Assembly: GCA_011033025.1 (NCBI GenBank)
Contig: WFMF01000071.1
Span: forward strand, 1 to 64,000
Direction of reading: 5' to 3'
Source: Beroe forskalii
Lineage: Eukaryota > Ctenophora > Nuda > Beroida > Beroidae
Length of the DNA stretch: 64,000 nucleotides
Position 1 is the stretch's first letter. Every line of letters starts with the position of its first letter. The notes under the pieces are model-generated. The model searched no databases. It had not been told where the DNA came from and saw nothing but the letters and a program-made list of their open reading frames with translations. Position numbers and translations under genes: made by a program. Shown in pieces: positions 1-64,000 of this stretch.

Positions 1-1500
1 GTTCGTTTCAAAAGAACCCTGGGGGAAAAAAAAAAAAAATTCAAATTTTTAAACTCTTTTTCCCATCAAAAAAATTTTCAAGTTTTTTAAAAAAAAAGGT
101 CTTTTTTCCTTTTTTAAAAGGAAAAAAAAAGGGGAAAAAAGAATTAAATGAAAAGAAAAAATAAAAAATTTTAAAAAAGGTTGGGTTCCTGGGAAAAATT
201 TTTTTTTTTTGAAAACTTTCCCTTTGGATTCCCCCAGCAGTTGATGGGGGAAAATCCCCATTCCCAAATTTGACTGTAACATTTTTAAATTCCAGGAAGG
301 AAAAACAGAAACCCCCCATTAAGAAATCTGAAAAATAAACTCAAAAACTTAGCCATTTCTAATTTTGCATTTGAAGGGAAAAATCATTTTAAAAATTTTT
401 CTGAAAATTTTATCATGACCGAAAAATTTTAACACGACTAAAATAGATTAAAAATTTATAGGGGGGTTTTAAATTTGGGGGAAATTTTTAAACATCCGCC
501 CGGTCAAAAAAACTGGTCCTGCACAAAATTTCAATGAGAAGAGGAGACCGGGAGGAAAAAAGGGTTTAAAAAAGAATAGCCCTGGGGACGATTCATCACT
601 GCGGGAATTAAAGTTAAAGTAAATTTAAGGACCTAGTAACCCCAACATGCCCCAGGTACATCGGATAAATTTTGGGAATCACTACCCTTTTTAACAAAAA
701 ATAGGAGTTAATTTTTTTTGGGAATCAAAAATTCACACCTCTTAAAGCTTCAATGCTAAACACCCATTATTTTTGTTCGGTGATGGGTTTTAAATTACAT
801 TAAACAATTTTTCCCGGAATGAATCGACAAAACTGGTTTTTACAACATCAGGAAATTTGGGCTTTTCCCTGTCTACCCCGGTGATCCCGGGTGACATCTA
901 AGGGGCCAAATTTGGGAAGCTTTTTATTATCAATTTTTCATTAAACTGGAACTGCAATGGCCAAATCCGGAGACCGGCTGATAGTTGGGGAGGCAGGCTG
1001 GGCTATTTCATTGATAAAAAACACTTTTAAAATTAATGGTCCAATTTTTTGTCTTGTTTTTCCCCAAAAACCCGTGATTAAAAAGATACTAAGAAAAAGT
1101 TCACCGTAAAAACTTTTTTTAATCATTTTTGGCCCCGACTTCGTGGGAACAAATCCTGACCGATTAAAACAAATCAAACCGGGAAACAGGGCGGAAAGCG
1201 CTTTTGAATTTTCCGACTTACCGGGTGCCTTGTTTGTTAAATAAATTCTGGGGAATGGCACAAAAAAAAAATTTGGCCCAAAAAAACAGTAGATTTGCTT
1301 GTTATTTCCCAAAAAAATTTTTTTAAGATTTTGGGCCTCAAGGCGTTGATAAAAGGAAAATAAAATTTCAGATTTCAGGCGATCTGACCATCTCCATTTG
1401 GGTGAAGATAAAGTTTGGAGGACTCCCGGAAAAAGTTCCAATCATCTGGGGTTCATTCTCTACCGTCCGAGAGGAAAGGGGAGTTTTAAAGGTACTTCCC
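1..1500. other. Homopolymer-rich, low-quality-looking sequence
   Basis: This stretch is dominated by long A and T runs (for example near 30, 85, 115 and 200) and doubled or tripled G and C runs. Open frames such as the minus-strand frame 941-1441 are rich in Phe, Lys and Pro from homopolymers and match no family I know. The texture differs from the rest of the window and could be uncorrected sequence at a contig end or a very decayed repeat. I see no supportable gene. Confidence 0.45.
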
Positions 1501-2560
1501 GACAAACGAAGCATTACCTTTACTTATAACCCTTGGATTTATTTTACTTTTTCAAATGACTTTATTATAGATTTTTAAATTCTTCCACCCCCTCTAAATT
1601 TTATATAGACCATCATGATTCTGTTGACTTTATGATTTGCAAAATGTTGAGTCTTGTTGTATGAAGGTCGACACGAAAAATTCAAAATAGCGTCCACGGG
1701 GATTCGATCTGGGACATACTGCTTAAAGTCAAAGTGTTAACCACTCCCCCCCCTTTCCCAAATATTTTGATCCATATTCACCATGTTTAATTCACCAAAA
1801 TTTTAAAATTGAAAGATTTTTCCCCTTTTAAGGTAATTTCCTTTAATAAACATCCCAAAATCTGGGTAAATAACCCTAAAGTATGGATATCCCCCGATGG
1901 GAAGCTAGAATATAAAGTTTCCATAGAACCCATCCCTGGGATACCTTGTGGGTTGGGGAGGGGAAAAGGCCCTCAGCCAAAAAGCTGTAACTTTAAAACA
2001 TCAGCAAGAGAACAAGCCTAGCAATCTGATATCATCATCTTGGCCGTGTAGGTAGCGGTATCGTTATGACGAGTAGAACTTGATATTCTAGCTTCCCATC
2101 CGGGGAATGCATACTTCAGGGTTATTTCACTCTAGAATTTGGTATGTATTGAGATTACAATGGGAAATTGTCTTAAAGGATAAAAATCTTGCAAATTTGG
2201 AAAAATTTTGGTCAATTAAAACATAAAATGAATATGGTGCATCAAAATACTTTCTAGGCACGAAGGCAGTGGGCAGTGGATTTGACACTTATGACTCTTG
2301 TCCCAGATCAGATCCCCGTTTTCTTATTTTGTCGGCCTTCTCATACAACAAGATCTCCAACATTTGCAAATCATAAAGTCAACAGAATCATGATGCAAGC
2401 TCCATATATAAAATTTAGAGGGATGGGAAGCTAAATTTAAAGTCTATAAAGGATACCGATGTCAATAGCCGTTGAAATGTCAAAAATAAGCTCACAGGTT
2501 ATAAGTAAAGTAATGCTTCGCTGTTTGCTCGGTCTGATGAGTACTCCTAAGACTCCCTTA
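1490..2560. repeat. ~1.1 kb imperfect palindrome with tRNA-like SINE arms
   Basis: The arms at about 1490-1760 and 2240-2560 are reverse complements with mismatches and indels. Examples are the CATGATTCTGTTGACTTTAT block near 1613 and its complement near 2375, and the GAAGCATTAC block near 1508 and its complement near 2510. The inner parts (about 1850-1950 and 2070-2140) also pair. Each arm carries a degenerate Pol III B box (GATCGAATCCC on the minus strand near 1700; AGATCAGATCC near 2305), suggesting a tRNA-derived SINE in head-to-head orientation. Confidence 0.6.
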
Positions 2561-2569
2561 CCTCATCGG

Positions 2570-3820
2570 ATCAGGTAGAGAATGAGCCACCGAGATGATA
2601 TGACGAACTTTACCGGCTGTCCTCCAAGAGCTATCTTCTGGGGGTGCGTGGCATGCAGTCATAGATCGCAAAATCATGAAATTAAGTTATTCAAATTGTA
2701 CAAAAGACTTATATCAACATAACGAGTGCCCAAAAATCTTAAAAATTGCTTTGAGATAACAAAATGCTACTGTTTTAGCGACCAAATTTACTACTTTGTG
2801 CCATTCCAGTTAATTGGCATTGAATCGAAACACAAGGCACTTTACCCTGAGCAATAAGTCTGGAGAAAATCAAGGCTCTGGAAAAATTCCAAAGCAGCTT
2901 CTTCCTTTCCATCGATTCAGCCTGGTTGTGAACTTTGTTTCTACAGTCTGTTGATCATGGATATTTGTTCACCCTGACGACAGTCGGGTTACCTGAAATG
3001 GTATATGATTGAAATCAAGATTATTACGGTGATGCCAAAAGCTTTGCTTATAGTATGCTTTCGAATCACGATGTATGTAGGTAAGCTTAATCAAGACAAA
3101 TTGTCGGACTTCAACACGTTCAATAATAGTGTTTTTTATCATATGAAATAATAGCCTGCCAATCACCCAATCTATGCAGCCGTGTCTCTCCGTTGTTATT
3201 TGTGCCACTATGCAGTTACTCAGTTTAATGAGCAAAAATTGATAATAAACAAGCTTCCAAATTTGCCTTCAGCATGTCACACGGTGATCAGACTCTTTGA
3301 AGGTAGACAAGATTACAGCAGCTCCAAATTTCTACCGCATAAGATTGTAACAATATCCAGATCTGTCATGATTCATTAAACACAAGGAAATATTGTTATA
3401 TACATGCTATATTTGAAAACCCATCACACTGAACAAAGAATAATTGCGCTGTCTATAGCACCTTGACAGCTTCAAAGAGTGTGAATTGCTTCTTGATTAC
3501 ACCCAGAAACAGCTCCAACTCGTATTTTTCCCGCTTGACAACAAGGTCGAGTGATTCAACAAGCAAAATACTTATACACGATGTACTCTGGAGCAGTGTT
3601 GGGTTACCTCAGGTCTCTGCCATGCTATCTCTAACTTGTGGAATACCTGCATGGCTGATGAATCGTCCTGCGTTCGAGACTATCTGTCTCTGAGAGCTGA
3701 GTTAACATTGCGTCAGCGTCTCCTGCGCCCTCTGATTGGCCGATGTTACGTCACTTGGCGCTGGTCACGTGCGCGGCAGCTCGAAGAGTCACCAAGCAGT
3801 CCGCCAATTTCTAATACGCG
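2570..3820. other. Unassigned sequence upstream of the LINE remnant
   Basis: Short open frames only (for example 2969-3235 minus, 3182-3379 plus, 3463-3693 plus); none has a recognisable domain. A GC-richer patch at about 3710-3820 contains CCAAT-like and CACGTG elements and abuts the 5' truncation of the LINE. It may belong to an older repeat. Confidence 0.35.
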
Positions 3821-3825
3821 GAGTA

Positions 3826-4125
3826 TAGTACTGAAACACTGTTAATTCGTATTGTCAATGATCTCCTCATTGCATGTGATGAAAACAAGGCTACAGTTGT
3901 AATGCTTCTAGATTTGTCTGCAGCTTTCGACACAGTTGATCATCAGAAGCTGATATCTATTCTCAGCAGGAGATAGGAATCAAAGGACTGGCTTTGAAAT
4001 GGTTCAAAGCTACCTTTCTGGACGCTGCCAAAGGGTAAAAATCGGGGACACAAAGTCAGCTGAGATTATCATTAAGTTTGGCGTTCCTCAAGGGTCAGTC
4101 CTCGGTCCAATCCTTTTCAACATAT
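3826..4125 (+). pseudogene. LINE reverse transcriptase, N-terminal part (broken)
   Basis: Translation gives a typical CR1/L2-type reverse transcriptase. It has an STETLL...RIVNDLL start, the catalytic LLDLSAAFDTVDH block (first catalytic Asp, about 3905-3950) and then YLSGRCQRVKIGD and GVPQGSVLGPILFNI up to 4125. The reading frame shifts twice between about 3970 and 4010, so the copy is dead. The 5' end is truncated at about 3825, with no endonuclease upstream. The rest of the enzyme resumes at 5739 after an inserted DNA transposon. The family assignment rests on motifs, not on a search. Confidence 0.85.
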
Positions 4126-5738
4126 GGGCAAATCCACGAAAACGAGGAAAAATTTTGAAATTTGAAATCATCAGTCCAGCAAAAAGTTTTGACTTCAAAT
4201 GAAAGCTAAGACTTTCCTCTAAATGATGCAAAAAACCGCATCAAAAAATATTGAAAGACCTCGACGATTTGCTTGGCGATTGAGTAAGGGCTACTTTTGG
4301 ACAATGTTCAGCCCTCAATTAATGGCATTTTTGAATTATCATAAAGAATGCTTATATTTGCCAATCAAGGGAATAATTTTTGCTTAATAGTGGACTTTTG
4401 ATCTAGTTTGATTCATATTTTAATATGAAAACTCGCTTTCTCTAACTATTTTGAAGTGACGTTAAAACTCTTTGGGGACAATTGATGTGTGCGTTACGTA
4501 ACAAAATGATGCAAAAAGTTTTGTAAAGCCTTAATTCATTTCCATTTATGCCGAAACTCATTTTCAGCTGTTTTGGATACTTTTTGGTCGTCATGGCACA
4601 TGTGAAAGCTTAGACTGATCAAATTTAGACAATATGGCCTTGTGCGTTACGTAACGTTACGTAATGCACAAAACTTTACCAATTAATTTTCAATGAAAGA
4701 AACTGCAAGAAATAACCATTTCTAATCAGAAAATTCTGTAATAACTTACAGATAAGGAATGTAAAGTAAATTTGAACTTAGAAAAGAATTACAAAGAAAA
4801 AAGTTAGTATTTAGTCATTCAATCCCACATACATTAGAAAATCAAAGCATAAATCGATAAATTTTCTTTTTCTAGAACCTAAATGCTATCAAAAATGTAT
4901 TCAGGGGTATAAGATATCAATGCCTTGAGGAATTGTGCTTTAATGGCCTCAAAAGTGATTTTCTCAAAATTTGCCACTTTGTGACACATGAAAAAACATC
5001 TTTTCTACTAGCAAACTCGAAAATCGTTGAATTTGGCCCTCTCACGATAGGAATCGGCCGTTATTCATCTTGGAAAGTTGCTGGGTGATACCAAGAGTTA
5101 TCTTAACCCTGTCAGAAATGAAATATTCTAAGTATGACAGTAAAATCATAGAAAATTGATCCAATTTTTTGCTACACTTTGATGGCCTAATATGGGACTG
5201 AAATTGATAGAACCACCAACATTTTTTAGATTGAGGACCTTGATTGCTCCTGCATCTAATTGAGGCCTTACTATGCCAATAGAACAGTATAAAATAGGTC
5301 TATTCACAGTGAGGAAAATTTGTGCATTACGTAACAGGCAATTTGTGCATTACGTAACAAATTATGTGAGCCTGGTAAAGAAAATGGAGTGCATCAACCA
5401 ATAAAAGCATTGTTAAACTTAAAGTTTATATATTCTTCTATCATTAGAAACTAGTGTGAACTCCCCATTCGCTCACATGGAACTGACTTTTGTGATCAAA
5501 TTCTGTCAATTGATTTTATTAGATCCAGTCCTGTGCGTTACGTAACATTTTGATGGCTTGTGTAAAATTTTCTTTGCAACCAATTCTCATTCAAAAACAT
5601 CAAATAGGCTCAACGAATGTTTTGAAGTTTGTCTCTAAAGCAAAGGAATAGTGCTGTGATGACTTCAATTTGGCTGCCTTGACCTTTGAATCCTCAAAAT
5701 CGAGTAAAAAGTGTGCGTTACGTAACGTGGATTTGGAC
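4126..5738. mobile_element. 1.6 kb non-autonomous DNA transposon with GTTACGTAAC repeats, inserted in the LINE
   Basis: The element interrupts the reverse transcriptase exactly between two codon-matched halves. The termini are short imperfect inverted repeats (GGGCAAATCCACG at 4126; its counterpart CGTGGATTTGGAC ending at 5738), flanked by a 4-bp target duplication ATAT (4122-4125 and 5739-5742). It has no transposase frame. Inside, the motif TGYGYRTTACGTAAC with its palindromic core GTTACGTAAC recurs at about 4490, 4645, 5325, 5345, 5535 and 5715. These may be transposase-binding sites. The superfamily is unassigned. Confidence 0.8.
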
Positions 5739-6626
5739 ATATACATTAGATCAATCTACAGCACTGTTCATTCATGTTCCTTTAACATTCATGGGTTTGC
5801 CGACGACCATCAGATTCTGAAATACTATTCTCCTGGTGAAGAATATCAGACCATGACCACAGACTTACCCCATTGCTTCAAGACCATCAGTGACTGGATG
5901 AGCAACCACTTCTTACAGTTGAACCCTGGTAAAACAGAGATCATTGTCTTTGGAAGTGCACTCTCAAAACTGGAGTTACATGGCCTCTTCATCACCCCTG
6001 AAATCTGCATAAGGTGTGTTTCCACTGCCAAAAACTTAGGCTTTCATCTGGACTCTGGACTCACCTTCCTACCACAAATCGAGAAACTGAAGATCAGCTG
6101 CTGCAATAAACTCAGGAACATATCCAAAATGCGCCCGTTCTTAACATCAGAACAGCTGCAACAGCTTGTACAGGCCCTCGTGATATCATCAATTGACTAT
6201 TGCAACTCCTTGTATTATGGCACTCATTCCAAGAATTTACGACTTCTTCAAAATATTCAGAACCGATCGTGTGCAACAGTTTTAGGGCTGAAAAGGAGAG
6301 ATGCTAAAACGGAACATTTGAAGGAGCTGCACTGGCTAAAAGTGACTGAGAGGATCGAATTCAAGATTCTGCTCACTGTTTTTAAGGCATTGAATGGTTT
6401 GACCCCAGATTATTTGTCAACGCTTGTTAGCTATAACAATATCAGTGGAAGTAGAACTCCAACATTACAGACTTGCATACCAAAATCTAAAATGGGATGT
6501 CGATCCTTCAGTTATACTGCAGCTGTACTATGGAACAAGCTACCTCACAACATCAGATCATGTGACACATTGAAATCATTCAAGAGTAGCTTAAAGACTT
6601 TCTTGTTTAAGAGATCCTATGGTTAA
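5739..6626 (+). pseudogene. LINE reverse transcriptase, C-terminal part
   Basis: Continuation of the same reverse transcriptase after the inserted transposon. It starts with IRSIYSTVH and has the catalytic FADD motif (about 5795-5806), then the thumb region: LNPGKTE, AKNLGFHLDSGLTF, LQNIQNRSC and LKELHWLKVTERIEFKIL, then the usual tail ending FKSSLKTFLFKRSYG before the stop at 6624-6626. This 3' segment is still open, so the copy decayed mainly upstream. It belongs to the CR1/L2/jockey-like clade by motif resemblance. Codons before 5739 are inside the transposon and do not belong to the enzyme. Confidence 0.88.
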
Positions 6627-9290
6627 CTCGTAGAAATTCATAACTGTTTTAACTAACTGTTTAGTGTCAAAAGGTTTACCATTGATAATGTCTTCACAAG
6701 GAACTAAAATATTTATGATTTATTTTCATGTTGACATTTTTATGATTTATGAAGTATTCCACACAGTTGTGCATAGGGTTAAAGTAATTTATTTATTTAG
6801 ATTGGTTTCAAGTGTGAAATTTAGACTGGTGCCTAGTTTGGACCGTAGACTGAGGTCAATTGTTGATCGCAGACTGGTGTCAAGAGTGAACCGTCAACTG
6901 CAGTGAAACAACCTCCTTTATAGATTATAGATTCATCTCAATCTCATATGATGAGGTAATCAGGATGAACTGGAATCAGTGCTACGCTGTGTTAATAGCT
7001 AAATGTTGTCAGAGCAAGTAGCCCGAATAGGGGGTAAAAATCGACTGATGTTACTGTTAGACAAGACAAGTTTCTTGAGATAAGAACATAGCAGGAGAAC
7101 TCTATTTAGACGAGTGTTGCCGTGAAAAATGACAAAAGACATGCACCAATTAGCATCATGGTAACACTTATGGACTATGGATTAAATAAATTGGACATCC
7201 TTACCGGTTTTGATCAAATTTATTCAATGAGGCTGGCAACTGGCAAGATGGGGTGAGTCTGTGTATCCAACTTGCCAGCCCCATTAAAATTTATTTGATT
7301 ATTCCTTGCAATTTTATCACTTAGTAAAAAGCTGTTTCAAAGAAAAGGTGCTCAATTGTAATCAAAGACTGAGGGAGCTTTTGCCCTAGCTAATTTGAAC
7401 AATAATTGCATGCTTGATAAATTGCAACTCAGCCATCGTAAGCGATTTGCAAAAAATAACATTCGGGAATCGGACATCTATGAAATTGTTTGCTGCGTTG
7501 ACTTGATGCAGAACGAAACGTTCACTATTTGCGCGCTGAGAATGCGCGCAATCCGCAGATCCGCGGATTAACAGTGAGCATAGGAAAAACGTTCGAAATT
7601 TTATGGTGCAGGTGTACCTACTTTTTACTGTCTTGTGGAGTCTGAATACATTTTAACTTTAATAAATCATCAAAACTATCAAGAATCAAACGTAACTATA
7701 AGTTGTGGGATGTCAAAACTCGAAAAAATGAATACTTAAGTAGAAAGTGGGTACATGAATCGTCGAATGTTGATTATTGATAAACAAAATAGAGGAAAAT
7801 GTTAAATCTAGAGCTCAATGGACTGGTCAATGTTCAAAAACAACGGAGATAAATTCACAAGAAGCTCAACAGAGGCACAAGGCTAACAAAAATAAAAAAC
7901 AAAAACAGAAAAGTAATAGCACTTACAGGGAAACTTCATGTAAATCCATGTACCGAGGTCCCGTTGGAACAGGTTGGAAAGCAATTGCAAATAGATCAAG
8001 GCAGAATAGGAGGATTCCTGGAGGAGACTATCTTACAATAGATGCAATCATTTCCATAAATAAATTAATAATTACATCAAAGCATCAATCAGAGAACCAT
8101 AAGTACACACGCAGTACACACTGCATTCCATTTCTTGTCCCCAAGTTAACCTAATCAGTGCATGTTACCCAATGTAGATGAAATATCCAGATGAAGATAA
8201 TGTTATCCAAACAAATTAACAACGCCGCACAATGTTTCCGGTACAAGATCAGAATAAAAGGGAGAATCAGAAAAATTGAATTTTTGAATATGAGTAATTG
8301 GTGTAATTTTACTCATTATTCGTCAAAAGAGTTTTTTGAATATGTAATCCGCTATTTTTTGGGGACACTCAAAAATCATCATGTCACCCCCAGCAGCTCT
8401 TACAAACAACAACCAAAAAATACATTATGTCATTGTGTAATGGATGATGACTAATAGGCAGATATTAATTTTCATAAACTAGATGAGAGCTATAGGGACA
8501 TAACTGGGCAACCTCATTCCAATGATCACTCATACAATGATAACTCAGCTAGGGTGTTATTTTTCTTCTGATAAATGATTAATAGGAGATAATGATGAGA
8601 AATTCTGGGTAATTTTCCATGTCATAGAAACCTTTAATACTATTTAATTGGTTTTTTTATTCTGAAATTTAAATTTTAATTATTTATATCTGATTTTAAT
8701 TTTAATTATTCTATTTATTTCTGACAGCAAATGGTTAAAATTTATTGCAAACTGTACCTATTTCCTCAAATTGTTAATTTGATTTCCATATTATTGTTGT
8801 ACCAAAGGTGGTACCCAAGTTACCTAAGTATTTCCTAGCCGCAACACAACTCAGTTTTCGGTAGAAATTAAATTAATTATGTTATTATCTGCTGTCTTTT
8901 TCAGTTTATCTGTATATCTTTGCATTATTATGTTGACAGTTGTTTTATATTAACATTAGTTATAGGAAGGCAGTTTTCATCCACTCAGCACTATATTGGT
9001 AATTGTTTCATATAGGCTATAGGTACCTAGGTTTTTTTTTAAGTGTCCAGTTTGCTACATTCCTAGTACTATTCCATAATCACTATAGCTGGCATGTTAA
9101 TGTGCTATTAGATATCTTGACCTTATTAATATTTCTTTACTATTTAAGTTATTATGTTTGTATGTTAATTTAATCTTAATCACAATTGTCATATGACCAG
9201 AAAGAATTAAGCTGTTCAAATTATGGTGTAATGTGCTACTAAATGTAAACTTATTTGTTTTATTAAAAAACTTATTTGTTTTATTAATAT
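6627..9290. other. LINE 3' flank and intergenic sequence
   Basis: After the LINE stop there is a degenerate short repeat (GACTGGTGYC / GACCGTAGACT, about 6800-6905), probably its 3' untranslated tail. A small inverted repeat around 7200-7300 (arms AAATTTATTCAATGAGGCTGGCAA and the near-complement) looks like a MITE remnant. Open frames 7777-8154 and 8191-8454 are AT-rich with no recognisable domain, and I do not call them genes. Confidence 0.4.
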
Positions 9291-9299
9291 GATTTTTGA

Positions 9300-10667
9300 C
9301 ATATATCACTGAGCCACCACCTTCACTTATTTCTGAGGCTTTCTTGATTGTGCGGTCCAGTTTGAAATTTCTGTCACCTCTGTAAACGGTAAATCCAGGA
9401 AGATTAATCTCTGCATCCAGGATTTCTTTGTGGAAATGTGTTTCTGTAATGCATGCAATGTCAATGTTCTCAGAGTCAATGATAATTTTTAGCTCTGAGC
9501 TTATTCATCAGTCCATTAGCATTTGTGTAAAAACCCTTAATTGCTTCTTTTCCTGTTCTTTCTCTTTTCTCTTCCAACAATTGTAAGCCTCTTCCTTTGC
9601 TCTTGCCTCAGAAAAAACTGAGCATCTCTATCAGCTCTGCAGAAGTCTGGGTTCACCCAGTGGGCATTAGACTTAAATCCTCTCTTGTCATTGTGCCAAA
9701 AATTTGCTATCTCTTCATTCTTAAAAACAACAACAATAGGTCTGGGTTTTACTGTGTCATTGGTGTCTTTTTGCAATTTTCCAGTCCGGAAACATGTTAC
9801 AATTTCTTTCCTGTCCATATCTAACTCATGACACAGGTATTCCATGTCTTTAGCCTTTTGCTTCACCATTCAGGTTTGTTGCTGGCTCTGGCACATTGCT
9901 GACAATAACATTCTTCTTTTTCTTCTCCCTTTCTTTTACATTTATATTCATACAAACTTCTTTAATAGCAACTGGTCCATTTGTTGCTTCGATGACTTGT
10001 TTTTGTCCATCCTTTACAATCTTTTCAACAGTCTTTTCTGAGATTCCACAACCTCCTCTAGTGTCTTTTTCTGTTTTACGCTCAGTAACCTCAGCATAGC
10101 TAGCAACAATTTTTATGTATCTTCCTTAGTACATCCACTTACACTAGGGTTCCTTGGGAGAGAGGTTTTGACCACATCCTCAATCTTCTTCTGAACATCA
10201 TGGAGTTCTTCCGGACAATCCTTCTTACAATCTCTTTGGTAGGTATCACAGATTCAGAAAATGAAGGCTTATAACAAACGCAACATTTCCAGGTTATCAG
10301 TTGCTCCACTCATTTTTGTTTTAAACCAGTTAACCTAACACAATCAGTATGAAAGTTTTGTTCACAAGGAACATGTTATCCACAGACATTCTTTAGCAGT
10401 CCCTAAACATGGACAAGAATCCTTTGAAACACCATAAACTTTTTTATTGCAGGGTGGTTTGGATGCAGGTGATCTATAACCATAAGACTCCCTTAAAGGG
10501 CGCTTCAATGAAGAAATTTCCTCCTCAAATGGAACCACATCATTAGTACTTTTACTGCTGTCTCTAATCAAACCATTCTCACTGTCCAATGCATCTGGAG
10601 TCAAGCTGTGGTGATTGGACTCAGATTTATTTGGATTTATATCCATAGCAGCAGTATATTTGAACAT
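9300..10667 (-). pseudogene. Second LINE, minus strand: ORF1 plus start of AP endonuclease (3'-truncated)
   Basis: Read from 10667 downward. A proline/serine-rich ORF1 start (10667-10362) is followed, after frameshifts, by a KKNVIVSNVPEP motif (about 9920) and then 9869-9537 with RPIVVVFKNEE, HWVNPDFCRADRDAQF and LRQEQRKR. These are hallmarks of non-LTR ORF1 proteins. Next comes the endonuclease entry IDSENIDIACITETHFHKEI and GFTVYRGDR, ending GGGSVIYV near 9300. Everything beyond the first ~75 endonuclease residues is missing. It is a fossil on the opposite strand to the 3.8-6.6 kb copy. Confidence 0.75.
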
Positions 10668-10729
10668 ACTAACAAAACAAAACTGATCGAATATTCAACC
10701 TAATTAATTACAAGAAACCAGGAATTGAA

Positions 10730-10850
10730 TTACAAGAAACTGATCCACAACATGGATCAGTTTCTGATCAAAAGTGCTGTGTACCAATTTATCCATTTCA
10801 CTCACAAAACCACTTTTGTGAGTGAAATGGATACAGGTCATGGCATAAAA
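10730..10850. repeat. Two short perfect hairpins
   Basis: One hairpin is built from GAAACTGATCC...GGATCAGTTTC (about 10736-10770). The second has arms TTTCACTCACAAAA and TTTTGTGAGTGAAA around a CCAC loop (about 10797-10829). They probably belong to a small foldback element and do not overlap any exon I can support. Confidence 0.6.
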
Positions 10851-11136
10851 CAGTGTCTATGAAAATTCAAAGCATTTTTGTGCATGAATGATGAAGATAT
10901 AGCGAAATTTATTCAGTTTCAGACTCCCCCTAACCAGGGGTGTCGCGAAAAACTAGGGATCTGGTTAGAGCAATTTCAGACTGCAACCCAAAATTGTCAG
11001 TTATGGTCATAAATGATAAACTGACATCATTTTGCAATATCTTCTTGATTTGTTCTATGCCATAAACTATATTGTTACAAATTTCGGCAGCAATTGGACA
11101 ACCACAAATCGTTTCACAAGGAAAATGGTCAAAATT

Positions 11137-11378
11137 TGGGTAGGTCTCCCATATAAACGGGAGCCTTCATTATCTATGACAATGACGTCACTCAGAAAAA
11201 TATAATTAAGCGCACCTAGCGCTTTAAGGACTAGGGTTAGGGTCAGGATTAGGGTCAAGATTTGTTAGGGTTAGGGTTAGGATTAAGGTTAGGGTTATGG
11301 TTAGGTTAAGGATACAGAAAAATTGACGTTTAGATCTGTGACGTCACTCAGAGCCGTTTATATGGGAGAGATACCACT
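11137..11378. mobile_element. Small TIR element with TTAGGG-like core
   Basis: The outer arms GTCTCCCATATAAACGG (about 11144) and CCGTTTATATGGGAGAGATA (about 11354) are inverted repeats. Inside each is a TGACGTCACTCAGA block in direct orientation. The core (11230-11310) is an irregular run of GGTTAGGGTTAGG-like units. This is likely a non-autonomous element that captured telomere-like repeats. A comparable structure lies at 24960-25190. Confidence 0.55.
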
Positions 11379-11379
11379 G

Positions 11380-12001
11380 GTTAGGGAAAGGGTCAGACAA
11401 CTTGCTTTCCCCTTCCTAAGCCCGCATAGGTGTGCGTACGCGCGCCGCGCTTCCCCTGTGCTGGGGAAGCGCGCCGCGCAACGCAGACAGGGATATACGT
11501 GTTTAGCAAGACTTTTTCATGCCTACCTCAAAATGGGAAATTATAATTTTTCACTAGCATACTAGACTGTAAATTTTTCACTATAGCATATGATAAAAAA
11601 TAATTTCTACCTTTGCTCTGCTCTGGCCTTTTAGCCCAGATCAAAAACTTATTTACTAGTAATTTATTAAAAAAATATGTTTGCACTCAGATTGCTATGA
11701 AATCAGATTTTTAATCATGTTTCTTGGTGCTCTGGGATTCCTGAACTTCAAATACATTTATTGATTGGTATATTTAATCTATTGATTGTATGATACACCA
11801 CTCGTCATGGACACTTGGTGCTTTCTCAGCCTATGTAATATTTGTTTCCTTTTTTTTCAATTTATTACTGTGATTTTCAATAAAGAAATTCTGTGAGCTA
11901 TAAATATTAATCATTCGTTTCACTAATCATTTGTTTCACTTTATTATTCTCTCTACTAGGTAAATTATTTTGCTGTGATACAACTAATTAACTGTCCTCA
12001 G
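11380..12001. other. Region upstream of first recognised CDT1 exon
   Basis: Contains a GC-rich hairpin (GCGCGCCGCGCTTCCCC / GGGGAAGCGCGCCGCGC, about 11440-11480) and otherwise AT-rich sequence. The 5' end of CDT1, including its start codon and PCNA-interaction degron, should lie here or further upstream, but I could not identify it. Confidence 0.4.
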
Positions 12002-15000
12002 AATGTCACAAGGAAGCTAACCTTCAAAACAACCAAGCAGAAGAGACAGAATGCCAAAGCAGTTCTCCCACTTCTTGCTGAAAATGTGAGCAATATTTCA
12101 TTTATATCTTGCTAAATCATAGGTTTTGTTTAGGTTAGGTCACTGAGTATAGAAACATATTTTATGAATATACATAGTGTAGTGAAATGTAAATCAAATT
12201 TGTGTTTTTCTCTTGAATTTGTGTTTTCTCTCGGAGTATTTGATTTATGATTCATGACTGGAATATAATGTGATTAATTCCTGTAAATGTTGTCTTCATG
12301 ATTGGTGAAGCACAACATAGATGCTTCTTCTTACCATCTATGTTGTAACTGTGCTGTTCAAATTGTATTCAACTTAGAATTGAATTGAATGAAATTCAAG
12401 CATCACTCAATTAAGAACTGTACCTGACTAGAAATTTCACTTGCTACAATTCTCAGGAGAAAATTGAGAGTTTGAAGTCTACAGAACTGGCTTCACCAGG
12501 TTTGAAATGTTTGGAGTTGCTTCTGTGTCTTTTTTTTATTGATCTTCATTAAACACTGTGGAATAAGGGTTGGATGTAACCCATATGTGTGCAGACCGCT
12601 CGATTGAAAAAGGGCTCCATAGAGCAGCGCAAAAATTGTGTGCTTTTGATGAAATTTGTATAGAAAGTTGAAGTGCGCAGAGGAAATCTGCGCATCTTTA
12701 TCAAGGCCTCTGTCAATCAAGCAGTCTGCACACATATGCGTTATCTTATGTATTATTGCTGTTATTTTATAATGGGGATAGTTCACATATTATGTAATCA
12801 CCTAGGGGGAGGGGGTGTTTTCAAATGATTACGTTTGATTATGGGAAAGGCTGAGGGGGTTTTGGTGGTTGATTATGTAATCAAAATATCCAATTTTCGA
12901 AATTGATGCCACAAATTCTAGGTATTTTTTGCAAAATTTTCATAAAACCAACTCAAAAGCACCATTTTTTAGCAACAGTTTTCAAAACTTACCTCAATAT
13001 TTTCATAACTTTTCTCCAAATGTGAAACATAATCAAAATTTAAGTATTTACACTGCCCATTTTCTTCATTGTCTACTCAATTAAGTGGGAGGGGGGGGGG
13101 GTAAGCCATGATTAATACATTAATACGTAATATTCTCCTCAAAAGAGGGGGGTTGGGCTTTGATTATGTTTGATTACAAGGGTGAGGGAGGAGGGTTGAA
13201 AATGGCCAAACATTGATTACCTTATATGTGAACGATCCCATGTCACAATGGAAAATTGAAGTAATTTGCTATAATCATGCAAGTAATTAAATGCTAGCAT
13301 TGTAGTTGAGATTTCATGATCTTTCAGGTGGTAAAAGGAAGTATATCTCATCTCCAGAGAGTTCATCTCCTGTGAATCCTCCAAGGACTGGTTACAGACG
13401 CTCTAAACGACAGGAAAAGAAAGTGAGGCGTACAGCTGCTATATCACCAGCCTGTAAAACCCTTTTTGACTACATGTCAACTGGTTAGCTCCGTTTTAAT
13501 ATCATCATAATTTTATTTAGTTAAAGAGCTACATCATTATAATATCGAATTGAACATGAATTACCTATGCTTCAAAACACTTATTAAACTGGCACTCAGC
13601 ATAATTCAATGGTAATACAATGTTTCAATATTTAACGAGGCTGGGGCCAGGGGGTTTCTGAGGTCTATTTTTGTTTTTTGACGTTTCTGATTGAGGAGAA
13701 TGCCAACATCCGAGCAGTAGGTTTTTACCCCATGAAGAAACATGTTCATGTTGATATAATGCCCTTTTCAGATAAAGGGAAACCAGGCTCAGATGATGAT
13801 AGTAAGAAGGAGAAGGAAGAGGGCGATGTTTCTTCTCAGAAAGAAAGCCCAGAGCAAGTTGTTGAGGATATAAAACCAGAAATAGTAACATCAATAAAAG
13901 CTGAGGAGGAACCAGCTACCTCTAATGAGACACCCGTAGTATTGTCGGAGGATAAAGCTACACAAAACGATGAGACACTTCTCAGTGCCAAGGTGAATCA
14001 ATAGGAACCATTCCAAATAATGATCATTCTATCGACAATATCAAATTTCTGGTGGCCAGAAGCCAGCAAATTATTGCCATGATCCGTTCATATCAATAGC
14101 AAACAGTTACAAAATAGAAATATCGCATATTTCCATGTTTCACTTTTTAAAGTCGTCCCATCCCTGGTGCTGCCAAGTACTTACAGGCTACACTATGTAG
14201 TACTTATTCAGATAAGTACTTATTCAGTCCAATAGAACTTGAAAACCTTTCAGACATTCCTGAAAAAAGTGATTCAACCAAAAGAAGAGCCAGTACAAAG
14301 CAGGTATTTTCATTTTTTTTCCTTAATCCTCATAGATATAGATATAGATATAGATCATCGAGTTAAACTCGAGGTACCAGATAAAGCTAATTACTTTATT
14401 TGTAGACATTGTTCATCACTATCGTAGAGCAATGCCAATTATTATTCAATAGATATTTGGAAATTATAACGTTATCATTCATTGTTTTTCAGAGTAACCT
14501 ACAAAACAAACGGTGCCAAAATGCTGGCTGCAGCTCTTGCTAAGAAAAGGTTTTTAGCATAAATCCGGTTGCATTTAAGTATTTTATTTATGCATCAATA
14601 ATGATTCCTAATGATAAAATGATAACTCAAGAGGCAGATGATTCACAGAAAATATCAACTTCTTCACCAAAATAACTATAATTTCATGATTCCTGGTATG
14701 ATAAGCTTAATACCGATACTGTCGAAGTATAATGACAACTGACAAGTATCTACCCTTAGGGAGGGCGTTCCTGCTCATAAAAATGAGGTTATCCGAGCAC
14801 TGGCCGCCAGAAGAGAGCTAGCAGTCGGCAAACAAGATGGTGATGTGGCAAAGGGCAGCGTTGAACCAGCTGCCAAGCTAGCAGCCAAATCCACAACCTC
14901 CCTAGCCACCAAATCTGAGACCACTACCAACCAATCTAACCGTGACTCTGTCGCTCCACCAGCCTCAACTCCTCCAAAACTTTCTGCCAGAGCCAGATTC

Positions 15001-18000
15001 GCTCATCTTCTGAAGCCTGTGTCTCCTAAAATCAAGCCTTTCAAGTCTATCTCCGTTAGCTCACCTACTAAGTCACCTGCTAAGTGAGTATTATTGTTTG
15101 TTATCAATAAAGAGTTAATAAAAGTTTAGCGTAAATTCTGTATTATTTTGTACAAAATTATTGAAAAAAGTTATGATTTATCATAATGATAACCCTTTTC
15201 CCTGAACTCTCACCGTTGAACTCACTTCACCCCGTAATATGACACTCATTAAAACTACCCCAGAGAGTCCGTTGCTCCAGGCCTGACCCTCCCTGAAACC
15301 TACAAGTCTCTCCATTCTAAGTTCGGAACCTCTGACCAAGTTGTTAACCTGCTTACCCGGCGTCAAGAGACTTGCACTTTCCAGAAACTCCAGAAAAATG
15401 TGCAGGAAATAAGCCGGAAGCGAGTTTAGAATTTATTTAGTGTATTTATTTATCATGCGAAGTCACAACTTATATCGGAGTCACTAGGTACCATTTATTT
15501 AGTGATCCATTGGTTAGATAATGATCGTAATTTTTAATAACAGTATATAATAATTCTCATCAGGAGATTTAATGAAGAGGATTTGTCCCACATCCAAGGC
15601 GTCTACCCAGGGGCTTACATCCTAGCTCAAGCTAAGGGCCTCTCTCAGATAAGAAACGATAGGACCATAAGGAACGAGTATCAACTCACGATTGCTTTCA
15701 ACTACTCAGATACCGAGCACATTAAGAAGTAAACTATCCTTAGTTACCTATCACAATCATTACAAAATCTAAAAATCTAAAGACCTAAATTGAACATACC
15801 CTGATGGGATTTCACTCTATGATTCCTATCTTCTATAATTCTTGAATCAGAAAACATTTTCATATTTTCCCAACGCATAGTAAATTTTATACCCACCTCA
15901 CTATCCCAGGTCCCAGACTACGGACATCTTGGGGCTGCACCCGAGTCTGAAACCTACCAGGAAGCTGGAATTCGAGGAGGTGGACAGTAACAAGCTTTCT
16001 GAGAATGAGAGAATCTCTCTAGAGGATGCCAAGCAGAAACATGCCTTCAATCAGGTGAGTTTGTTGAAAGGGGTATTTCGAGATATATTTATTTCAGCAA
16101 CTTTTCACTTTCTCCAACTGTCATTTGCACCAGATGCCCTAGTTACTATAACAACCACTAACCCTGACAACTTAACACTCCTAGCGAGGTCTGATAGTAG
16201 CTGAGTTGACAGAGCGAGGCAGGAAGTTCCACCAGAAGTTGCTGAGCTACGTGAGAACTGCTCACCAGATCTTCCTGGGGACCCTGGTACCTGCCCTCAA
16301 GATAGACGACCACAAACTCGTCAGGTAGTGTACATTGTAGATGGCATTTGTAGAATGTATGATTGTTGTGCAATATTCACAGACCATTCAGAATGTATGA
16401 TGTACTGAGTAGAAGCTAGTGTATCCAAGTTGAGCACCATATTTTCTATGTGGATGTAATGTTATGCTCAGACCATTAGATTTTAATCCTTATAATGAAA
16501 CATAAAACGTCTGTCTGTTGCAGATGGCACCCTGAGTTTGATCTGAACGGTTTGGAGCTCCCGCCTGCGGGAGAGTTGCCCCAACCCCCCGTGTCTACTC
16601 GCATCCTCTCAGCTACTGAGATGCTCGTGTCTATTGACTCCAACAAGGCTGCTCCCCCTCCTGGGGTAAGTTGAGGAGATTTTTTGGGGGGGAAGGGGTT
16701 GAGTCGGTTGATAGAAATAGCACTGTCATATGAGAGTGATTTAATTAATTTTGTAATCAGTTTCATTAGTTGCATCAGAAGTCAGAACTTTAGTCCTGGA
16801 ATAACTGATAAGTTGATAACAGTAAATCAGCACAATAAATTATTAGGATTTTATCACTTGATATTTTGATTCGAATCTGGAAATATTAATGAGTGTAATG
16901 CCAATGGTTTCCATCTCGCAGATGCAAGAAGCAGTTGAGAAGAATCTTGAAAAGGTCCTCGCTGAAAGGCAGGAGAAACTCGAGAAAGAGGCGCAGGATC
17001 AGCTCAAAGGTTTGCTGCGAGTTCGTTTCATTTTATCATGATGTTCGTCTTGTACCAGTGTACCACCGTTTTCATGTTATCTAGTTAATTTTAGGACTGT
17101 CAAGCTGATTGATTGAGTACAACCAATTTTCACTGCCAAAGGGTTAGACCCAGCTTTGGTCGCCAGGATTCGAGCTAAAGAAGCCAATAAGATCGCTCAG
17201 AAGATGACACGTGACCCACAGAAAGATAAGGAGGTAACACTTTCTAACTGTTGAAATATATTACTCTCGTTCTCAGAAACATATAAGTTCCTTCTCCACT
17301 CACTCCCCTGTCCCCTCCAACGTCCCCACTACCCCCTCCCCACTACCCTCCCCACTCACCAGTCACCCTCCTTCTCACCCACCCCCTCCCCACTCATCCC
17401 CTCCACTCTCACCCCTCCCCACACACTCCCCACTACCCTCCCCACTCATCCTCCTTCTCACTAACCCCCTCCCCACTCACCCCCTCCCCATTCATCCCTC
17501 TTCTCACTCAGATAGAGATGTTGGAGAGGTTAGAACCCGTAGTACGGTGCCTGAGAGTGTTGTATATCAGTGCTGGTAAGGGGTCTCTAATGCTGCAAGA
17601 AGTTACACAGGAGATATCTTCTAACCCTAGGGTATCTCTTTCACAGCACTCTGTCGATGAACACATACGACTTCTCATCAAGGTATGTGGCCCCACCTCA
17701 AGCGTTCATGATTTAAAATACTGAATTTTCCGGACTTTTCATTTGTAATTGGAAGATTGATATTCCTTCGGGGGTAAAAAGTTACACTCTGAGGCACAGA
17801 TTTTTTTAAAACTCAATCCGATTAGTTGAAGTTTATTGAATTTGTTTGTCGGTTTCGTATGTCGTCTTATCATCACTTATCTCCGACTTCTCATCAAGAT
17901 CTGCCCCAAGTGGCTGTCTGTTGCTAATCTCCGTAAGAAAGAATACCTCAAGCTGAACCGTAACCACGATACAAACATCGTCCTAGAAGACATACAGAAC

Positions 18001-18024
18001 AAACTCAACGAACTCAAGTCGTAA
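12002..18024 (+). CDS. CDT1: DNA replication licensing factor CDT1 (N-terminus missing)
   Basis: CDT1 loads the MCM2-7 helicase at origins and is held in check by geminin. Exons consistent in phase: 12002-12085, 12457-12499, 13328-13483, 13772-13992, 14254-14303, 14493-14549, 14760-15083, 15264-15419, 15564-15728, 15910-16054, 16185-16324, 16524-16665, 16922-17009, 17142-17233, 17512-17682, 17899-18024 (TAA). That is about 719 codons. The geminin-binding winged helix (15264-16665) shows LPETYKSLHSKF, ETCTFQKLQKNVQEISRKRF, IQGVYPGAY, EYQLTI and RWHPEFDLNGLELPPAGELP. The C-terminal MCM-binding winged helix shows ARIRAKEANKIAQKMTRDP, then LIKICPKWLSVANLR and a final YLKLNRN segment. The N-terminal part is low-complexity, basic then acidic, as usual for CDT1. 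The first exon has no Met, and the PIP-box degron was not found. The 15420 intron must use a GC donor. Family identity is certain from motifs; the weakest exons are the first two. Confidence 0.92.
12582..12738. mobile_element. 157-bp MITE in CDT1 intron
   Basis: Terminal inverted repeats CATATGTGTGCAGACCGCTC (left) and the matching GCAGTCTGCACACATATG (right) extend about 26 bp with two or three mismatches. There is no coding content. It lies in the CDT1 intron between the exons ending at 12499 and starting at 13328. Confidence 0.75.
12775..13239. mobile_element. 465-bp MITE in CDT1 intron
   Basis: The ends GGGATAGTTCACATAT and ATATGTGAACGATCCC are inverted repeats. Subterminal GTAATCA / TGATTAC motifs and G-rich blocks (AGGGGGAGGGGG, GTGAGGGAGGAGGG) mirror each other. 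No open frame. Only about 35 bp separates it from the 157-bp MITE, so this intron has taken two insertions. Confidence 0.75.
15420..15563 (+). other. CDT1: Inferred GC-AG intron of CDT1
   Basis: The upstream exon reads ...QEISRK and the downstream exon RFNEEDL. The only junction that keeps the frame and the family's expected length (compare human QDMMRRRFEE) cuts after CGGAA and before GCGAGT, with acceptor ATCAG at 15563. The nearby GT (15424) would shift the frame into a stop. Confidence 0.7.
17280..17505. repeat. C-rich CCCTCCCCACT minisatellite before a CDT1 exon
   Basis: A degenerate run of CCCCACTCAC / CCCTCCCCACT units makes up most of the intron between the exons ending at 17233 and starting at 17512. 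It acts as a very long polypyrimidine tract directly upstream of the acceptor at 17511. Confidence 0.75.
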
Positions 18025-18335
18025 AATCTGTGCTGCTGTGCTGCAAATCTTTAGTTCAAAAAGAGGGGATTTATATTTATTTGCGTATCATATATCTTTT
18101 TTTTTCTGTGTTGCAATGATGTAAGTTTGAAGTAATCGCTGACAAACTGATCTGTATGGGATAAAACTTTTTACTGACATATCACTTGATGGTTTGCTAC
18201 GTATATCATTAGAGTATTTTAATATTATCGAATCTATTTTATGTTTACAATTAAATCTAACGTAGTAACGTACCAATCCTGTTATTTGACATTAATCTAA
18301 CTTAACTTTATCACCTGTTATTTTTGCTCTTTAAC

Positions 18336-18341
18336 AATAAA
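18336..18341 (+). terminator. Poly(A) signal AATAAA of CDT1
   Basis: A canonical AATAAA lies about 310 nt after the CDT1 stop codon and is followed by T-rich sequence. This is the expected place for 3' end formation. Confidence 0.65.
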
Positions 18342-18862
18342 TCTTAAGCTGTTGTTTTTAAGTAACTTCCATATTTTCATTTTCCAAATATTTATCAATT
18401 TAGTAATATTGTATTATCTTTATTGTATGAACCATTCAAAACTTCGTTGTGTTTTTGAATTGGCGATAAGAAATAATTCATTTCTATCGCCTGTCGGTGA
18501 CGAATGACAGTTGATGACAGTGAAATTGTTTAACTTTGCGCCGGTCACAAACGAAATTGTCATATTTGTAGGGCGCACAGACTACACAATTAGAATTGGC
18601 GGTATTTCTGACGCGCAGAGAAATTTTATTGACGCGCGCTCGAGCCCATATTATCATATCGATCATGCATACCGTTCCAGGATGTTTTTGATAGCCGATG
18701 CAGTCAAACTCACCAAAATTGATTAAATAACGCACCTGAAATTTAAAAAGCAATAGAAGATCTTCCTATCATCGATGCCATTCTTTCCCGATTATGACAG
18801 GACATTTAATTGATGGATTCAGTATCCTTTCACATTCAATGTTTTTGCTCATGGCACAATTA

Positions 18863-19095
18863 GGCCCCCGTAACGTTCGTCGGTCGATCGAATGGAATTG
18901 GTCGATCGATCAACTTCATTTGATCGACTGATGTGTTTTTGAATAGAAAATCTTTGAGCTAGTAGGAAAAAAGTAAATATTGCTCATTTAAACATGATTC
19001 AAATCATTAGGTACCAGTAAAACACATCATTCGTTCAAATGGAGTTGATCGATCGACCAATTCCATTCGATCGACCGATGAACGTTACAGGCGCC
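18863..19095. mobile_element. 233-bp MITE, PIF/Harbinger-like, TTA target duplication
   Basis: Long inverted repeats of about 60 bp begin GGCCCCCGTAACGTTC on the left and, in complement, GGCGCCTGTAACGTTC on the right. They share the block GGTCGATCGAATGGAATTGG. The flanks are TTA at 18860-18862 and TTA at 19096-19098. A 3-bp TTA duplication is typical of PIF/Harbinger elements, hence the tentative superfamily. No transposase. Confidence 0.8.
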
Positions 19096-19410
19096 TTACT
19101 GCTGACTCCGGTATTTATTTCTGACAAATGCAAGGTTTCAAGCACGACATACTGCTTACACCAGTAGCACATAATGGTGACACCAGTTCCACGTATTCCT
19201 TACACCTAAAGCCTTATGCCAGACTGCTGAGAAAAGTACTATAGCTGACACTGGGATGACATACTGATATTGCAAACTATAGCACGATTGATTGAAAACG
19301 CTCAGTGGGCGAGCTGGCATGCGCCTCAATAGAAATATGAAATATACTGATTACACAGCAAAAATTCTGCACATACTCCTTAAGTAGCTATAATCAACCT
19401 GTCTCTTTAG

Positions 19411-19658
19411 GTAGCTATGTTGTCAATGTCTGCCGGGCAGAAAACGCCGCTTCCACATCATCTATTCGTGGAAACAAAGCTCAGAAAACACCGACCTTGG
19501 CCTTCCACTTCCTCACTGCAGAAGCTTGAGGGACAGGAACAAGTCCCTTACTCCCCTGCACTCCGATGGGAGCAGGCATTATTGTAGATGTCGTGAGGTA
19601 GCACACTGCAACCCCGACTGGAGATCCCGGGATGGCCTATAACAAGCTTACCTGACAA
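19411..19658 (+). CDS. Possible small exon or 56-codon ORF, unknown
   Basis: A pyrimidine-rich acceptor (GTCTCTTTAG) is followed six bases later by ATG (19417) and an open frame of 56 codons ending TAG at 19585-19587. Its composition is plausible for coding DNA (MLSMSAGQKTPLPHH start, LRKHRPWPSTSSLQKLEGQ core). A strong GTGAGT donor follows at about 19660. I recognise no family. It could be the 5' exon of an unplaced transcript or chance. Confidence 0.22.
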
Positions 19659-19659
19659 G

Positions 19660-21148
19660 GTGAGTAGATTGGGTGTTCGGGCTCGCTGGGTGGGGTGACT
19701 ATCCGACATTCCTCAATCCTCACTTGTGGTTGGCAACATTTCATTATCTTTTTTACTTTCTCCACCCCAACACTTTCTCATGATAATTCCCCTCAGATTT
19801 TGTTATCCACCACGTGCATACAATTTGTTGACAAAGGGACAGAAGGTTCATCTTGCATCCCGTGAAACAAGCAGTTTAAGACGAAGAGTCGTAAGAGTCC
19901 AGCTGTAAGTATTGGCTTTCAATATCTGTTTTTGGGTTAAAACAAGCGTATACTTATTGGGCAATAATTATTTTCGCTGTGGCTTTTTGGGAAATAGCGC
20001 CACTTCTAGAATAAAATTGTCACTTTCGGTGGCTAGTTGTGGCGCTTGATAATGACCGTTAGAGTTTGTTTCTTGGAAGACCTTTTATGTCGCAGAATTA
20101 ATATAAAACAATTCTTAAAATAGGCGGTTCTAATACGTTAATTCACCACATTGTCCTATGATAATGTCGTCATCTCTACCGTCTATTTATCATGCAGGCT
20201 CATTATTACCAATATCGGGTGCGGTTACCCGAATTTTAATCTATCACGTATGCGATCATATTATTATGATTGCTTTGAAAACCTTTGATATCGACTGTGT
20301 ATTAATTAGCTTACCCACAGCCCCATTTGACATTGACCAATCAGCGTGCGATTTCACGATTTCTCTTTAAACCTGCGCGCTGGTTGGTCGATTTCATATC
20401 GATTTGAGGATCCTACGGGTGCACTGTGCAGATGATAAAATATTCCAGAACATGTCCACTAATAAATGCTTGGACTTGGTAAATAATTCACTCCTGTGTG
20501 ACCTGTTTGATTAGAAACCTGCTCAATAACCGATAGCCAGCAGTCATACAGGTGTTGTTACATCTGCGGATTGTTCTGAAATTTCCAGAAGGAGCCGTGC
20601 AACAATTGAGCGTATGTCTGATACTTATTTCACTGTATAACCACGTACGTACACTGTGACGCGCGACTTAGAAATATAAAAAGGGTTCCGGTTCTACTTT
20701 CCCAATATCTGAATTTGCGGACACCTGTGAGGCTGTGACTGTTTACTGAATGGAAGGAGTCATGCAACGGTCTTTCAAGAAAGAATGTCATTCTTTTATT
20801 ATAGAAAATATACCCAACTCCAAAAGGTAAAATAGAAAATTGACAAACGTCCATGAGTATCTATTTTTATGTTCAGTCTCCGTAAAGTCAATAATCAGTC
20901 GTCAATAAGGCGAAGTGTTAACAAAATACTTATTTAATTGCTTTTTTCACGAATTATCCATTACTGAATCAATGAGTTTGTAATTGGACCTCAGCTCTAT
21001 TTCTTTAGTAATTTCCGTAAAACTCTTCAGTAACATCCAATTCTCCTCAAAGAAGTCCTGAAAATTTGGTTTTTTGGGCAATGGAATTTTTTGTTACAGT
21101 GCATAGAAAAATTTAAAACGAAGAATTAAGGATTACAATTCAATGATT
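19660..21148. other. Intergenic sequence, one MITE-like copy
   Basis: No supportable gene. At about 20305-20424 there is a copy of the short element also found at 23271 and 28992 (ends TTAGCTTACCCACAG and GGATCCTACGGGT, inner TTGACATTGACCAAT). The remainder is AT-rich with only chance frames. Confidence 0.4.
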
Positions 21149-22253
21149 TTCTCAATTCAATGGAGATTTAATTTGCTACTTTCCTATCTTGTTCGTTATA
21201 AGGCTGATGACGCATCTTTTCGTGTCCATTAGGGCATTGAAAAAGCTGTCAATTAATCATTTACTTGGACTCCAATGTTATGGGAACATTATTTTTTCTT
21301 GCCCGTCGTTAATTAATTTTATTTTTCTTTGCTTGATTATGAGCGGATTGCTTTACGCAATCAAATCTATTCAAATTAATCACGTTTTAGTTAGACAAAA
21401 TCGGCTCTAATTATAATTTTTGCTGAAACTTCTCATAAATAGAGGAAATGAGGCAATACGACTTCGTGAGTTAAACGTTGCTTTCGTCTATAGTAGGTGT
21501 TTTTATTGCTCATCGGTCCACTAGAGAGGTAGCAAGGACCGGTAAAAAGAGCCAATTGTTATCACGTAGCCCAGCTGCCGGTAGTTTTTCCTGAAGCACA
21601 GTGTCCTGTTGCTCTCGAGAGGTGGAGGCTATGGCAGAACACTAAGAACGCTGTGTCCTGCTCTTCCTACCGGAACTTCTCTTTCGACGTGTTGCTTTCT
21701 ACCAATGAGCACACATTTCAGCCATATCACGCTTTCTCACGGTCTAATGTTACACATGGTGCTATATTTGATGCAAATTTTGGCATCCCCACCTTTGCTG
21801 ATATGATCTCATCTGGAGTTGCCTCAATCCCCATATTATGGTATCACGCCTTTCGTGAGTTTGTGTATTCAGCTGAATTGTCTTGTGATTCAAATGATCG
21901 CTTTTTGAAAACAATTTGATCGAAATTTTACCTTCTTCAATTTAACATAGCATAGGTAGATGATGTCTTCAAAAATGGTTTTACCCTATTGCCATTGGAT
22001 ACAAACGGTGTATTGTAAGTTGGTTTCTTTAGAGCACGGGTCGCTCGAAGTGCTTCCCTGCCCTTATAATTACGATAGTTTATTGTGAACGTTTAGCAGA
22101 GAGAGATCTGGGTGGTACTCTCCATTGCAGTAACAATATTACATATAGAGGTGAATCTCCAATTGTTTACATTGGCTTTCATGAGTGGTGGCTCGTACGT
22201 ATGTAATGATCCAACCGATTGAATAATCGATTATCGAGACCTCGCATGGGTAT

Positions 22254-22260
22254 TATATAA
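22254..22260 (+). promoter_or_regulatory. TATA box of alternative promoter 1a, copy A
   Basis: TATATAA sits about 55 bp upstream of the first start codon and is followed by AGAGCTCGAGCC. The arrangement is preserved in copy B at 27998-28004. The first exon and the sequence just after its donor are nearly identical in the two copies. Confidence 0.55.
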
Positions 22261-22313
22261 GAGCTCGAGCCACGGAATCAGCAACATTTCCCCCTAAAAA
22301 CGAATGTATAATT

Positions 22314-22372
22314 ATGGATCGAGCACGGATAATAGGTATTGGAATGTATCGTCATTACGACAGTTTAGAATG
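22314..22372 (+). CDS. First coding exon of isoform 1a, copy A
   Basis: ATG at 22314 opens MDRARIIGIGMYRHYDSLE plus two bases of a Trp codon, then a consensus GTGAGT donor. The exon ends in phase 2. The acceptor ATAG at 26417 supplies G to complete TGG, and the frame runs FRGSRDDHVAMVSGRK into the C2A half-exon. An out-of-frame ATG at 22304 precedes it. The same exon is present unchanged in copy B (28058-28116). The intron here is about 4.0 kb and contains the copy-A-specific insertion. Splicing is inferred from phase and signals only. Confidence 0.55.
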
Positions 22373-23270
22373 GTGAGTTGATGCCTGTTTTACATACCCC
22401 GCTCGTTTAGGGTTGAGAATGTAACTGCTCCCACCCTGTAAGGGGTACACTCCTAGCTTACAACACTGCTAGGTGTACGGGATAGGAGCGTAATGTACCC
22501 CCTCATCTCCATAACACACCACTCATCACCATCATAACAGGGGGATGACACACCACGGCCCTCTGTCCCAAGTAGCTGAATGTCTCTTCTCACACCCGCC
22601 CCTTATCTCTCTGATCGTGCACAACTACCCCTTTTTTTCAAATCTGAATTAAACGTATTTTTTCAACAAAAATAGTTGTACGTATACAAACCTTTGCCAT
22701 TGTTTGCGATATCCATGACTCTATGAGAGCATCCCATTGTAACCACTGCATACGATTGTTATTCCGCCCATGAGCTGTTTGCAGAGGTGTAAGTAGCAAT
22801 CGAGGTGTTAATACTTACGAGTCATATTTTTCAGCTTCTCTAATAATCATTACAATTATGCAACTGCATGAACTCGCAATACTATGCTACTTGCGTCCTA
22901 TTATATCCCGTTTTCTGTTTGTAAAGTTTGTGCCACGAAAAGATGAATTTAAAGCGATTTACCTGGAAGAAATACCTACCTATCTGTTACGTTTCAATTA
23001 GAATTTTTCATCGCATTGCCAATTTCAAATGGTAAGTTGTGCCTACCAATTAATGAAGATGAGGAGATTCTAAACGGAAATGGGTCATATGTTTGATCAG
23101 CTCAGATCCTATTACTTGCTTTTAATTGGCGACACCTATCTAGAAACAGAGCATACGATTTGATTTGCTTGACATGATGAATCAACATCGCCTCGAGATT
23201 AGCGCTACTTAGAGTTCAGAAAAAATACCGGGAAAATGCCAGAATTTCTGGCTACTATCATGGATGGCGT

Positions 23271-23396
23271 ATTAGTTTACCTACAGCTTCACTTGACATT
23301 GACCAATTAGCGCGCGAGTCGGCTGCAAACTAGGTGGCTGATTGGTCAATGCTTGGACGATTTCTCGATCCTATGGGTAAGCTAATATACCTCTGA
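23271..23396. mobile_element. ~125-bp MITE-like element (copy in A)
   Basis: The ends ATTAGTTTACCTACAG and CTATGGGTAAGCTAAT are imperfect inverted repeats. Inside are TTGACATTGACCAAT and its near-complement ATTGGTCAAT. Related copies lie at 20305-20424 and, through the duplication, 28992-29106. Confidence 0.6.
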
Positions 23397-24139
23397 GAAT
23401 AGCAGTGTGGCTCTGTGACTTAGGCGGGCTTTACAGCTTATTAAACCTAATAGCTGAGGGTAACAATGGAGGCAAGAGACGAAAAGTTGCCAGCTTGGTA
23501 CGCATTGGGACATCTCCAATTAGTGGCGCTTTCATAGACATTAGACGGCTTGAAAATCCAGTGCTTGTCAATAGGATGAATATGCAGTCATCCGACCGGG
23601 GTGATTCCAGTTTTCTTCGACCGTTTTTCGATTATTCCCGTTTTCTTCAACTGTCTTTCAGTTTCTTTGAACTATCATTTTCTTTATGTGTTTCTTTATG
23701 TTTCAAATTGAGCTGGTTCTACTTCATGAAGACGGAACCAGATTCCTATGAATAAGTGAATAAGGAAATGTTGGACGTTGCTACGTTGGTGCAAATTTTC
23801 TTGTCTAGATCAGTTACAGTAAATCAATAGAGAGATTCGAGTTAGAAGTTAACTTAGCCGCCAAACTTGTCGTTAATTAAACATAAATACCACGATTATT
23901 GATCTCTTGATTTGCTCTCACCATGTACGAACTTGAACGTTGTTGTAAATACTAACATTGTAAACGCTCATGCAAATATTCATTCAAATTAACATAATTT
24001 CATGTTGACAGAGATGTTAATTGTTCATTTATTGTTATTATATAACGATCGTTATATAATTCTTGCTCCGATAATTTTTGTTATATAACGGCTTCAAAAA
24101 TGGATTTTAAGGGTCAATTAATAATTTTCATAAGATTTT

Positions 24140-24270
24140 AAAATTTTCGAAATTTTGGGGTGTGATAATTTTTCCAGGGGTGTGATAACTGTACAGTTAT
24201 CACACCCCTCAAAGGACAGTTAACACACCCTTCCAAAAATTATCACACACCAAAAAATTAAAACTTTAGA
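24140..24270. repeat. Nested hairpin with 34-bp perfect palindrome
   Basis: The centre is a perfect palindrome with arms AGGGGTGTGATAACTGT and ACAGTTATCACACCCCT. A second, outer pair (TTTTGGGGTGTGATAATTTT and AAAATTATCACACACCAAAA) flanks it. It is part of the copy-A insertion. Confidence 0.8.
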
Positions 24271-24344
24271 ATTTTCTGATTCGTATTTATCTAGACAATG
24301 TAAAATCATCTATCTGACTTTTTAGACAATGCTCTCACTCCCTT

Positions 24345-24865
24345 GCGATACATCAGTGTATACAATATATTACGTTATCTTGTTTTGGTTTGATGAGTTT
24401 ATACATTCATAGTTCACGTTAGTCGTTATATGAGCCGCGCACGCACGTGCCAGTAAAGCATTAAGACCACTAATTGCCCTCACCCAATAACGACACACCA
24501 GTGTATACATTATGTTATCTTGTTTTGGTTTCATGAGTTTGTGTATACTTATTGGTCGTTATATGAGCCGCGCACCCACGTGCCAGTAAGACCACTTGCT
24601 CTCACACCATTAGGCATTACAACACCAGTGTATACATAATATTAAGATATTATTTTATCTTGTTTCGGTTTCATGAGTTTATGTATACTTGTTGGTCATT
24701 ATATGAGCCGCACCCACGTGCCAGTAAGACCGCTTGCTCTCACTCCCATTACGATACAAGTGTATACATATTGTTATCTTATTTTGGTTTTATGAGTTTA
24801 TGTATACCCGGTAGTCGTTATATGAGCCGCGCACCGACGTGGCACAAGGGATACTACCCTCACCA
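24345..24865. repeat. Four-copy tandem repeat, period ~120-140 bp
   Basis: The blocks CAGTGTATACAT..., TTATCTTGTTTYGGTTTCATGAG, GTGTATACTTRTTGGTCGTTAT, ATGAGCCGCGCACCCACGTG and CCAGTAAGACC recur four times with small changes. Embedded in the copy-A-specific insertion. Confidence 0.75.
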
Positions 24866-24959
24866 TTTGTTCTGTTTGCCAATAAATGTACATCCGTTAC
24901 GATGTTACACACTTACGAAATGATCTTTCTATTTTGCTTTGACGTTTCTATACATTTCA

Positions 24960-25190
24960 ATCGACAATTGATGGGGAACGGACATTTCATCTCACGACAC
25001 TTCATCTCATGACACTTAATCTCGCAATATGTCAACTCTACGCAAGGTTAGGGTCTGGGTTAGGGCTAGGGTTTGGTTATGGGTTAGAGTAAGTGTTCTG
25101 GTTTTGGTCAGGGTTGCAGTTGCAGGGTCAGGACAGGGAGATGAAGTGTCCTGAGATGAAATGTCTTGAGATGAGATGTCGCCCACCCCA
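24960..25190. repeat. Hairpin with TTAGGG-like core
   Basis: The left arm (ACATTTCATCTCACGACAC, then CATCTCATGACAC) pairs with the right arm (GAAGTGTCCTGAGATGAAAT, then GAGATGAGATGTC). Between them lie about 100 bp of GGTTAGGGTCTGGGTTAGGG-like sequence. The plan matches the element at 11137-11378. Confidence 0.65.
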
Positions 25191-25449
25191 ATTGAACTTT
25201 AGATAGTGCCTTGGAATCAAAAGATATGACAAAAGTTTATGAAGATTCCGACTTACGTTTTTATTCATACTTTCTTTGGCAAATTGAAATATACATAGTC
25301 ACTCTTTACCTTCTAATCTAAAATTCCTGGCCACTTCGAAGCTTGATATTTTCTAGATTCAATTTCAGGCCATCTAGTTTAGAGGATTTTCTAAATTTGC
25401 TTTTCATTGGAAAAACCAGTGTAGATCTCCCGCCCGTTTCTCGTTATAT

Positions 25450-25632
25450 AATAGATTAATCAAACACCTAAGGATACGTTTATATCAATTATCACACTCG
25501 CCTTCGGCTCGAGTGATAATTGGAATTATTGCACTCGCCTTCGGCTCGAGAAATAATTCGAATTATCACACTCGCTTCGCTCGTGTGATAATTCATATAA
25601 ACGCATCCTTAGGGTGTTTGATTATCCTATAT
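25450..25632. mobile_element. 180-bp inverted-repeat MITE
   Basis: The arms AATCAAACACCTAAGGATAC and GCATCCTTAGGGTGTTTGATT enclose several AATTATCACACTCGC / CTCGAGTGATAATTG blocks, so nearly the whole unit can fold back. It forms the right end of the copy-A insertion. Confidence 0.75.
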
Positions 25633-26417
25633 TAATTTTAATTGTGCGACATGATCATGCTGTTAATTGCCTTAACAAGCTGAAAGGACCACTGCACCAG
25701 CTACCGGCAATTATTTAAATATCAAGGTCCACACATACCATAGATGTTTATTAGTCAAACCATCATCATGGCTAACGTTGGTGAACTGTTAAGTCCGACT
25801 GCCTCTTTTCTTTTCTTGCATTGGAATTACACCCTGATGTAGCATGCCAGTTGGTTGCCTGGTCACGTCATGACATTAATTGACAAAGAATATTGTCAGG
25901 ACATTGTCAATAAAGGCTACTCGTTTGCCGTCTGCCAGAAAAATCAAACACTTTTAATTGACTTGAAAAAGTGTCACTCTTTATCAGTTGTCTGACGTCT
26001 GTAGGTTTATTAGTATTTGACATAACTAATGTAATTTGACCATCTAAATTCTCACTCCTATAATTCTAATTTGATGGAACTCGTTTTAACTTGACAACTC
26101 TCAGCTCCTACACCCTATCAGCTGCAGGTGTACAGGGGGGCTTGAGTCTCCAGATATAACACCAACATGACGTTTTAAAGGGATGGGGCTAACGCTTTAC
26201 ATGTACAACTCCTTCAATCCATTCACCTGACACCCATCTCTAGATATTAACTTGCATATATTATCTAAATGCTTCTAGTTACTGTCAGATCTATATACCA
26301 GTTGTCCAGTTAAACCACCAAAGTTTGACCCCTCTAGTTATTTCTATATACATCCCAGTTTAACCACCCAATTTTGACCCCTCTATTTATTTTTTGACCC
26401 CTTCACACCCCCGATAG

Positions 26418-26596
26418 GTTCAGAGGAAGCAGGGATGATCATGTTGCCATGGTGAGTGGAAGGAAAGCCTCTGTTGTTCCAGAGGACTTCAAGGGTCAGG
26501 CCGGGGCGGTTATCGTACAAGTCAAGAATGCTTCAGACCTTCCCAACAAAGACATGCTCGGAGAGAGTGATCCCTTCGTCGACATGGAATTGGAAG
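26418..26596 (+). CDS. C2A N-terminal half, variant 1a copy A
   Basis: Encodes FRGSRDDHVAMVSGRK, then AGAVIVQVKNASDLP (beta1), NKDMLGESDPFV (calcium loop 1 with both expected Asp ligands) and DMELEG (beta3), ending in phase 1 at GTCAGT. Fused to the common exon at 46323 it makes a complete ferlin-type C2A. It can be read from the upstream exon at 22314 (phase 2 join) or from its own ATG at 26449, which has a good CCATGG context. The predicted protein is identical to copy B. The five nucleotide differences in the conserved half are GCT/GCC, GAC/GAT, AAA/AAG, GGA/GGG and GAG/GAA. Confidence 0.85.
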
Positions 26597-27997
26597 GTCA
26601 GTTATAAGTTGTGAATTAAAATGTTTTAATTTTGCTTTTGATTTTTTATCAGAGTGAGTCCTTTTGTTCAGTACTGTGAAATTTCCTCATAGTGATCTTC
26701 TTTGAGGATCAGTGAATTTACATGGAATTTTCAAATGGAATGTGAAGCCGATGTGAAGCACGTGCAGAGGGCGCGTGACAAGAGTTTGTATACATTCCAA
26801 TAAACTTTAGGGCGGGCGCTAACACCAAATATTCCTCACCACGTGCTTTTCACCACTCGTTATTTCCCACTCGCAATCCAATAGTGTCTAGATCTTTCTT
26901 CACTTTGTTCTCAATTCAATGGAGATTTAATTTGCTACTTTCCTATCTTGTTCGTTATAAGGCTAATGACACATCTTTTTCGTGTCCATTAGGGCATTGA
27001 AAAACTGTCAATTAATCATTTACTTGGACTCCAATGTTATGGGAACATTATTTTTTCTTGCCCGTTAATTAATTTTATTTTTCTTTGCTTGATTATGAGC
27101 GGATTGCTTTACGCAATCAAATCTATTCAAATTAATCACGTTTTAGTTAGACAAAATCGGCTCTAATTATATTTTTTTGCTGAAACTTCTCATAACTAGA
27201 GAAAATGAGGCAATACGACTTCGTGAGTTAAACGTTGCTTTCGTCTATAGTAGGTGTTTTCATTGCTCATAGGACCACTAGGGAGGTAGCAAGGACCAGT
27301 AAAAAGAGCCAATCGTTATCACGTAGCCCAGCTGCCGGCAGTTTTTCCTGAAGCACAGTGTCCTGTTGTTCTCGAGAGGTGGAGACTATGGCAAAAAGAA
27401 CGCTGTGTCCTGCTCTTTCTACCGGAATTTCACTTTCGACGTGTTGCTTTTGACCGATGAGCGCACATTTCAGCCATATCACGCTTTATCACGGTCTAAT
27501 GTTAGAAATGGTGCAATATTTGATGCAAATTCTGGCATCCCTACCTTTGCTGATATGATCTCATCTGGAGTTGCCTCAATCCCCATATTATGGTATCACA
27601 CCTTTCGTGAGTTTGTGTAGTTAGCTGAATTGTCTTGTGGCTCAAATGGTCGCTTTTTGAATACATTTTGATTGAAATTTTACCGTTAATGTTTCAATTT
27701 AAGAAAGAATATAGTTGATGTCTATAAAAATGATTTTTACCCCATTGGATACAAACGGTGTATTGTAAGTTGGTTTCTTTAGAGAGCGGCTCGAAGTGCT
27801 TTCCTGCCCTTATAATTACGATAGTTTATTGTGAACGTTTAGCAGAGAGAGATCTGGGTGGTACTCTCTATTGCAGTAACAATATTACATATAGAGGTGA
27901 ATCTCCAATTGTTTACATTGGCTTTCATGAGTGGTGGCTCGTGTACGTAATGATCCAACCGATTGAATAATCGATTATCGAGACCTTGCATGGGTTT

Positions 27998-28004
27998 TAT
28001 ATAA
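27998..28004 (+). promoter_or_regulatory. TATA box of alternative promoter 1a, copy B
   Basis: TATATAA followed by GAGCTCAAGCC, with the same spacing to the first-exon ATG as in copy A. Confidence 0.55.
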
Positions 28005-28057
28005 GAGCTCAAGCCACGGAATCAGCAACATTTCCCCCTAAAAACGAATGTATAATT

Positions 28058-28116
28058 ATGGATCGAGCACGGATAATAGGTATTGGAATGTATCGTCATT
28101 ACGACAGTTTAGAATG
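28058..28116 (+). CDS. First coding exon of isoform 1a, copy B
   Basis: Same 59-nt coding segment and GTGAGT donor as copy A (22314-22372), with no differences seen in the exon. It ends in phase 2 and joins in frame to the acceptor at 30592. The intron is about 2.5 kb here because the copy-A insertion is absent. Confidence 0.55.
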
Positions 28117-30592
28117 GTGAGTTGATGCCTGTTTTACATACCCCGCTCGTTTAGGGTTGAGAATGTAACTGCTCCCACCCTGTAAGGGGTACACTGCTAG
28201 CTTACCACACTGCTAGGTGTACGGGATAGGAGGAGCGTAATACACCCCCTCATCTCCATAACACACCACTCATCACCATCATAACAGGGGGATGACACAC
28301 CACGGCCCTCTGTCCCAAGTAGATGAATGTCTCTTCTCACACCCGCCCCTTATCTTTCTGATCGTGCACACACACCCTAGTTTTTTCACATCTGAATTAA
28401 TCGCATTTTTCAACAAATATAGTTGTACGTATATAAACCTTGGCCATTGTTTGCGATATCCATGACTCTATGAGAGCATCCCATTGTAACCACTGCATAC
28501 GATTGTTATTCCGCCCATGAGCTGTTTACAGAGGTGTAAGAGTCATATTCTTCAGCTTCTCTAATAATCATTACAATTATGCAACTGCATGAACTCGCAA
28601 TACTATGCTACTTGCGTCCTATTATATCCCGTCTTCTGTTTGTAAAGTTTGTGCCACGAAAAGATGAATTTACAGCGATTTACTTGGAAGAAATACCTAC
28701 CTATCTGTTACGTTTCAATTAGAATTTTTCATCGCATTGCCAATTTCAAATGGTAAGTTGTGCCTACCAATTAATGAAGATGAGGAGATTCTAAACGGAA
28801 ATGGGTCATATGTTTGATCAGCTCAGATCCTATTACTTGCTTTAAATTGGCGACACCTATCTAGAAACAGAGCATACGATTTGATTTGCTTGACATGACG
28901 AATCAACATCGCCTCGAGATTAGCGCTACTTAGAGTTCAGAAAAAATACCGGGAAAATGCCAGAATTTCTGGCTACTATCATGGATGGCGTATTAGTTTA
29001 CCCACAGGTTCACTTGACATTGACCAATTAGCGTGCTAGTCGGCTGCAAACTAGGTTGCTGATTGGTCAATTTTTGGACGATTTCTCCACCCTATGGGTA
29101 AGCTAATATATACCTCTGAGAATAGCAGTGTGGCTCTGTGACTTAGGCGGGCTTTACAGCTTATTAAACCTAATAGCTGAGGGTAACAATGGAGGCAAGA
29201 GACGAAAAGTTGCCAGCGTGGTACGCAGTGGGACATCTCCAATTAGTGGCGCTTTCATAGACATTAGACGGCTTGAAAATCCAGTGCTTGTCAATAGGAT
29301 GAATATACAGTCATCCGACCAGGGTGATTCCAGTTTTCTTCGACCGTTTTTCGATTATTCCCGTTTTCTTCAACTGTCTTTCAGTTTCTTTGAACTATCA
29401 TTTTCTGTATGTTATTCTTTATGTTTCAAATTGAGCTGGTTCTACTTCGTGAAGAGAGAACCAGATTCCTATGAATAAGTGAATAAGGAAATGTTGGACG
29501 TTGCTACTTTGGTGCAAAATTTCTTGTCTAGATAAGTTACAGTAAATCAATAGAGAGATTCGAGTTAGAAGTTAACTTAGCCGCCAAACTTGTCGTTAAT
29601 TAAACATAAATACCATGATTATTGATCTCTTGATTTGCTCTCACCATGTACGAACTTGAACGTTGTTGTAAATCCTAACATTGTAAACGCTTATGCAAAT
29701 ATGCATTAAAATTAATTAACATATCGTGTTGACAGAGATGTTAATTGTTCATTTATTGTTATTAATTTTAACTTCATTGTGCGACACGATCATGCTCTTA
29801 ATTGCCTTAACAAGCTGGAGGGACCAACCACTGCACCAGCTACCGGCAATTATTGAAATATCAAGGTCCACGCATACCATAGATGTTTATTAGTCAAATC
29901 ATTATCATGGTTTGCATTGGTGAATTGTTAATTCCAACTGCCTCTTTTCTTTCTTGCATTGGAATTACACCCTGATGTAGCGTGCCAGTTGGTTGCCTGG
30001 TCACGTCATGACAGTAATTGGCAAAGAATATTGTCAGGACATTGTCAATAAAGGCTACTCGTTTGCCGTCTGCCAGAAAAATCAAACACTTTTAATTGAC
30101 TTGAAAAAGTGTCACTCTTTATCAGTTGTCTGACGTCTGTAGGTTTATTAGTATTTGACATAACTAATGTAATTTGACCATCTAAATTCTCACTCCTAAT
30201 TCTAATTTGATGGAACTCGTTTTAGCTTGACAACTCTCAGCTCCTACACCATAGCTGCAGGTGTACAGGGGGCTTGAGTCTTGATATAACACCACCATGT
30301 TTTAGGGGGATGGGGCTAACGCCTGACATGTACACCTCGTACCCTCCATTCACCTGGCTGACATCCATCTCTAGATATTAACTTGCATAATATATTATGC
30401 ATGCCTCTAGTTACATCTAGAACCTCATACCAGTTAAACAACCCAAGGTTGATCCCTTGACACATGTAATAAGCCTCTAGTTGATAGTTGTATCCATCTA
30501 CATCCACGTTTAACCACCCAACTTTGACCCCTCTAGTTATTTCTACATCCCAGTTAAACCACGCAACTTTGACCCCTTCACACCCCCAATAG

Positions 30593-30771
30593 GTTCAGAG
30601 GAAGCAGGGATGATCATGTTGCCATGGTGAGTGGAAGGAAAGCCTCTGTTGTTCCAGAGGACTTCAAGGGTCAGGCCGGGGCGGTTATCGTACAAGTCAA
30701 GAATGCCTCAGATCTTCCCAACAAGGACATGCTCGGGGAAAGTGATCCCTTCGTCGACATGGAATTGGAAG
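30593..30771 (+). CDS. C2A N-terminal half, variant 1a copy B
   Basis: Same reading as 26418-26596: the acceptor ...CCCAATAG, then FRGSRDDHVAMVSGRK, the NKDMLGESDP loop and the DMELEG end, phase 1, donor GTCAGT. The alternative start is ATG at 30624. The conserved half differs from copy A only at third codon positions, all synonymous, which argues that both copies are used. No upstream C2 half precedes it in this copy, so it must splice over other variants to the common exon at 46323 about 15.6 kb downstream. Confidence 0.85.
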
Positions 30772-31068
30772 GTCAGTTATAAGTTGTGAATTAAAATGTT
30801 TTAATTTTGCTTTTCATTTTTTATCAGAGTGAGTCCTTTTGTTCAGTACTGTGAAATTTCCTCATAGTGATCTTCATTGAGGATCAGTGAATTTACATGA
30901 AATTTTCGAATGGAATGTGAAGCACGTGCAGAGGGCGCGTGACAAGAGTTTGTATACACTCCAATAAACTTTAGGGCGGGCGCCAAACCAAATATTCCTC
31001 ACCACTCGCTTTTCACCACTCGTTATTTCCCACTCGCAATCCAAATGTCTAGATCTTTCTTCACTTTG

Positions 31069-33770
31069 TGACTTTGAATTTTCATCGTGAGATCACTGTA
31101 TGTATCTGGTATCAATCATATGGACTATGATTCAGCTGCATATCCTCACAATTCTTGTGCAATCAATAGTTTGATTTTTTTTCATTCAAAAACAAAACCC
31201 ACCGATTAACCGATATTATTTTCAAAAGTCACGCTTTATTCCAGCAACATATAATTTCGGAGAAATCAGTATTATTTCCATTGTACCGCCCAACGGAAGC
31301 ATCGATCAAATTGTTATGTGTTAAGTATCCGATTAATATGGGTGGACATTTCCTGTTAAATATTATTAACAATGTGGTAAGTACCTGATTATCTCCATTG
31401 CTACTTTGATCGGTTGCCGAGTTCCGCCCGATTTTCACTTACAGAAGTCAAATTTGTCCTTGCCGTGAATTTGACAGATTTCTGCAACCAAAGAAAGGAT
31501 GGTTTTTAAGATGTGCACTCCAGCCTAATTCTTAATGGTTTATTATCATCGAATATCAATCTCTCCTGCGGTAGTCTGGTGATTAGTTAATCCTATTAAC
31601 TACCAACATTACTGGAACGATTATTTTACGTCAGCAGATTAATCCAAATACTCCTATTGTCGCCATATTTTACAGATTGACGTTTTTAAATAATATTATC
31701 AGCTCATCTGTAAAACTTCTAGACATTTGTTTCACAATGTCTGCTTGATACTTTGACAATTATCCTGCCCTGATTCTGATGCCTTTGTTTTCATTAAGTC
31801 AAATGATCTTAGGATATTTATAAGATCATTTTAAGCACTGAATTCCACCGATTTAGTATCTAGTGACTGAAAACTTAGTCACTAACTGAAACATCAGTGA
31901 CTGTCAGTTACTGATGTTTCAGTTTTCAAAGGCATTGTAAGTTCGTCGCTTTAATCCACCATTTAGCCGCTCATGTGATTATTAGCCGCTTTTGGTTATA
32001 TGATTATGAACAAGTGCAGCCACACTTCCCACTAGTTTACTGGAGCCTGGAAGATTCACACCATGAAACAGTGCCCACCATCCCACTACTCACTCCTCAA
32101 GTTTACATAGATACCCTAATCTGATTGGTCTCCCACCCTCCTCCTCGATCAATCAACCCGTTCTGCGCTTGTCTCATCTACCCTCCACCAGTATACCAAG
32201 CACCTTCTCATCATACACCAACCATCATCTCATCATACACCGACCATCATCTCATCGCCATGTGCCAGCAATATCTGATGGCATTATAATCTCCTTCTCT
32301 GATGGTGGTGGGCCCAGTAAATGCTGCTTCCTCCTCCAGTGACCGGAAATGAGTAGTTACACGGGGCACGGGGGCAGGGTCATTATCTCATCCTGACAAG
32401 ATATACCCCTCTCTTCCTCCCACTCCAGGAGAGAACCAGGAGGGGATGGTGTGAGATCGTCAATTCAACGTGTTAAATCCTGATAATGACATCACTCGGT
32501 AGTGTCTAATGTTCCTATACGACCCATATTCACCTTCAGCTTCGCCTCCTCGCACCATCAGATCCGCTGTAATTAGTGCAATATTTGACAGGATATCAGA
32601 CAAAATATGGCGTTATAATAATAACTTGATAATAATAGCAATAATAATAACAACGGTGGCTAATGGCTAATGGCAATAGCGATTTAAAGTTGGCAGGTGG
32701 ATACAAGTTCAAAATTTGTTAATTTGTTTGTGTCAAACTTTCGGGATGACGAAAAGGCACTTTTTCTTCCTTTTAAAAGTTAAATGATTACTAAGACTTA
32801 CCAGTCAAAAGTGCCCTTTCGGATGTAGTCGGCGCGCAGTCTTGGAATGGTAGTTTTTCTATCATGATTGATAATCTAAAAGGAGAAGGTTGTCCTTCTT
32901 ACTTAAGATGTCACTTCATTTAAATCAAATCCTAAAGTTTTAAACCAAAATTTATTAGAATTTATAACTGATCAGTTCAAGCCATGTGCCCCTCATGCAA
33001 TCAAGAACCACTTTCAGACGTGTTAGGTATTCCTCAAATTCATTTGTCATTGCGCATTTGCCAAATTCAAAAGTCGTATCTAATTAAAAATTTGGATCAA
33101 TTCATATCATGCTCGATTTGCATGAAAGTATTTACTACTCAACCATGGAAAGTAGGCACTATAGACACTAGACACTGTGGACTGGACTTATCTTTATAAC
33201 ACCCACCCAATAACTCCACAATGACGAAAAACAATGAAGGAGCCTCATGGCAACATTTCATTCTTTGAACGTGTTGTTTAAAGAGAGTAACAATCTCTCC
33301 AGCCAAATGTGAATGAAACTGTTGAATAGAACATCTAATTTAATTAAATGGTTTAAATAATAATTGTTAGTTTATTGATGAGTTGTACATCCTAATTTCC
33401 TTTCGACCCAGCCTTGCAGACTTCTTATCAAGTCCTGAGTTTTTAACATTAAAAAGTTTCGAAAAGGCTGTCCTTAGTCTGTGCAATAGTAGCAACGAAT
33501 CCAGATTTATTCTAAGGAGGCCACTTTTCGTAAAAGATGTAATCGGTTAATGCCTAGAACAATAGGTTGACGGTAAAATCTTCTTGTGTTTGGCAAATGC
33601 CTTGCAAAGTAGCTAAGTGAGCATTCGGTAACTCAAAGTGTGATCAATGTGTCTGCCAATTGAGACAATATGGTTCATGAAATTGAGATAATATCTGGTT
33701 CACCGTATTAATGGCTTCTTCTTACAGTATCATGAGCTTTTGGCGTTGTTAGCTGTTTATTTGGCTATAT
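31069..33770. other. Non-coding sequence between alternative promoters
   Basis: Contains a short hairpin (ACTGAAACATCAGTGACTGTCAGTTACTGATGTTTCAGT, about 31885-31923) and simple CATCATCTC repeats near 32220. No frame with a recognisable domain. This is the 5' intron for the isoforms that start upstream. Confidence 0.4.
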
Positions 33771-33947
33771 TGAAACATGTTTGACAGTTTACTAGGTGAT
33801 TTCACTTCAATTTGCAAAAACATGTTTCAGTTTTTGCTGCTGTATGTTCGGAAATGTCGGAATGGGTCTGCAATCTGCATAATAATTTATGTCAATTCTA
33901 AAGTTTTATTTTTCTTCAATCTTTATTGTTATCTTTTTCATCGGTCA

Positions 33948-34208
33948 TTTGAAAATATAGAATACGAAAATGTAGAATGCGAAAGTGGTTATGAGATGAT
34001 TCAACTGATGGATTCTGGTTACTGGCCGAATCGGTATTGTATCATGGGTCATAGCCTATTTGAAGTTGTCAAGAAACGGATCAGTATACAGTCCACACCT
34101 CTGCAGTGTCCAGGTGCTTTGATCCAGAACAGGGACTGCACCTGCCGACCTGTTATAAAATATAAATTGAGAGGGTGCCAATCTACCATGTACTGGGTAA
34201 TGCAATAA
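33948..34208 (+). CDS. Possible cysteine-containing exon, unknown
   Basis: Within a frame open from 33777, the part from about 33948 has protein-like composition with spaced Cys residues (NVECESGYEMIQLM, PNRYCIMGH, PLQCPGALIQNRDCTCRP, LRGCQSTMYW). It ends at a GTAATG donor-like site near 34197 or at the TAA at 34206. I recognise no domain. It could be a nested or repeat-derived exon, or chance. Confidence 0.2.
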   Translation, partial: FENIEYENVECESGYEMIQLMDSGYWPNRYCIMGHSLFEVVKKRISIQSTPLQCPGALIQNRDCTCRPVIKYKLRGCQSTMYWVMQ

Positions 34209-34209
34209 T

Positions 34210-37200
34210 GTGATATCAACTCCAACAGAGGCCAATACAAGGCAGCTGAGTGTTGGTGTTTATAAATGTAAGATCTTAGTAGATTCACTGGCTGTCCAAA
34301 AAAAAGAAATAATGATTCCCTGTGCGAGTGTGTGTAGGGTTATCAGTCGTTATTAACATCTTGGTTAATATCTCGTGACATTCAGTATATCAGCTGCAAT
34401 CATAGTCCTAGAGGAACAATTTGCCTTCCCACGTCTGGATATGAAGAATTTGCCCCTTTTTCAGTGTTCTAGAGCTACGCTCTGGTTCAGAGCATTATTT
34501 CTACATGACCCGTGCTCTCCTCGGCAATCTTCTGAGATGATCCTCTTACTGTGGAATCTTACTTAGCTAACTACTTAATATGCACTTCAATACCGTAATT
34601 TCGAGGTTAACACACGCGTAACTGACGAATTATCCAATGTGTTGATCTACAATGTGTGCACTGCGATGGAACTACTGGCTCTGAGAGTGACGTCATTATC
34701 ACGGTCTAAACGTGGTGCGGAGAAGACGTTTAACCGCCCGATTTTCACGCTCCGCCTTTAATCGGCAATGTGTTGTTGCAACAACACAAGTCCTTGTGCA
34801 CGCACCTGCCTGCATCTACTGTAAAGTTTCATGTGTATCTCCTCCCGGAACTTATCTCTCACGAGTAGTTGTGGTCGTGATGTTTCCGCTGTGTTGGTTA
34901 TTACAGACCGTGTCGCGAGCTCGAGAAATCATCCTGAAATTTCCCAGTCGTGTGCTCCGTGTACGTACGGAATGTAACTGTTATCAGTATCATGCACGCG
35001 CAAAGGGCGGTCATGTGGAAATTGTGGGGGCGTTCTCAGAACTAAGGACATCTACCCTTCAGAGTGCTGTGCGTTAGGCAGTCCTGTGTCGGCAGGCCAT
35101 TGCTAATGCAACGAATGTGATTATAGCCACTAGACTAAGATTCTCCTTAAAATTAATGTTTCTATCCCTTTCAAGGGATGTGGAGTTCACAATTCCATAA
35201 GCTTTCAGCCCGATGGTTATTACATGGTTGCTCTTCATTTGGTTGTGCGATGCAAGTGCTGCAGTGCACGGTATAGTGCAGCTTGGTCTCAAATAATATT
35301 GTGATTTCAGTAGTCGTCAGTAGTGACGATTATCTGATAAACAATACAAAACATAAGAACAGCTGATTTCACTGATGAAATCTCAAATCGGTGTTGTGAT
35401 TAAATGCATGGTAATTGGACTTTTGTGCTCCAAATAATCTAGTAAGATTTCTACCATCAAATCACTGATTACTTTGAAACGCCCCGTCGCATTGTTATTC
35501 CTCATTTAATTGCATTGGTTCGTCAGCTATACCCTACTATCGCCTTATTTAGTTTCTTTATTTAAATTTCCGGTTTAAAGACTCTTTATCTCTTTAAAAC
35601 TGGTGTAGCGTTCTGTGCCGCGCGCGCCGCGCACTTATCGGTCTCAACGCGCTTTGTTGAAGCAAGCTCCTTCAAAGTTTACATCAGCTGGTCTGGTTGT
35701 TCTTGTGAGACAATTCTCTCGACTTATATCCGAGAAAACACTGATCCGTTGCGAAGGCAAAGTGTTATATCCAAGGAGAGGAGATCGGGTTCCTACATTA
35801 TTACAGAATGCGAATTTTGGTGGCTGTGCAGCTGCTGCATCTCTTACCCATGTTCCCTTGGTCTATGCCCTCTTCCTTCAATAATATGCAAGTCTGAACT
35901 TATTGTATAGGATTCATTTTGCTTTCTTTCCCATGAGCTGGCTCAATTGTCGTCAATGTCTAGTAGTAGTGCGGATGGAGATATGATTAAAAATTGTCGA
36001 CAATTTTCGTTCATATTTTGATAGACAATAATTGTCAATGATTCCTAATTCAACGACATTTCCACTAAATATAAATCAAATCGGCAGATTTTGAGTCAGC
36101 AATCCGTATCTAATATCACGAAAGTTGTTGCCTGTAAATTGATTAGACTAGATCTTGTCGTATTAGACTAGATCCTGTCGTATACAGTACTTATTACTTT
36201 ATTATGATCATGCTCAGACTTTCCTTCCCGTATGTTGCATATTACATTTCTTAGATCATGTCCCTACGCTCAAAAGCTGCCCGCTGCAGTGCAACATTCG
36301 CTCAAGGTTTAACTACAGTGAGGACTATAACACAGCTTTCCTCATATTTTCCCACCTCTTATTGTTTTACAAAGAAGCATTGAGGAAGAGTTTGCTGAAA
36401 TAGTTATTTATGAGGTTCATGTTCTATATACTAGGTCATTTATTCTTACACGTGCTCATGGTGCGCGCGCGACAAAATGGATCTTTCGTCGTTTATCTGG
36501 CACACTTTTGAACCTGCTCCTTTAATCATGACTCACATTAGTTAGAAAGAGTGGCATTGTCCACAGTTCTTATGCCGGATAGTTGCTGGATCACTTTCGT
36601 ATAATCAGCGGCTAGAAAGTTTACCCAGAGCCATCGAAAATCATTTGCGAGACGCGAGTAATTCTGCATGAGAAAATCGTAGAGCTCAATATGAGCCAAA
36701 TGCGGAGCCTCATCAATTGATGGCATGTGTTTGAAATGCCGTTGGGATTCTGGTTCTGCTGTAGGGTTGAGAGTTTGGGAAGGAAATCATGCCGTCCCCA
36801 AAGATAGAGAACACGAGTTCATTTAATTAGTGGATGAGTACGTCATATTAGTAATTAGTGGATGAGTACGTCATATCTTATTGGAACGAGAAATGTTGTT
36901 TTGATTTTGATCCTATCAATTCTCTTATATCCTAATTAAGGCGCCTGAGAATCTTGCTGTGTTGTTGGGACTGGATCTCAAAAACAAACTAGATAAGAAT
37001 TTAAGGTTGCACTGCGCGCACTGCTTAAAGACGGTCAAGCGTGCTGCCAATACATTGTTTTCATGGAGAATTGCTGAATTGGTGGCATCGAATCGCTTAT
37101 TGTTATTGCTCCGCCTACAGATTGGCTCTCCTGTCCAACCAATAATCTCCATTAACAAGAGGGCAGGACTCTTTCCAGACCCGCCCAGTCTCGTACTAGC

Positions 37201-38330
37201 AGGTGTTTTCTCCGGAGTTTTAAGGTCTAATTGGTTGATGGTTCATTGCATTATGTAATTGTAAACAGTGGGAGTCATTCTGCGCGGCCGGCTATAAACT
37301 GCAATTAGCTTCTAAAACTACGGTAGAAAATTCGGGAGCTGCCGCTCACTTGCTCAATGGCCGTGGAAAGAAGGCAGTGTGACGTCACCAACTCAGTTAA
37401 CAAACCATGGTGATGCCATCACTCACTTCCGCAAATCATTGTCCGAGAGTTTCAAGCGTATCTGGCATATCTTATAGTAATTAAGATTACCCAAATCCTC
37501 AAATAATGGAGGAATCTACAGTGTCGCACTTTGACTCAGAAGGTGTGACCACCACCAGAGTCCGGTGGCCGTTGGGTCTGCGGCAGGACAATACGATGTC
37601 TCTGAGTACACCGCACCTCCCCGTGACGTCACACACCAATTACTGTATTAGTTGGGCGTGCCTCTCCAGTAGCTAGTTGCTACTACTGCCAGGCCACGCA
37701 TCATAATGACTGGCACATGTCTACCTCCTCAGATACAATGGTCACGTGACTTCGGTCTGTCACGTGACTTCAGTCTGTCACGTGACATCAGGGAGAGAGA
37801 GAGAGAGCAGCTCAGATGAGAAAAGATCGCGCTGGACTCCTCCCTCCTCCTCACTCTCCCATCTCTCTACTTGGGAGATTGTAATTACAGAGAGCCTCTG
37901 AAATGCGAATCTTTCAAAATGAGTGCACGCACTGGGTTGATTATTCACATGGGGAAATAGATACTTAAATATAAAGTAAGATTATGGTGAAGCCGATGGC
38001 GGTGGGTTAATATAATAACAATAATCATGATGTTTGGTCACCTGACATGTAGAGCACCAATCAGAGAAGAGATTGCAACTGCTCATCCAATGTACCGGGA
38101 CTTGACAGCAGATGCTGCTATAACGAGTATAAGACTTGATTGGGAAAATATTGATATCATACGTCTGGAGGCCCCTACCAAGCTGTCACAGCTGTATTAC
38201 ACACTTCTCTATTGCATTGCCCGTGTGCATGATGACCCTCTGAACACCCTGACAACTGATCCGTTAGAATTACAACCGAGCATCCCTGAAGCGTGAACGC
38301 TTGCCTACACATCCCTGAATTCTCATCCCT
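34210..38330. other. Non-coding sequence upstream of variant 1b
   Basis: The frames at 34712-35077, 36959-37258 and 38027-38296 are open but match nothing I know. The last ends only 38 bp before the 1b start and might be leader sequence. A CACGTGAC triplet sits at 37743-37784, and a GA run follows it. Confidence 0.35.
37741..37788. promoter_or_regulatory. Three palindromic E-boxes (CACGTG) at exact 18-bp spacing
   Basis: CACGTG occurs at 37743, 37761 and 37779 within an 18-bp unit CACGTGACTTCRGTCTGT. Each is a perfect bHLH-type binding palindrome. They lie about 550-600 bp upstream of the 1b coding exon, so they may belong to its promoter. That link is inferred from position only. Confidence 0.4.
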
Positions 38331-38333
38331 GAC

Positions 38334-38559
38334 ATGACTATAGCATCCCGTTTCTTGTCTGTGAACTCTGAGGATGTCCTGGTTGAAGAAAAGAAGAAGG
38401 AAGATAAGAAAGCCGCTGATGGTGCCCTGGATGCAGACCAAGCTAACAGCCCTTACCACAGTGGTAGACCTGGTCAGCTGAGTGTCAAAGTCAGGAAAGC
38501 TAACAGCCTGCCTCTGATATCAGGACCTGCTCATCGCTTTGTGGAAGTGGAGTATTCAG
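38334..38559 (+). CDS. C2A N-terminal half, variant 1b (calcium ligands lost)
   Basis: ATG at 38334 with an in-frame stop just upstream. About 46 residues of acidic/basic leader (SEDVLVEEKKKEDKKAADG) precede a C2 beginning GRPGQLSVKVRKANSLP, then LISGPAHRFVEVEYSG, ending in phase 1 at GTATTT. It joins the common exon at 46323 in frame. Where variant 1a has KDMLGESDP, this variant has a SGPAHR stretch with no Asp, so loop 1 should not bind calcium. The long charged leader is unique to this variant. An alternative acceptor (ACTATAG, 38344) would make it internal. Confidence 0.75.
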
Positions 38560-41280
38560 GTATTTCAATTATTTGCCAAGTTAAATGTAATTTTAATCTA
38601 ACGTAATAATGCACCCTAGTAGTCTTAAAACGAGGAAATGATATCTGTTACATCAACTGAGTTTTGTCCGGCAACTTTGGAAATAAACAAGCCTTGAAGG
38701 ATTCAGGGATTTATAATTTTTGGAGCATCGAAGAGGGATGAAAAATTAAAAGCTCTGCTCCCCATGAATACATTGGGTAGAAAAACAATGATATGTCAAG
38801 TGGTTACAAAATGTTAAATGCTACCCTAATTCCACACCCTAATTCCACACATGGTGGTTGTAGCTTAAAATTATAAAAACTTGCTACTATCTTGCCGCCG
38901 ACTATCGCTGTCAAGCAGTCCTACCTCATGTCGGCTCTTTGAGAACTCCTAGTCAATTCTGAATTAGCAAAGCAATACAAAGTAATAGCTTCAACATCAT
39001 TTGCCCAGGTTATTTCCCTTTGGAGATATTATTTTGCCATTATTTTGTATTCACGTCCTCGAGTGCTCGACATAATGGGCTCCATTTTGCCTTGCCTAGT
39101 GGCTAAATACTTGTACAAAATACACTCAATGGATTACGATAATTCCCGATATTCTTAACATTAAATTTCTATCATTTCATCAATTTAAGCTGTGCAGCAG
39201 TGCTGTAAAATCCTCTGTTGAAATCCCTGGGCTTATGTATAGTTCAGTAGTTCACGTCCACGGACCCACAAAGAATAAAGGGATAATGACCTTGTTATTA
39301 CGAGTCTCTAGGTAAGGGGCCAAGGGCCACCCAGTCAGCTTTGTCCTCGGGCAGAGTAGGCGCGATACTGGCCTAGACGGATCGCTCAATTTACCAATGT
39401 ATCTTAGTATTTTGCCACTATTATCTGGCCTAACACTCACTCAGCTCTTTGTTGCCATCTGGTTAGTCTAATGCTCTGATGAATGGGAGGATTAATGTGA
39501 GTAAAAGTGTATCTTCATTTTAGGATTTTCCACCGAGAGTCGTCATGGGTCATACAGAAAATTTATTAGCAAAGTAGCAAACAGGGACAAAGGTTCCAAT
39601 TCCAGAACCGTCGTTGACAAATAATCAATTTCCAGTATTATATTACTCAGCCGAATTGTTATAGAACCTCCTGGAGCGCACAGTAGGATATTTTCAAATT
39701 GCAGTCGCTGGCATCACTTGAAACTTCTTTAATTATAAAATTGTCCGACATTTGAAATTTGAACTGACTATTATTGAATATCTAAACAATTAGACTCAGC
39801 CGCACCTTTCACTGCACCACATTCAAGGAACACCCTATTTCAACAGCTAATTTACCAGTCATAACCTACTATTGATCCCTCAATATAACTCACTTTATCA
39901 CAACTTCTGTAATGCTTCACCTCGACCTCATGAACCCCTCCAAGTTTTTTCTTTAGACATTGCAGGTAACGAGGTCCTCTACCTATTGTTCTCAATACAG
40001 GCCTTAGGTAATGAGTTTCTCTACCAAGCGTACTCAGTACAGATGTCCTATCTTGTGATAAGGGGTTGCCACCTCATCGCTTTCATGGCTATATATGGCT
40101 GAATTGAAAATACTATTATCTACTGCAATATATTGCATACCCGCAAAGCAGTAGTTATTGGTACTAGATTTGTATTCGGGTGTGATTAGTGATAGTAGGT
40201 TCAGTCGTAATAATTGACTTCGACCTATAATCGACAAATTATCATCGATAATATAATATGGTCTCTATGATAATATACATAGTGGCCTCGGAAGCGTTTG
40301 CAAACTTGTAGCTTTAGTCGATAGTTATTCTTTTATTGTACAAATTGCTAAATTGTCCTGTAATTTCTTCTTCCAGGAAACCGTTAAATCTCGGGCTCTT
40401 CGCAGCCTACTCTAGTTTTTAGAGAACAATACTCTGTATGATAATGAAAACCGTACTTACTTCTAAGGAAAATAAGTTCTACTGTCTCTTTTTCGTTTAG
40501 CCCTCCTTGTTCATAAGGGCTGAAAAGGCACGTTCGCTAAAACTAAAAGAAGGTGGAGTCGTGCAACTCGTATTTATTATTTGTTTGGAAAGTTACCAGA
40601 GTAAGACTGGAAAGTTACAATTACGTTTGGAAGGAACGAGCGGTGGAATATTTTCAAAGTGCATCCAAGATTCCAAGATAGTATGGCATCTTGATTGATG
40701 AATGGCACTTCTGGACAAGAGCTCTTTTTTGATTTAAGTAACCATCCGATTGAATTGTTTTTGTCATTATAGATCGCAATGAAAAGTAACTAGATGAGAG
40801 CAAATTGTTTCATGGATAATAAGAACATTCCATCAACCATGCACGGAACCCTATCGTTAGATTCACAGCTGACAATTGTTCATTTGGTAATTGATTGGTG
40901 GTCGGAGGGAGGCTCCGTGATGTACTACGAAAATAGCTCTGCACATGTGGTTACATTGCTTTATTACAGTGCCATGTAGTTGAAGTCTACAGCTGCCCCC
41001 TTAAGATTGATTGCAGTTGCAGGATGCAGATGCTCTTTTGCGTATGTGGTGCAAAAGCATACTTTATCCCGATTAAAAGAGAAATTGTCCTTGCTCCACT
41101 TTCTGTGGTGAGGGTGAGCTATTATAGTGTTTTTTCATCGTCACTCCAATGTTTTCTGACCATTTAATTTTTTAAAATTTTAGTCCACAGTAATGACCTT
41201 CAAGAAATGTATTGTTGGGACTGTATCCAACTTTGCTGATGTTAAAATGTAGCTATTCAAGCAATCATAATGTTATGGCA
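38560..41280. other. Non-coding sequence between variants 1b and 1c
   Basis: AT-rich, with no supportable gene. The frame at 40507-40698 has vaguely C2-like hydrophobic alternation but lacks a donor in the right phase and any C2 motif, so I do not call it. Confidence 0.4.
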
Positions 41281-41284
41281 GCTC

Positions 41285-41508
41285 GAGTGACGCTTGTATG
41301 GTCAATTTATTGTGACGTTTTTTGTATCACCTTTAAGTGAGCATCTGAGCTTGTCGAGTGGTCTGTGACATCCAATTGAAGTACAATTGTGTATTGTGGC
41401 CACTGTACACAATTGTACTTCAATTTGATCACTCGACAAGCTCAGATGCTCACTTAAAGGTGATACAGATACAGTCAAAATAAATTGACCATACAAGTGT
41501 CACATGAC
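41285..41508. mobile_element. ~220-bp foldback MITE
   Basis: Nearly perfect inverted repeats of about 100 bp: GTGACGCTTGTATGGTCAAT at the left end and ATTGACCATACAAGTGTCAC at the right. Inside, CACCTTTAAGTGAGCATCTG pairs with CAGATGCTCACTTAAAGGTG, and the centre is AATTGAAGTACAATTGTGTA / TACACAATTGTACTTCAATT. No coding capacity. Confidence 0.85.
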
Positions 41509-42143
41509 GTGTGCTGCCCTGGATTACACCTGCTTTGCAAATGAGCATTATAGGGCATTACGATAAGTCCGACCATGTGCTGTATGATTATCATCTAATG
41601 CCCCTCTGATCATCAGACATTACTGCCACATGTGTTCTGACTCCGTGCAATTTCTTGAGAAAAGTGAGCTTCTGAGATATACTCTCATCAATAGTAAATG
41701 GGTCGATGCTTGCACTTGGGAGTGGAGACTCACATACCAGAACTGAATCGTATCTCCAACGGTTATTGGGGTTTTTCCGCTAAAAGATAGGTCGTCTCTT
41801 TTACATCCTAGTTCAGAACTTCTTCAGTAGTTCAGAACATCTTCAGGCTTCTTTCAGCTTCTATCCCATCCTTTTTCATATCAAATACCAACGGTCTTGA
41901 TCCTGTGACCTAGTAGTAATTTTCATCTACTCAAGTCTTCATACCGGTTACCAGCAGTCCTGACTCCTGAACATGTGATCAAGTACCGACCTACTCATGT
42001 CACCATTCCAGAGTTAATTGATTCTTCCAGCTGCCCTCTTCACTTCCTCCCAATGCCCCATATTGCACGCACATACAACTTGTTTGATTTGATTTCCGCT
42101 ACACACTTATAGATTGGTTTGCTTCTTTACTCCACATGAATAG

Positions 42144-42279
42144 GATCCTGAAAGACTACGCTCTGAGGACCCGCTACTTGGACGACTTTCTGTCAAGGTT
42201 CTAAATCTGAGATCAGACCCCACGTCTGGGTATTACTACTTCAAATGCAATGCAGTCTACGTGGACATCCTGTGTGAAA
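42144..42279 (+). CDS. C2A N-terminal half, variant 1c (probably internal exon)
   Basis: After an acceptor-like TTTACTCCACATGAATAG, the frame DPERLRSEDPLLGRLSVKVL continues NLRSDPTSGYYYF, then KCNAVYVDILCE. It ends in phase 1 at GTTAGT, so the junction residue with the exon at 46323 becomes Arg instead of Gly. An in-frame TAG lies immediately upstream and there is no ATG, so an unseen 5' exon ending in phase 0 must supply the start. The second loop-1 Asp (SDP in variant 1a) is replaced by Asn (CNA). It resembles 1b in its RLSVKV/QLSVKV strand. Confidence 0.6.
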
Positions 42280-43100
42280 GTTAGTTTTCAAATGAGGGTG
42301 TTCTGACTTATGATTTTAATCAATTGATCAAGCTAGTTTTCTTATCATTGAAATGCTGATTTTCAAGTTTCTTTATTCTTCTATTGAGATTCTTCTGATT
42401 AACTCTGATTTTTATCAGTCATTCGTATGATGATTACTAACCATACTGATCAATACCATGAATAATGATATCGTGGATTATTGAATGTGTTGAGTGCAAG
42501 ATTTCATGAAGGTGAAAAGAAGTTTGCTATCATGAGCTGTGAGAAGATCTGCCACCAATGAAAGGCAGCCGGACATGAGTCATGAGGTTTTACTGATCTC
42601 TTATCCCCACATGGGCTATTAGATTGTATTGACGAGATGATCTCTCATCTTCGCATGAACCATGAGATTGTATTGATCTCTGATCTCCAACTGTCTGCTA
42701 TTCATAGACAGTTTATATGTCAACTCCTCAGTGTCTGAGGATCTGACTCAGATCTGCTTGGAAGTCTTAGGCCTTCGTGAGAGGTAATTACATCTGAGAA
42801 TACTTCATGGAGGCAAATAATGCAGACAACAGAGCTGTACTGCGTACATTACCATGATTATTATTACCTTACAGCTACATATTGCATATAGTGCAGACAT
42901 AATACACTACTATAAGGTCATGATTCATGCACATCATACCTACCTTGTGACACATAAAACTTTACCGACGTTCATTGATTAAGCATATAAAATTACCCCA
43001 CAACACCTGTACACTTCACAGTGATATATCGAGCTAGAGCAGTAGCTAGGTGGGTTGCTGCCGAATCACCTGCTGCAAAAGGTGGGAGGGGCAACGCTAT
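42280..43100. other. Non-coding sequence after variant 1c
   Basis: No supportable frame or repeat beyond simple degenerate ATGAG/GATCTC repeats near 42540-42720. Confidence 0.4.
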
Positions 43101-43104
43101 TTTA

Positions 43105-43525
43105 GGCTATACATAGAGACATAGCCTTACAGATTTAGCCCTATTAACATAGCCCTAGAGATATAGCCCTAGAGACATAGCCCTATAGACTTAGCCCTCG
43201 AGACATAGCCCTAGAGATATAGCTCTTGAGATATAGCCATATAGACTTAGCCCCAGAGAAATAACCCTACAGACATTGCTCTATCGACTTATCCCTAGAG
43301 ACATAGCTCTCAGCTCTATAGACATAGCCTTCGAGACATAGCCCTAGAGACATAGCCCTAGAGACATAGCTCTACAGGCTTAGCCCTAAAGACTCAGTCC
43401 TAGAGACATCGTCATATAGACTTAGCCCTGGAGACATCACACATAGCCTTAGACTCTAGAGACATAACTCTAAAAGACATAACCATAGCCCTCGAGACAT
43501 AGCCTTAAAAATCATTAACCAAGAA
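43105..43525. repeat. 14-bp minisatellite (CCCTAGAGACATAG)
   Basis: About 28 degenerate units of GACATAGCCCTAGA with TTAG/CATAG alternation. Non-coding. Confidence 0.8.
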
Positions 43526-44697
43526 GCCATATCCCTTGAGACAGCCCAAGAAACCTAAGTCTAAAATAGCATTGCCCCTACACACACTGCAAGTTGGAGG
43601 AACCTCGTTCGTTGCTTCCAGTGTACCTCCCCTTGGGAGTATTTTCCCACACACACACACGCTATCACACCACAGGGACTAATTGGATAACTACCCCACA
43701 CGTGTAATTACCTTGAAAACCCGTCCTAATTACTGAGCAAGGTCCTACACGGTCCCGCCATCTACGTGGTGTCAGGGGTATTGTGTGCAGAGATTCACCG
43801 CTCTGGACGTTTTGCAAGTGTTTCTTTGTTGTTATTCTGTGACAGTACAGGGCAATTGTTATTCTATGTCAGACCTCCTGTTGTAAGTAGTCGTAATGAC
43901 TTTCGATTTGCATGATAGTAACGGCTTTATATTTGGACGAGCATGATTCCATCGGGCAATCCGGCAATGTAGTGTCTATTATCAATCCACCGCACTCCAA
44001 ATTTCTGCACTTTTTACCCCATTTATCCAAGGACAAGGAATATGATATTTGGTGTTCTAAATGATTTGACAACCAATCAGTCAGAAAGTTGACGATGTTA
44101 TCTTCGTGGCGACTCTTTGACGAGACATTTCATTTGACGCCTGTCTGAGAGCTTGCAGTTTTCAGAAAATTTCCGATTATCGATGTTTGAATTTAAAGAA
44201 TAAAGCCTCGAAGCCTATAATCGAGGAATCTTTCCATTTTAGCATAGGATCAAGGTAGGTAAGTAGGGTGTAAACTGTAACATAATATTAGCGCCGCATA
44301 CACTATTGCTTTAGTTTCCGCAGAGCCAATGTTTCTACTAGTACATTACCCGAAGTAGAGCGGAATAGACGCGTTTATATGCACCGTTTTTGTATCATTA
44401 CTATGTGGCAGTAATGATAACACGGGCAGCTTCATTCGTAATATTAGGCTCTCAGTAGCTGCTGTAGTAGTTGTAATAATGATCAGAGATACGAAGTGCT
44501 AAGTGGAAACATGTCCATCGTACCTGCGGTGAATACCATACCATTGTTAGGGGTATTCCCGCCCATTTCCCCTCTTCTTCTGGCGTGGTATCTCTCTCGT
44601 GCATACCGGCACCAGCTCTGCCTTCCTCGTCATCAGTTACTTGATATACTCGGCTCCACACCCTACTCACTGTCGGATTCTTGGGCTTCCCGGACTA

Positions 44698-44940
44698 TAT
44701 GCCGACACTGGACTTAATGCCGACACTTGACTTGATGCCGACACTTGACTAGATGCCGACACTGGACTTGATGCCGACACTGAACTTGATACCGACAATA
44801 GGCTTTATGCCGACACTGGAATTGATGGTTGATGCTGGAATTGATGCCGACACTGGACAATTGATGCCGAAACTGGACTTGATGCCGACACTGAACAATT
44901 GATGCCGAAACTGGACTTGATGCCGATACTGGACTTGAAA
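44698..44940. repeat. 18-bp minisatellite (GATGCCGACACTGGACTT)
   Basis: About 13 units with substitutions and a few insertions. Because 18 is a multiple of 3, it leaves an open frame on the minus strand (44749-44949) that is a repeat artefact. Confidence 0.85.
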
Positions 44941-45910
44941 TGTTTCCAAAATGCCTACAGACGATTTGCCGATGGTGGTGACACTAAAAACTTACCCTCA
45001 ATTTAATATTCCAACGAATATATAAAGCCGAAGAGAAGAGATATTAATGAATATGGGGACCTGCTACAATAAAATTATTTGTACTACATTCTTTAGAAAG
45101 CCAACAATTCAAAGATTGCCCCTTTCAATCCCCTTCAGCGACAATTTAAATGATTGAATCTACGTTGCTGCATTGCTTCAATGGTGTTTTGTCTTCTCGA
45201 GAATACCCTTGCCATCTTGGTACTACCAATTTTATTGCGTCATTTATTTAATATTTACTAGAAATTGTAAGATTGTTGGCTGTTCACCGTCTAGATTGAG
45301 TGTAGCAAATTCATTTCAGAGCTTTATACCCCCTATTAGTTACAGATTGCCTACCGTACTGGATCATCAACCTTTATAAACATGAGTTCGATAACAAACA
45401 TTGCTGATTGATGAATAGTGTAATTTCAGGGGCAGCACCTGTTTTAAATTCACCTACTAGCTTACTAGGCTAATTACCTGATTAGGGGCAGTGGTGGATT
45501 CTAATGTTAATTTGTTAATATCCGTGGGCGTTTAGACCGAGATACCGGAAGGCGGAAACTATCGCCAGGTCACGTGTTTGCATCGCTTCAGGATCTTTAT
45601 GGATCATGACTACTTGTGCAATTGTTTCCACGATGTTTCCTACTTTCAAATATTTATTTCCCTTCGTAGACCTGCAATATTTCTCTTTCAAGTGATTTCA
45701 TAATTTGTTATTTATGTTTTCTTATCGGTAACTATGGAAATGAAAGTTTAAAAACAATAACAATTCCTTTGCTCCCTGCAATGAATAGAGGCACTGCATG
45801 CCGGGGTTTTGAAGAGTGTCTTAGTCCTCCCTGCTGCAGCGTAAAACCCACCCACAGCCCACTCAGACGCCTCCCACCTTCAGAGACCCACCTACCCTTT
45901 GTAACACAGA

Positions 45911-46034
45911 TACACCTGGCATGAAATTATGAGTGGAGAGGGAACAGTTCATATCCTTGTCAGAAACGCCCAGAACCTCCAAAATGTGGAGCGTTTTGGT
46001 TACAGTGACCCCCATGTAATACTTGAAATAGAAG
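45911..46034 (+). CDS. C2A N-terminal half, variant 1d
   Basis: From ATG at 45929: MSGEGTVHILVRNAQNLQ, then NVERFGYSDPHV and ILEIEG, ending in phase 1 at GTTGGT. It is the variant closest to the common exon 46323, with an intron of only 288 bp. Loop 1 keeps the second Asp (SDP), but the first is Glu (VER), so calcium binding is probably weakened. An acceptor-like CTTTGTAACACAG at 45910 would also allow an internal reading through YTWHEIM. A four-codon upstream frame (ATG 45921) overlaps the start. Confidence 0.82.
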
Positions 46035-46322
46035 GTTGGTATGCCCACTCCATCCCCTCGGGTTGCGAAGATTTAAAGGGGTTTCGTTGAATCAGGAAAT
46101 GTTCAGAAGGTTATGAAAGATTTCGTCAGATTACATTATCTTGATAATCTTAATACTCAAAATTACGTTGGACCGTTCTGGTCTTCAGGACTGCATTTTT
46201 TTAGTGTCTTGGTCTCTACTGGAGGAAGGCCAGAGAATTTTGTTTCCATTTTCCAATTCTTTTAAAAGTTTTTATTCTCTGAATTCGTTTGGAACACTCT
46301 GCAAACCTAGCTTTCTTTTCAG

Positions 46323-46378
46323 GGATCAAAAGAACAACCAGAGTCATACACAGTGAATTGAATCCAGAGTGGAACGAG
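46323..46378 (+). CDS. Common exon: C2A beta4 region
   Basis: After TTCTTTTCAG the exon completes a Gly (or Arg) codon, then reads IKRTTRVIHSELNPEWNE and ends in phase 0 at GTTCGT. KRTxxVI and LNPxWNE are hallmarks of ferlin C2A domains (compare dysferlin KKRTKVI and NPVWNE). Every alternative half-exon upstream ends in phase 1 and fits here. It is the fixed second half of the domain. Confidence 0.88.
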
Positions 46379-46610
46379 GTTCGTCATCAAATATCAACTT
46401 AACATTTGGGGGCTGACCGTTACCATTAAGTTGTTCTTAATTTGACTTTCTAATGTCTGATTGTCATCGAGACACAAATTGTAATTACCCAATAACCAAA
46501 TCCACAGTTGAAGTAGATTTCGTTGTGCTGCCATGGGGCCTTTTCATATCCTTTTCTTATGTCCTAGGCTGCTTATAACTTCCTATTTTGTCTGATAAAC
46601 TACTTTTCAG

Positions 46611-46699
46611 ACATTTACCTGGAAACGATACACGCCACTTACAGAAGAGAGCATCCTACTTATCAAAGTGTACGATTATGAGAAGATACTCAAAAACAA
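46611..46699 (+). CDS. Common exon: C2A loop 3 region
   Basis: After CTACTTTTCAG: TFTWKRYTPLTEESILLIKV, then YDYEKILKN, ending in phase 2 at GTATGT. The DYE triplet matches the ferlin C2A loop-3 pattern (DHE in dysferlin). It joins the exon at 57715 across an 11 kb intron. Confidence 0.87.
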
Positions 46700-48130
46700 G
46701 TATGTATGTGTCGTACCTGCTGTATGTGTCGTACCTGCTGTATTCTACTTCTAGAGTACAGAGAAGGTTTTTGACGGCATATTTAGTAGTGAACTTATTG
46801 TCCAGAATACAAAGCTCAGTTTTTATTGAGTTTTATGTTGATGTCTTTGAGTTTACAAGTTTTTATTTCATTGAGTACCCACCGACATTTGTGTAAGTTT
46901 ATTGTTGCTCTATTTAATTACAGTTATTACTTATTTGACAATTAAATGACTAGCAATGAACATCAGTGACTAGCATTGGTATTTTGTATTGTGTTCGTGT
47001 TTACGATATTGACGGGTATGTAAATTGTTCGTGTTTACAGCAGATAATAGTTTGTGTAATGTGTTCGTGTTTATAAAGATGAAGGATTGTGTAATTTTGT
47101 ATGTTCGTGTTTATAAGGGTAGCTTAGTCATTAAACTGCAATCAAATTTAAATTATGCAGAATTTGAGCCACTTGTCATATGTAGTAATCTCTTTGTCGT
47201 GCACCCAAATCATTATTATTATTCACTGCGCCATTTATTATTACACGATTCTTCGGTTCGCGGAATTCCGATCAGGTATTGAGCCGTCGACTTGTTTGAC
47301 AATCCCAAAACAAGTTTGATGGTGCGATTGTTTTGTCCTCTTTCTCCTAGAACATTCACATGAAATGGCAATCATTCTTCATCATAATTTATAGAAATCT
47401 TATTGTTGGGCCTTGTTGTCGAAAAGTCAGCTTTGTATTAATTTTTAAACTATTTTCATGATAACGAAGTGAAATCAACGATGGCGATAAATCTGATTTA
47501 TCATTTCCCCCATAGTAATGATATTAAACGTAAAGATAAATTGGTTTCACGTAAATTCTAATGGCGTGTGTCAGATAAAATTACTGCATTTCAGAATTAT
47601 TATTAGAATTAGGACGATAATTGGCGAAATCAATGATTTGACCCACTGTACGCTATGACTTGACCGATCAAAGCGTGGGAATATTAGCCCCTCTTATACG
47701 CGTTCAAGTGTCACTCTCCACGCTGGATTTAAATCAAAATTTAAATCCTGTGCACTCATTATTGATTGTTCCAAGTTTATAACGTTATGATTATTCTTCC
47801 GACGATAAAAGTTTGGTTACGTCAATTGTAACAATTAAGACGGCATATAGAAATATAAGCTGTGATCTTCCTTCATAGTCATAAATCTGAACCTTAATTG
47901 GGCCGAGTATACTGTCATAGAAATTGATTAAGCATACTTCTTGTTGTAGAGTGGCAGCAGTCTATTCTGACAATTAAGTTTGGGATCAAGGACTATTTGA
48001 TGAATAAAATAATATCAATGCGATACAGAGCAGGCTAACGCGCCATTTTAATTATTGCATTCGTATGAAATGACGGTATATTACTACCTACTTGTCAGTG
48101 TCATCATTGTGGCAATCTGGCGGAAGACTC

Positions 48131-50614
48131 AGGGCCAAATCGCACGGGGACAAAAATCGTGAAAAAATGTGCCCAGGTCAGTTATCACGTCCAAATTTCG
48201 TGAGATCGCACGGCGGAATATTTCACGCCGGTATAATAATGATCAAAACGTACGGCGACAGCTTTTCAATGCATTTCGCGGAAACAAAATTGCACCAAAT
48301 CGCACGACGTAATTTGTCACCAAAATTGCTATATTTCGCGAAAACGCACGGCGTAACGAAATATCCGTAATTTGTCACGTCCTAGATCTCAGAATCACGG
48401 AAATATTATTTTTCGCCAAAACGCACGGCGGATAAAATGGCATGTTTGATAGCTCAATGGCAGAGCATCCGAAATGTCTTCAGCTTCAGGACGTTGTGGG
48501 TTCAAATCCCGCTCAGGTCCAATATTAAACAGCCCATCTGAGTTTATGACTGCAGGCCGCTGCATTACTGAAATAGGTGAAGCACCCTGAATAAACCCTT
48601 CAAATCAGTGTGCACCCCAAGCACCCTGAACGCACCCAGTGTACAGTCAGCAGTCTGGTAGGAGTCAGTGACCAGTCAGCAGCCTGGCATGAGCATAAAA
48701 ATGTATCTATCGATGACCAGTCAGCAGTATGGTACGAGACAGTGCCCAGTGAGCATTTTCAGTCAAGCTGTCAATTCAAAACTGCATACATCATGCCAGT
48801 GAACAGCCAAGCTCGAAACAAATTTCTAATACCATCGCAAAATGGAAACACCGAGTCAGTGCTGGCTTGCAAAACAACGCAGGGTCATGGTAGTTCCCGT
48901 CCCATCCGTGTCCGATCTTAAAATGTGACTTCGAATCATACATCATCATCATGACTATACACAGCAATACAATCATTCGATACGCAGAATTAAAAAAGCA
49001 AAATGTACTGCAACTGCAAACAGTATAAATCGTGTAGCACACAGGGCTCGAAGGGGCTGGCAAAGCCTATGTAGAGGACGAAAATTTTTAACGAATCGAA
49101 TCAAAGCATGGATCAATCTCAAAGGTCTTGCAATCGAAAGATTATTGGCTGAAAATGTGTTGAGATGAAACACTAGCAATTTTGGAAGTACAAACGATAA
49201 CTGGAAAACAAACAAAGGAGAAAATGAATTAATCTTGGTAGCATGTCACTTTGTCAAACGCCTCAGTTACAACAGAACTTGGAAAGAGATGCAAAATTAT
49301 GAAAGGAAATGGCTAAAAATGAGCGAATTTACATTTGGTGAAACGCTGTTTTTGCAGCACAGTAATAATAGAAAAATGAGAATGACGTAATTACTATGGT
49401 TGAATATGGTATGTCAATGACTTAAAGTGCCTATTTTACATTTCTCACGGGACAGTAATTGCACAATGTACCAAACTGCAAACCGGTAATTAGGCGACAT
49501 TTATCGTCCGCTCCTCCGTGTGTGAGAAAAAGTAATACACCATTGTTACTAATGATAATGACGTATTGCTCTCACTCACTCTCATTTATTGCTATTTCCC
49601 AAGAATGTGTTACCATGGCAACATGGCAATGCAACTGATCAAAACAAATCAAATGCAAATTCCACACTTTATTTCAAGATATTGTATTTCATTCTCTCGT
49701 TTTGGTTTGGTATCTTTTTCATATCTTTCTTGCATATTATGATTTTAACTTTCTCGAAATGATTGCTTTACAGAGTTTGGGCTGCTGCTATCACGCTTTC
49801 ACTGCAGTTCACTGTTTTCTCTGCTATTTGATTCGACTTTTCTATTCTTGGCCACATATTTTTTGCTGGATGTTTATACCTGGTTACAGTAAAGTTACAT
49901 CAATCAGTCGGAATTAACACAACCTTCAATGCTTCAATGGAATGCCATAATTGTATAGGATAGAAAATACAGGAGAAGAAACAAAATACAGAGGGTATTC
50001 GGTCATTTGGCCTAACTGGACATCTGGCCTAACACTGGTTAGGGTCAGGGGAGAGAGATAAATTCAAAATTTCTTGAGTATTTCTTGAGTTTAAGTGGCA
50101 ACACTACAGAAATGAGAAGGCAACACTACAGAAATGAGAAGGCACAGCAAGATATGAACGAAACACATTTTAAAAGATTGGTGCTATTTGTATTTCCCAC
50201 TATTTACTGTTTCCCGCACTCTTGGAATGCAGCGCTGATTGGTCAATGAGTGCGTGCGTTGTAACGCTACATCTCACCGCTACCGTGCGTTTTGGATTTT
50301 TGTACCTTCGTGAAACTTTCCACCACTATCACGTGACCATGCGCGTGATCATTTCGTCACTGCGCGTGATCAGTGGTGACAAATCTCACCGATATTGAAA
50401 ACGGACGGAGTTTTGATTTCACCACAAAGATTTCACCGATTGTAGAAAACTGTCACCTCCTGAGGCCGGTGATACTTTTCACCACTTTTCTCACCACGTT
50501 TTCAGATCTCACGAAAAGTGGCCTTAAAAAAATGAAATCGCACGATAGGTAAAATCCGAATTTTGGTGAGATATGAAAGTTTCCACGATTTTTGTCCCCG
50601 TGCGATTTGGCCCT
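48131..50614. mobile_element. 2.48 kb non-autonomous TIR transposon
   Basis: The terminal inverted repeats match perfectly for 31 bp, beginning AGGGCCAAATCGCACGGGG at 48131 and ending with the complement at 50614. Subterminal regions carry repeated CGCACGGCG / TTTCACC-type motifs on both sides. The interior has no transposase frame but includes a tRNA-like segment at 48445-48520. The flanks show no clear target duplication. Confidence 0.82.
48445..48522 (+). other. tRNA-like sequence (pseudo-tRNA or SINE head)
   Basis: TAGCTCAATGGC fits a Pol III A box and GGGTTCAAATCCC a B box at roughly normal spacing. The flanks (CATGTTTG and GCTCAGGTCC) do not pair as an acceptor stem, so I do not call a functional tRNA. 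Confidence 0.5.
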
Positions 50615-50745
50615 CACACGGTCACACACTACACAGCTGAGGCTTAGGTCGTACCTCTAAGGCGTAAATAGCCAAGAAGTGTATGAGAGGTGTTTGTTCA
50701 ATGGTCAGTAGTTCAGTACTCAGTTGCCTTGCCGAATACCGACGC

Positions 50746-52165
50746 AGCAATCTGAAATAGAAACTCATGACTTTCTGACAGCTGCTTGTCGCTGCAATCT
50801 GAAATAGAAACTCCTGGCTTTCTGACAGCTGCTTGACGCTGCAACCTGAAATAGAAACTCCTGACTTTCTGACAGCTGCTTGTCGCTGCAACCTGAAATA
50901 GAAACTCCTGGCTTTCTGACAGCTGCTTGTCGCTGCAACCTGAAATAGAAACTCCTGGCTTTCTGACAGCTGCTTGTCGCTGCAACCTGAAATAGAAACT
51001 CCTGGCTTTCTGACAGCTGCTTGTCGCTGCAATCTGAAATAGAAACTCCTGGCTTTCTGACAGCTGCTTGTCTGAAATAGAAACTCCTGGCTTTCTGACA
51101 GCTGCTTGTCGCTGCAACCCAAATAGAAACTCCTGACTTTCTGACAGTTACTGACAGCTGCTTGTCGCTGCAATCTGAAATAGAAACTCCTGGCTTTCTG
51201 ACAGCTGCTTGTCGCTGCAACCTGAAATAGAAACTCCTGGCTTTCTGAAACCTAAAACTTTCTGACAGCTGCTTGTCGCTGCAACCTGAAATAGAAACTC
51301 CTGGCTTTCTGACAGCTGCTTACAGCTACTTGTCGCTGCAACCTGAAATAGAAACTCTGGCTTTCTGACAGCTGCAACCTGAAATAGAAACCCCTGGCTT
51401 TCTGACAGCTGCTTGTCGCTGCAATCTGAAATAGAAACTCCTGACTTTCTGACAGCTGCTTGTCGCTGCAACCTGAAATAGAAACTCCTGGCTTTCTGAC
51501 AGCTGCTTGTCGCTGCAACCTGAAATAGAAACCCCTGGCTTTCTGACAGCTGCTTGTCGCTGCAACCTGAAATAGAAACTCCTGGCTTTCTGACAGTCAG
51601 CTGCTTGTCGCTGCAACCTGAAATAGAAAACTTTCTGACAGCTGCTTGTCGCTGCAATCTGAAATAGAAACTCCTGGCTTTCTGACAGCTGCTTGTCGCA
51701 ACAACCTGTCAACAACCTGAAATAGAAACTCCTGGCTTTCTGACAGCTGCTTGTCGCTGCAACCTGAAATAAAACCCCTGGCTTTCTGAACAGCTGCTTG
51801 TTGCTGCAACCTGAAATAGAAACTCCTGGCTTTCTGACAGCTGCTTGTCGCTGCAACCTGAAATGTTTCTGACAGCTGCTTGTTGCTGCAATCTGAAATA
51901 GAAACTCCTGGCTTTCTGACAGCTGCTTGTCGCTGCAACCTGTGAAATAGAAACTCCTGACTTTCTGACAGCTGCTTGTCGCTGCACAGTGCAACCTGAA
52001 ATAGAAACTCCTGGCTTTCTGACAGCTGCTTGTCGCTGCAACCTGAAATAGAAACTCCTGGCTTTCTGACAGCTGCTTGTCGCTGCAACCTGAAATAGAA
52101 ACTCCTGGCTTTCTGACAGCTGCTTGTCGCTGCAACCTGAAATAGAAACTCCTGGCTTTCTAACA
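50746..52165. repeat. 47-bp minisatellite, about 30 units
   Basis: Unit CTGAAATAGAAACTCCTGG, then CTTTCTGACAGCTGCTTGTC, then GCTGCAAC. Some units are truncated or carry small duplications. On the minus strand the unit has no stop in any frame. Because 47 is not a multiple of 3, three overlapping long frames appear (for example 51326-52135). These are repeat artefacts, not genes. Confidence 0.95.
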
Positions 52166-55100
52166 CTAAGTTGATATACAGCTGCTTGTCGCTGCGAAGC
52201 TCGTGTTTGCAGTGAACCTGCCATGAGACACGTCTCTTTAAGTGAGTTGTTGTGGAAACAATACCTGAATAACGTGCTAAATAAACCTGCCTGGTGACAT
52301 TTAGAGTTCTCTCCCTCGTGTTTTGTTTGAAACAATAGTTGAAGAACGTCAGTTGTACGTTCGGTAACTCTCGCGATAAGACATCGGATAGATCAGTATT
52401 TTAGACCTGTACTTGAGGATCTTGTAACTAGGTTATCTGGGGGAGGTCTATATTCTCTATTTTACTTTCATTCTTTTGTATTACATTCACAAAGGCAAGG
52501 CATGATGTTGCAGCTGGAATGGTATTATTTACTGTTCATTGGTTCAAGTATAATCCTTGCTGTAACTGTATATTTCTTGGTGACTAAAAGTCTAAAACCA
52601 TTGGAAAACCCTGTTTATAGTCGGTATAGCAGAGTAGAGGGTCTAGGTCCGTTCTTGGCACGTTTCGCTTTCCCTCCTGAGTTCTCACACTCCAGCTTCT
52701 GTTTCACCGACAGCTGATCAGCCTTCCCAACCCCACCCCTCCACTTTAGTAACTTTAGAAATATAGTTACCGTATTCTGAGGCACTTCTTCAACTGTTAT
52801 AATTGGATTTGTTTCATTGTTTCAGCAATCGGTTAAATCGTCACAAATTTCAGGTCAATGGCCAGTATTAGGTATCCCTCATTATGATTTTTGTCAATAG
52901 CTCTTGCAGATTGTCGACCACTCGGCCAGGATTATGGATAATCTCTCAGATCTGATCTGTAGCCGGCATATTGCATTTTCCACATAAGTTCTAGCGGCAG
53001 GCTCTCCCTGCATGTCACTGTCCGATAATAATCGTACCCGGGAACCATGTAATAGCCTTCACTGTCCACTGTCTTGCACGTGTGAGAACATGCGGCAATC
53101 GCCATAATTTTGTTCATTTACAACATAATGATGGAAATAATGACGATAATTCGGGAGGAATGATTACATCGCTAGATCAATCTATTATGAGATTGAATTT
53201 CCCCCCTGCACATACCCCAGTTCCAGTTAGTAGCCCCCGAGCATGCTGCCTCATATATTCCCACTACTCGATATATCCTGCTATATGGCATGGTATTAGG
53301 GGTATTTTATTATCTGCTCCCCCTATGTAATCTATCTACAATCTGCATATCAATTGCTCGTCCCTGATAATAACACTTGTAGGTACCAGTAATCGGTCTC
53401 TCCTGTGTACACCAATGAAATGCCCTCAGTCCGGGTCACGTGACTCACTCCCTGCGCTTTCAGTGGGGCGGTGCTACATAGGCCCCTCCAGAACACATCC
53501 ATATTACGATTATCTCTTAGGTCCTGACCAGTGACCAGTAAGGGCAGTGACCAGTAAGGTCACTGCCCACTGGTTTGTTACCTTGTGAGTAGCCCTCCAT
53601 TTCCTTACAGATCACGTAACTCGCTCCAGGAGGGATACAGGAGTATTAGGAGACTAGTTAGCTGTATCCTTGAGGTGCACTACCACGCCCAATATTCGGC
53701 CTATCTGCGTGTGTAGCCCTGTAATTCCCACTACCCCACTAAATATAAATAGTTGTGTGCTGCCGCCTGCTCTCCCAGGCATATTTCCTTTGTTTGCCAC
53801 CCATCTATCGGGTTACGTGCAAGGTTCTATATCTTACTTCACCCCCACAACCTCTCACAGCTCATTCTTCTTCTAGCCGCGTTTAGACGCTTTTTAGAGC
53901 AAATATTACCCATAATTCTCTGATTTCTGCCTAATTTGCATCGTCGCAGTTGTCCTTTTTACTGTCGGCTACCGGCGGTATTATCAGCACGTTGCTGTTA
54001 AGACCTGGTCAAATTCCTCAAAACCGTAGGTGATTTGCCAATTGAACTAGGTAATACCGGGTAACTTTAGCTGTGGCGAGGATATGTTTTCTAATCGGGG
54101 AAATTGCGTCTATATTCTGGTACTAAGTATGATTATAGCGACCTGAAAACGGCTGTTACAAATCGAATATTATTATCATTCCCGGGATATTATGTCGCCA
54201 TTCTCCTCTTTGTAATACCCCAGGAGTTTCATTTATCACCTGATCACAACGATCAAGTAGATTAGAGTCTGTTCAGAACGCGTTACTGTCGACGAGTGGC
54301 AGTCATTGCTCTGTATGTTGATCGTTTGTATGCTTTCCAGTGCCACAAGTGCAAGCTTTAACCTGTTCCTGGCTTCAAACGCTGTAAATGAATTAGTTTC
54401 AATCGTTGATCCTGGGGAGCAAGTTAAAACGTTTAAATGATACGATAAACTTTAAATCAGGAGCTTTCGAAAATCATGTGATTATCGTTGATCCTGGTTC
54501 TTTGTTTCTCATGTTTGATCATAGCAATGTCCAATGCACTTGTTTGCCAATATCAGTATGAATTTACATAATTACATCCATCATTTTGTACTTTTTCCTC
54601 TGCAATTACTGTTACAATATTTGTTGAAGCATGCTTCTGGCTCCTCTGACGCAATGTAAATCGTCCGGAAACCCGTTTTCAGACTCATTAATATCGAAGA
54701 AAAACAGAGTTTTATGTTACTTCGCCATGGACCCTCCCCTAAAGATCGATTCATTTTAAAGACTTTGCGTCGTTTCTTTCGCATTTGTATCAACGAAATT
54801 TCGTTTTTTTCATTACATGAATGGCCGAAACTGTTTTATTGATTGATCAATTACTGTAAAGACTTAAGTTTTTCTCAATTTATTTCGTGGAGAATTTAAT
54901 TTCTTGAACAATTTGACTCAATTCATGATCTGATTCAAATTTTTCTTGAGTCCCAGAATTCAAGAATAAATGAGCAAATTCAAAATTGCTGGAAAATATA
55001 TGTCGATTTCCTAAGATTCCTTGTACCTAGCTGAAAAAAAAATTGACTGTAGGTACTGCCCATAACTGAGAATAACATAATCCAAACCGACACTAATCAA

Positions 55101-56108
55101 TAAGCCAGGCAAAGTGTTCGACTTGTTTCAGGTTGCAGAATTAACTTAAATTCATCTTGGAAAGACCAACTTGTTGGTATCTAAGTTCCCAACAAGTCGG
55201 CACATACCGCAGCACGTACACTGTACGGCGGTACATAATCCGGTACATTTCCTCTCTAGTCGGTCAGTACCGGAGTACATTCCGGGCTATTTACTGATTA
55301 GTGAGGAGACGTTCCGGGGTACGTACCGCCAAACATAATATTGTCCTTCCCAAAGTTCTGCTCTCAATAACCGAAACTAACATCTTTGTCCTTATTTATA
55401 GAAACTTAGAAACCTCTGACGTTTTCATTGGTGTCTATGATACAGTTTTGCACTTTTTACTCGTTACTAGACTCTTCATAGACACTCGCGAGATCGGGTA
55501 CATATTGGTTTAGATCCTCGAACCCTTCGGGCTGCGGGTCTTATTAACCGGATATATCCCAAGATGAATCCGTATGCGTGTCTATGTTCTCATTATCCTC
55601 AACAGTCACTCCAAGCCGAGTCTATTGCCACTACGATGTGACATTGTGTACTGTTAAGTAAATAGTTCGTTTAGTTAATACTGTTTTGCGTTACTATTTT
55701 GGTTATAATAGTTGTACTCTGTAATACTTTGAGGAGGTATTTGATCATTGGTCCCCCGAATAGAGAGCTCTCTTCTCTACCAAACAAGTAGAAGATTCTC
55801 CCCATATCTGTGAGTCTGTGTTTAAGAGTCGACGTTAATCCCCACGAAGTGGAGTACCAAGTTCGGTAATGATTTCTTAGGAATGATGGCTGTAATTTTT
55901 ATAAAACATCCGCGACGATTCCCGCATAATCCTGCAATACACCGCCCGTATGTGATGCACGATAACCTTTTGCAGGGCTCAATAAAGCAATGATTGTATG
56001 CTTATATTATGGTATTCTCATCCCGTGACTATCTTTACTGTTTGCCGACTGTGTGATACTATTCCGTGACTATCTTTACTGTTTGCCGACTGTGTACTGG
56101 CTATGTCG

Positions 56109-57156
56109 TGCACACTGTCTTATATCTCCTGTACACTGTGTCACATCTCCTGTACACTGTGTTAAATCTCCTGTACACTGTGTCATATCTCCTGTACACT
56201 GTGTCACATCTCCTGTACACTGTGTTAAATCTCCTGTACACTGTGTCATATCTCCTGTACACTGTGTCATATCTCCTGTACACTGTGTCATATCTCCTGT
56301 ACACTGTATCATATCTCCTGTACACTGTGTCATATCTCCTGTACACTGTGTCATATCTCCTGTACACTGTGTCATATCTCCTGTACACTGTATCATATCT
56401 CCTGTACTCTGTATCATATCTCCTGTACACTGTGTCATATCTCCTGTACACTGTATCATATCTCCTGTACACTGTGTCACATCTCCTGTACACAGTATCA
56501 TATCTCCTGTACACTGTGTCATATCTCCTGTACACTGTGTCACATCTCCTATACACTGTGTCATATCTCCTGTACACTGTGTCACATCTCCTGTACACTG
56601 TGTCATATATTCTCCTCTACACTGTGTCATATCTCCTGTACAGTGTACACTGTGTCATATCTCCTGTACACTGTGTCATATCTCCTGTACAGTGTACACT
56701 GTGTCATATCTCCTGTACACTGTGTTATATCTCCTGACACTGTGTCATATCTCCTGTACACTGTGTCATATCTCCTGCACACTGTGTCATATCTCCTGTA
56801 TACTGTGCCATATCTCCTGTACACTGTATCATATCTCCTGTACACTGTATCATACCTCCTGTACACTGTGTCATATTTCCTGTACACTGTGGAATATCTC
56901 CTGTACACTGTGTCACATCTCCTATACACTGTGTCATACCTCCTGTACACTGTGTTATATCTCCTGTACCCTGTGCCATATCTCCTGTACACTGTGTCAT
57001 ATATTTGTACACTGTGTCATATCTCCTGTACGCTGTTTCATATCTCCTGTACACTGTGGCATATCTCCTGTACACTGTATCATATCTCCTGTACACTATG
57101 TTATATCTTCTGTACACTGTGTCATATCTCCTGTACAGTGTACACTGTATCATATC
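56109..57156. repeat. 21-bp minisatellite, about 50 units
   Basis: Unit CACTGTGTCATATCTCCTGTA with point variants (CACATC, TTAAATC, ATAC) and a few inserted CAGTGTACACTG steps. Its 21-bp period keeps frames open on both strands (56053-57177 plus, 56076-56630 minus). These are not coding genes. The array ends about 550 bp before the exon at 57715. Confidence 0.95.
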
Positions 57157-57714
57157 GCCGACCCCTTTGTCCGATAACTTTATCCGAGTCATTGTCGAAC
57201 AACCCTCAATCCTTATATTACAACTTCACATACTATGCGTTGTCTTTGTGGAACTTGCGTGCGTTACAATTTATCTAAAATTCTTATTTGCAAGTTGTTA
57301 GCTTTTAATGTAATCATAATGATGACGAATGTCTACTAATCCCCTGATCATCATGATGGAGCTCTCTAGATTCCACTATTTCCTGCAATTTGCTTATCTC
57401 TTCATGATGCTGATGTGTAGTGTAATATACCGACGGGCCTTTGTTGGGTTATACGTGCAATATGCATGAGTACCCATGCCATATCTCAGCATTGTTATAT
57501 GGATCAATCATGCATATAAAGTTGATATTGAATTATGAAGATTTTATTCGTACGTGCTCGGTCGAAGTTTCTATATAAATGTGTTGTGTCGACACGCGAC
57601 AACTGTTTATTCTGAACTCGGTGTTGCGTTAACTAGGTAATAAGTTGCTTAATCGTTTTACCACTCCCTCCTCGTTGTAAAACTCGTTCTCACCATTCTC
57701 CCTCGTTATTATAG

Positions 57715-57814
57715 GTTGCTGGGTGAGGCTGTCTACCCCCTCAAAGACCTAGTCAGACTCGGAGCCCAGGAAGCAACAGTTCCCCTACGAGACCGTGACG
57801 GAAAAGTGGGCGAG
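57715..57814 (+). CDS. Common exon: end of C2A
   Basis: Completes a Lys codon, then LLGEAVYPLKDLVRLGAQE, then ATVPLRDRDGKVGE, ending in phase 0 at GTGAGT. This is the last strands of a ferlin C2A (compare dysferlin FLGEAKVPL and the LLDxKxQPTG end). With the exons at 46323 and 46611 it completes the domain. Confidence 0.88.
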
Positions 57815-58735
57815 GTGAGTTACATCCCTGCCTTTTATTCTTACCACGGAGTATTATGGAGTTTGTAAACAAAACGTCTGCTGCACTGGCAGCCAACGAA
57901 TTGCCGAAAATTTTGCTTTTGTGTGACGCTAAACTTTACGGATGTTTAACAAATTAACGTGATGAAGTTTGGGTAATGTTAATAAGCTAGTTGGCATAAT
58001 TCAAATAGTTTGTTGAAATGCCTGTCTTATTAGGTGCATTTCGCTTCTCGCTTTATAAGTTTCACTCAAATTACTAAACCTTTTCTTCTCTTTCTTGGTA
58101 ATTTTTTGGTAGTATTTTTTGTAGAATGTACGGGCTAATGATCAAGTAGATCGCTTATATCAGGCAGATAATCACCATGTTTTTTCGTGGAGCTCTATGA
58201 ACACAACTTTTCATATGGGAGAAAAAGGACTAGAATATTTCCTCGAATTCTAGACACCGCCTAAATTTCCTGGATGTATCTCCAAAGTTCTTGTTATGTT
58301 TTCTTCAGGACAATGTTCGTTGTATACAGTGTGTAATGAGGCGCCGCACTTCATTCACAGAATCCACATCATACCTTGAGTGGCAACTGGCAGTGGTCTG
58401 TGTCAACTGTCAGGATAGTCTCTCTAAAAGGACTTTCCTGTCACTGACATGCAGTGTTCCTCATAAGAGTCTTGTAGAACTTGGCACTTGTATCGCGGAA
58501 TTGTCCGCCTGTTTGTCTTTTGGAAATCAAGTTAAATGGGACAACTATTTTTCATATTTTGCTGCCATGTGACATGCAGTGACAGTTTTCCAGCCAGGCA
58601 ACAAGATCTAGCTTCAAGCATTATTTAGCGTGTACGCCTGAGCATGCGCGTCTTAGTATGCGCGCCTTAAGCGTGTGCGTTGTAGTATGCGCGTCTCAGA
58701 CGCCTGCAAGATTCAGAGATTAGCCTACTTTGTGA

Positions 58736-59424
58736 TACACTCAGTTTCTTTTATAAGAAACTGTCTATAAGAAACTAAGCCTAGGATTCTCAAAAATTTA
58801 AGAAACTTAGCCTAGAATTCCCGAAAGATTAAGAAACTTCACTCATTTGAAATTAAGAAATTAAGAAACTTCTAGCCTAGAATTTTGAAATTTGTGTATA
58901 AAATCCTATTGAAACTGGAATTCTTTTAACATGAAACGTCTGGCTTCTGGGGGCTGCGCCCCCAGACCCCCATTTTTGATTGTGAACATTTTGATACTGA
59001 TTAAGTACTTCTATAGGACCTCTATTACAGTATTACACTGGACATGTGATAATTGCTATGTAAAGGAAGTTAGAAAATGGCTCTTCCATGATTTGTCGGT
59101 TAAAGGTTACATGTCAGATACCAAAGCACAAGCAGAAATTGCTGTTGAGGCTGACAGACCCGGACAGACTATAGCTTTTTATTATTGTATATATACAGTT
59201 GCACAAATCTTAAATTTATAAACTTGCTGAAAATATCTATAAGTTTGATTTTACAGTCTAAAGAGCAGGTTTCTGTATTGGAAGTTTCACAAGTATTATG
59301 CTGTATAGTATAGTATGCGGAATTAAGAAACTGATTAAGAAACATTTAGGCTCAAAATCGTTAAAAAATAAGAAACTTGTAGCCTGGGATCCCAATAAGT
59401 TTCTTATAAAAAAAACTGAGTGTA
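58736..59424. mobile_element. 689-bp TIR element, non-autonomous
   Basis: The ends TACACTCAGTTTCTTTTATAAGAAAC and the near-complement TTCTTATAAAAAAAACTGAGTGTA form ~25-bp inverted repeats. Internal TAAGAAACTTAGCCTAGAAT repeats and a GGGGGCTGCGCCCCC palindrome (about 58947) are present. The frame at 58931-59221 starts inside the element and matches nothing I know. Confidence 0.75.
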
Positions 59425-60973
59425 GATCTTTAGATCGTGATGACATTACACTTATCTCTTTAACTTTGTTACGTAACGGAGTCAGATAATTCCGTGTTAG
59501 TTATTACGAGATGCCGTATGATAGAACCCGGTTGCTCCATTGCTATCCTGGTTTGCACGTTCCATGCCGTGCTTTGATTATTCATGATTTGTACCACAAT
59601 AGGTCGGCCTTAATCACCGCTGTTCGTGGTACCACTGTCGTTAAATTTAACCTAAATTTAGACACACTAATAAGTGTCATTTCTTCACATATCTTTCCGT
59701 TCCCACATCTCCCAAAGGATGCTTTGAAAGAAAGGAACTCTCTCAGATTCGCTCCAGGTTGGGTAAATTAATTCCTTGCATTTCAAAATGTTCGTAGCTC
59801 TTTTGAATTATACTTTTCAATTTGACCAGATCTCCCGTACCTTGAATTTACTATGAGGCCATTCACTGAATATTACATGACTCACTGAATATTCACTGAA
59901 TTTCACTAATAAGAAATTAAGAAAATCAGTCCACGCCACACTCCGAAGACACGAATCTGTGCAGTGAATGCTGAGGGCTCTCAGTTAGTTGATAGAGTTG
60001 CCGTAATTTAATGCGAACTGTAACTCGTGATATGAACCAAGACCAGCTCATGCAAGGGCTTATCCTCAGCCTTTCTTTCTTACCTTTGTCTCCTTTAGTC
60101 TCTTTTTCAACCTTCGTCCGCAAAAATGCTCTGTATTAAACTTAAACTGCATTTATAATTTTTTTTTCGCAAAAATATTCTTGGTCATGAGAAATTCTGT
60201 GTACAGAATCTCAATGCTAGACATCTCTAGACAATTAACGGCTGATGTATTACAGACCACAGCCACTTGACTGGTGATCGTTTGCCTCTTCCACTACCGA
60301 GTTCCAGTGCTCCTTTGATCCATGCCGATATATCATGATACGGGCAGGCCTCGCCTGATGTGGCAATGACTGAAATACTCAGTATTCCCCCGATAATACC
60401 GTCAAAAGTATATTATGAGCATAGTATATAGGGCACAGTGGTGTCATGCCCCTCGGAACCACGCCGGAACGATCAGGAGATGTACTGTTGACGATGGAGT
60501 TATGAGACCTTGGGTGGAAGAACAGGGGTTATTAAGGGCACTCGCTTCATGCCACATTACCTATCGACTACCTAATCGGTGGAGATAAAAGGACTCGTTA
60601 GCCCGTTACTGGAGTGTTGATAGCATGATATTGTGGGTAGTTTGATGTAACTATTTAGCTGCCAGCCTCTCTCTCTCCCTCCCTCTGCTTTGATATGGCT
60701 GTATGCTTCCTTGATTCCATGACTGTGATATGGTGTGCTTGTTGGCGCTGGGCAGTGCTTGTGCTGGCCAGTGATCGTCATCAGACCATCTTCCGTTACA
60801 TGTCATTTGCATGCTCTACATGGATTTTGGCCTTTGTTATTTAGCCTTTTAAGTTCATAACTTATCAGGGGTAGCTGTTGGTTCGTTGTTCTGAATTAAC
60901 CGTAATATTCAACTGTTTGTCCTTGCGCTAATCTATCTCGACGCTAAGAGTTCATGATTCCGGAGATCCTGGC

Positions 60974-61239
60974 ATGGATGATGACTTGGTCGATGAAGTG
61001 CACCACGAGCTCCATGACATTCTGGAGTTGCCGGATGATAAGGGCGAGGGTAAGCCTCACCGAGCAGCCAAGAGATCCTCCATGAAGCTGCCCTCGTTCC
61101 CCCGGCGCTCCAGCTACCACTCGCAGACTCCTAAGTCCCGGGCGCGGTTCAGTGACTTCACCCTGGGAAGGTTGCGGAGGAGCAACAGTGAGGTCACGGA
61201 GAGGACTTCAAGAGGAATGCTCTCAAGAGAGAGGAGCAG
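60974..61239 (+). CDS. Probable alternative first exon, charged linker
   Basis: ATG at 60974 opens MDDDLVDEVHHELHDILELP, then DDKGEGKPHRAAKRSS, LPSFPRRSSYHSQ, FSDFTLGRLRRSNSEVTERT and SRERSR. Composition, dense charge and serine/arginine content look coding. A consensus donor GAGG|GTAAGC (about 61050) leaves phase 1 and would join the exon at 62422 in frame as GEG-AIEET. A later donor (GCAG|GTTAGC, 61239) leaves phase 2, which fits no exon I found. Splicing to 61744 (phase 0) would fail. It may give an isoform without C2A. Confidence 0.5.
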
Positions 61240-61743
61240 GTTAGCTCTCCAGTGTCCGGGCTAAGCTTGAGGCAGGAAAGGCATAACGGAAACAATCGAT
61301 AGCTGGCGTAGTTTTCCACCTTCATGATCTTTTTATAGTTTTTTCCCTTTTTCTGATATTAATTATCTTTGTTGGGCACTCTTACAAGGATCCAATGTCT
61401 CTGAAGAGCGCTTAACGTCGTTTCAAATCGATCACGGAGTGAAGATGTCCATAAGTCATGTTATAGGCCAGTCATTGGTCACTGTTCACAAATTGTTATA
61501 AATCAGGTTTTGATTGGATCTTTATCAGGATCATTCAATGCATCCCGATGTCGTCTATTCAACAATTTCCGATCACATCCGAAAAGCTACCCCATTGAGT
61601 ACCTTTTATTCACGTTTTCGGTGGTATTGAACAAATTTGTAAATTTAAGCTCTTAAGTATACACTGTAAATCCGTAATAATATCCATAATATCACAATTA
61701 CAAGAGATTTGCTCCCTGATTTGAAACATACTGCTGTTTTCAG

Positions 61744-61810
61744 AGCCGACTGAACTTGTATTTGGAGTACACGAAGCCGACCTTAGACCCAGATGAGGAT
61801 ATGGAAGAGG
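61744..61810 (+). CDS. Exon after C2A
   Basis: Acceptor CTGTTTTCAG, then SRLNLYLEYTKPTLDPDEDM, then EEG, ending in phase 1 at GTAAGT. The start resembles the strand that follows C2A in ferlins (dysferlin ASLVLQVSYTPL). The acidic tail begins the C2A-C2B linker. Confidence 0.8.
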
Positions 61811-62078
61811 GTAAGTCCTCATTTCCAGTTTTCTGTTTAGGTAGGATAGTGTGCGTAGTTTCTCTGATGCGTAGTACTCTGGTTTTGCTCAGTGCTGCAA
61901 TCTGGTGATACCAGCTTATCTGCTGGACCATTGAAAGATTGGAAGGAGCTGATCATCCGTTAGAAATTTCAGTTTTACGCGTTTTGTTACACAGGATGGC
62001 TTGTTCCTTCTTTAAACCTCCCCTCCCCCAGGTGCAATAGAAGATGGCTTGTTCCTTGTTAAATTTCCTCTCCCACAG

Positions 62079-62123
62079 GTGTTATAGAAGACACCAGTAC
62101 CCATGTTCCAGCTTTCTGTATAG
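62079..62123 (+). CDS. Possible cassette exon, decayed copy of the next exon's start
   Basis: Acceptor CTCCCACAG, then VIEDTSTHVPAFCI, then GTAGGA, phase 1 to phase 1. It copies the first twelve codons of the exon at 62422 (AIEETSVHVP) and would insert 15 residues without shifting the frame. It arose by local tandem duplication of 61820-62100 and 62100-62330. Its use is uncertain. Confidence 0.35.
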
Positions 62124-62421
62124 GTAGGATAGTGTGCATAGTTTCCCTGATGCGTAGTACTCTGGTGTTGCTCAGTGCTGCAATCTGGTCGTGATTCCAG
62201 CTTATCTGCTGGACCATTGAAAGATTGGAAGGAGCTGCTTCTAGCGGATCATGATCCGTTAGAAATTTCAGTTTTACGCGAATTGTTACACAGGATGGCT
62301 TGTTTTTTGCTAAACCTCCTCTCCCACAGGTGCAAATTTAGAGATGGCTTGTTTCTTATTAAACAGGTGCAATAGAAGATGGCTTGTTCCCTGTATCACC
62401 TCCTCTAGTCCTCTCCCACAG

Positions 62422-62524
62422 GTGCAATAGAAGAAACCAGTGTCCATGTTCCGGACGAGGGAGAGCAGGAGATCGAGGTGGCTCCAGGAGAGACCCAGGG
62501 GGCTGCCAAGAAAAAGAAGAAATC
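62422..62524 (+). CDS. Acidic/lysine-rich linker exon
   Basis: Acceptor CTCTCCCACAG, then AIEETSVHVPDEGEQEIEVA, then PGETQGAAKKKKKS, ending in phase 2 at GTAAGT. It is preceded by four decoy copies of its own acceptor (62031, 62078, 62329, 62366). The acidic-then-polylysine composition fits the disordered linker between C2A and C2B of ferlins. Confidence 0.78.
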
Positions 62525-62894
62525 GTAAGTAGGACGATATGTTGTGTAGTGCGTACTTAGGAACCCTCTCTAGTCTCTGCTTTTAGTAGACTCACAGTAC
62601 CAACAACTGTTTTGTCATAGAAACAAATTACTTGGTTCATTCTTCATTGATCGCCTTTTAACACCTTTTACTATTCTGTTTCTTTAAATTTTGAAAGTGA
62701 GAATTTTGTTGTCTACCATGTTCCTATATTCTGCAATCCTTAAATAGCCATTATCAGCTAAATGAAAGCATTATTATTAAAAGTATTGCTTGCTCACAGT
62801 ACTGCTAGTAAAAAGCATTGCAATGATGCTGTGCCTTCTTGAGCACTTTGTGAGATCACTGACTCATCGGTTCTAATATCTGTTTCTTTTAAAG

Positions 62895-62933
62895 CCAGTC
62901 AAAACAACGAAGTAATGATAACAATAACAACTC
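62895..62933 (+). CDS. Micro-exon, Asn-rich
   Basis: Acceptor CTTTTAAAG, then QSKQRSNDNNNN and part of a Ser codon, phase 2 to phase 2, donor GTAAGT. It is 39 nt, so it can be included or skipped without changing the frame. Confidence 0.55.
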
Positions 62934-63279
62934 GTAAGTTATCTTGTTATGCTACTTTTTGTTTGAGCTATCCATGGCACTTGCATGCACCATCAGATCT
63001 TATCAAATGCATGTGTCACCGATATCTGATGATCAGAATCGTGTCATATAAAAGCATAGTGACAAAGACTATAATTGTCATTATGAGAAGCACTGTCATA
63101 AACTTTCATTTAAATATCTTATATCAATATTTGATAAATCTATTAATGAACTCACCTGAGTCAATGAGTTAAACCAGCTGATTGCTATACTAAACATCGC
63201 ATGAAATTCTTCAGAATACGGCTGTTTGTACCAAAAATCAAATCGTGCAGTAAATTTTAATGTGATATTCCTTCTTCAG

Positions 63280-63385
63280 CACTGCTTAATTGGACGACTT
63301 TGCCTCAAATTCAAGTGCACGTCAGTCAATTACTGAGTTACCATTGGTATTTAATAATTTTACATGTGCGCTAGTGACTAATAAA
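63280..63385 (+). CDS. Possible terminal exon with stop and poly(A) signal
   Basis: A good acceptor (ATTCCTTCTTCAG at 63279) is followed in the expected phase by Ser-Thr-Ala and TAA (63287-63289). AATAAA follows at 63380-63385. If used, the product is a soluble protein of about 190-260 residues with one C2A and a charged tail, far shorter than a ferlin (about 2000 residues). Otherwise the gene continues past the window. Confidence 0.35.
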
Positions 63386-63439
63386 ATAATTCGGTTTGTT
63401 TAATGTGCAGCGTTTAGTAGCCCCGCCTCACATCCTTGC

Positions 63440-63650
63440 TTCTTCATGGTGCATTACCACTATTACCGAGTACCACACCACTTTTACCACGTACCATACC
63501 ACTATTACCACGTACCACACCACTTTTAACACGTACCACACCACTTTTACCACGTACCACACCTCTATTACCACGTACCACACCACTATTAACACGTACC
63601 ACACCACTTTTAACACGTACCACATCACTATTACCACGTACCATACATCC
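63440..63650. repeat. 21-bp minisatellite (TACCACACCACTTTTACCACG)
   Basis: About ten units with TTTTA/CTATTA and ACCA/ACA variants. The period of 21 leaves frames open on both strands (63396-63716 plus, 63428-63652 minus), which I reject as genes. Confidence 0.9.
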
Positions 63651-64000
63651 ATGAGATGTTTAGAGGTATTGGGTAGTGTGTACAGTGGGGTGCTTGTTTT
63701 TGAGCTTCTTCCATAGTGTCTCCTCCAGTGTTTGCTCTAACTCACATCTCAAATAGTGTATCTCAACAAATTAGATAGCCTTCACATCGGTGATAAGAAT
63801 GTTCTTTATGAAATAATATGAAAAGTATCAAGCTGTTAGAAAGTTTTTCCTGGATTCAGTACGGTGGCTCAGCGCGCCATCAAAAACTTTCAGTTTATAA
63901 ACTAGAGATTAGAAAGTTAGGAGAAGCTGTTGCTGTCAAGAGATACGGAACAACTCAACTTGACTAAATATCTTAGTTTTGTCCTTGATGCCTTGACCAT
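63651..64000. other. Unassigned sequence to window end
   Basis: No splice-consistent exon or repeat seen. If the ferlin-like gene continues, its next exon should lie beyond 64000. Confidence 0.35.

Follow-up and report, generated by a model that had tools for sequence, protein, structure and literature searches.

A probable cluster of three or four alternative first exons for the front half of C2A in a DysF-type ferlin gene of the ctenophore Beroe forskalii

A contig of the ctenophore Beroe forskalii contains five exons that each encode the first half of a C2 domain upstream of a single exon encoding the second part, which raises the question of whether these half-exons are alternatives to one another and how many of them are genuine. 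They lie in the window analysed here (the 64,000 nucleotides at positions 1 to 64,000 of contig WFMF01000071.1), which holds the 5′ end of a DysF-type ferlin gene that reaches about 106.9 kb of the contig (C814). We consider it probable that this ferlin carries a 24-kb cluster of three or four alternative first exons (variants A, C, E and perhaps D; Table 1) that swap the front half of C2A.

Table 1. Features of the 5′ region of the ferlin gene, with positions in the window.
Feature	Position	Strand	Remarks
Tandem duplication unit 1	21149..26908	+	genuine duplication, or an allelic copy that the assembler joined on
TATA box (TATATAAGAG), variant A copy 1	22254..22263	+	putative promoter, 60 nt upstream of ATG 22314
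Initial coding exon, variant A copy 1 (MDRARIIGIGMYRHYDSLE/W)	22314..22372	+	phase-2 donor
Variant A half-C2A exon, copy 1	26418..26596	+	acceptor phase 2, donor phase 1; both loop-1 Asp
Tandem duplication unit 2	26908..31069	+	without ~1.6 kb found in unit 1
TATA box, variant A copy 2	27998..28007	+	
Initial coding exon, variant A copy 2	28058..28116	+	identical to copy 1
Variant A half-C2A exon, copy 2	30593..30771	+	differs from copy 1 at 5 sites, each synonymous
Variant C first exon	38334..38559	+	ATG, 46-aa N-terminal extension, no loop-1 Asp, donor phase 1
Possible initial exon for variant D (MNGRIN)	39479..39496	+	phase-0 donor AAT/GTGAGT; speculative
Variant D half-C2A exon, tentative	42144..42279	+	acceptor phase 0, donor phase 1, no loop-1 Asp
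Variant E first exon	45929..46034	+	ATG, half C2A; Glu + Asp at loop-1 positions; donor phase 1
Constant exon, second part of C2A (GIKRTTRVIHSELNPEWNE)	46323..46378	+	phase 1 in, phase 0 out
Next constant C2A exon (TFTWKRYTPLTEESILLIKVYDYEKILKN...)	46611..46699	+	phase 0 in, phase 2 out

The downstream exons support the assignment of this gene to the DysF-type (dysferlin/myoferlin-like) ferlins. A FerI domain (C814:77613-77891) is flanked by C2 exons at 75364 and 78480, and the Pfam search returned FerA (38.9 bits; cut-off 33.9) and FerB (107 bits; cut-off 25). The exon at 88428-88667 gave five PDB matches, each dysferlin or myoferlin, including 4cah (2.3e-17) and 2k2o (2.5e-17), which we take to be inner DysF domains, and the exon at 88803-89003 gave three, again each dysferlin or myoferlin. 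In Pfam, the former matched Pex24p alone (25.5 bits, below the 26.8 cut-off) and the latter had no match. Hydropathy indicates a single C-terminal transmembrane segment at 106689-106877 (...RPATSFLWFTSPWKSLRYIIWNNYKWYIIGGLILLLILAMVGLFIY...), presumably resembling the ends of ferlins. These exons, with the Pfam C2 scores and PDB matches of the fused half-exons given below, bear out the ferlin and C2A identity proposed in an earlier sequence-only reading of the window. The upstream neighbour of the ferlin is a CDT1 gene, which ends near 18024.

All five half-exons are open at the coordinates of Table 1 and have GT directly after them; each finishes in phase 1 and continues in frame into the constant exon (GG ATC AAA AGA ... 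GAG, preceded by AG and followed by GT), as the sequence-only reading had held. Its further claims, that no second-half C2 exon lies among the half-exons and that these are mutually exclusive, also stand. An ungapped scan of 18-75 kb scored the constant exon at 98 and the runner-up site at 26, and no other C2A second-half exon was recognised in this interval. The joining of one half-exon to another would be out of frame because the acceptors are of phase 2 (A), of phase 0 (D) or absent (C and E), and exclusivity is thus backed in frame by incompatible acceptor phases and by the lone second half. The description of the half-exons as β-strands 1 to 3 needs amending: in the usual strand numbering they cover strands 1 and 2 and the calcium loop 1 between them, with strand 3 in the constant exon.

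Variant A occurs as two copies in a head-to-tail duplication, with half-exons (26418 and 30593) that have the same protein sequence (5/5 differing sites synonymous; P 0.001) and coding-type codon use (0/1727 overlapping stop-free windows reach A). The 59-nt exon at 22314 begins with ATG, ends in a phase-2 donor that fits the phase-2 acceptor at 26418 and has TATATAAG 60 nt upstream of its ATG. No other phase-2 initial exon between 18.0 and 26.4 kb combines a TATA box with a donor scoring 8/9 or better, although the codon score of the 22314 exon is negative. A TATA box precedes the initial exon in both copies, so the proposal of separate promoters gains a TATA box for A, but C and E show just an ATG start and no acceptor, and no TATAWAR motif was found within 300 nt upstream of either start codon. 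A consensus-like donor (ATG/GTGAGT) at 26452, within exon A, means that this exon could be used differently.

The earlier note had one variant duplicated, and two A copies do stand head to tail; however, the arrangement may be an assembly artefact. We see an even chance that the A pair and a second duplication (FerB-DysF) represent two haplotypes joined by the assembler, with one true A exon, a situation compatible with the proposed switch. This single gene contains two head-to-tail duplications whose noncoding divergences overlap (4.0 and 6.5% versus 8.0 and 4.2%), and their exon differences are mostly silent, namely 5/5 in the first pair and 19/20 in the second, counted over three blocks set in the correct frame, where the lone non-silent difference falls near a block start with an uncertain exon edge (block 84658-84803, in which both copies encode the same residues, was left out of this count). 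FerB copy 1 also contains 1-nt and 2-nt indels that together garble about ten residues. Against this, a separate allelic copy was not found for the two 5′ pieces tested, unit 2 is short of 1.6 kb, and the joint is seamless, like that of a real tandem duplication. Moreover, a check for tandem copies, which covered three other ferlin loci (134 kb) and 13 short loci and left out overlapping satellite arrays, found no non-overlapping pair of at least 500 bp above 84% identity in those 134 kb; such pairs are therefore not ubiquitous.

The first half-C2 scan was seeded by the window's own exons and was circular, and the evidence used here is limited to scans with outside seeds and leave-one-out scans. 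With a profile built without these exons, E scored 24.1 bits, clearly above the top score among 20 block-shuffled copies (11.2), and A scored 13.0 bits, narrowly above it; C and D were absent from the 12 best places, and D likewise missed the top 8 of the leave-one-out scan. Fused to the constant half, the variants gave Pfam C2 E-values of 1e-18 (A), 5.5e-15 (C), 1e-11 (D) and 3.3e-17 (E), with C and D trimmed to approximately control length, and the best of 44 random fusions reached 5.7e-11, a level that D surpasses narrowly. Controls were obtained from 271 sites, reduced to 144 by thinning, from which 45 were taken at random and one near-duplicate was dropped; this looser pool replaced a stricter one of just 21 stop-free sites, several of them from one satellite. 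The best PDB matches of the E fusion were myoferlin (1.1e-24) and dysferlin (7.4e-16), both being totals for the whole chain, across several C2 domains, and the C2A chains 4iqh and 4ihb gave 1.5e-9 and 8.8e-7 respectively. Synaptotagmin-7 was the second-best match of the A fusion, above dysferlin, so that the C2A assignment leans more on the setting within the gene than on sequence likeness.

Such scores could also be produced by a two-way switch of A and E only, essentially the human arrangement, with C and D as chance open frames or relics: A and E alone stand out when the profile is free of window exons, and D is near control level. We regard this as unlikely, since variant C has an ATG start, a phase-1 end and coding-type codon use (0/707 overlapping stop-free windows reach C), and its fusion attains 55.9 bits in C2 versus 39.8 for the constant half alone. 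On codon use and fused-domain score its first exon appears well supported. Variant D requires an upstream coding exon, for which 38560-42143 offers a single phase-0 candidate whose donor scores 8/9 or better, the exon at 39479; this has no TATA box nearby. Codon use is unremarkable in both D (253/3697 windows reach it) and E (390/6412), and the D exon ends in A, giving a junction codon AGG (Arg) instead of Gly. Judged from the DNA, A, C and E are well supported as alternative first exons, but D is a tentative half-C2A exon, and the earlier count of at least four distinct variants was too firm. Finally, a reading in which each half-exon is part of an upstream gene of its own, complete with a second half, is scarcely credible; nothing was found in its favour, and it was rejected on phase and on the lack of any second constant half recognised in 18-75 kb, the gene upstream being a CDT1 gene.

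Under the preferred reading of three or four alternative first exons, transcription would start at A, C or E, and perhaps also upstream of D, each variant being transcribed from a presumably separate promoter. The first-half exon would then be spliced from its phase-1 donor to the lone constant exon at 46323, completing a C2A that carries one of three or four loop-1/strand 1-2 faces on an otherwise constant ferlin, and exclusivity would be built into promoter choice and phase. Loop-1 aspartates number two in A (Asp + Asp), one in E (Glu + Asp) and none in C or, on a weak alignment, in D. Half-exon choice is thus a predicted selector of calcium dependence, in which A would be calcium-competent, E reduced, and C and D calcium-independent, and it may set lipid or partner binding of C2A as well, as in human dysferlin. 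Ferlins serve calcium-triggered membrane fusion and repair, and, if the switch is real, natural C2A variants on one backbone, with and without loop-1 Asp, would make the calcium role of C2A directly testable.

The human dysferlin chains 4ihb (canonical C2A) and 4iqh (DYSF-v1) differ only upstream of GVKKRTKV... (79 residues compared), and the first residue of this stretch aligns with that of GIKRTTRV... here. The same part of C2A would therefore be swapped at the same boundary, as had been claimed, by alternative first exons that replace the C2A start. Excerpts of two reports describe an alternate exon 1 in dysferlin C2A (PMC2923515) and positively charged residues in C2Av1 that prevent calcium binding (PMC9333456). 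The ctenophore gene likewise has at least two candidate first exons for the C2A start (A, C and E, with ATG and phase-1 donors), and its predicted isoforms would differ in calcium-loop residues. Unlike human dysferlin, with two such exons, it has three that are well supported and possibly a fourth, and its variants C and A bear N-terminal extensions of 46-48 aa. Judged by title and the start of the abstract, none of the open-licence matches listed concerned a cluster of ferlin first exons that goes beyond the human pair; the two-way human switch is known, and three, possibly four, alternative first exons would be what is new here.

In vertebrate UGT1A, a cluster of first exons, each encoding an N-terminal part, is spliced to common exons from proven promoters. 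The ferlin cluster would similarly feed common exons, but UGT1A is an unrelated protein with a larger cluster, and the ferlin promoters are putative. Variable exons in the exon 4 and 6 clusters of arthropod Dscam1 each supply half a domain, as here, although they are internal and spliced in a mutually exclusive manner, whereas the ferlin variants are mostly first exons. Drosophila misfire is also a ferlin with alternative transcripts, and with tissue-specific promoters, according to an excerpt of its description; unlike in the ctenophore gene, the figure legends in that excerpt give C2B-C2F only, and no C2A half swap is seen in the excerpt (PMC1853072).

A broader proposal is that of a three- or four-position C2A-loop selector at the human junction residue, with the choice of half-C2A first exons animal-wide, possibly ancestral, and enlarged in this ctenophore; we find it doubtful. 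The locus, if correctly read, would reveal whether the switch of human dysferlin is ancient or arose on two occasions. Of the other ferlin loci, C495 has one C2A first half; none was found at C201 in the 36 kb that precede the matching exon, nor in the 40 kb examined at C406.

All five half-exons (alternative exons for the front half of the ferlin C2A domain) are open, have phase-1 ends directly followed by GT and read on without a frameshift into the constant exon for the shared second part of C2A (46323-46378), as the sequence-only reading had claimed. The acceptor of variant A is in phase 2 and that of variant D in phase 0, while variants C and E open with an ATG that no acceptor AG precedes; 46323 is the only phase-1 acceptor among these exons. 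Joining any half-exon to another therefore breaks the reading frame, all donors being in phase 1. A motif search of 18-75 kb, judged by eye, found no other fitting second half of C2A, and in a scan of the same interval the constant exon scored 98 and the next best place 26, both in agreement with the claim that no second-half C2 exons lie between the half-exons. Since its acceptor is in phase 0, variant D needs an upstream coding exon, and 39479-39496 was the only candidate initial exon with a good phase-0 donor (38560-42143 scanned; donor cut-off 8/9). A possible extra first exon lies at 20750-20826 (MEGVMQRSFKKECHSFIIENIPNSK, phase 2, with TATAAAAAG 75 nt upstream); its phase would suit the acceptor of exon A, and its donor (AAG/GTAAAA) falls below that cut-off. 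Exon A itself contains a consensus-like donor (ATG/GTGAGT, 26449-26457) right after an in-frame ATG, which could allow a shorter use of this exon.

Coordinates of the C2A exons and of further ferlin features on contig C814
Feature	Position	Remarks
Variant A, first part	22314-22372	ATG, phase-2 donor, TATATAAG 60 nt upstream
Variant A, second part	26418-26596	phase-2 acceptor
Variant C	38334-38559	
Variant D	42144-42279	
Variant E	45929-46034	
C2 exon	C814:75364	
FerI	within C814:77613-77891	
C2 exon	C814:78480	
FerA	C814:82677	
FerB	C814:84339 and 87693	
DysF exons	C814:88428-88667, 88803-89003	PDB matches
Further C2 exons	C814:91468, 100110	
C-terminal membrane segment	C814:106689-106877	

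A profile of eight C2 halves from outside the cluster scored variant E at 24.1 bits and variant A at 13.0 (twice), compared with 11.2 for the best of 20 block-shuffled copies and 8.2 for the best minus-strand place; C and D were absent from its 12 best places. Leave-one-out profiles gave 22.2 for A, 26.7 for E and 6.5 (a partial match) for C, with D absent from the 8 best places. Fused to the constant half, which alone reached 39.8 bits against Pfam C2, the variants scored 67.9 (A), 54.1-55.9 (C), 63.0 (E) and 44.7-45.4 bits (D; 44.7 with Gly at the junction, 45.4 with the correct Arg), the E-values of D (1e-11) and C (5.5e-15) comparing with 5.7e-11 for the best random fusion (n = 44). In codon use, the exon was reached by 0/1727 overlapping stop-free windows for A, 0/707 for C, 253/3697 for D and 390/6412 for E; the score of exon 22314 was negative. 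Between the two copies of A there are five differences, every one of them a synonymous change at a third codon position (P 0.001, simulation). Taken together, these results make A, C and E good predicted variants and D a candidate, so that three of the at least four distinct variants proposed are well backed.

The best PDB matches of the E fusion were myoferlin and dysferlin, and it also matched chains 4ihb and 4iqh of two human dysferlin C2A isoforms; those of the A fusion were myoferlin, then synaptotagmin-7. Over the stretch compared, 4ihb and 4iqh differ only before GVKKRTKV, and the variants described here only before GIKRTTRVIHSELNPEWNE (RIKRTTRV in D). Calcium loop 1 sits in this swapped part: A retains both loop-1 aspartates (alignment with synaptotagmin-7), E has Glu and Asp, and C and, in a weak alignment, D have neither. 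The corresponding human swap and calcium dependence were reportedly treated by Fuson in 2014. By analogy, promoter choice would act on the calcium dependence of C2A, and setting it is the role we predict; an excerpt of PMC9333456 reports that the corresponding swap in human dysferlin alters calcium dependence.

The cluster resembles UGT1A in architecture and Dscam1 in the splitting of a domain. An alternate exon 1 in C2A is established for human dysferlin (PMC2923515, excerpt) and is of the same kind; what is new is a larger cluster in a lineage distant from human. Among the literature matches listed, judged by title and start of abstract, none described a ferlin first-exon cluster or such a feature in ctenophores.

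Both parts of variant A recur, at 28058 and 30593, which bears out the claim that one variant is duplicated as far as the assembly goes. Two aligned parts of the units 21149-26908 and 26908-31069 show 94% and 87% identity. The FerB-DysF exons of the same gene also occur twice, in a further head-to-tail pair at 83783-87133 and 87156-90090. Both pairs may be two haplotypes joined by the assembler, from which two duplications of about equal divergence and mostly silent exon changes are expected: the first pair shows noncoding substitution of 4.0 and 6.5%, the second of 8.0 and 4.2%, and 19/20 differences in three correctly framed exon blocks of the second pair were silent. They may also be true tandem duplications. 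Copy 1 of the FerB-DysF pair carries 1-nt and 2-nt indels that jointly garble about ten residues, and this pair (C814:83783-90090) probably consists of alleles that were joined, or else one exon copy is damaged. Searching the assembly with two 5′ pieces gave no additional copy, short repeat matches aside.

The 13.3 kb mitochondrial contig encodes a highly divergent cox1 with TGA as Trp and AGA at an invariant Arg position (table 4); no tRNA was predicted in it by ARAGORN under the bacterial code. A glutamate receptor of this genome best matched, in PDB, the ML032222a receptor (5cmc, 5cmb, 4yki; ML-prefixed names presumably denote Mnemiopsis genes), above kainate/AMPA receptor chains. Rapid evolution, missing mitochondrial tRNAs and table 4 are given as ctenophore traits in an excerpt of PMC6991124. 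We read the genome as probably that of a ctenophore.

Contig C814 (assembly of 216.1 Mb, 1134 contigs) starts at the window start, and its ferlin exons extend beyond the window; the two DysF exons matched 5 and 3 PDB sequences, dysferlin or myoferlin only. Because the upstream neighbour, CDT1, ends near 18024, the ferlin 5′ region probably spans 18.0-46.3 kb. Three other ferlin loci occur in the assembly, on contigs C201, C406 and C495. The closest paralogue has its third C2A exon at C201:196078, and no recognisable first or second C2A exon was found in the 36 kb upstream (C201:160001-196167); its C2A may be lost or distant. In the intron following the constant C2A exons lies a long DNA-transposon-like element with inverted ends (about 48130-50610; GGGCCAAATCGCACGGGGACAAAAATCGTG), and the ferlin intron contains two large tandem-repeat arrays (50741-52195 and 56102-57159).
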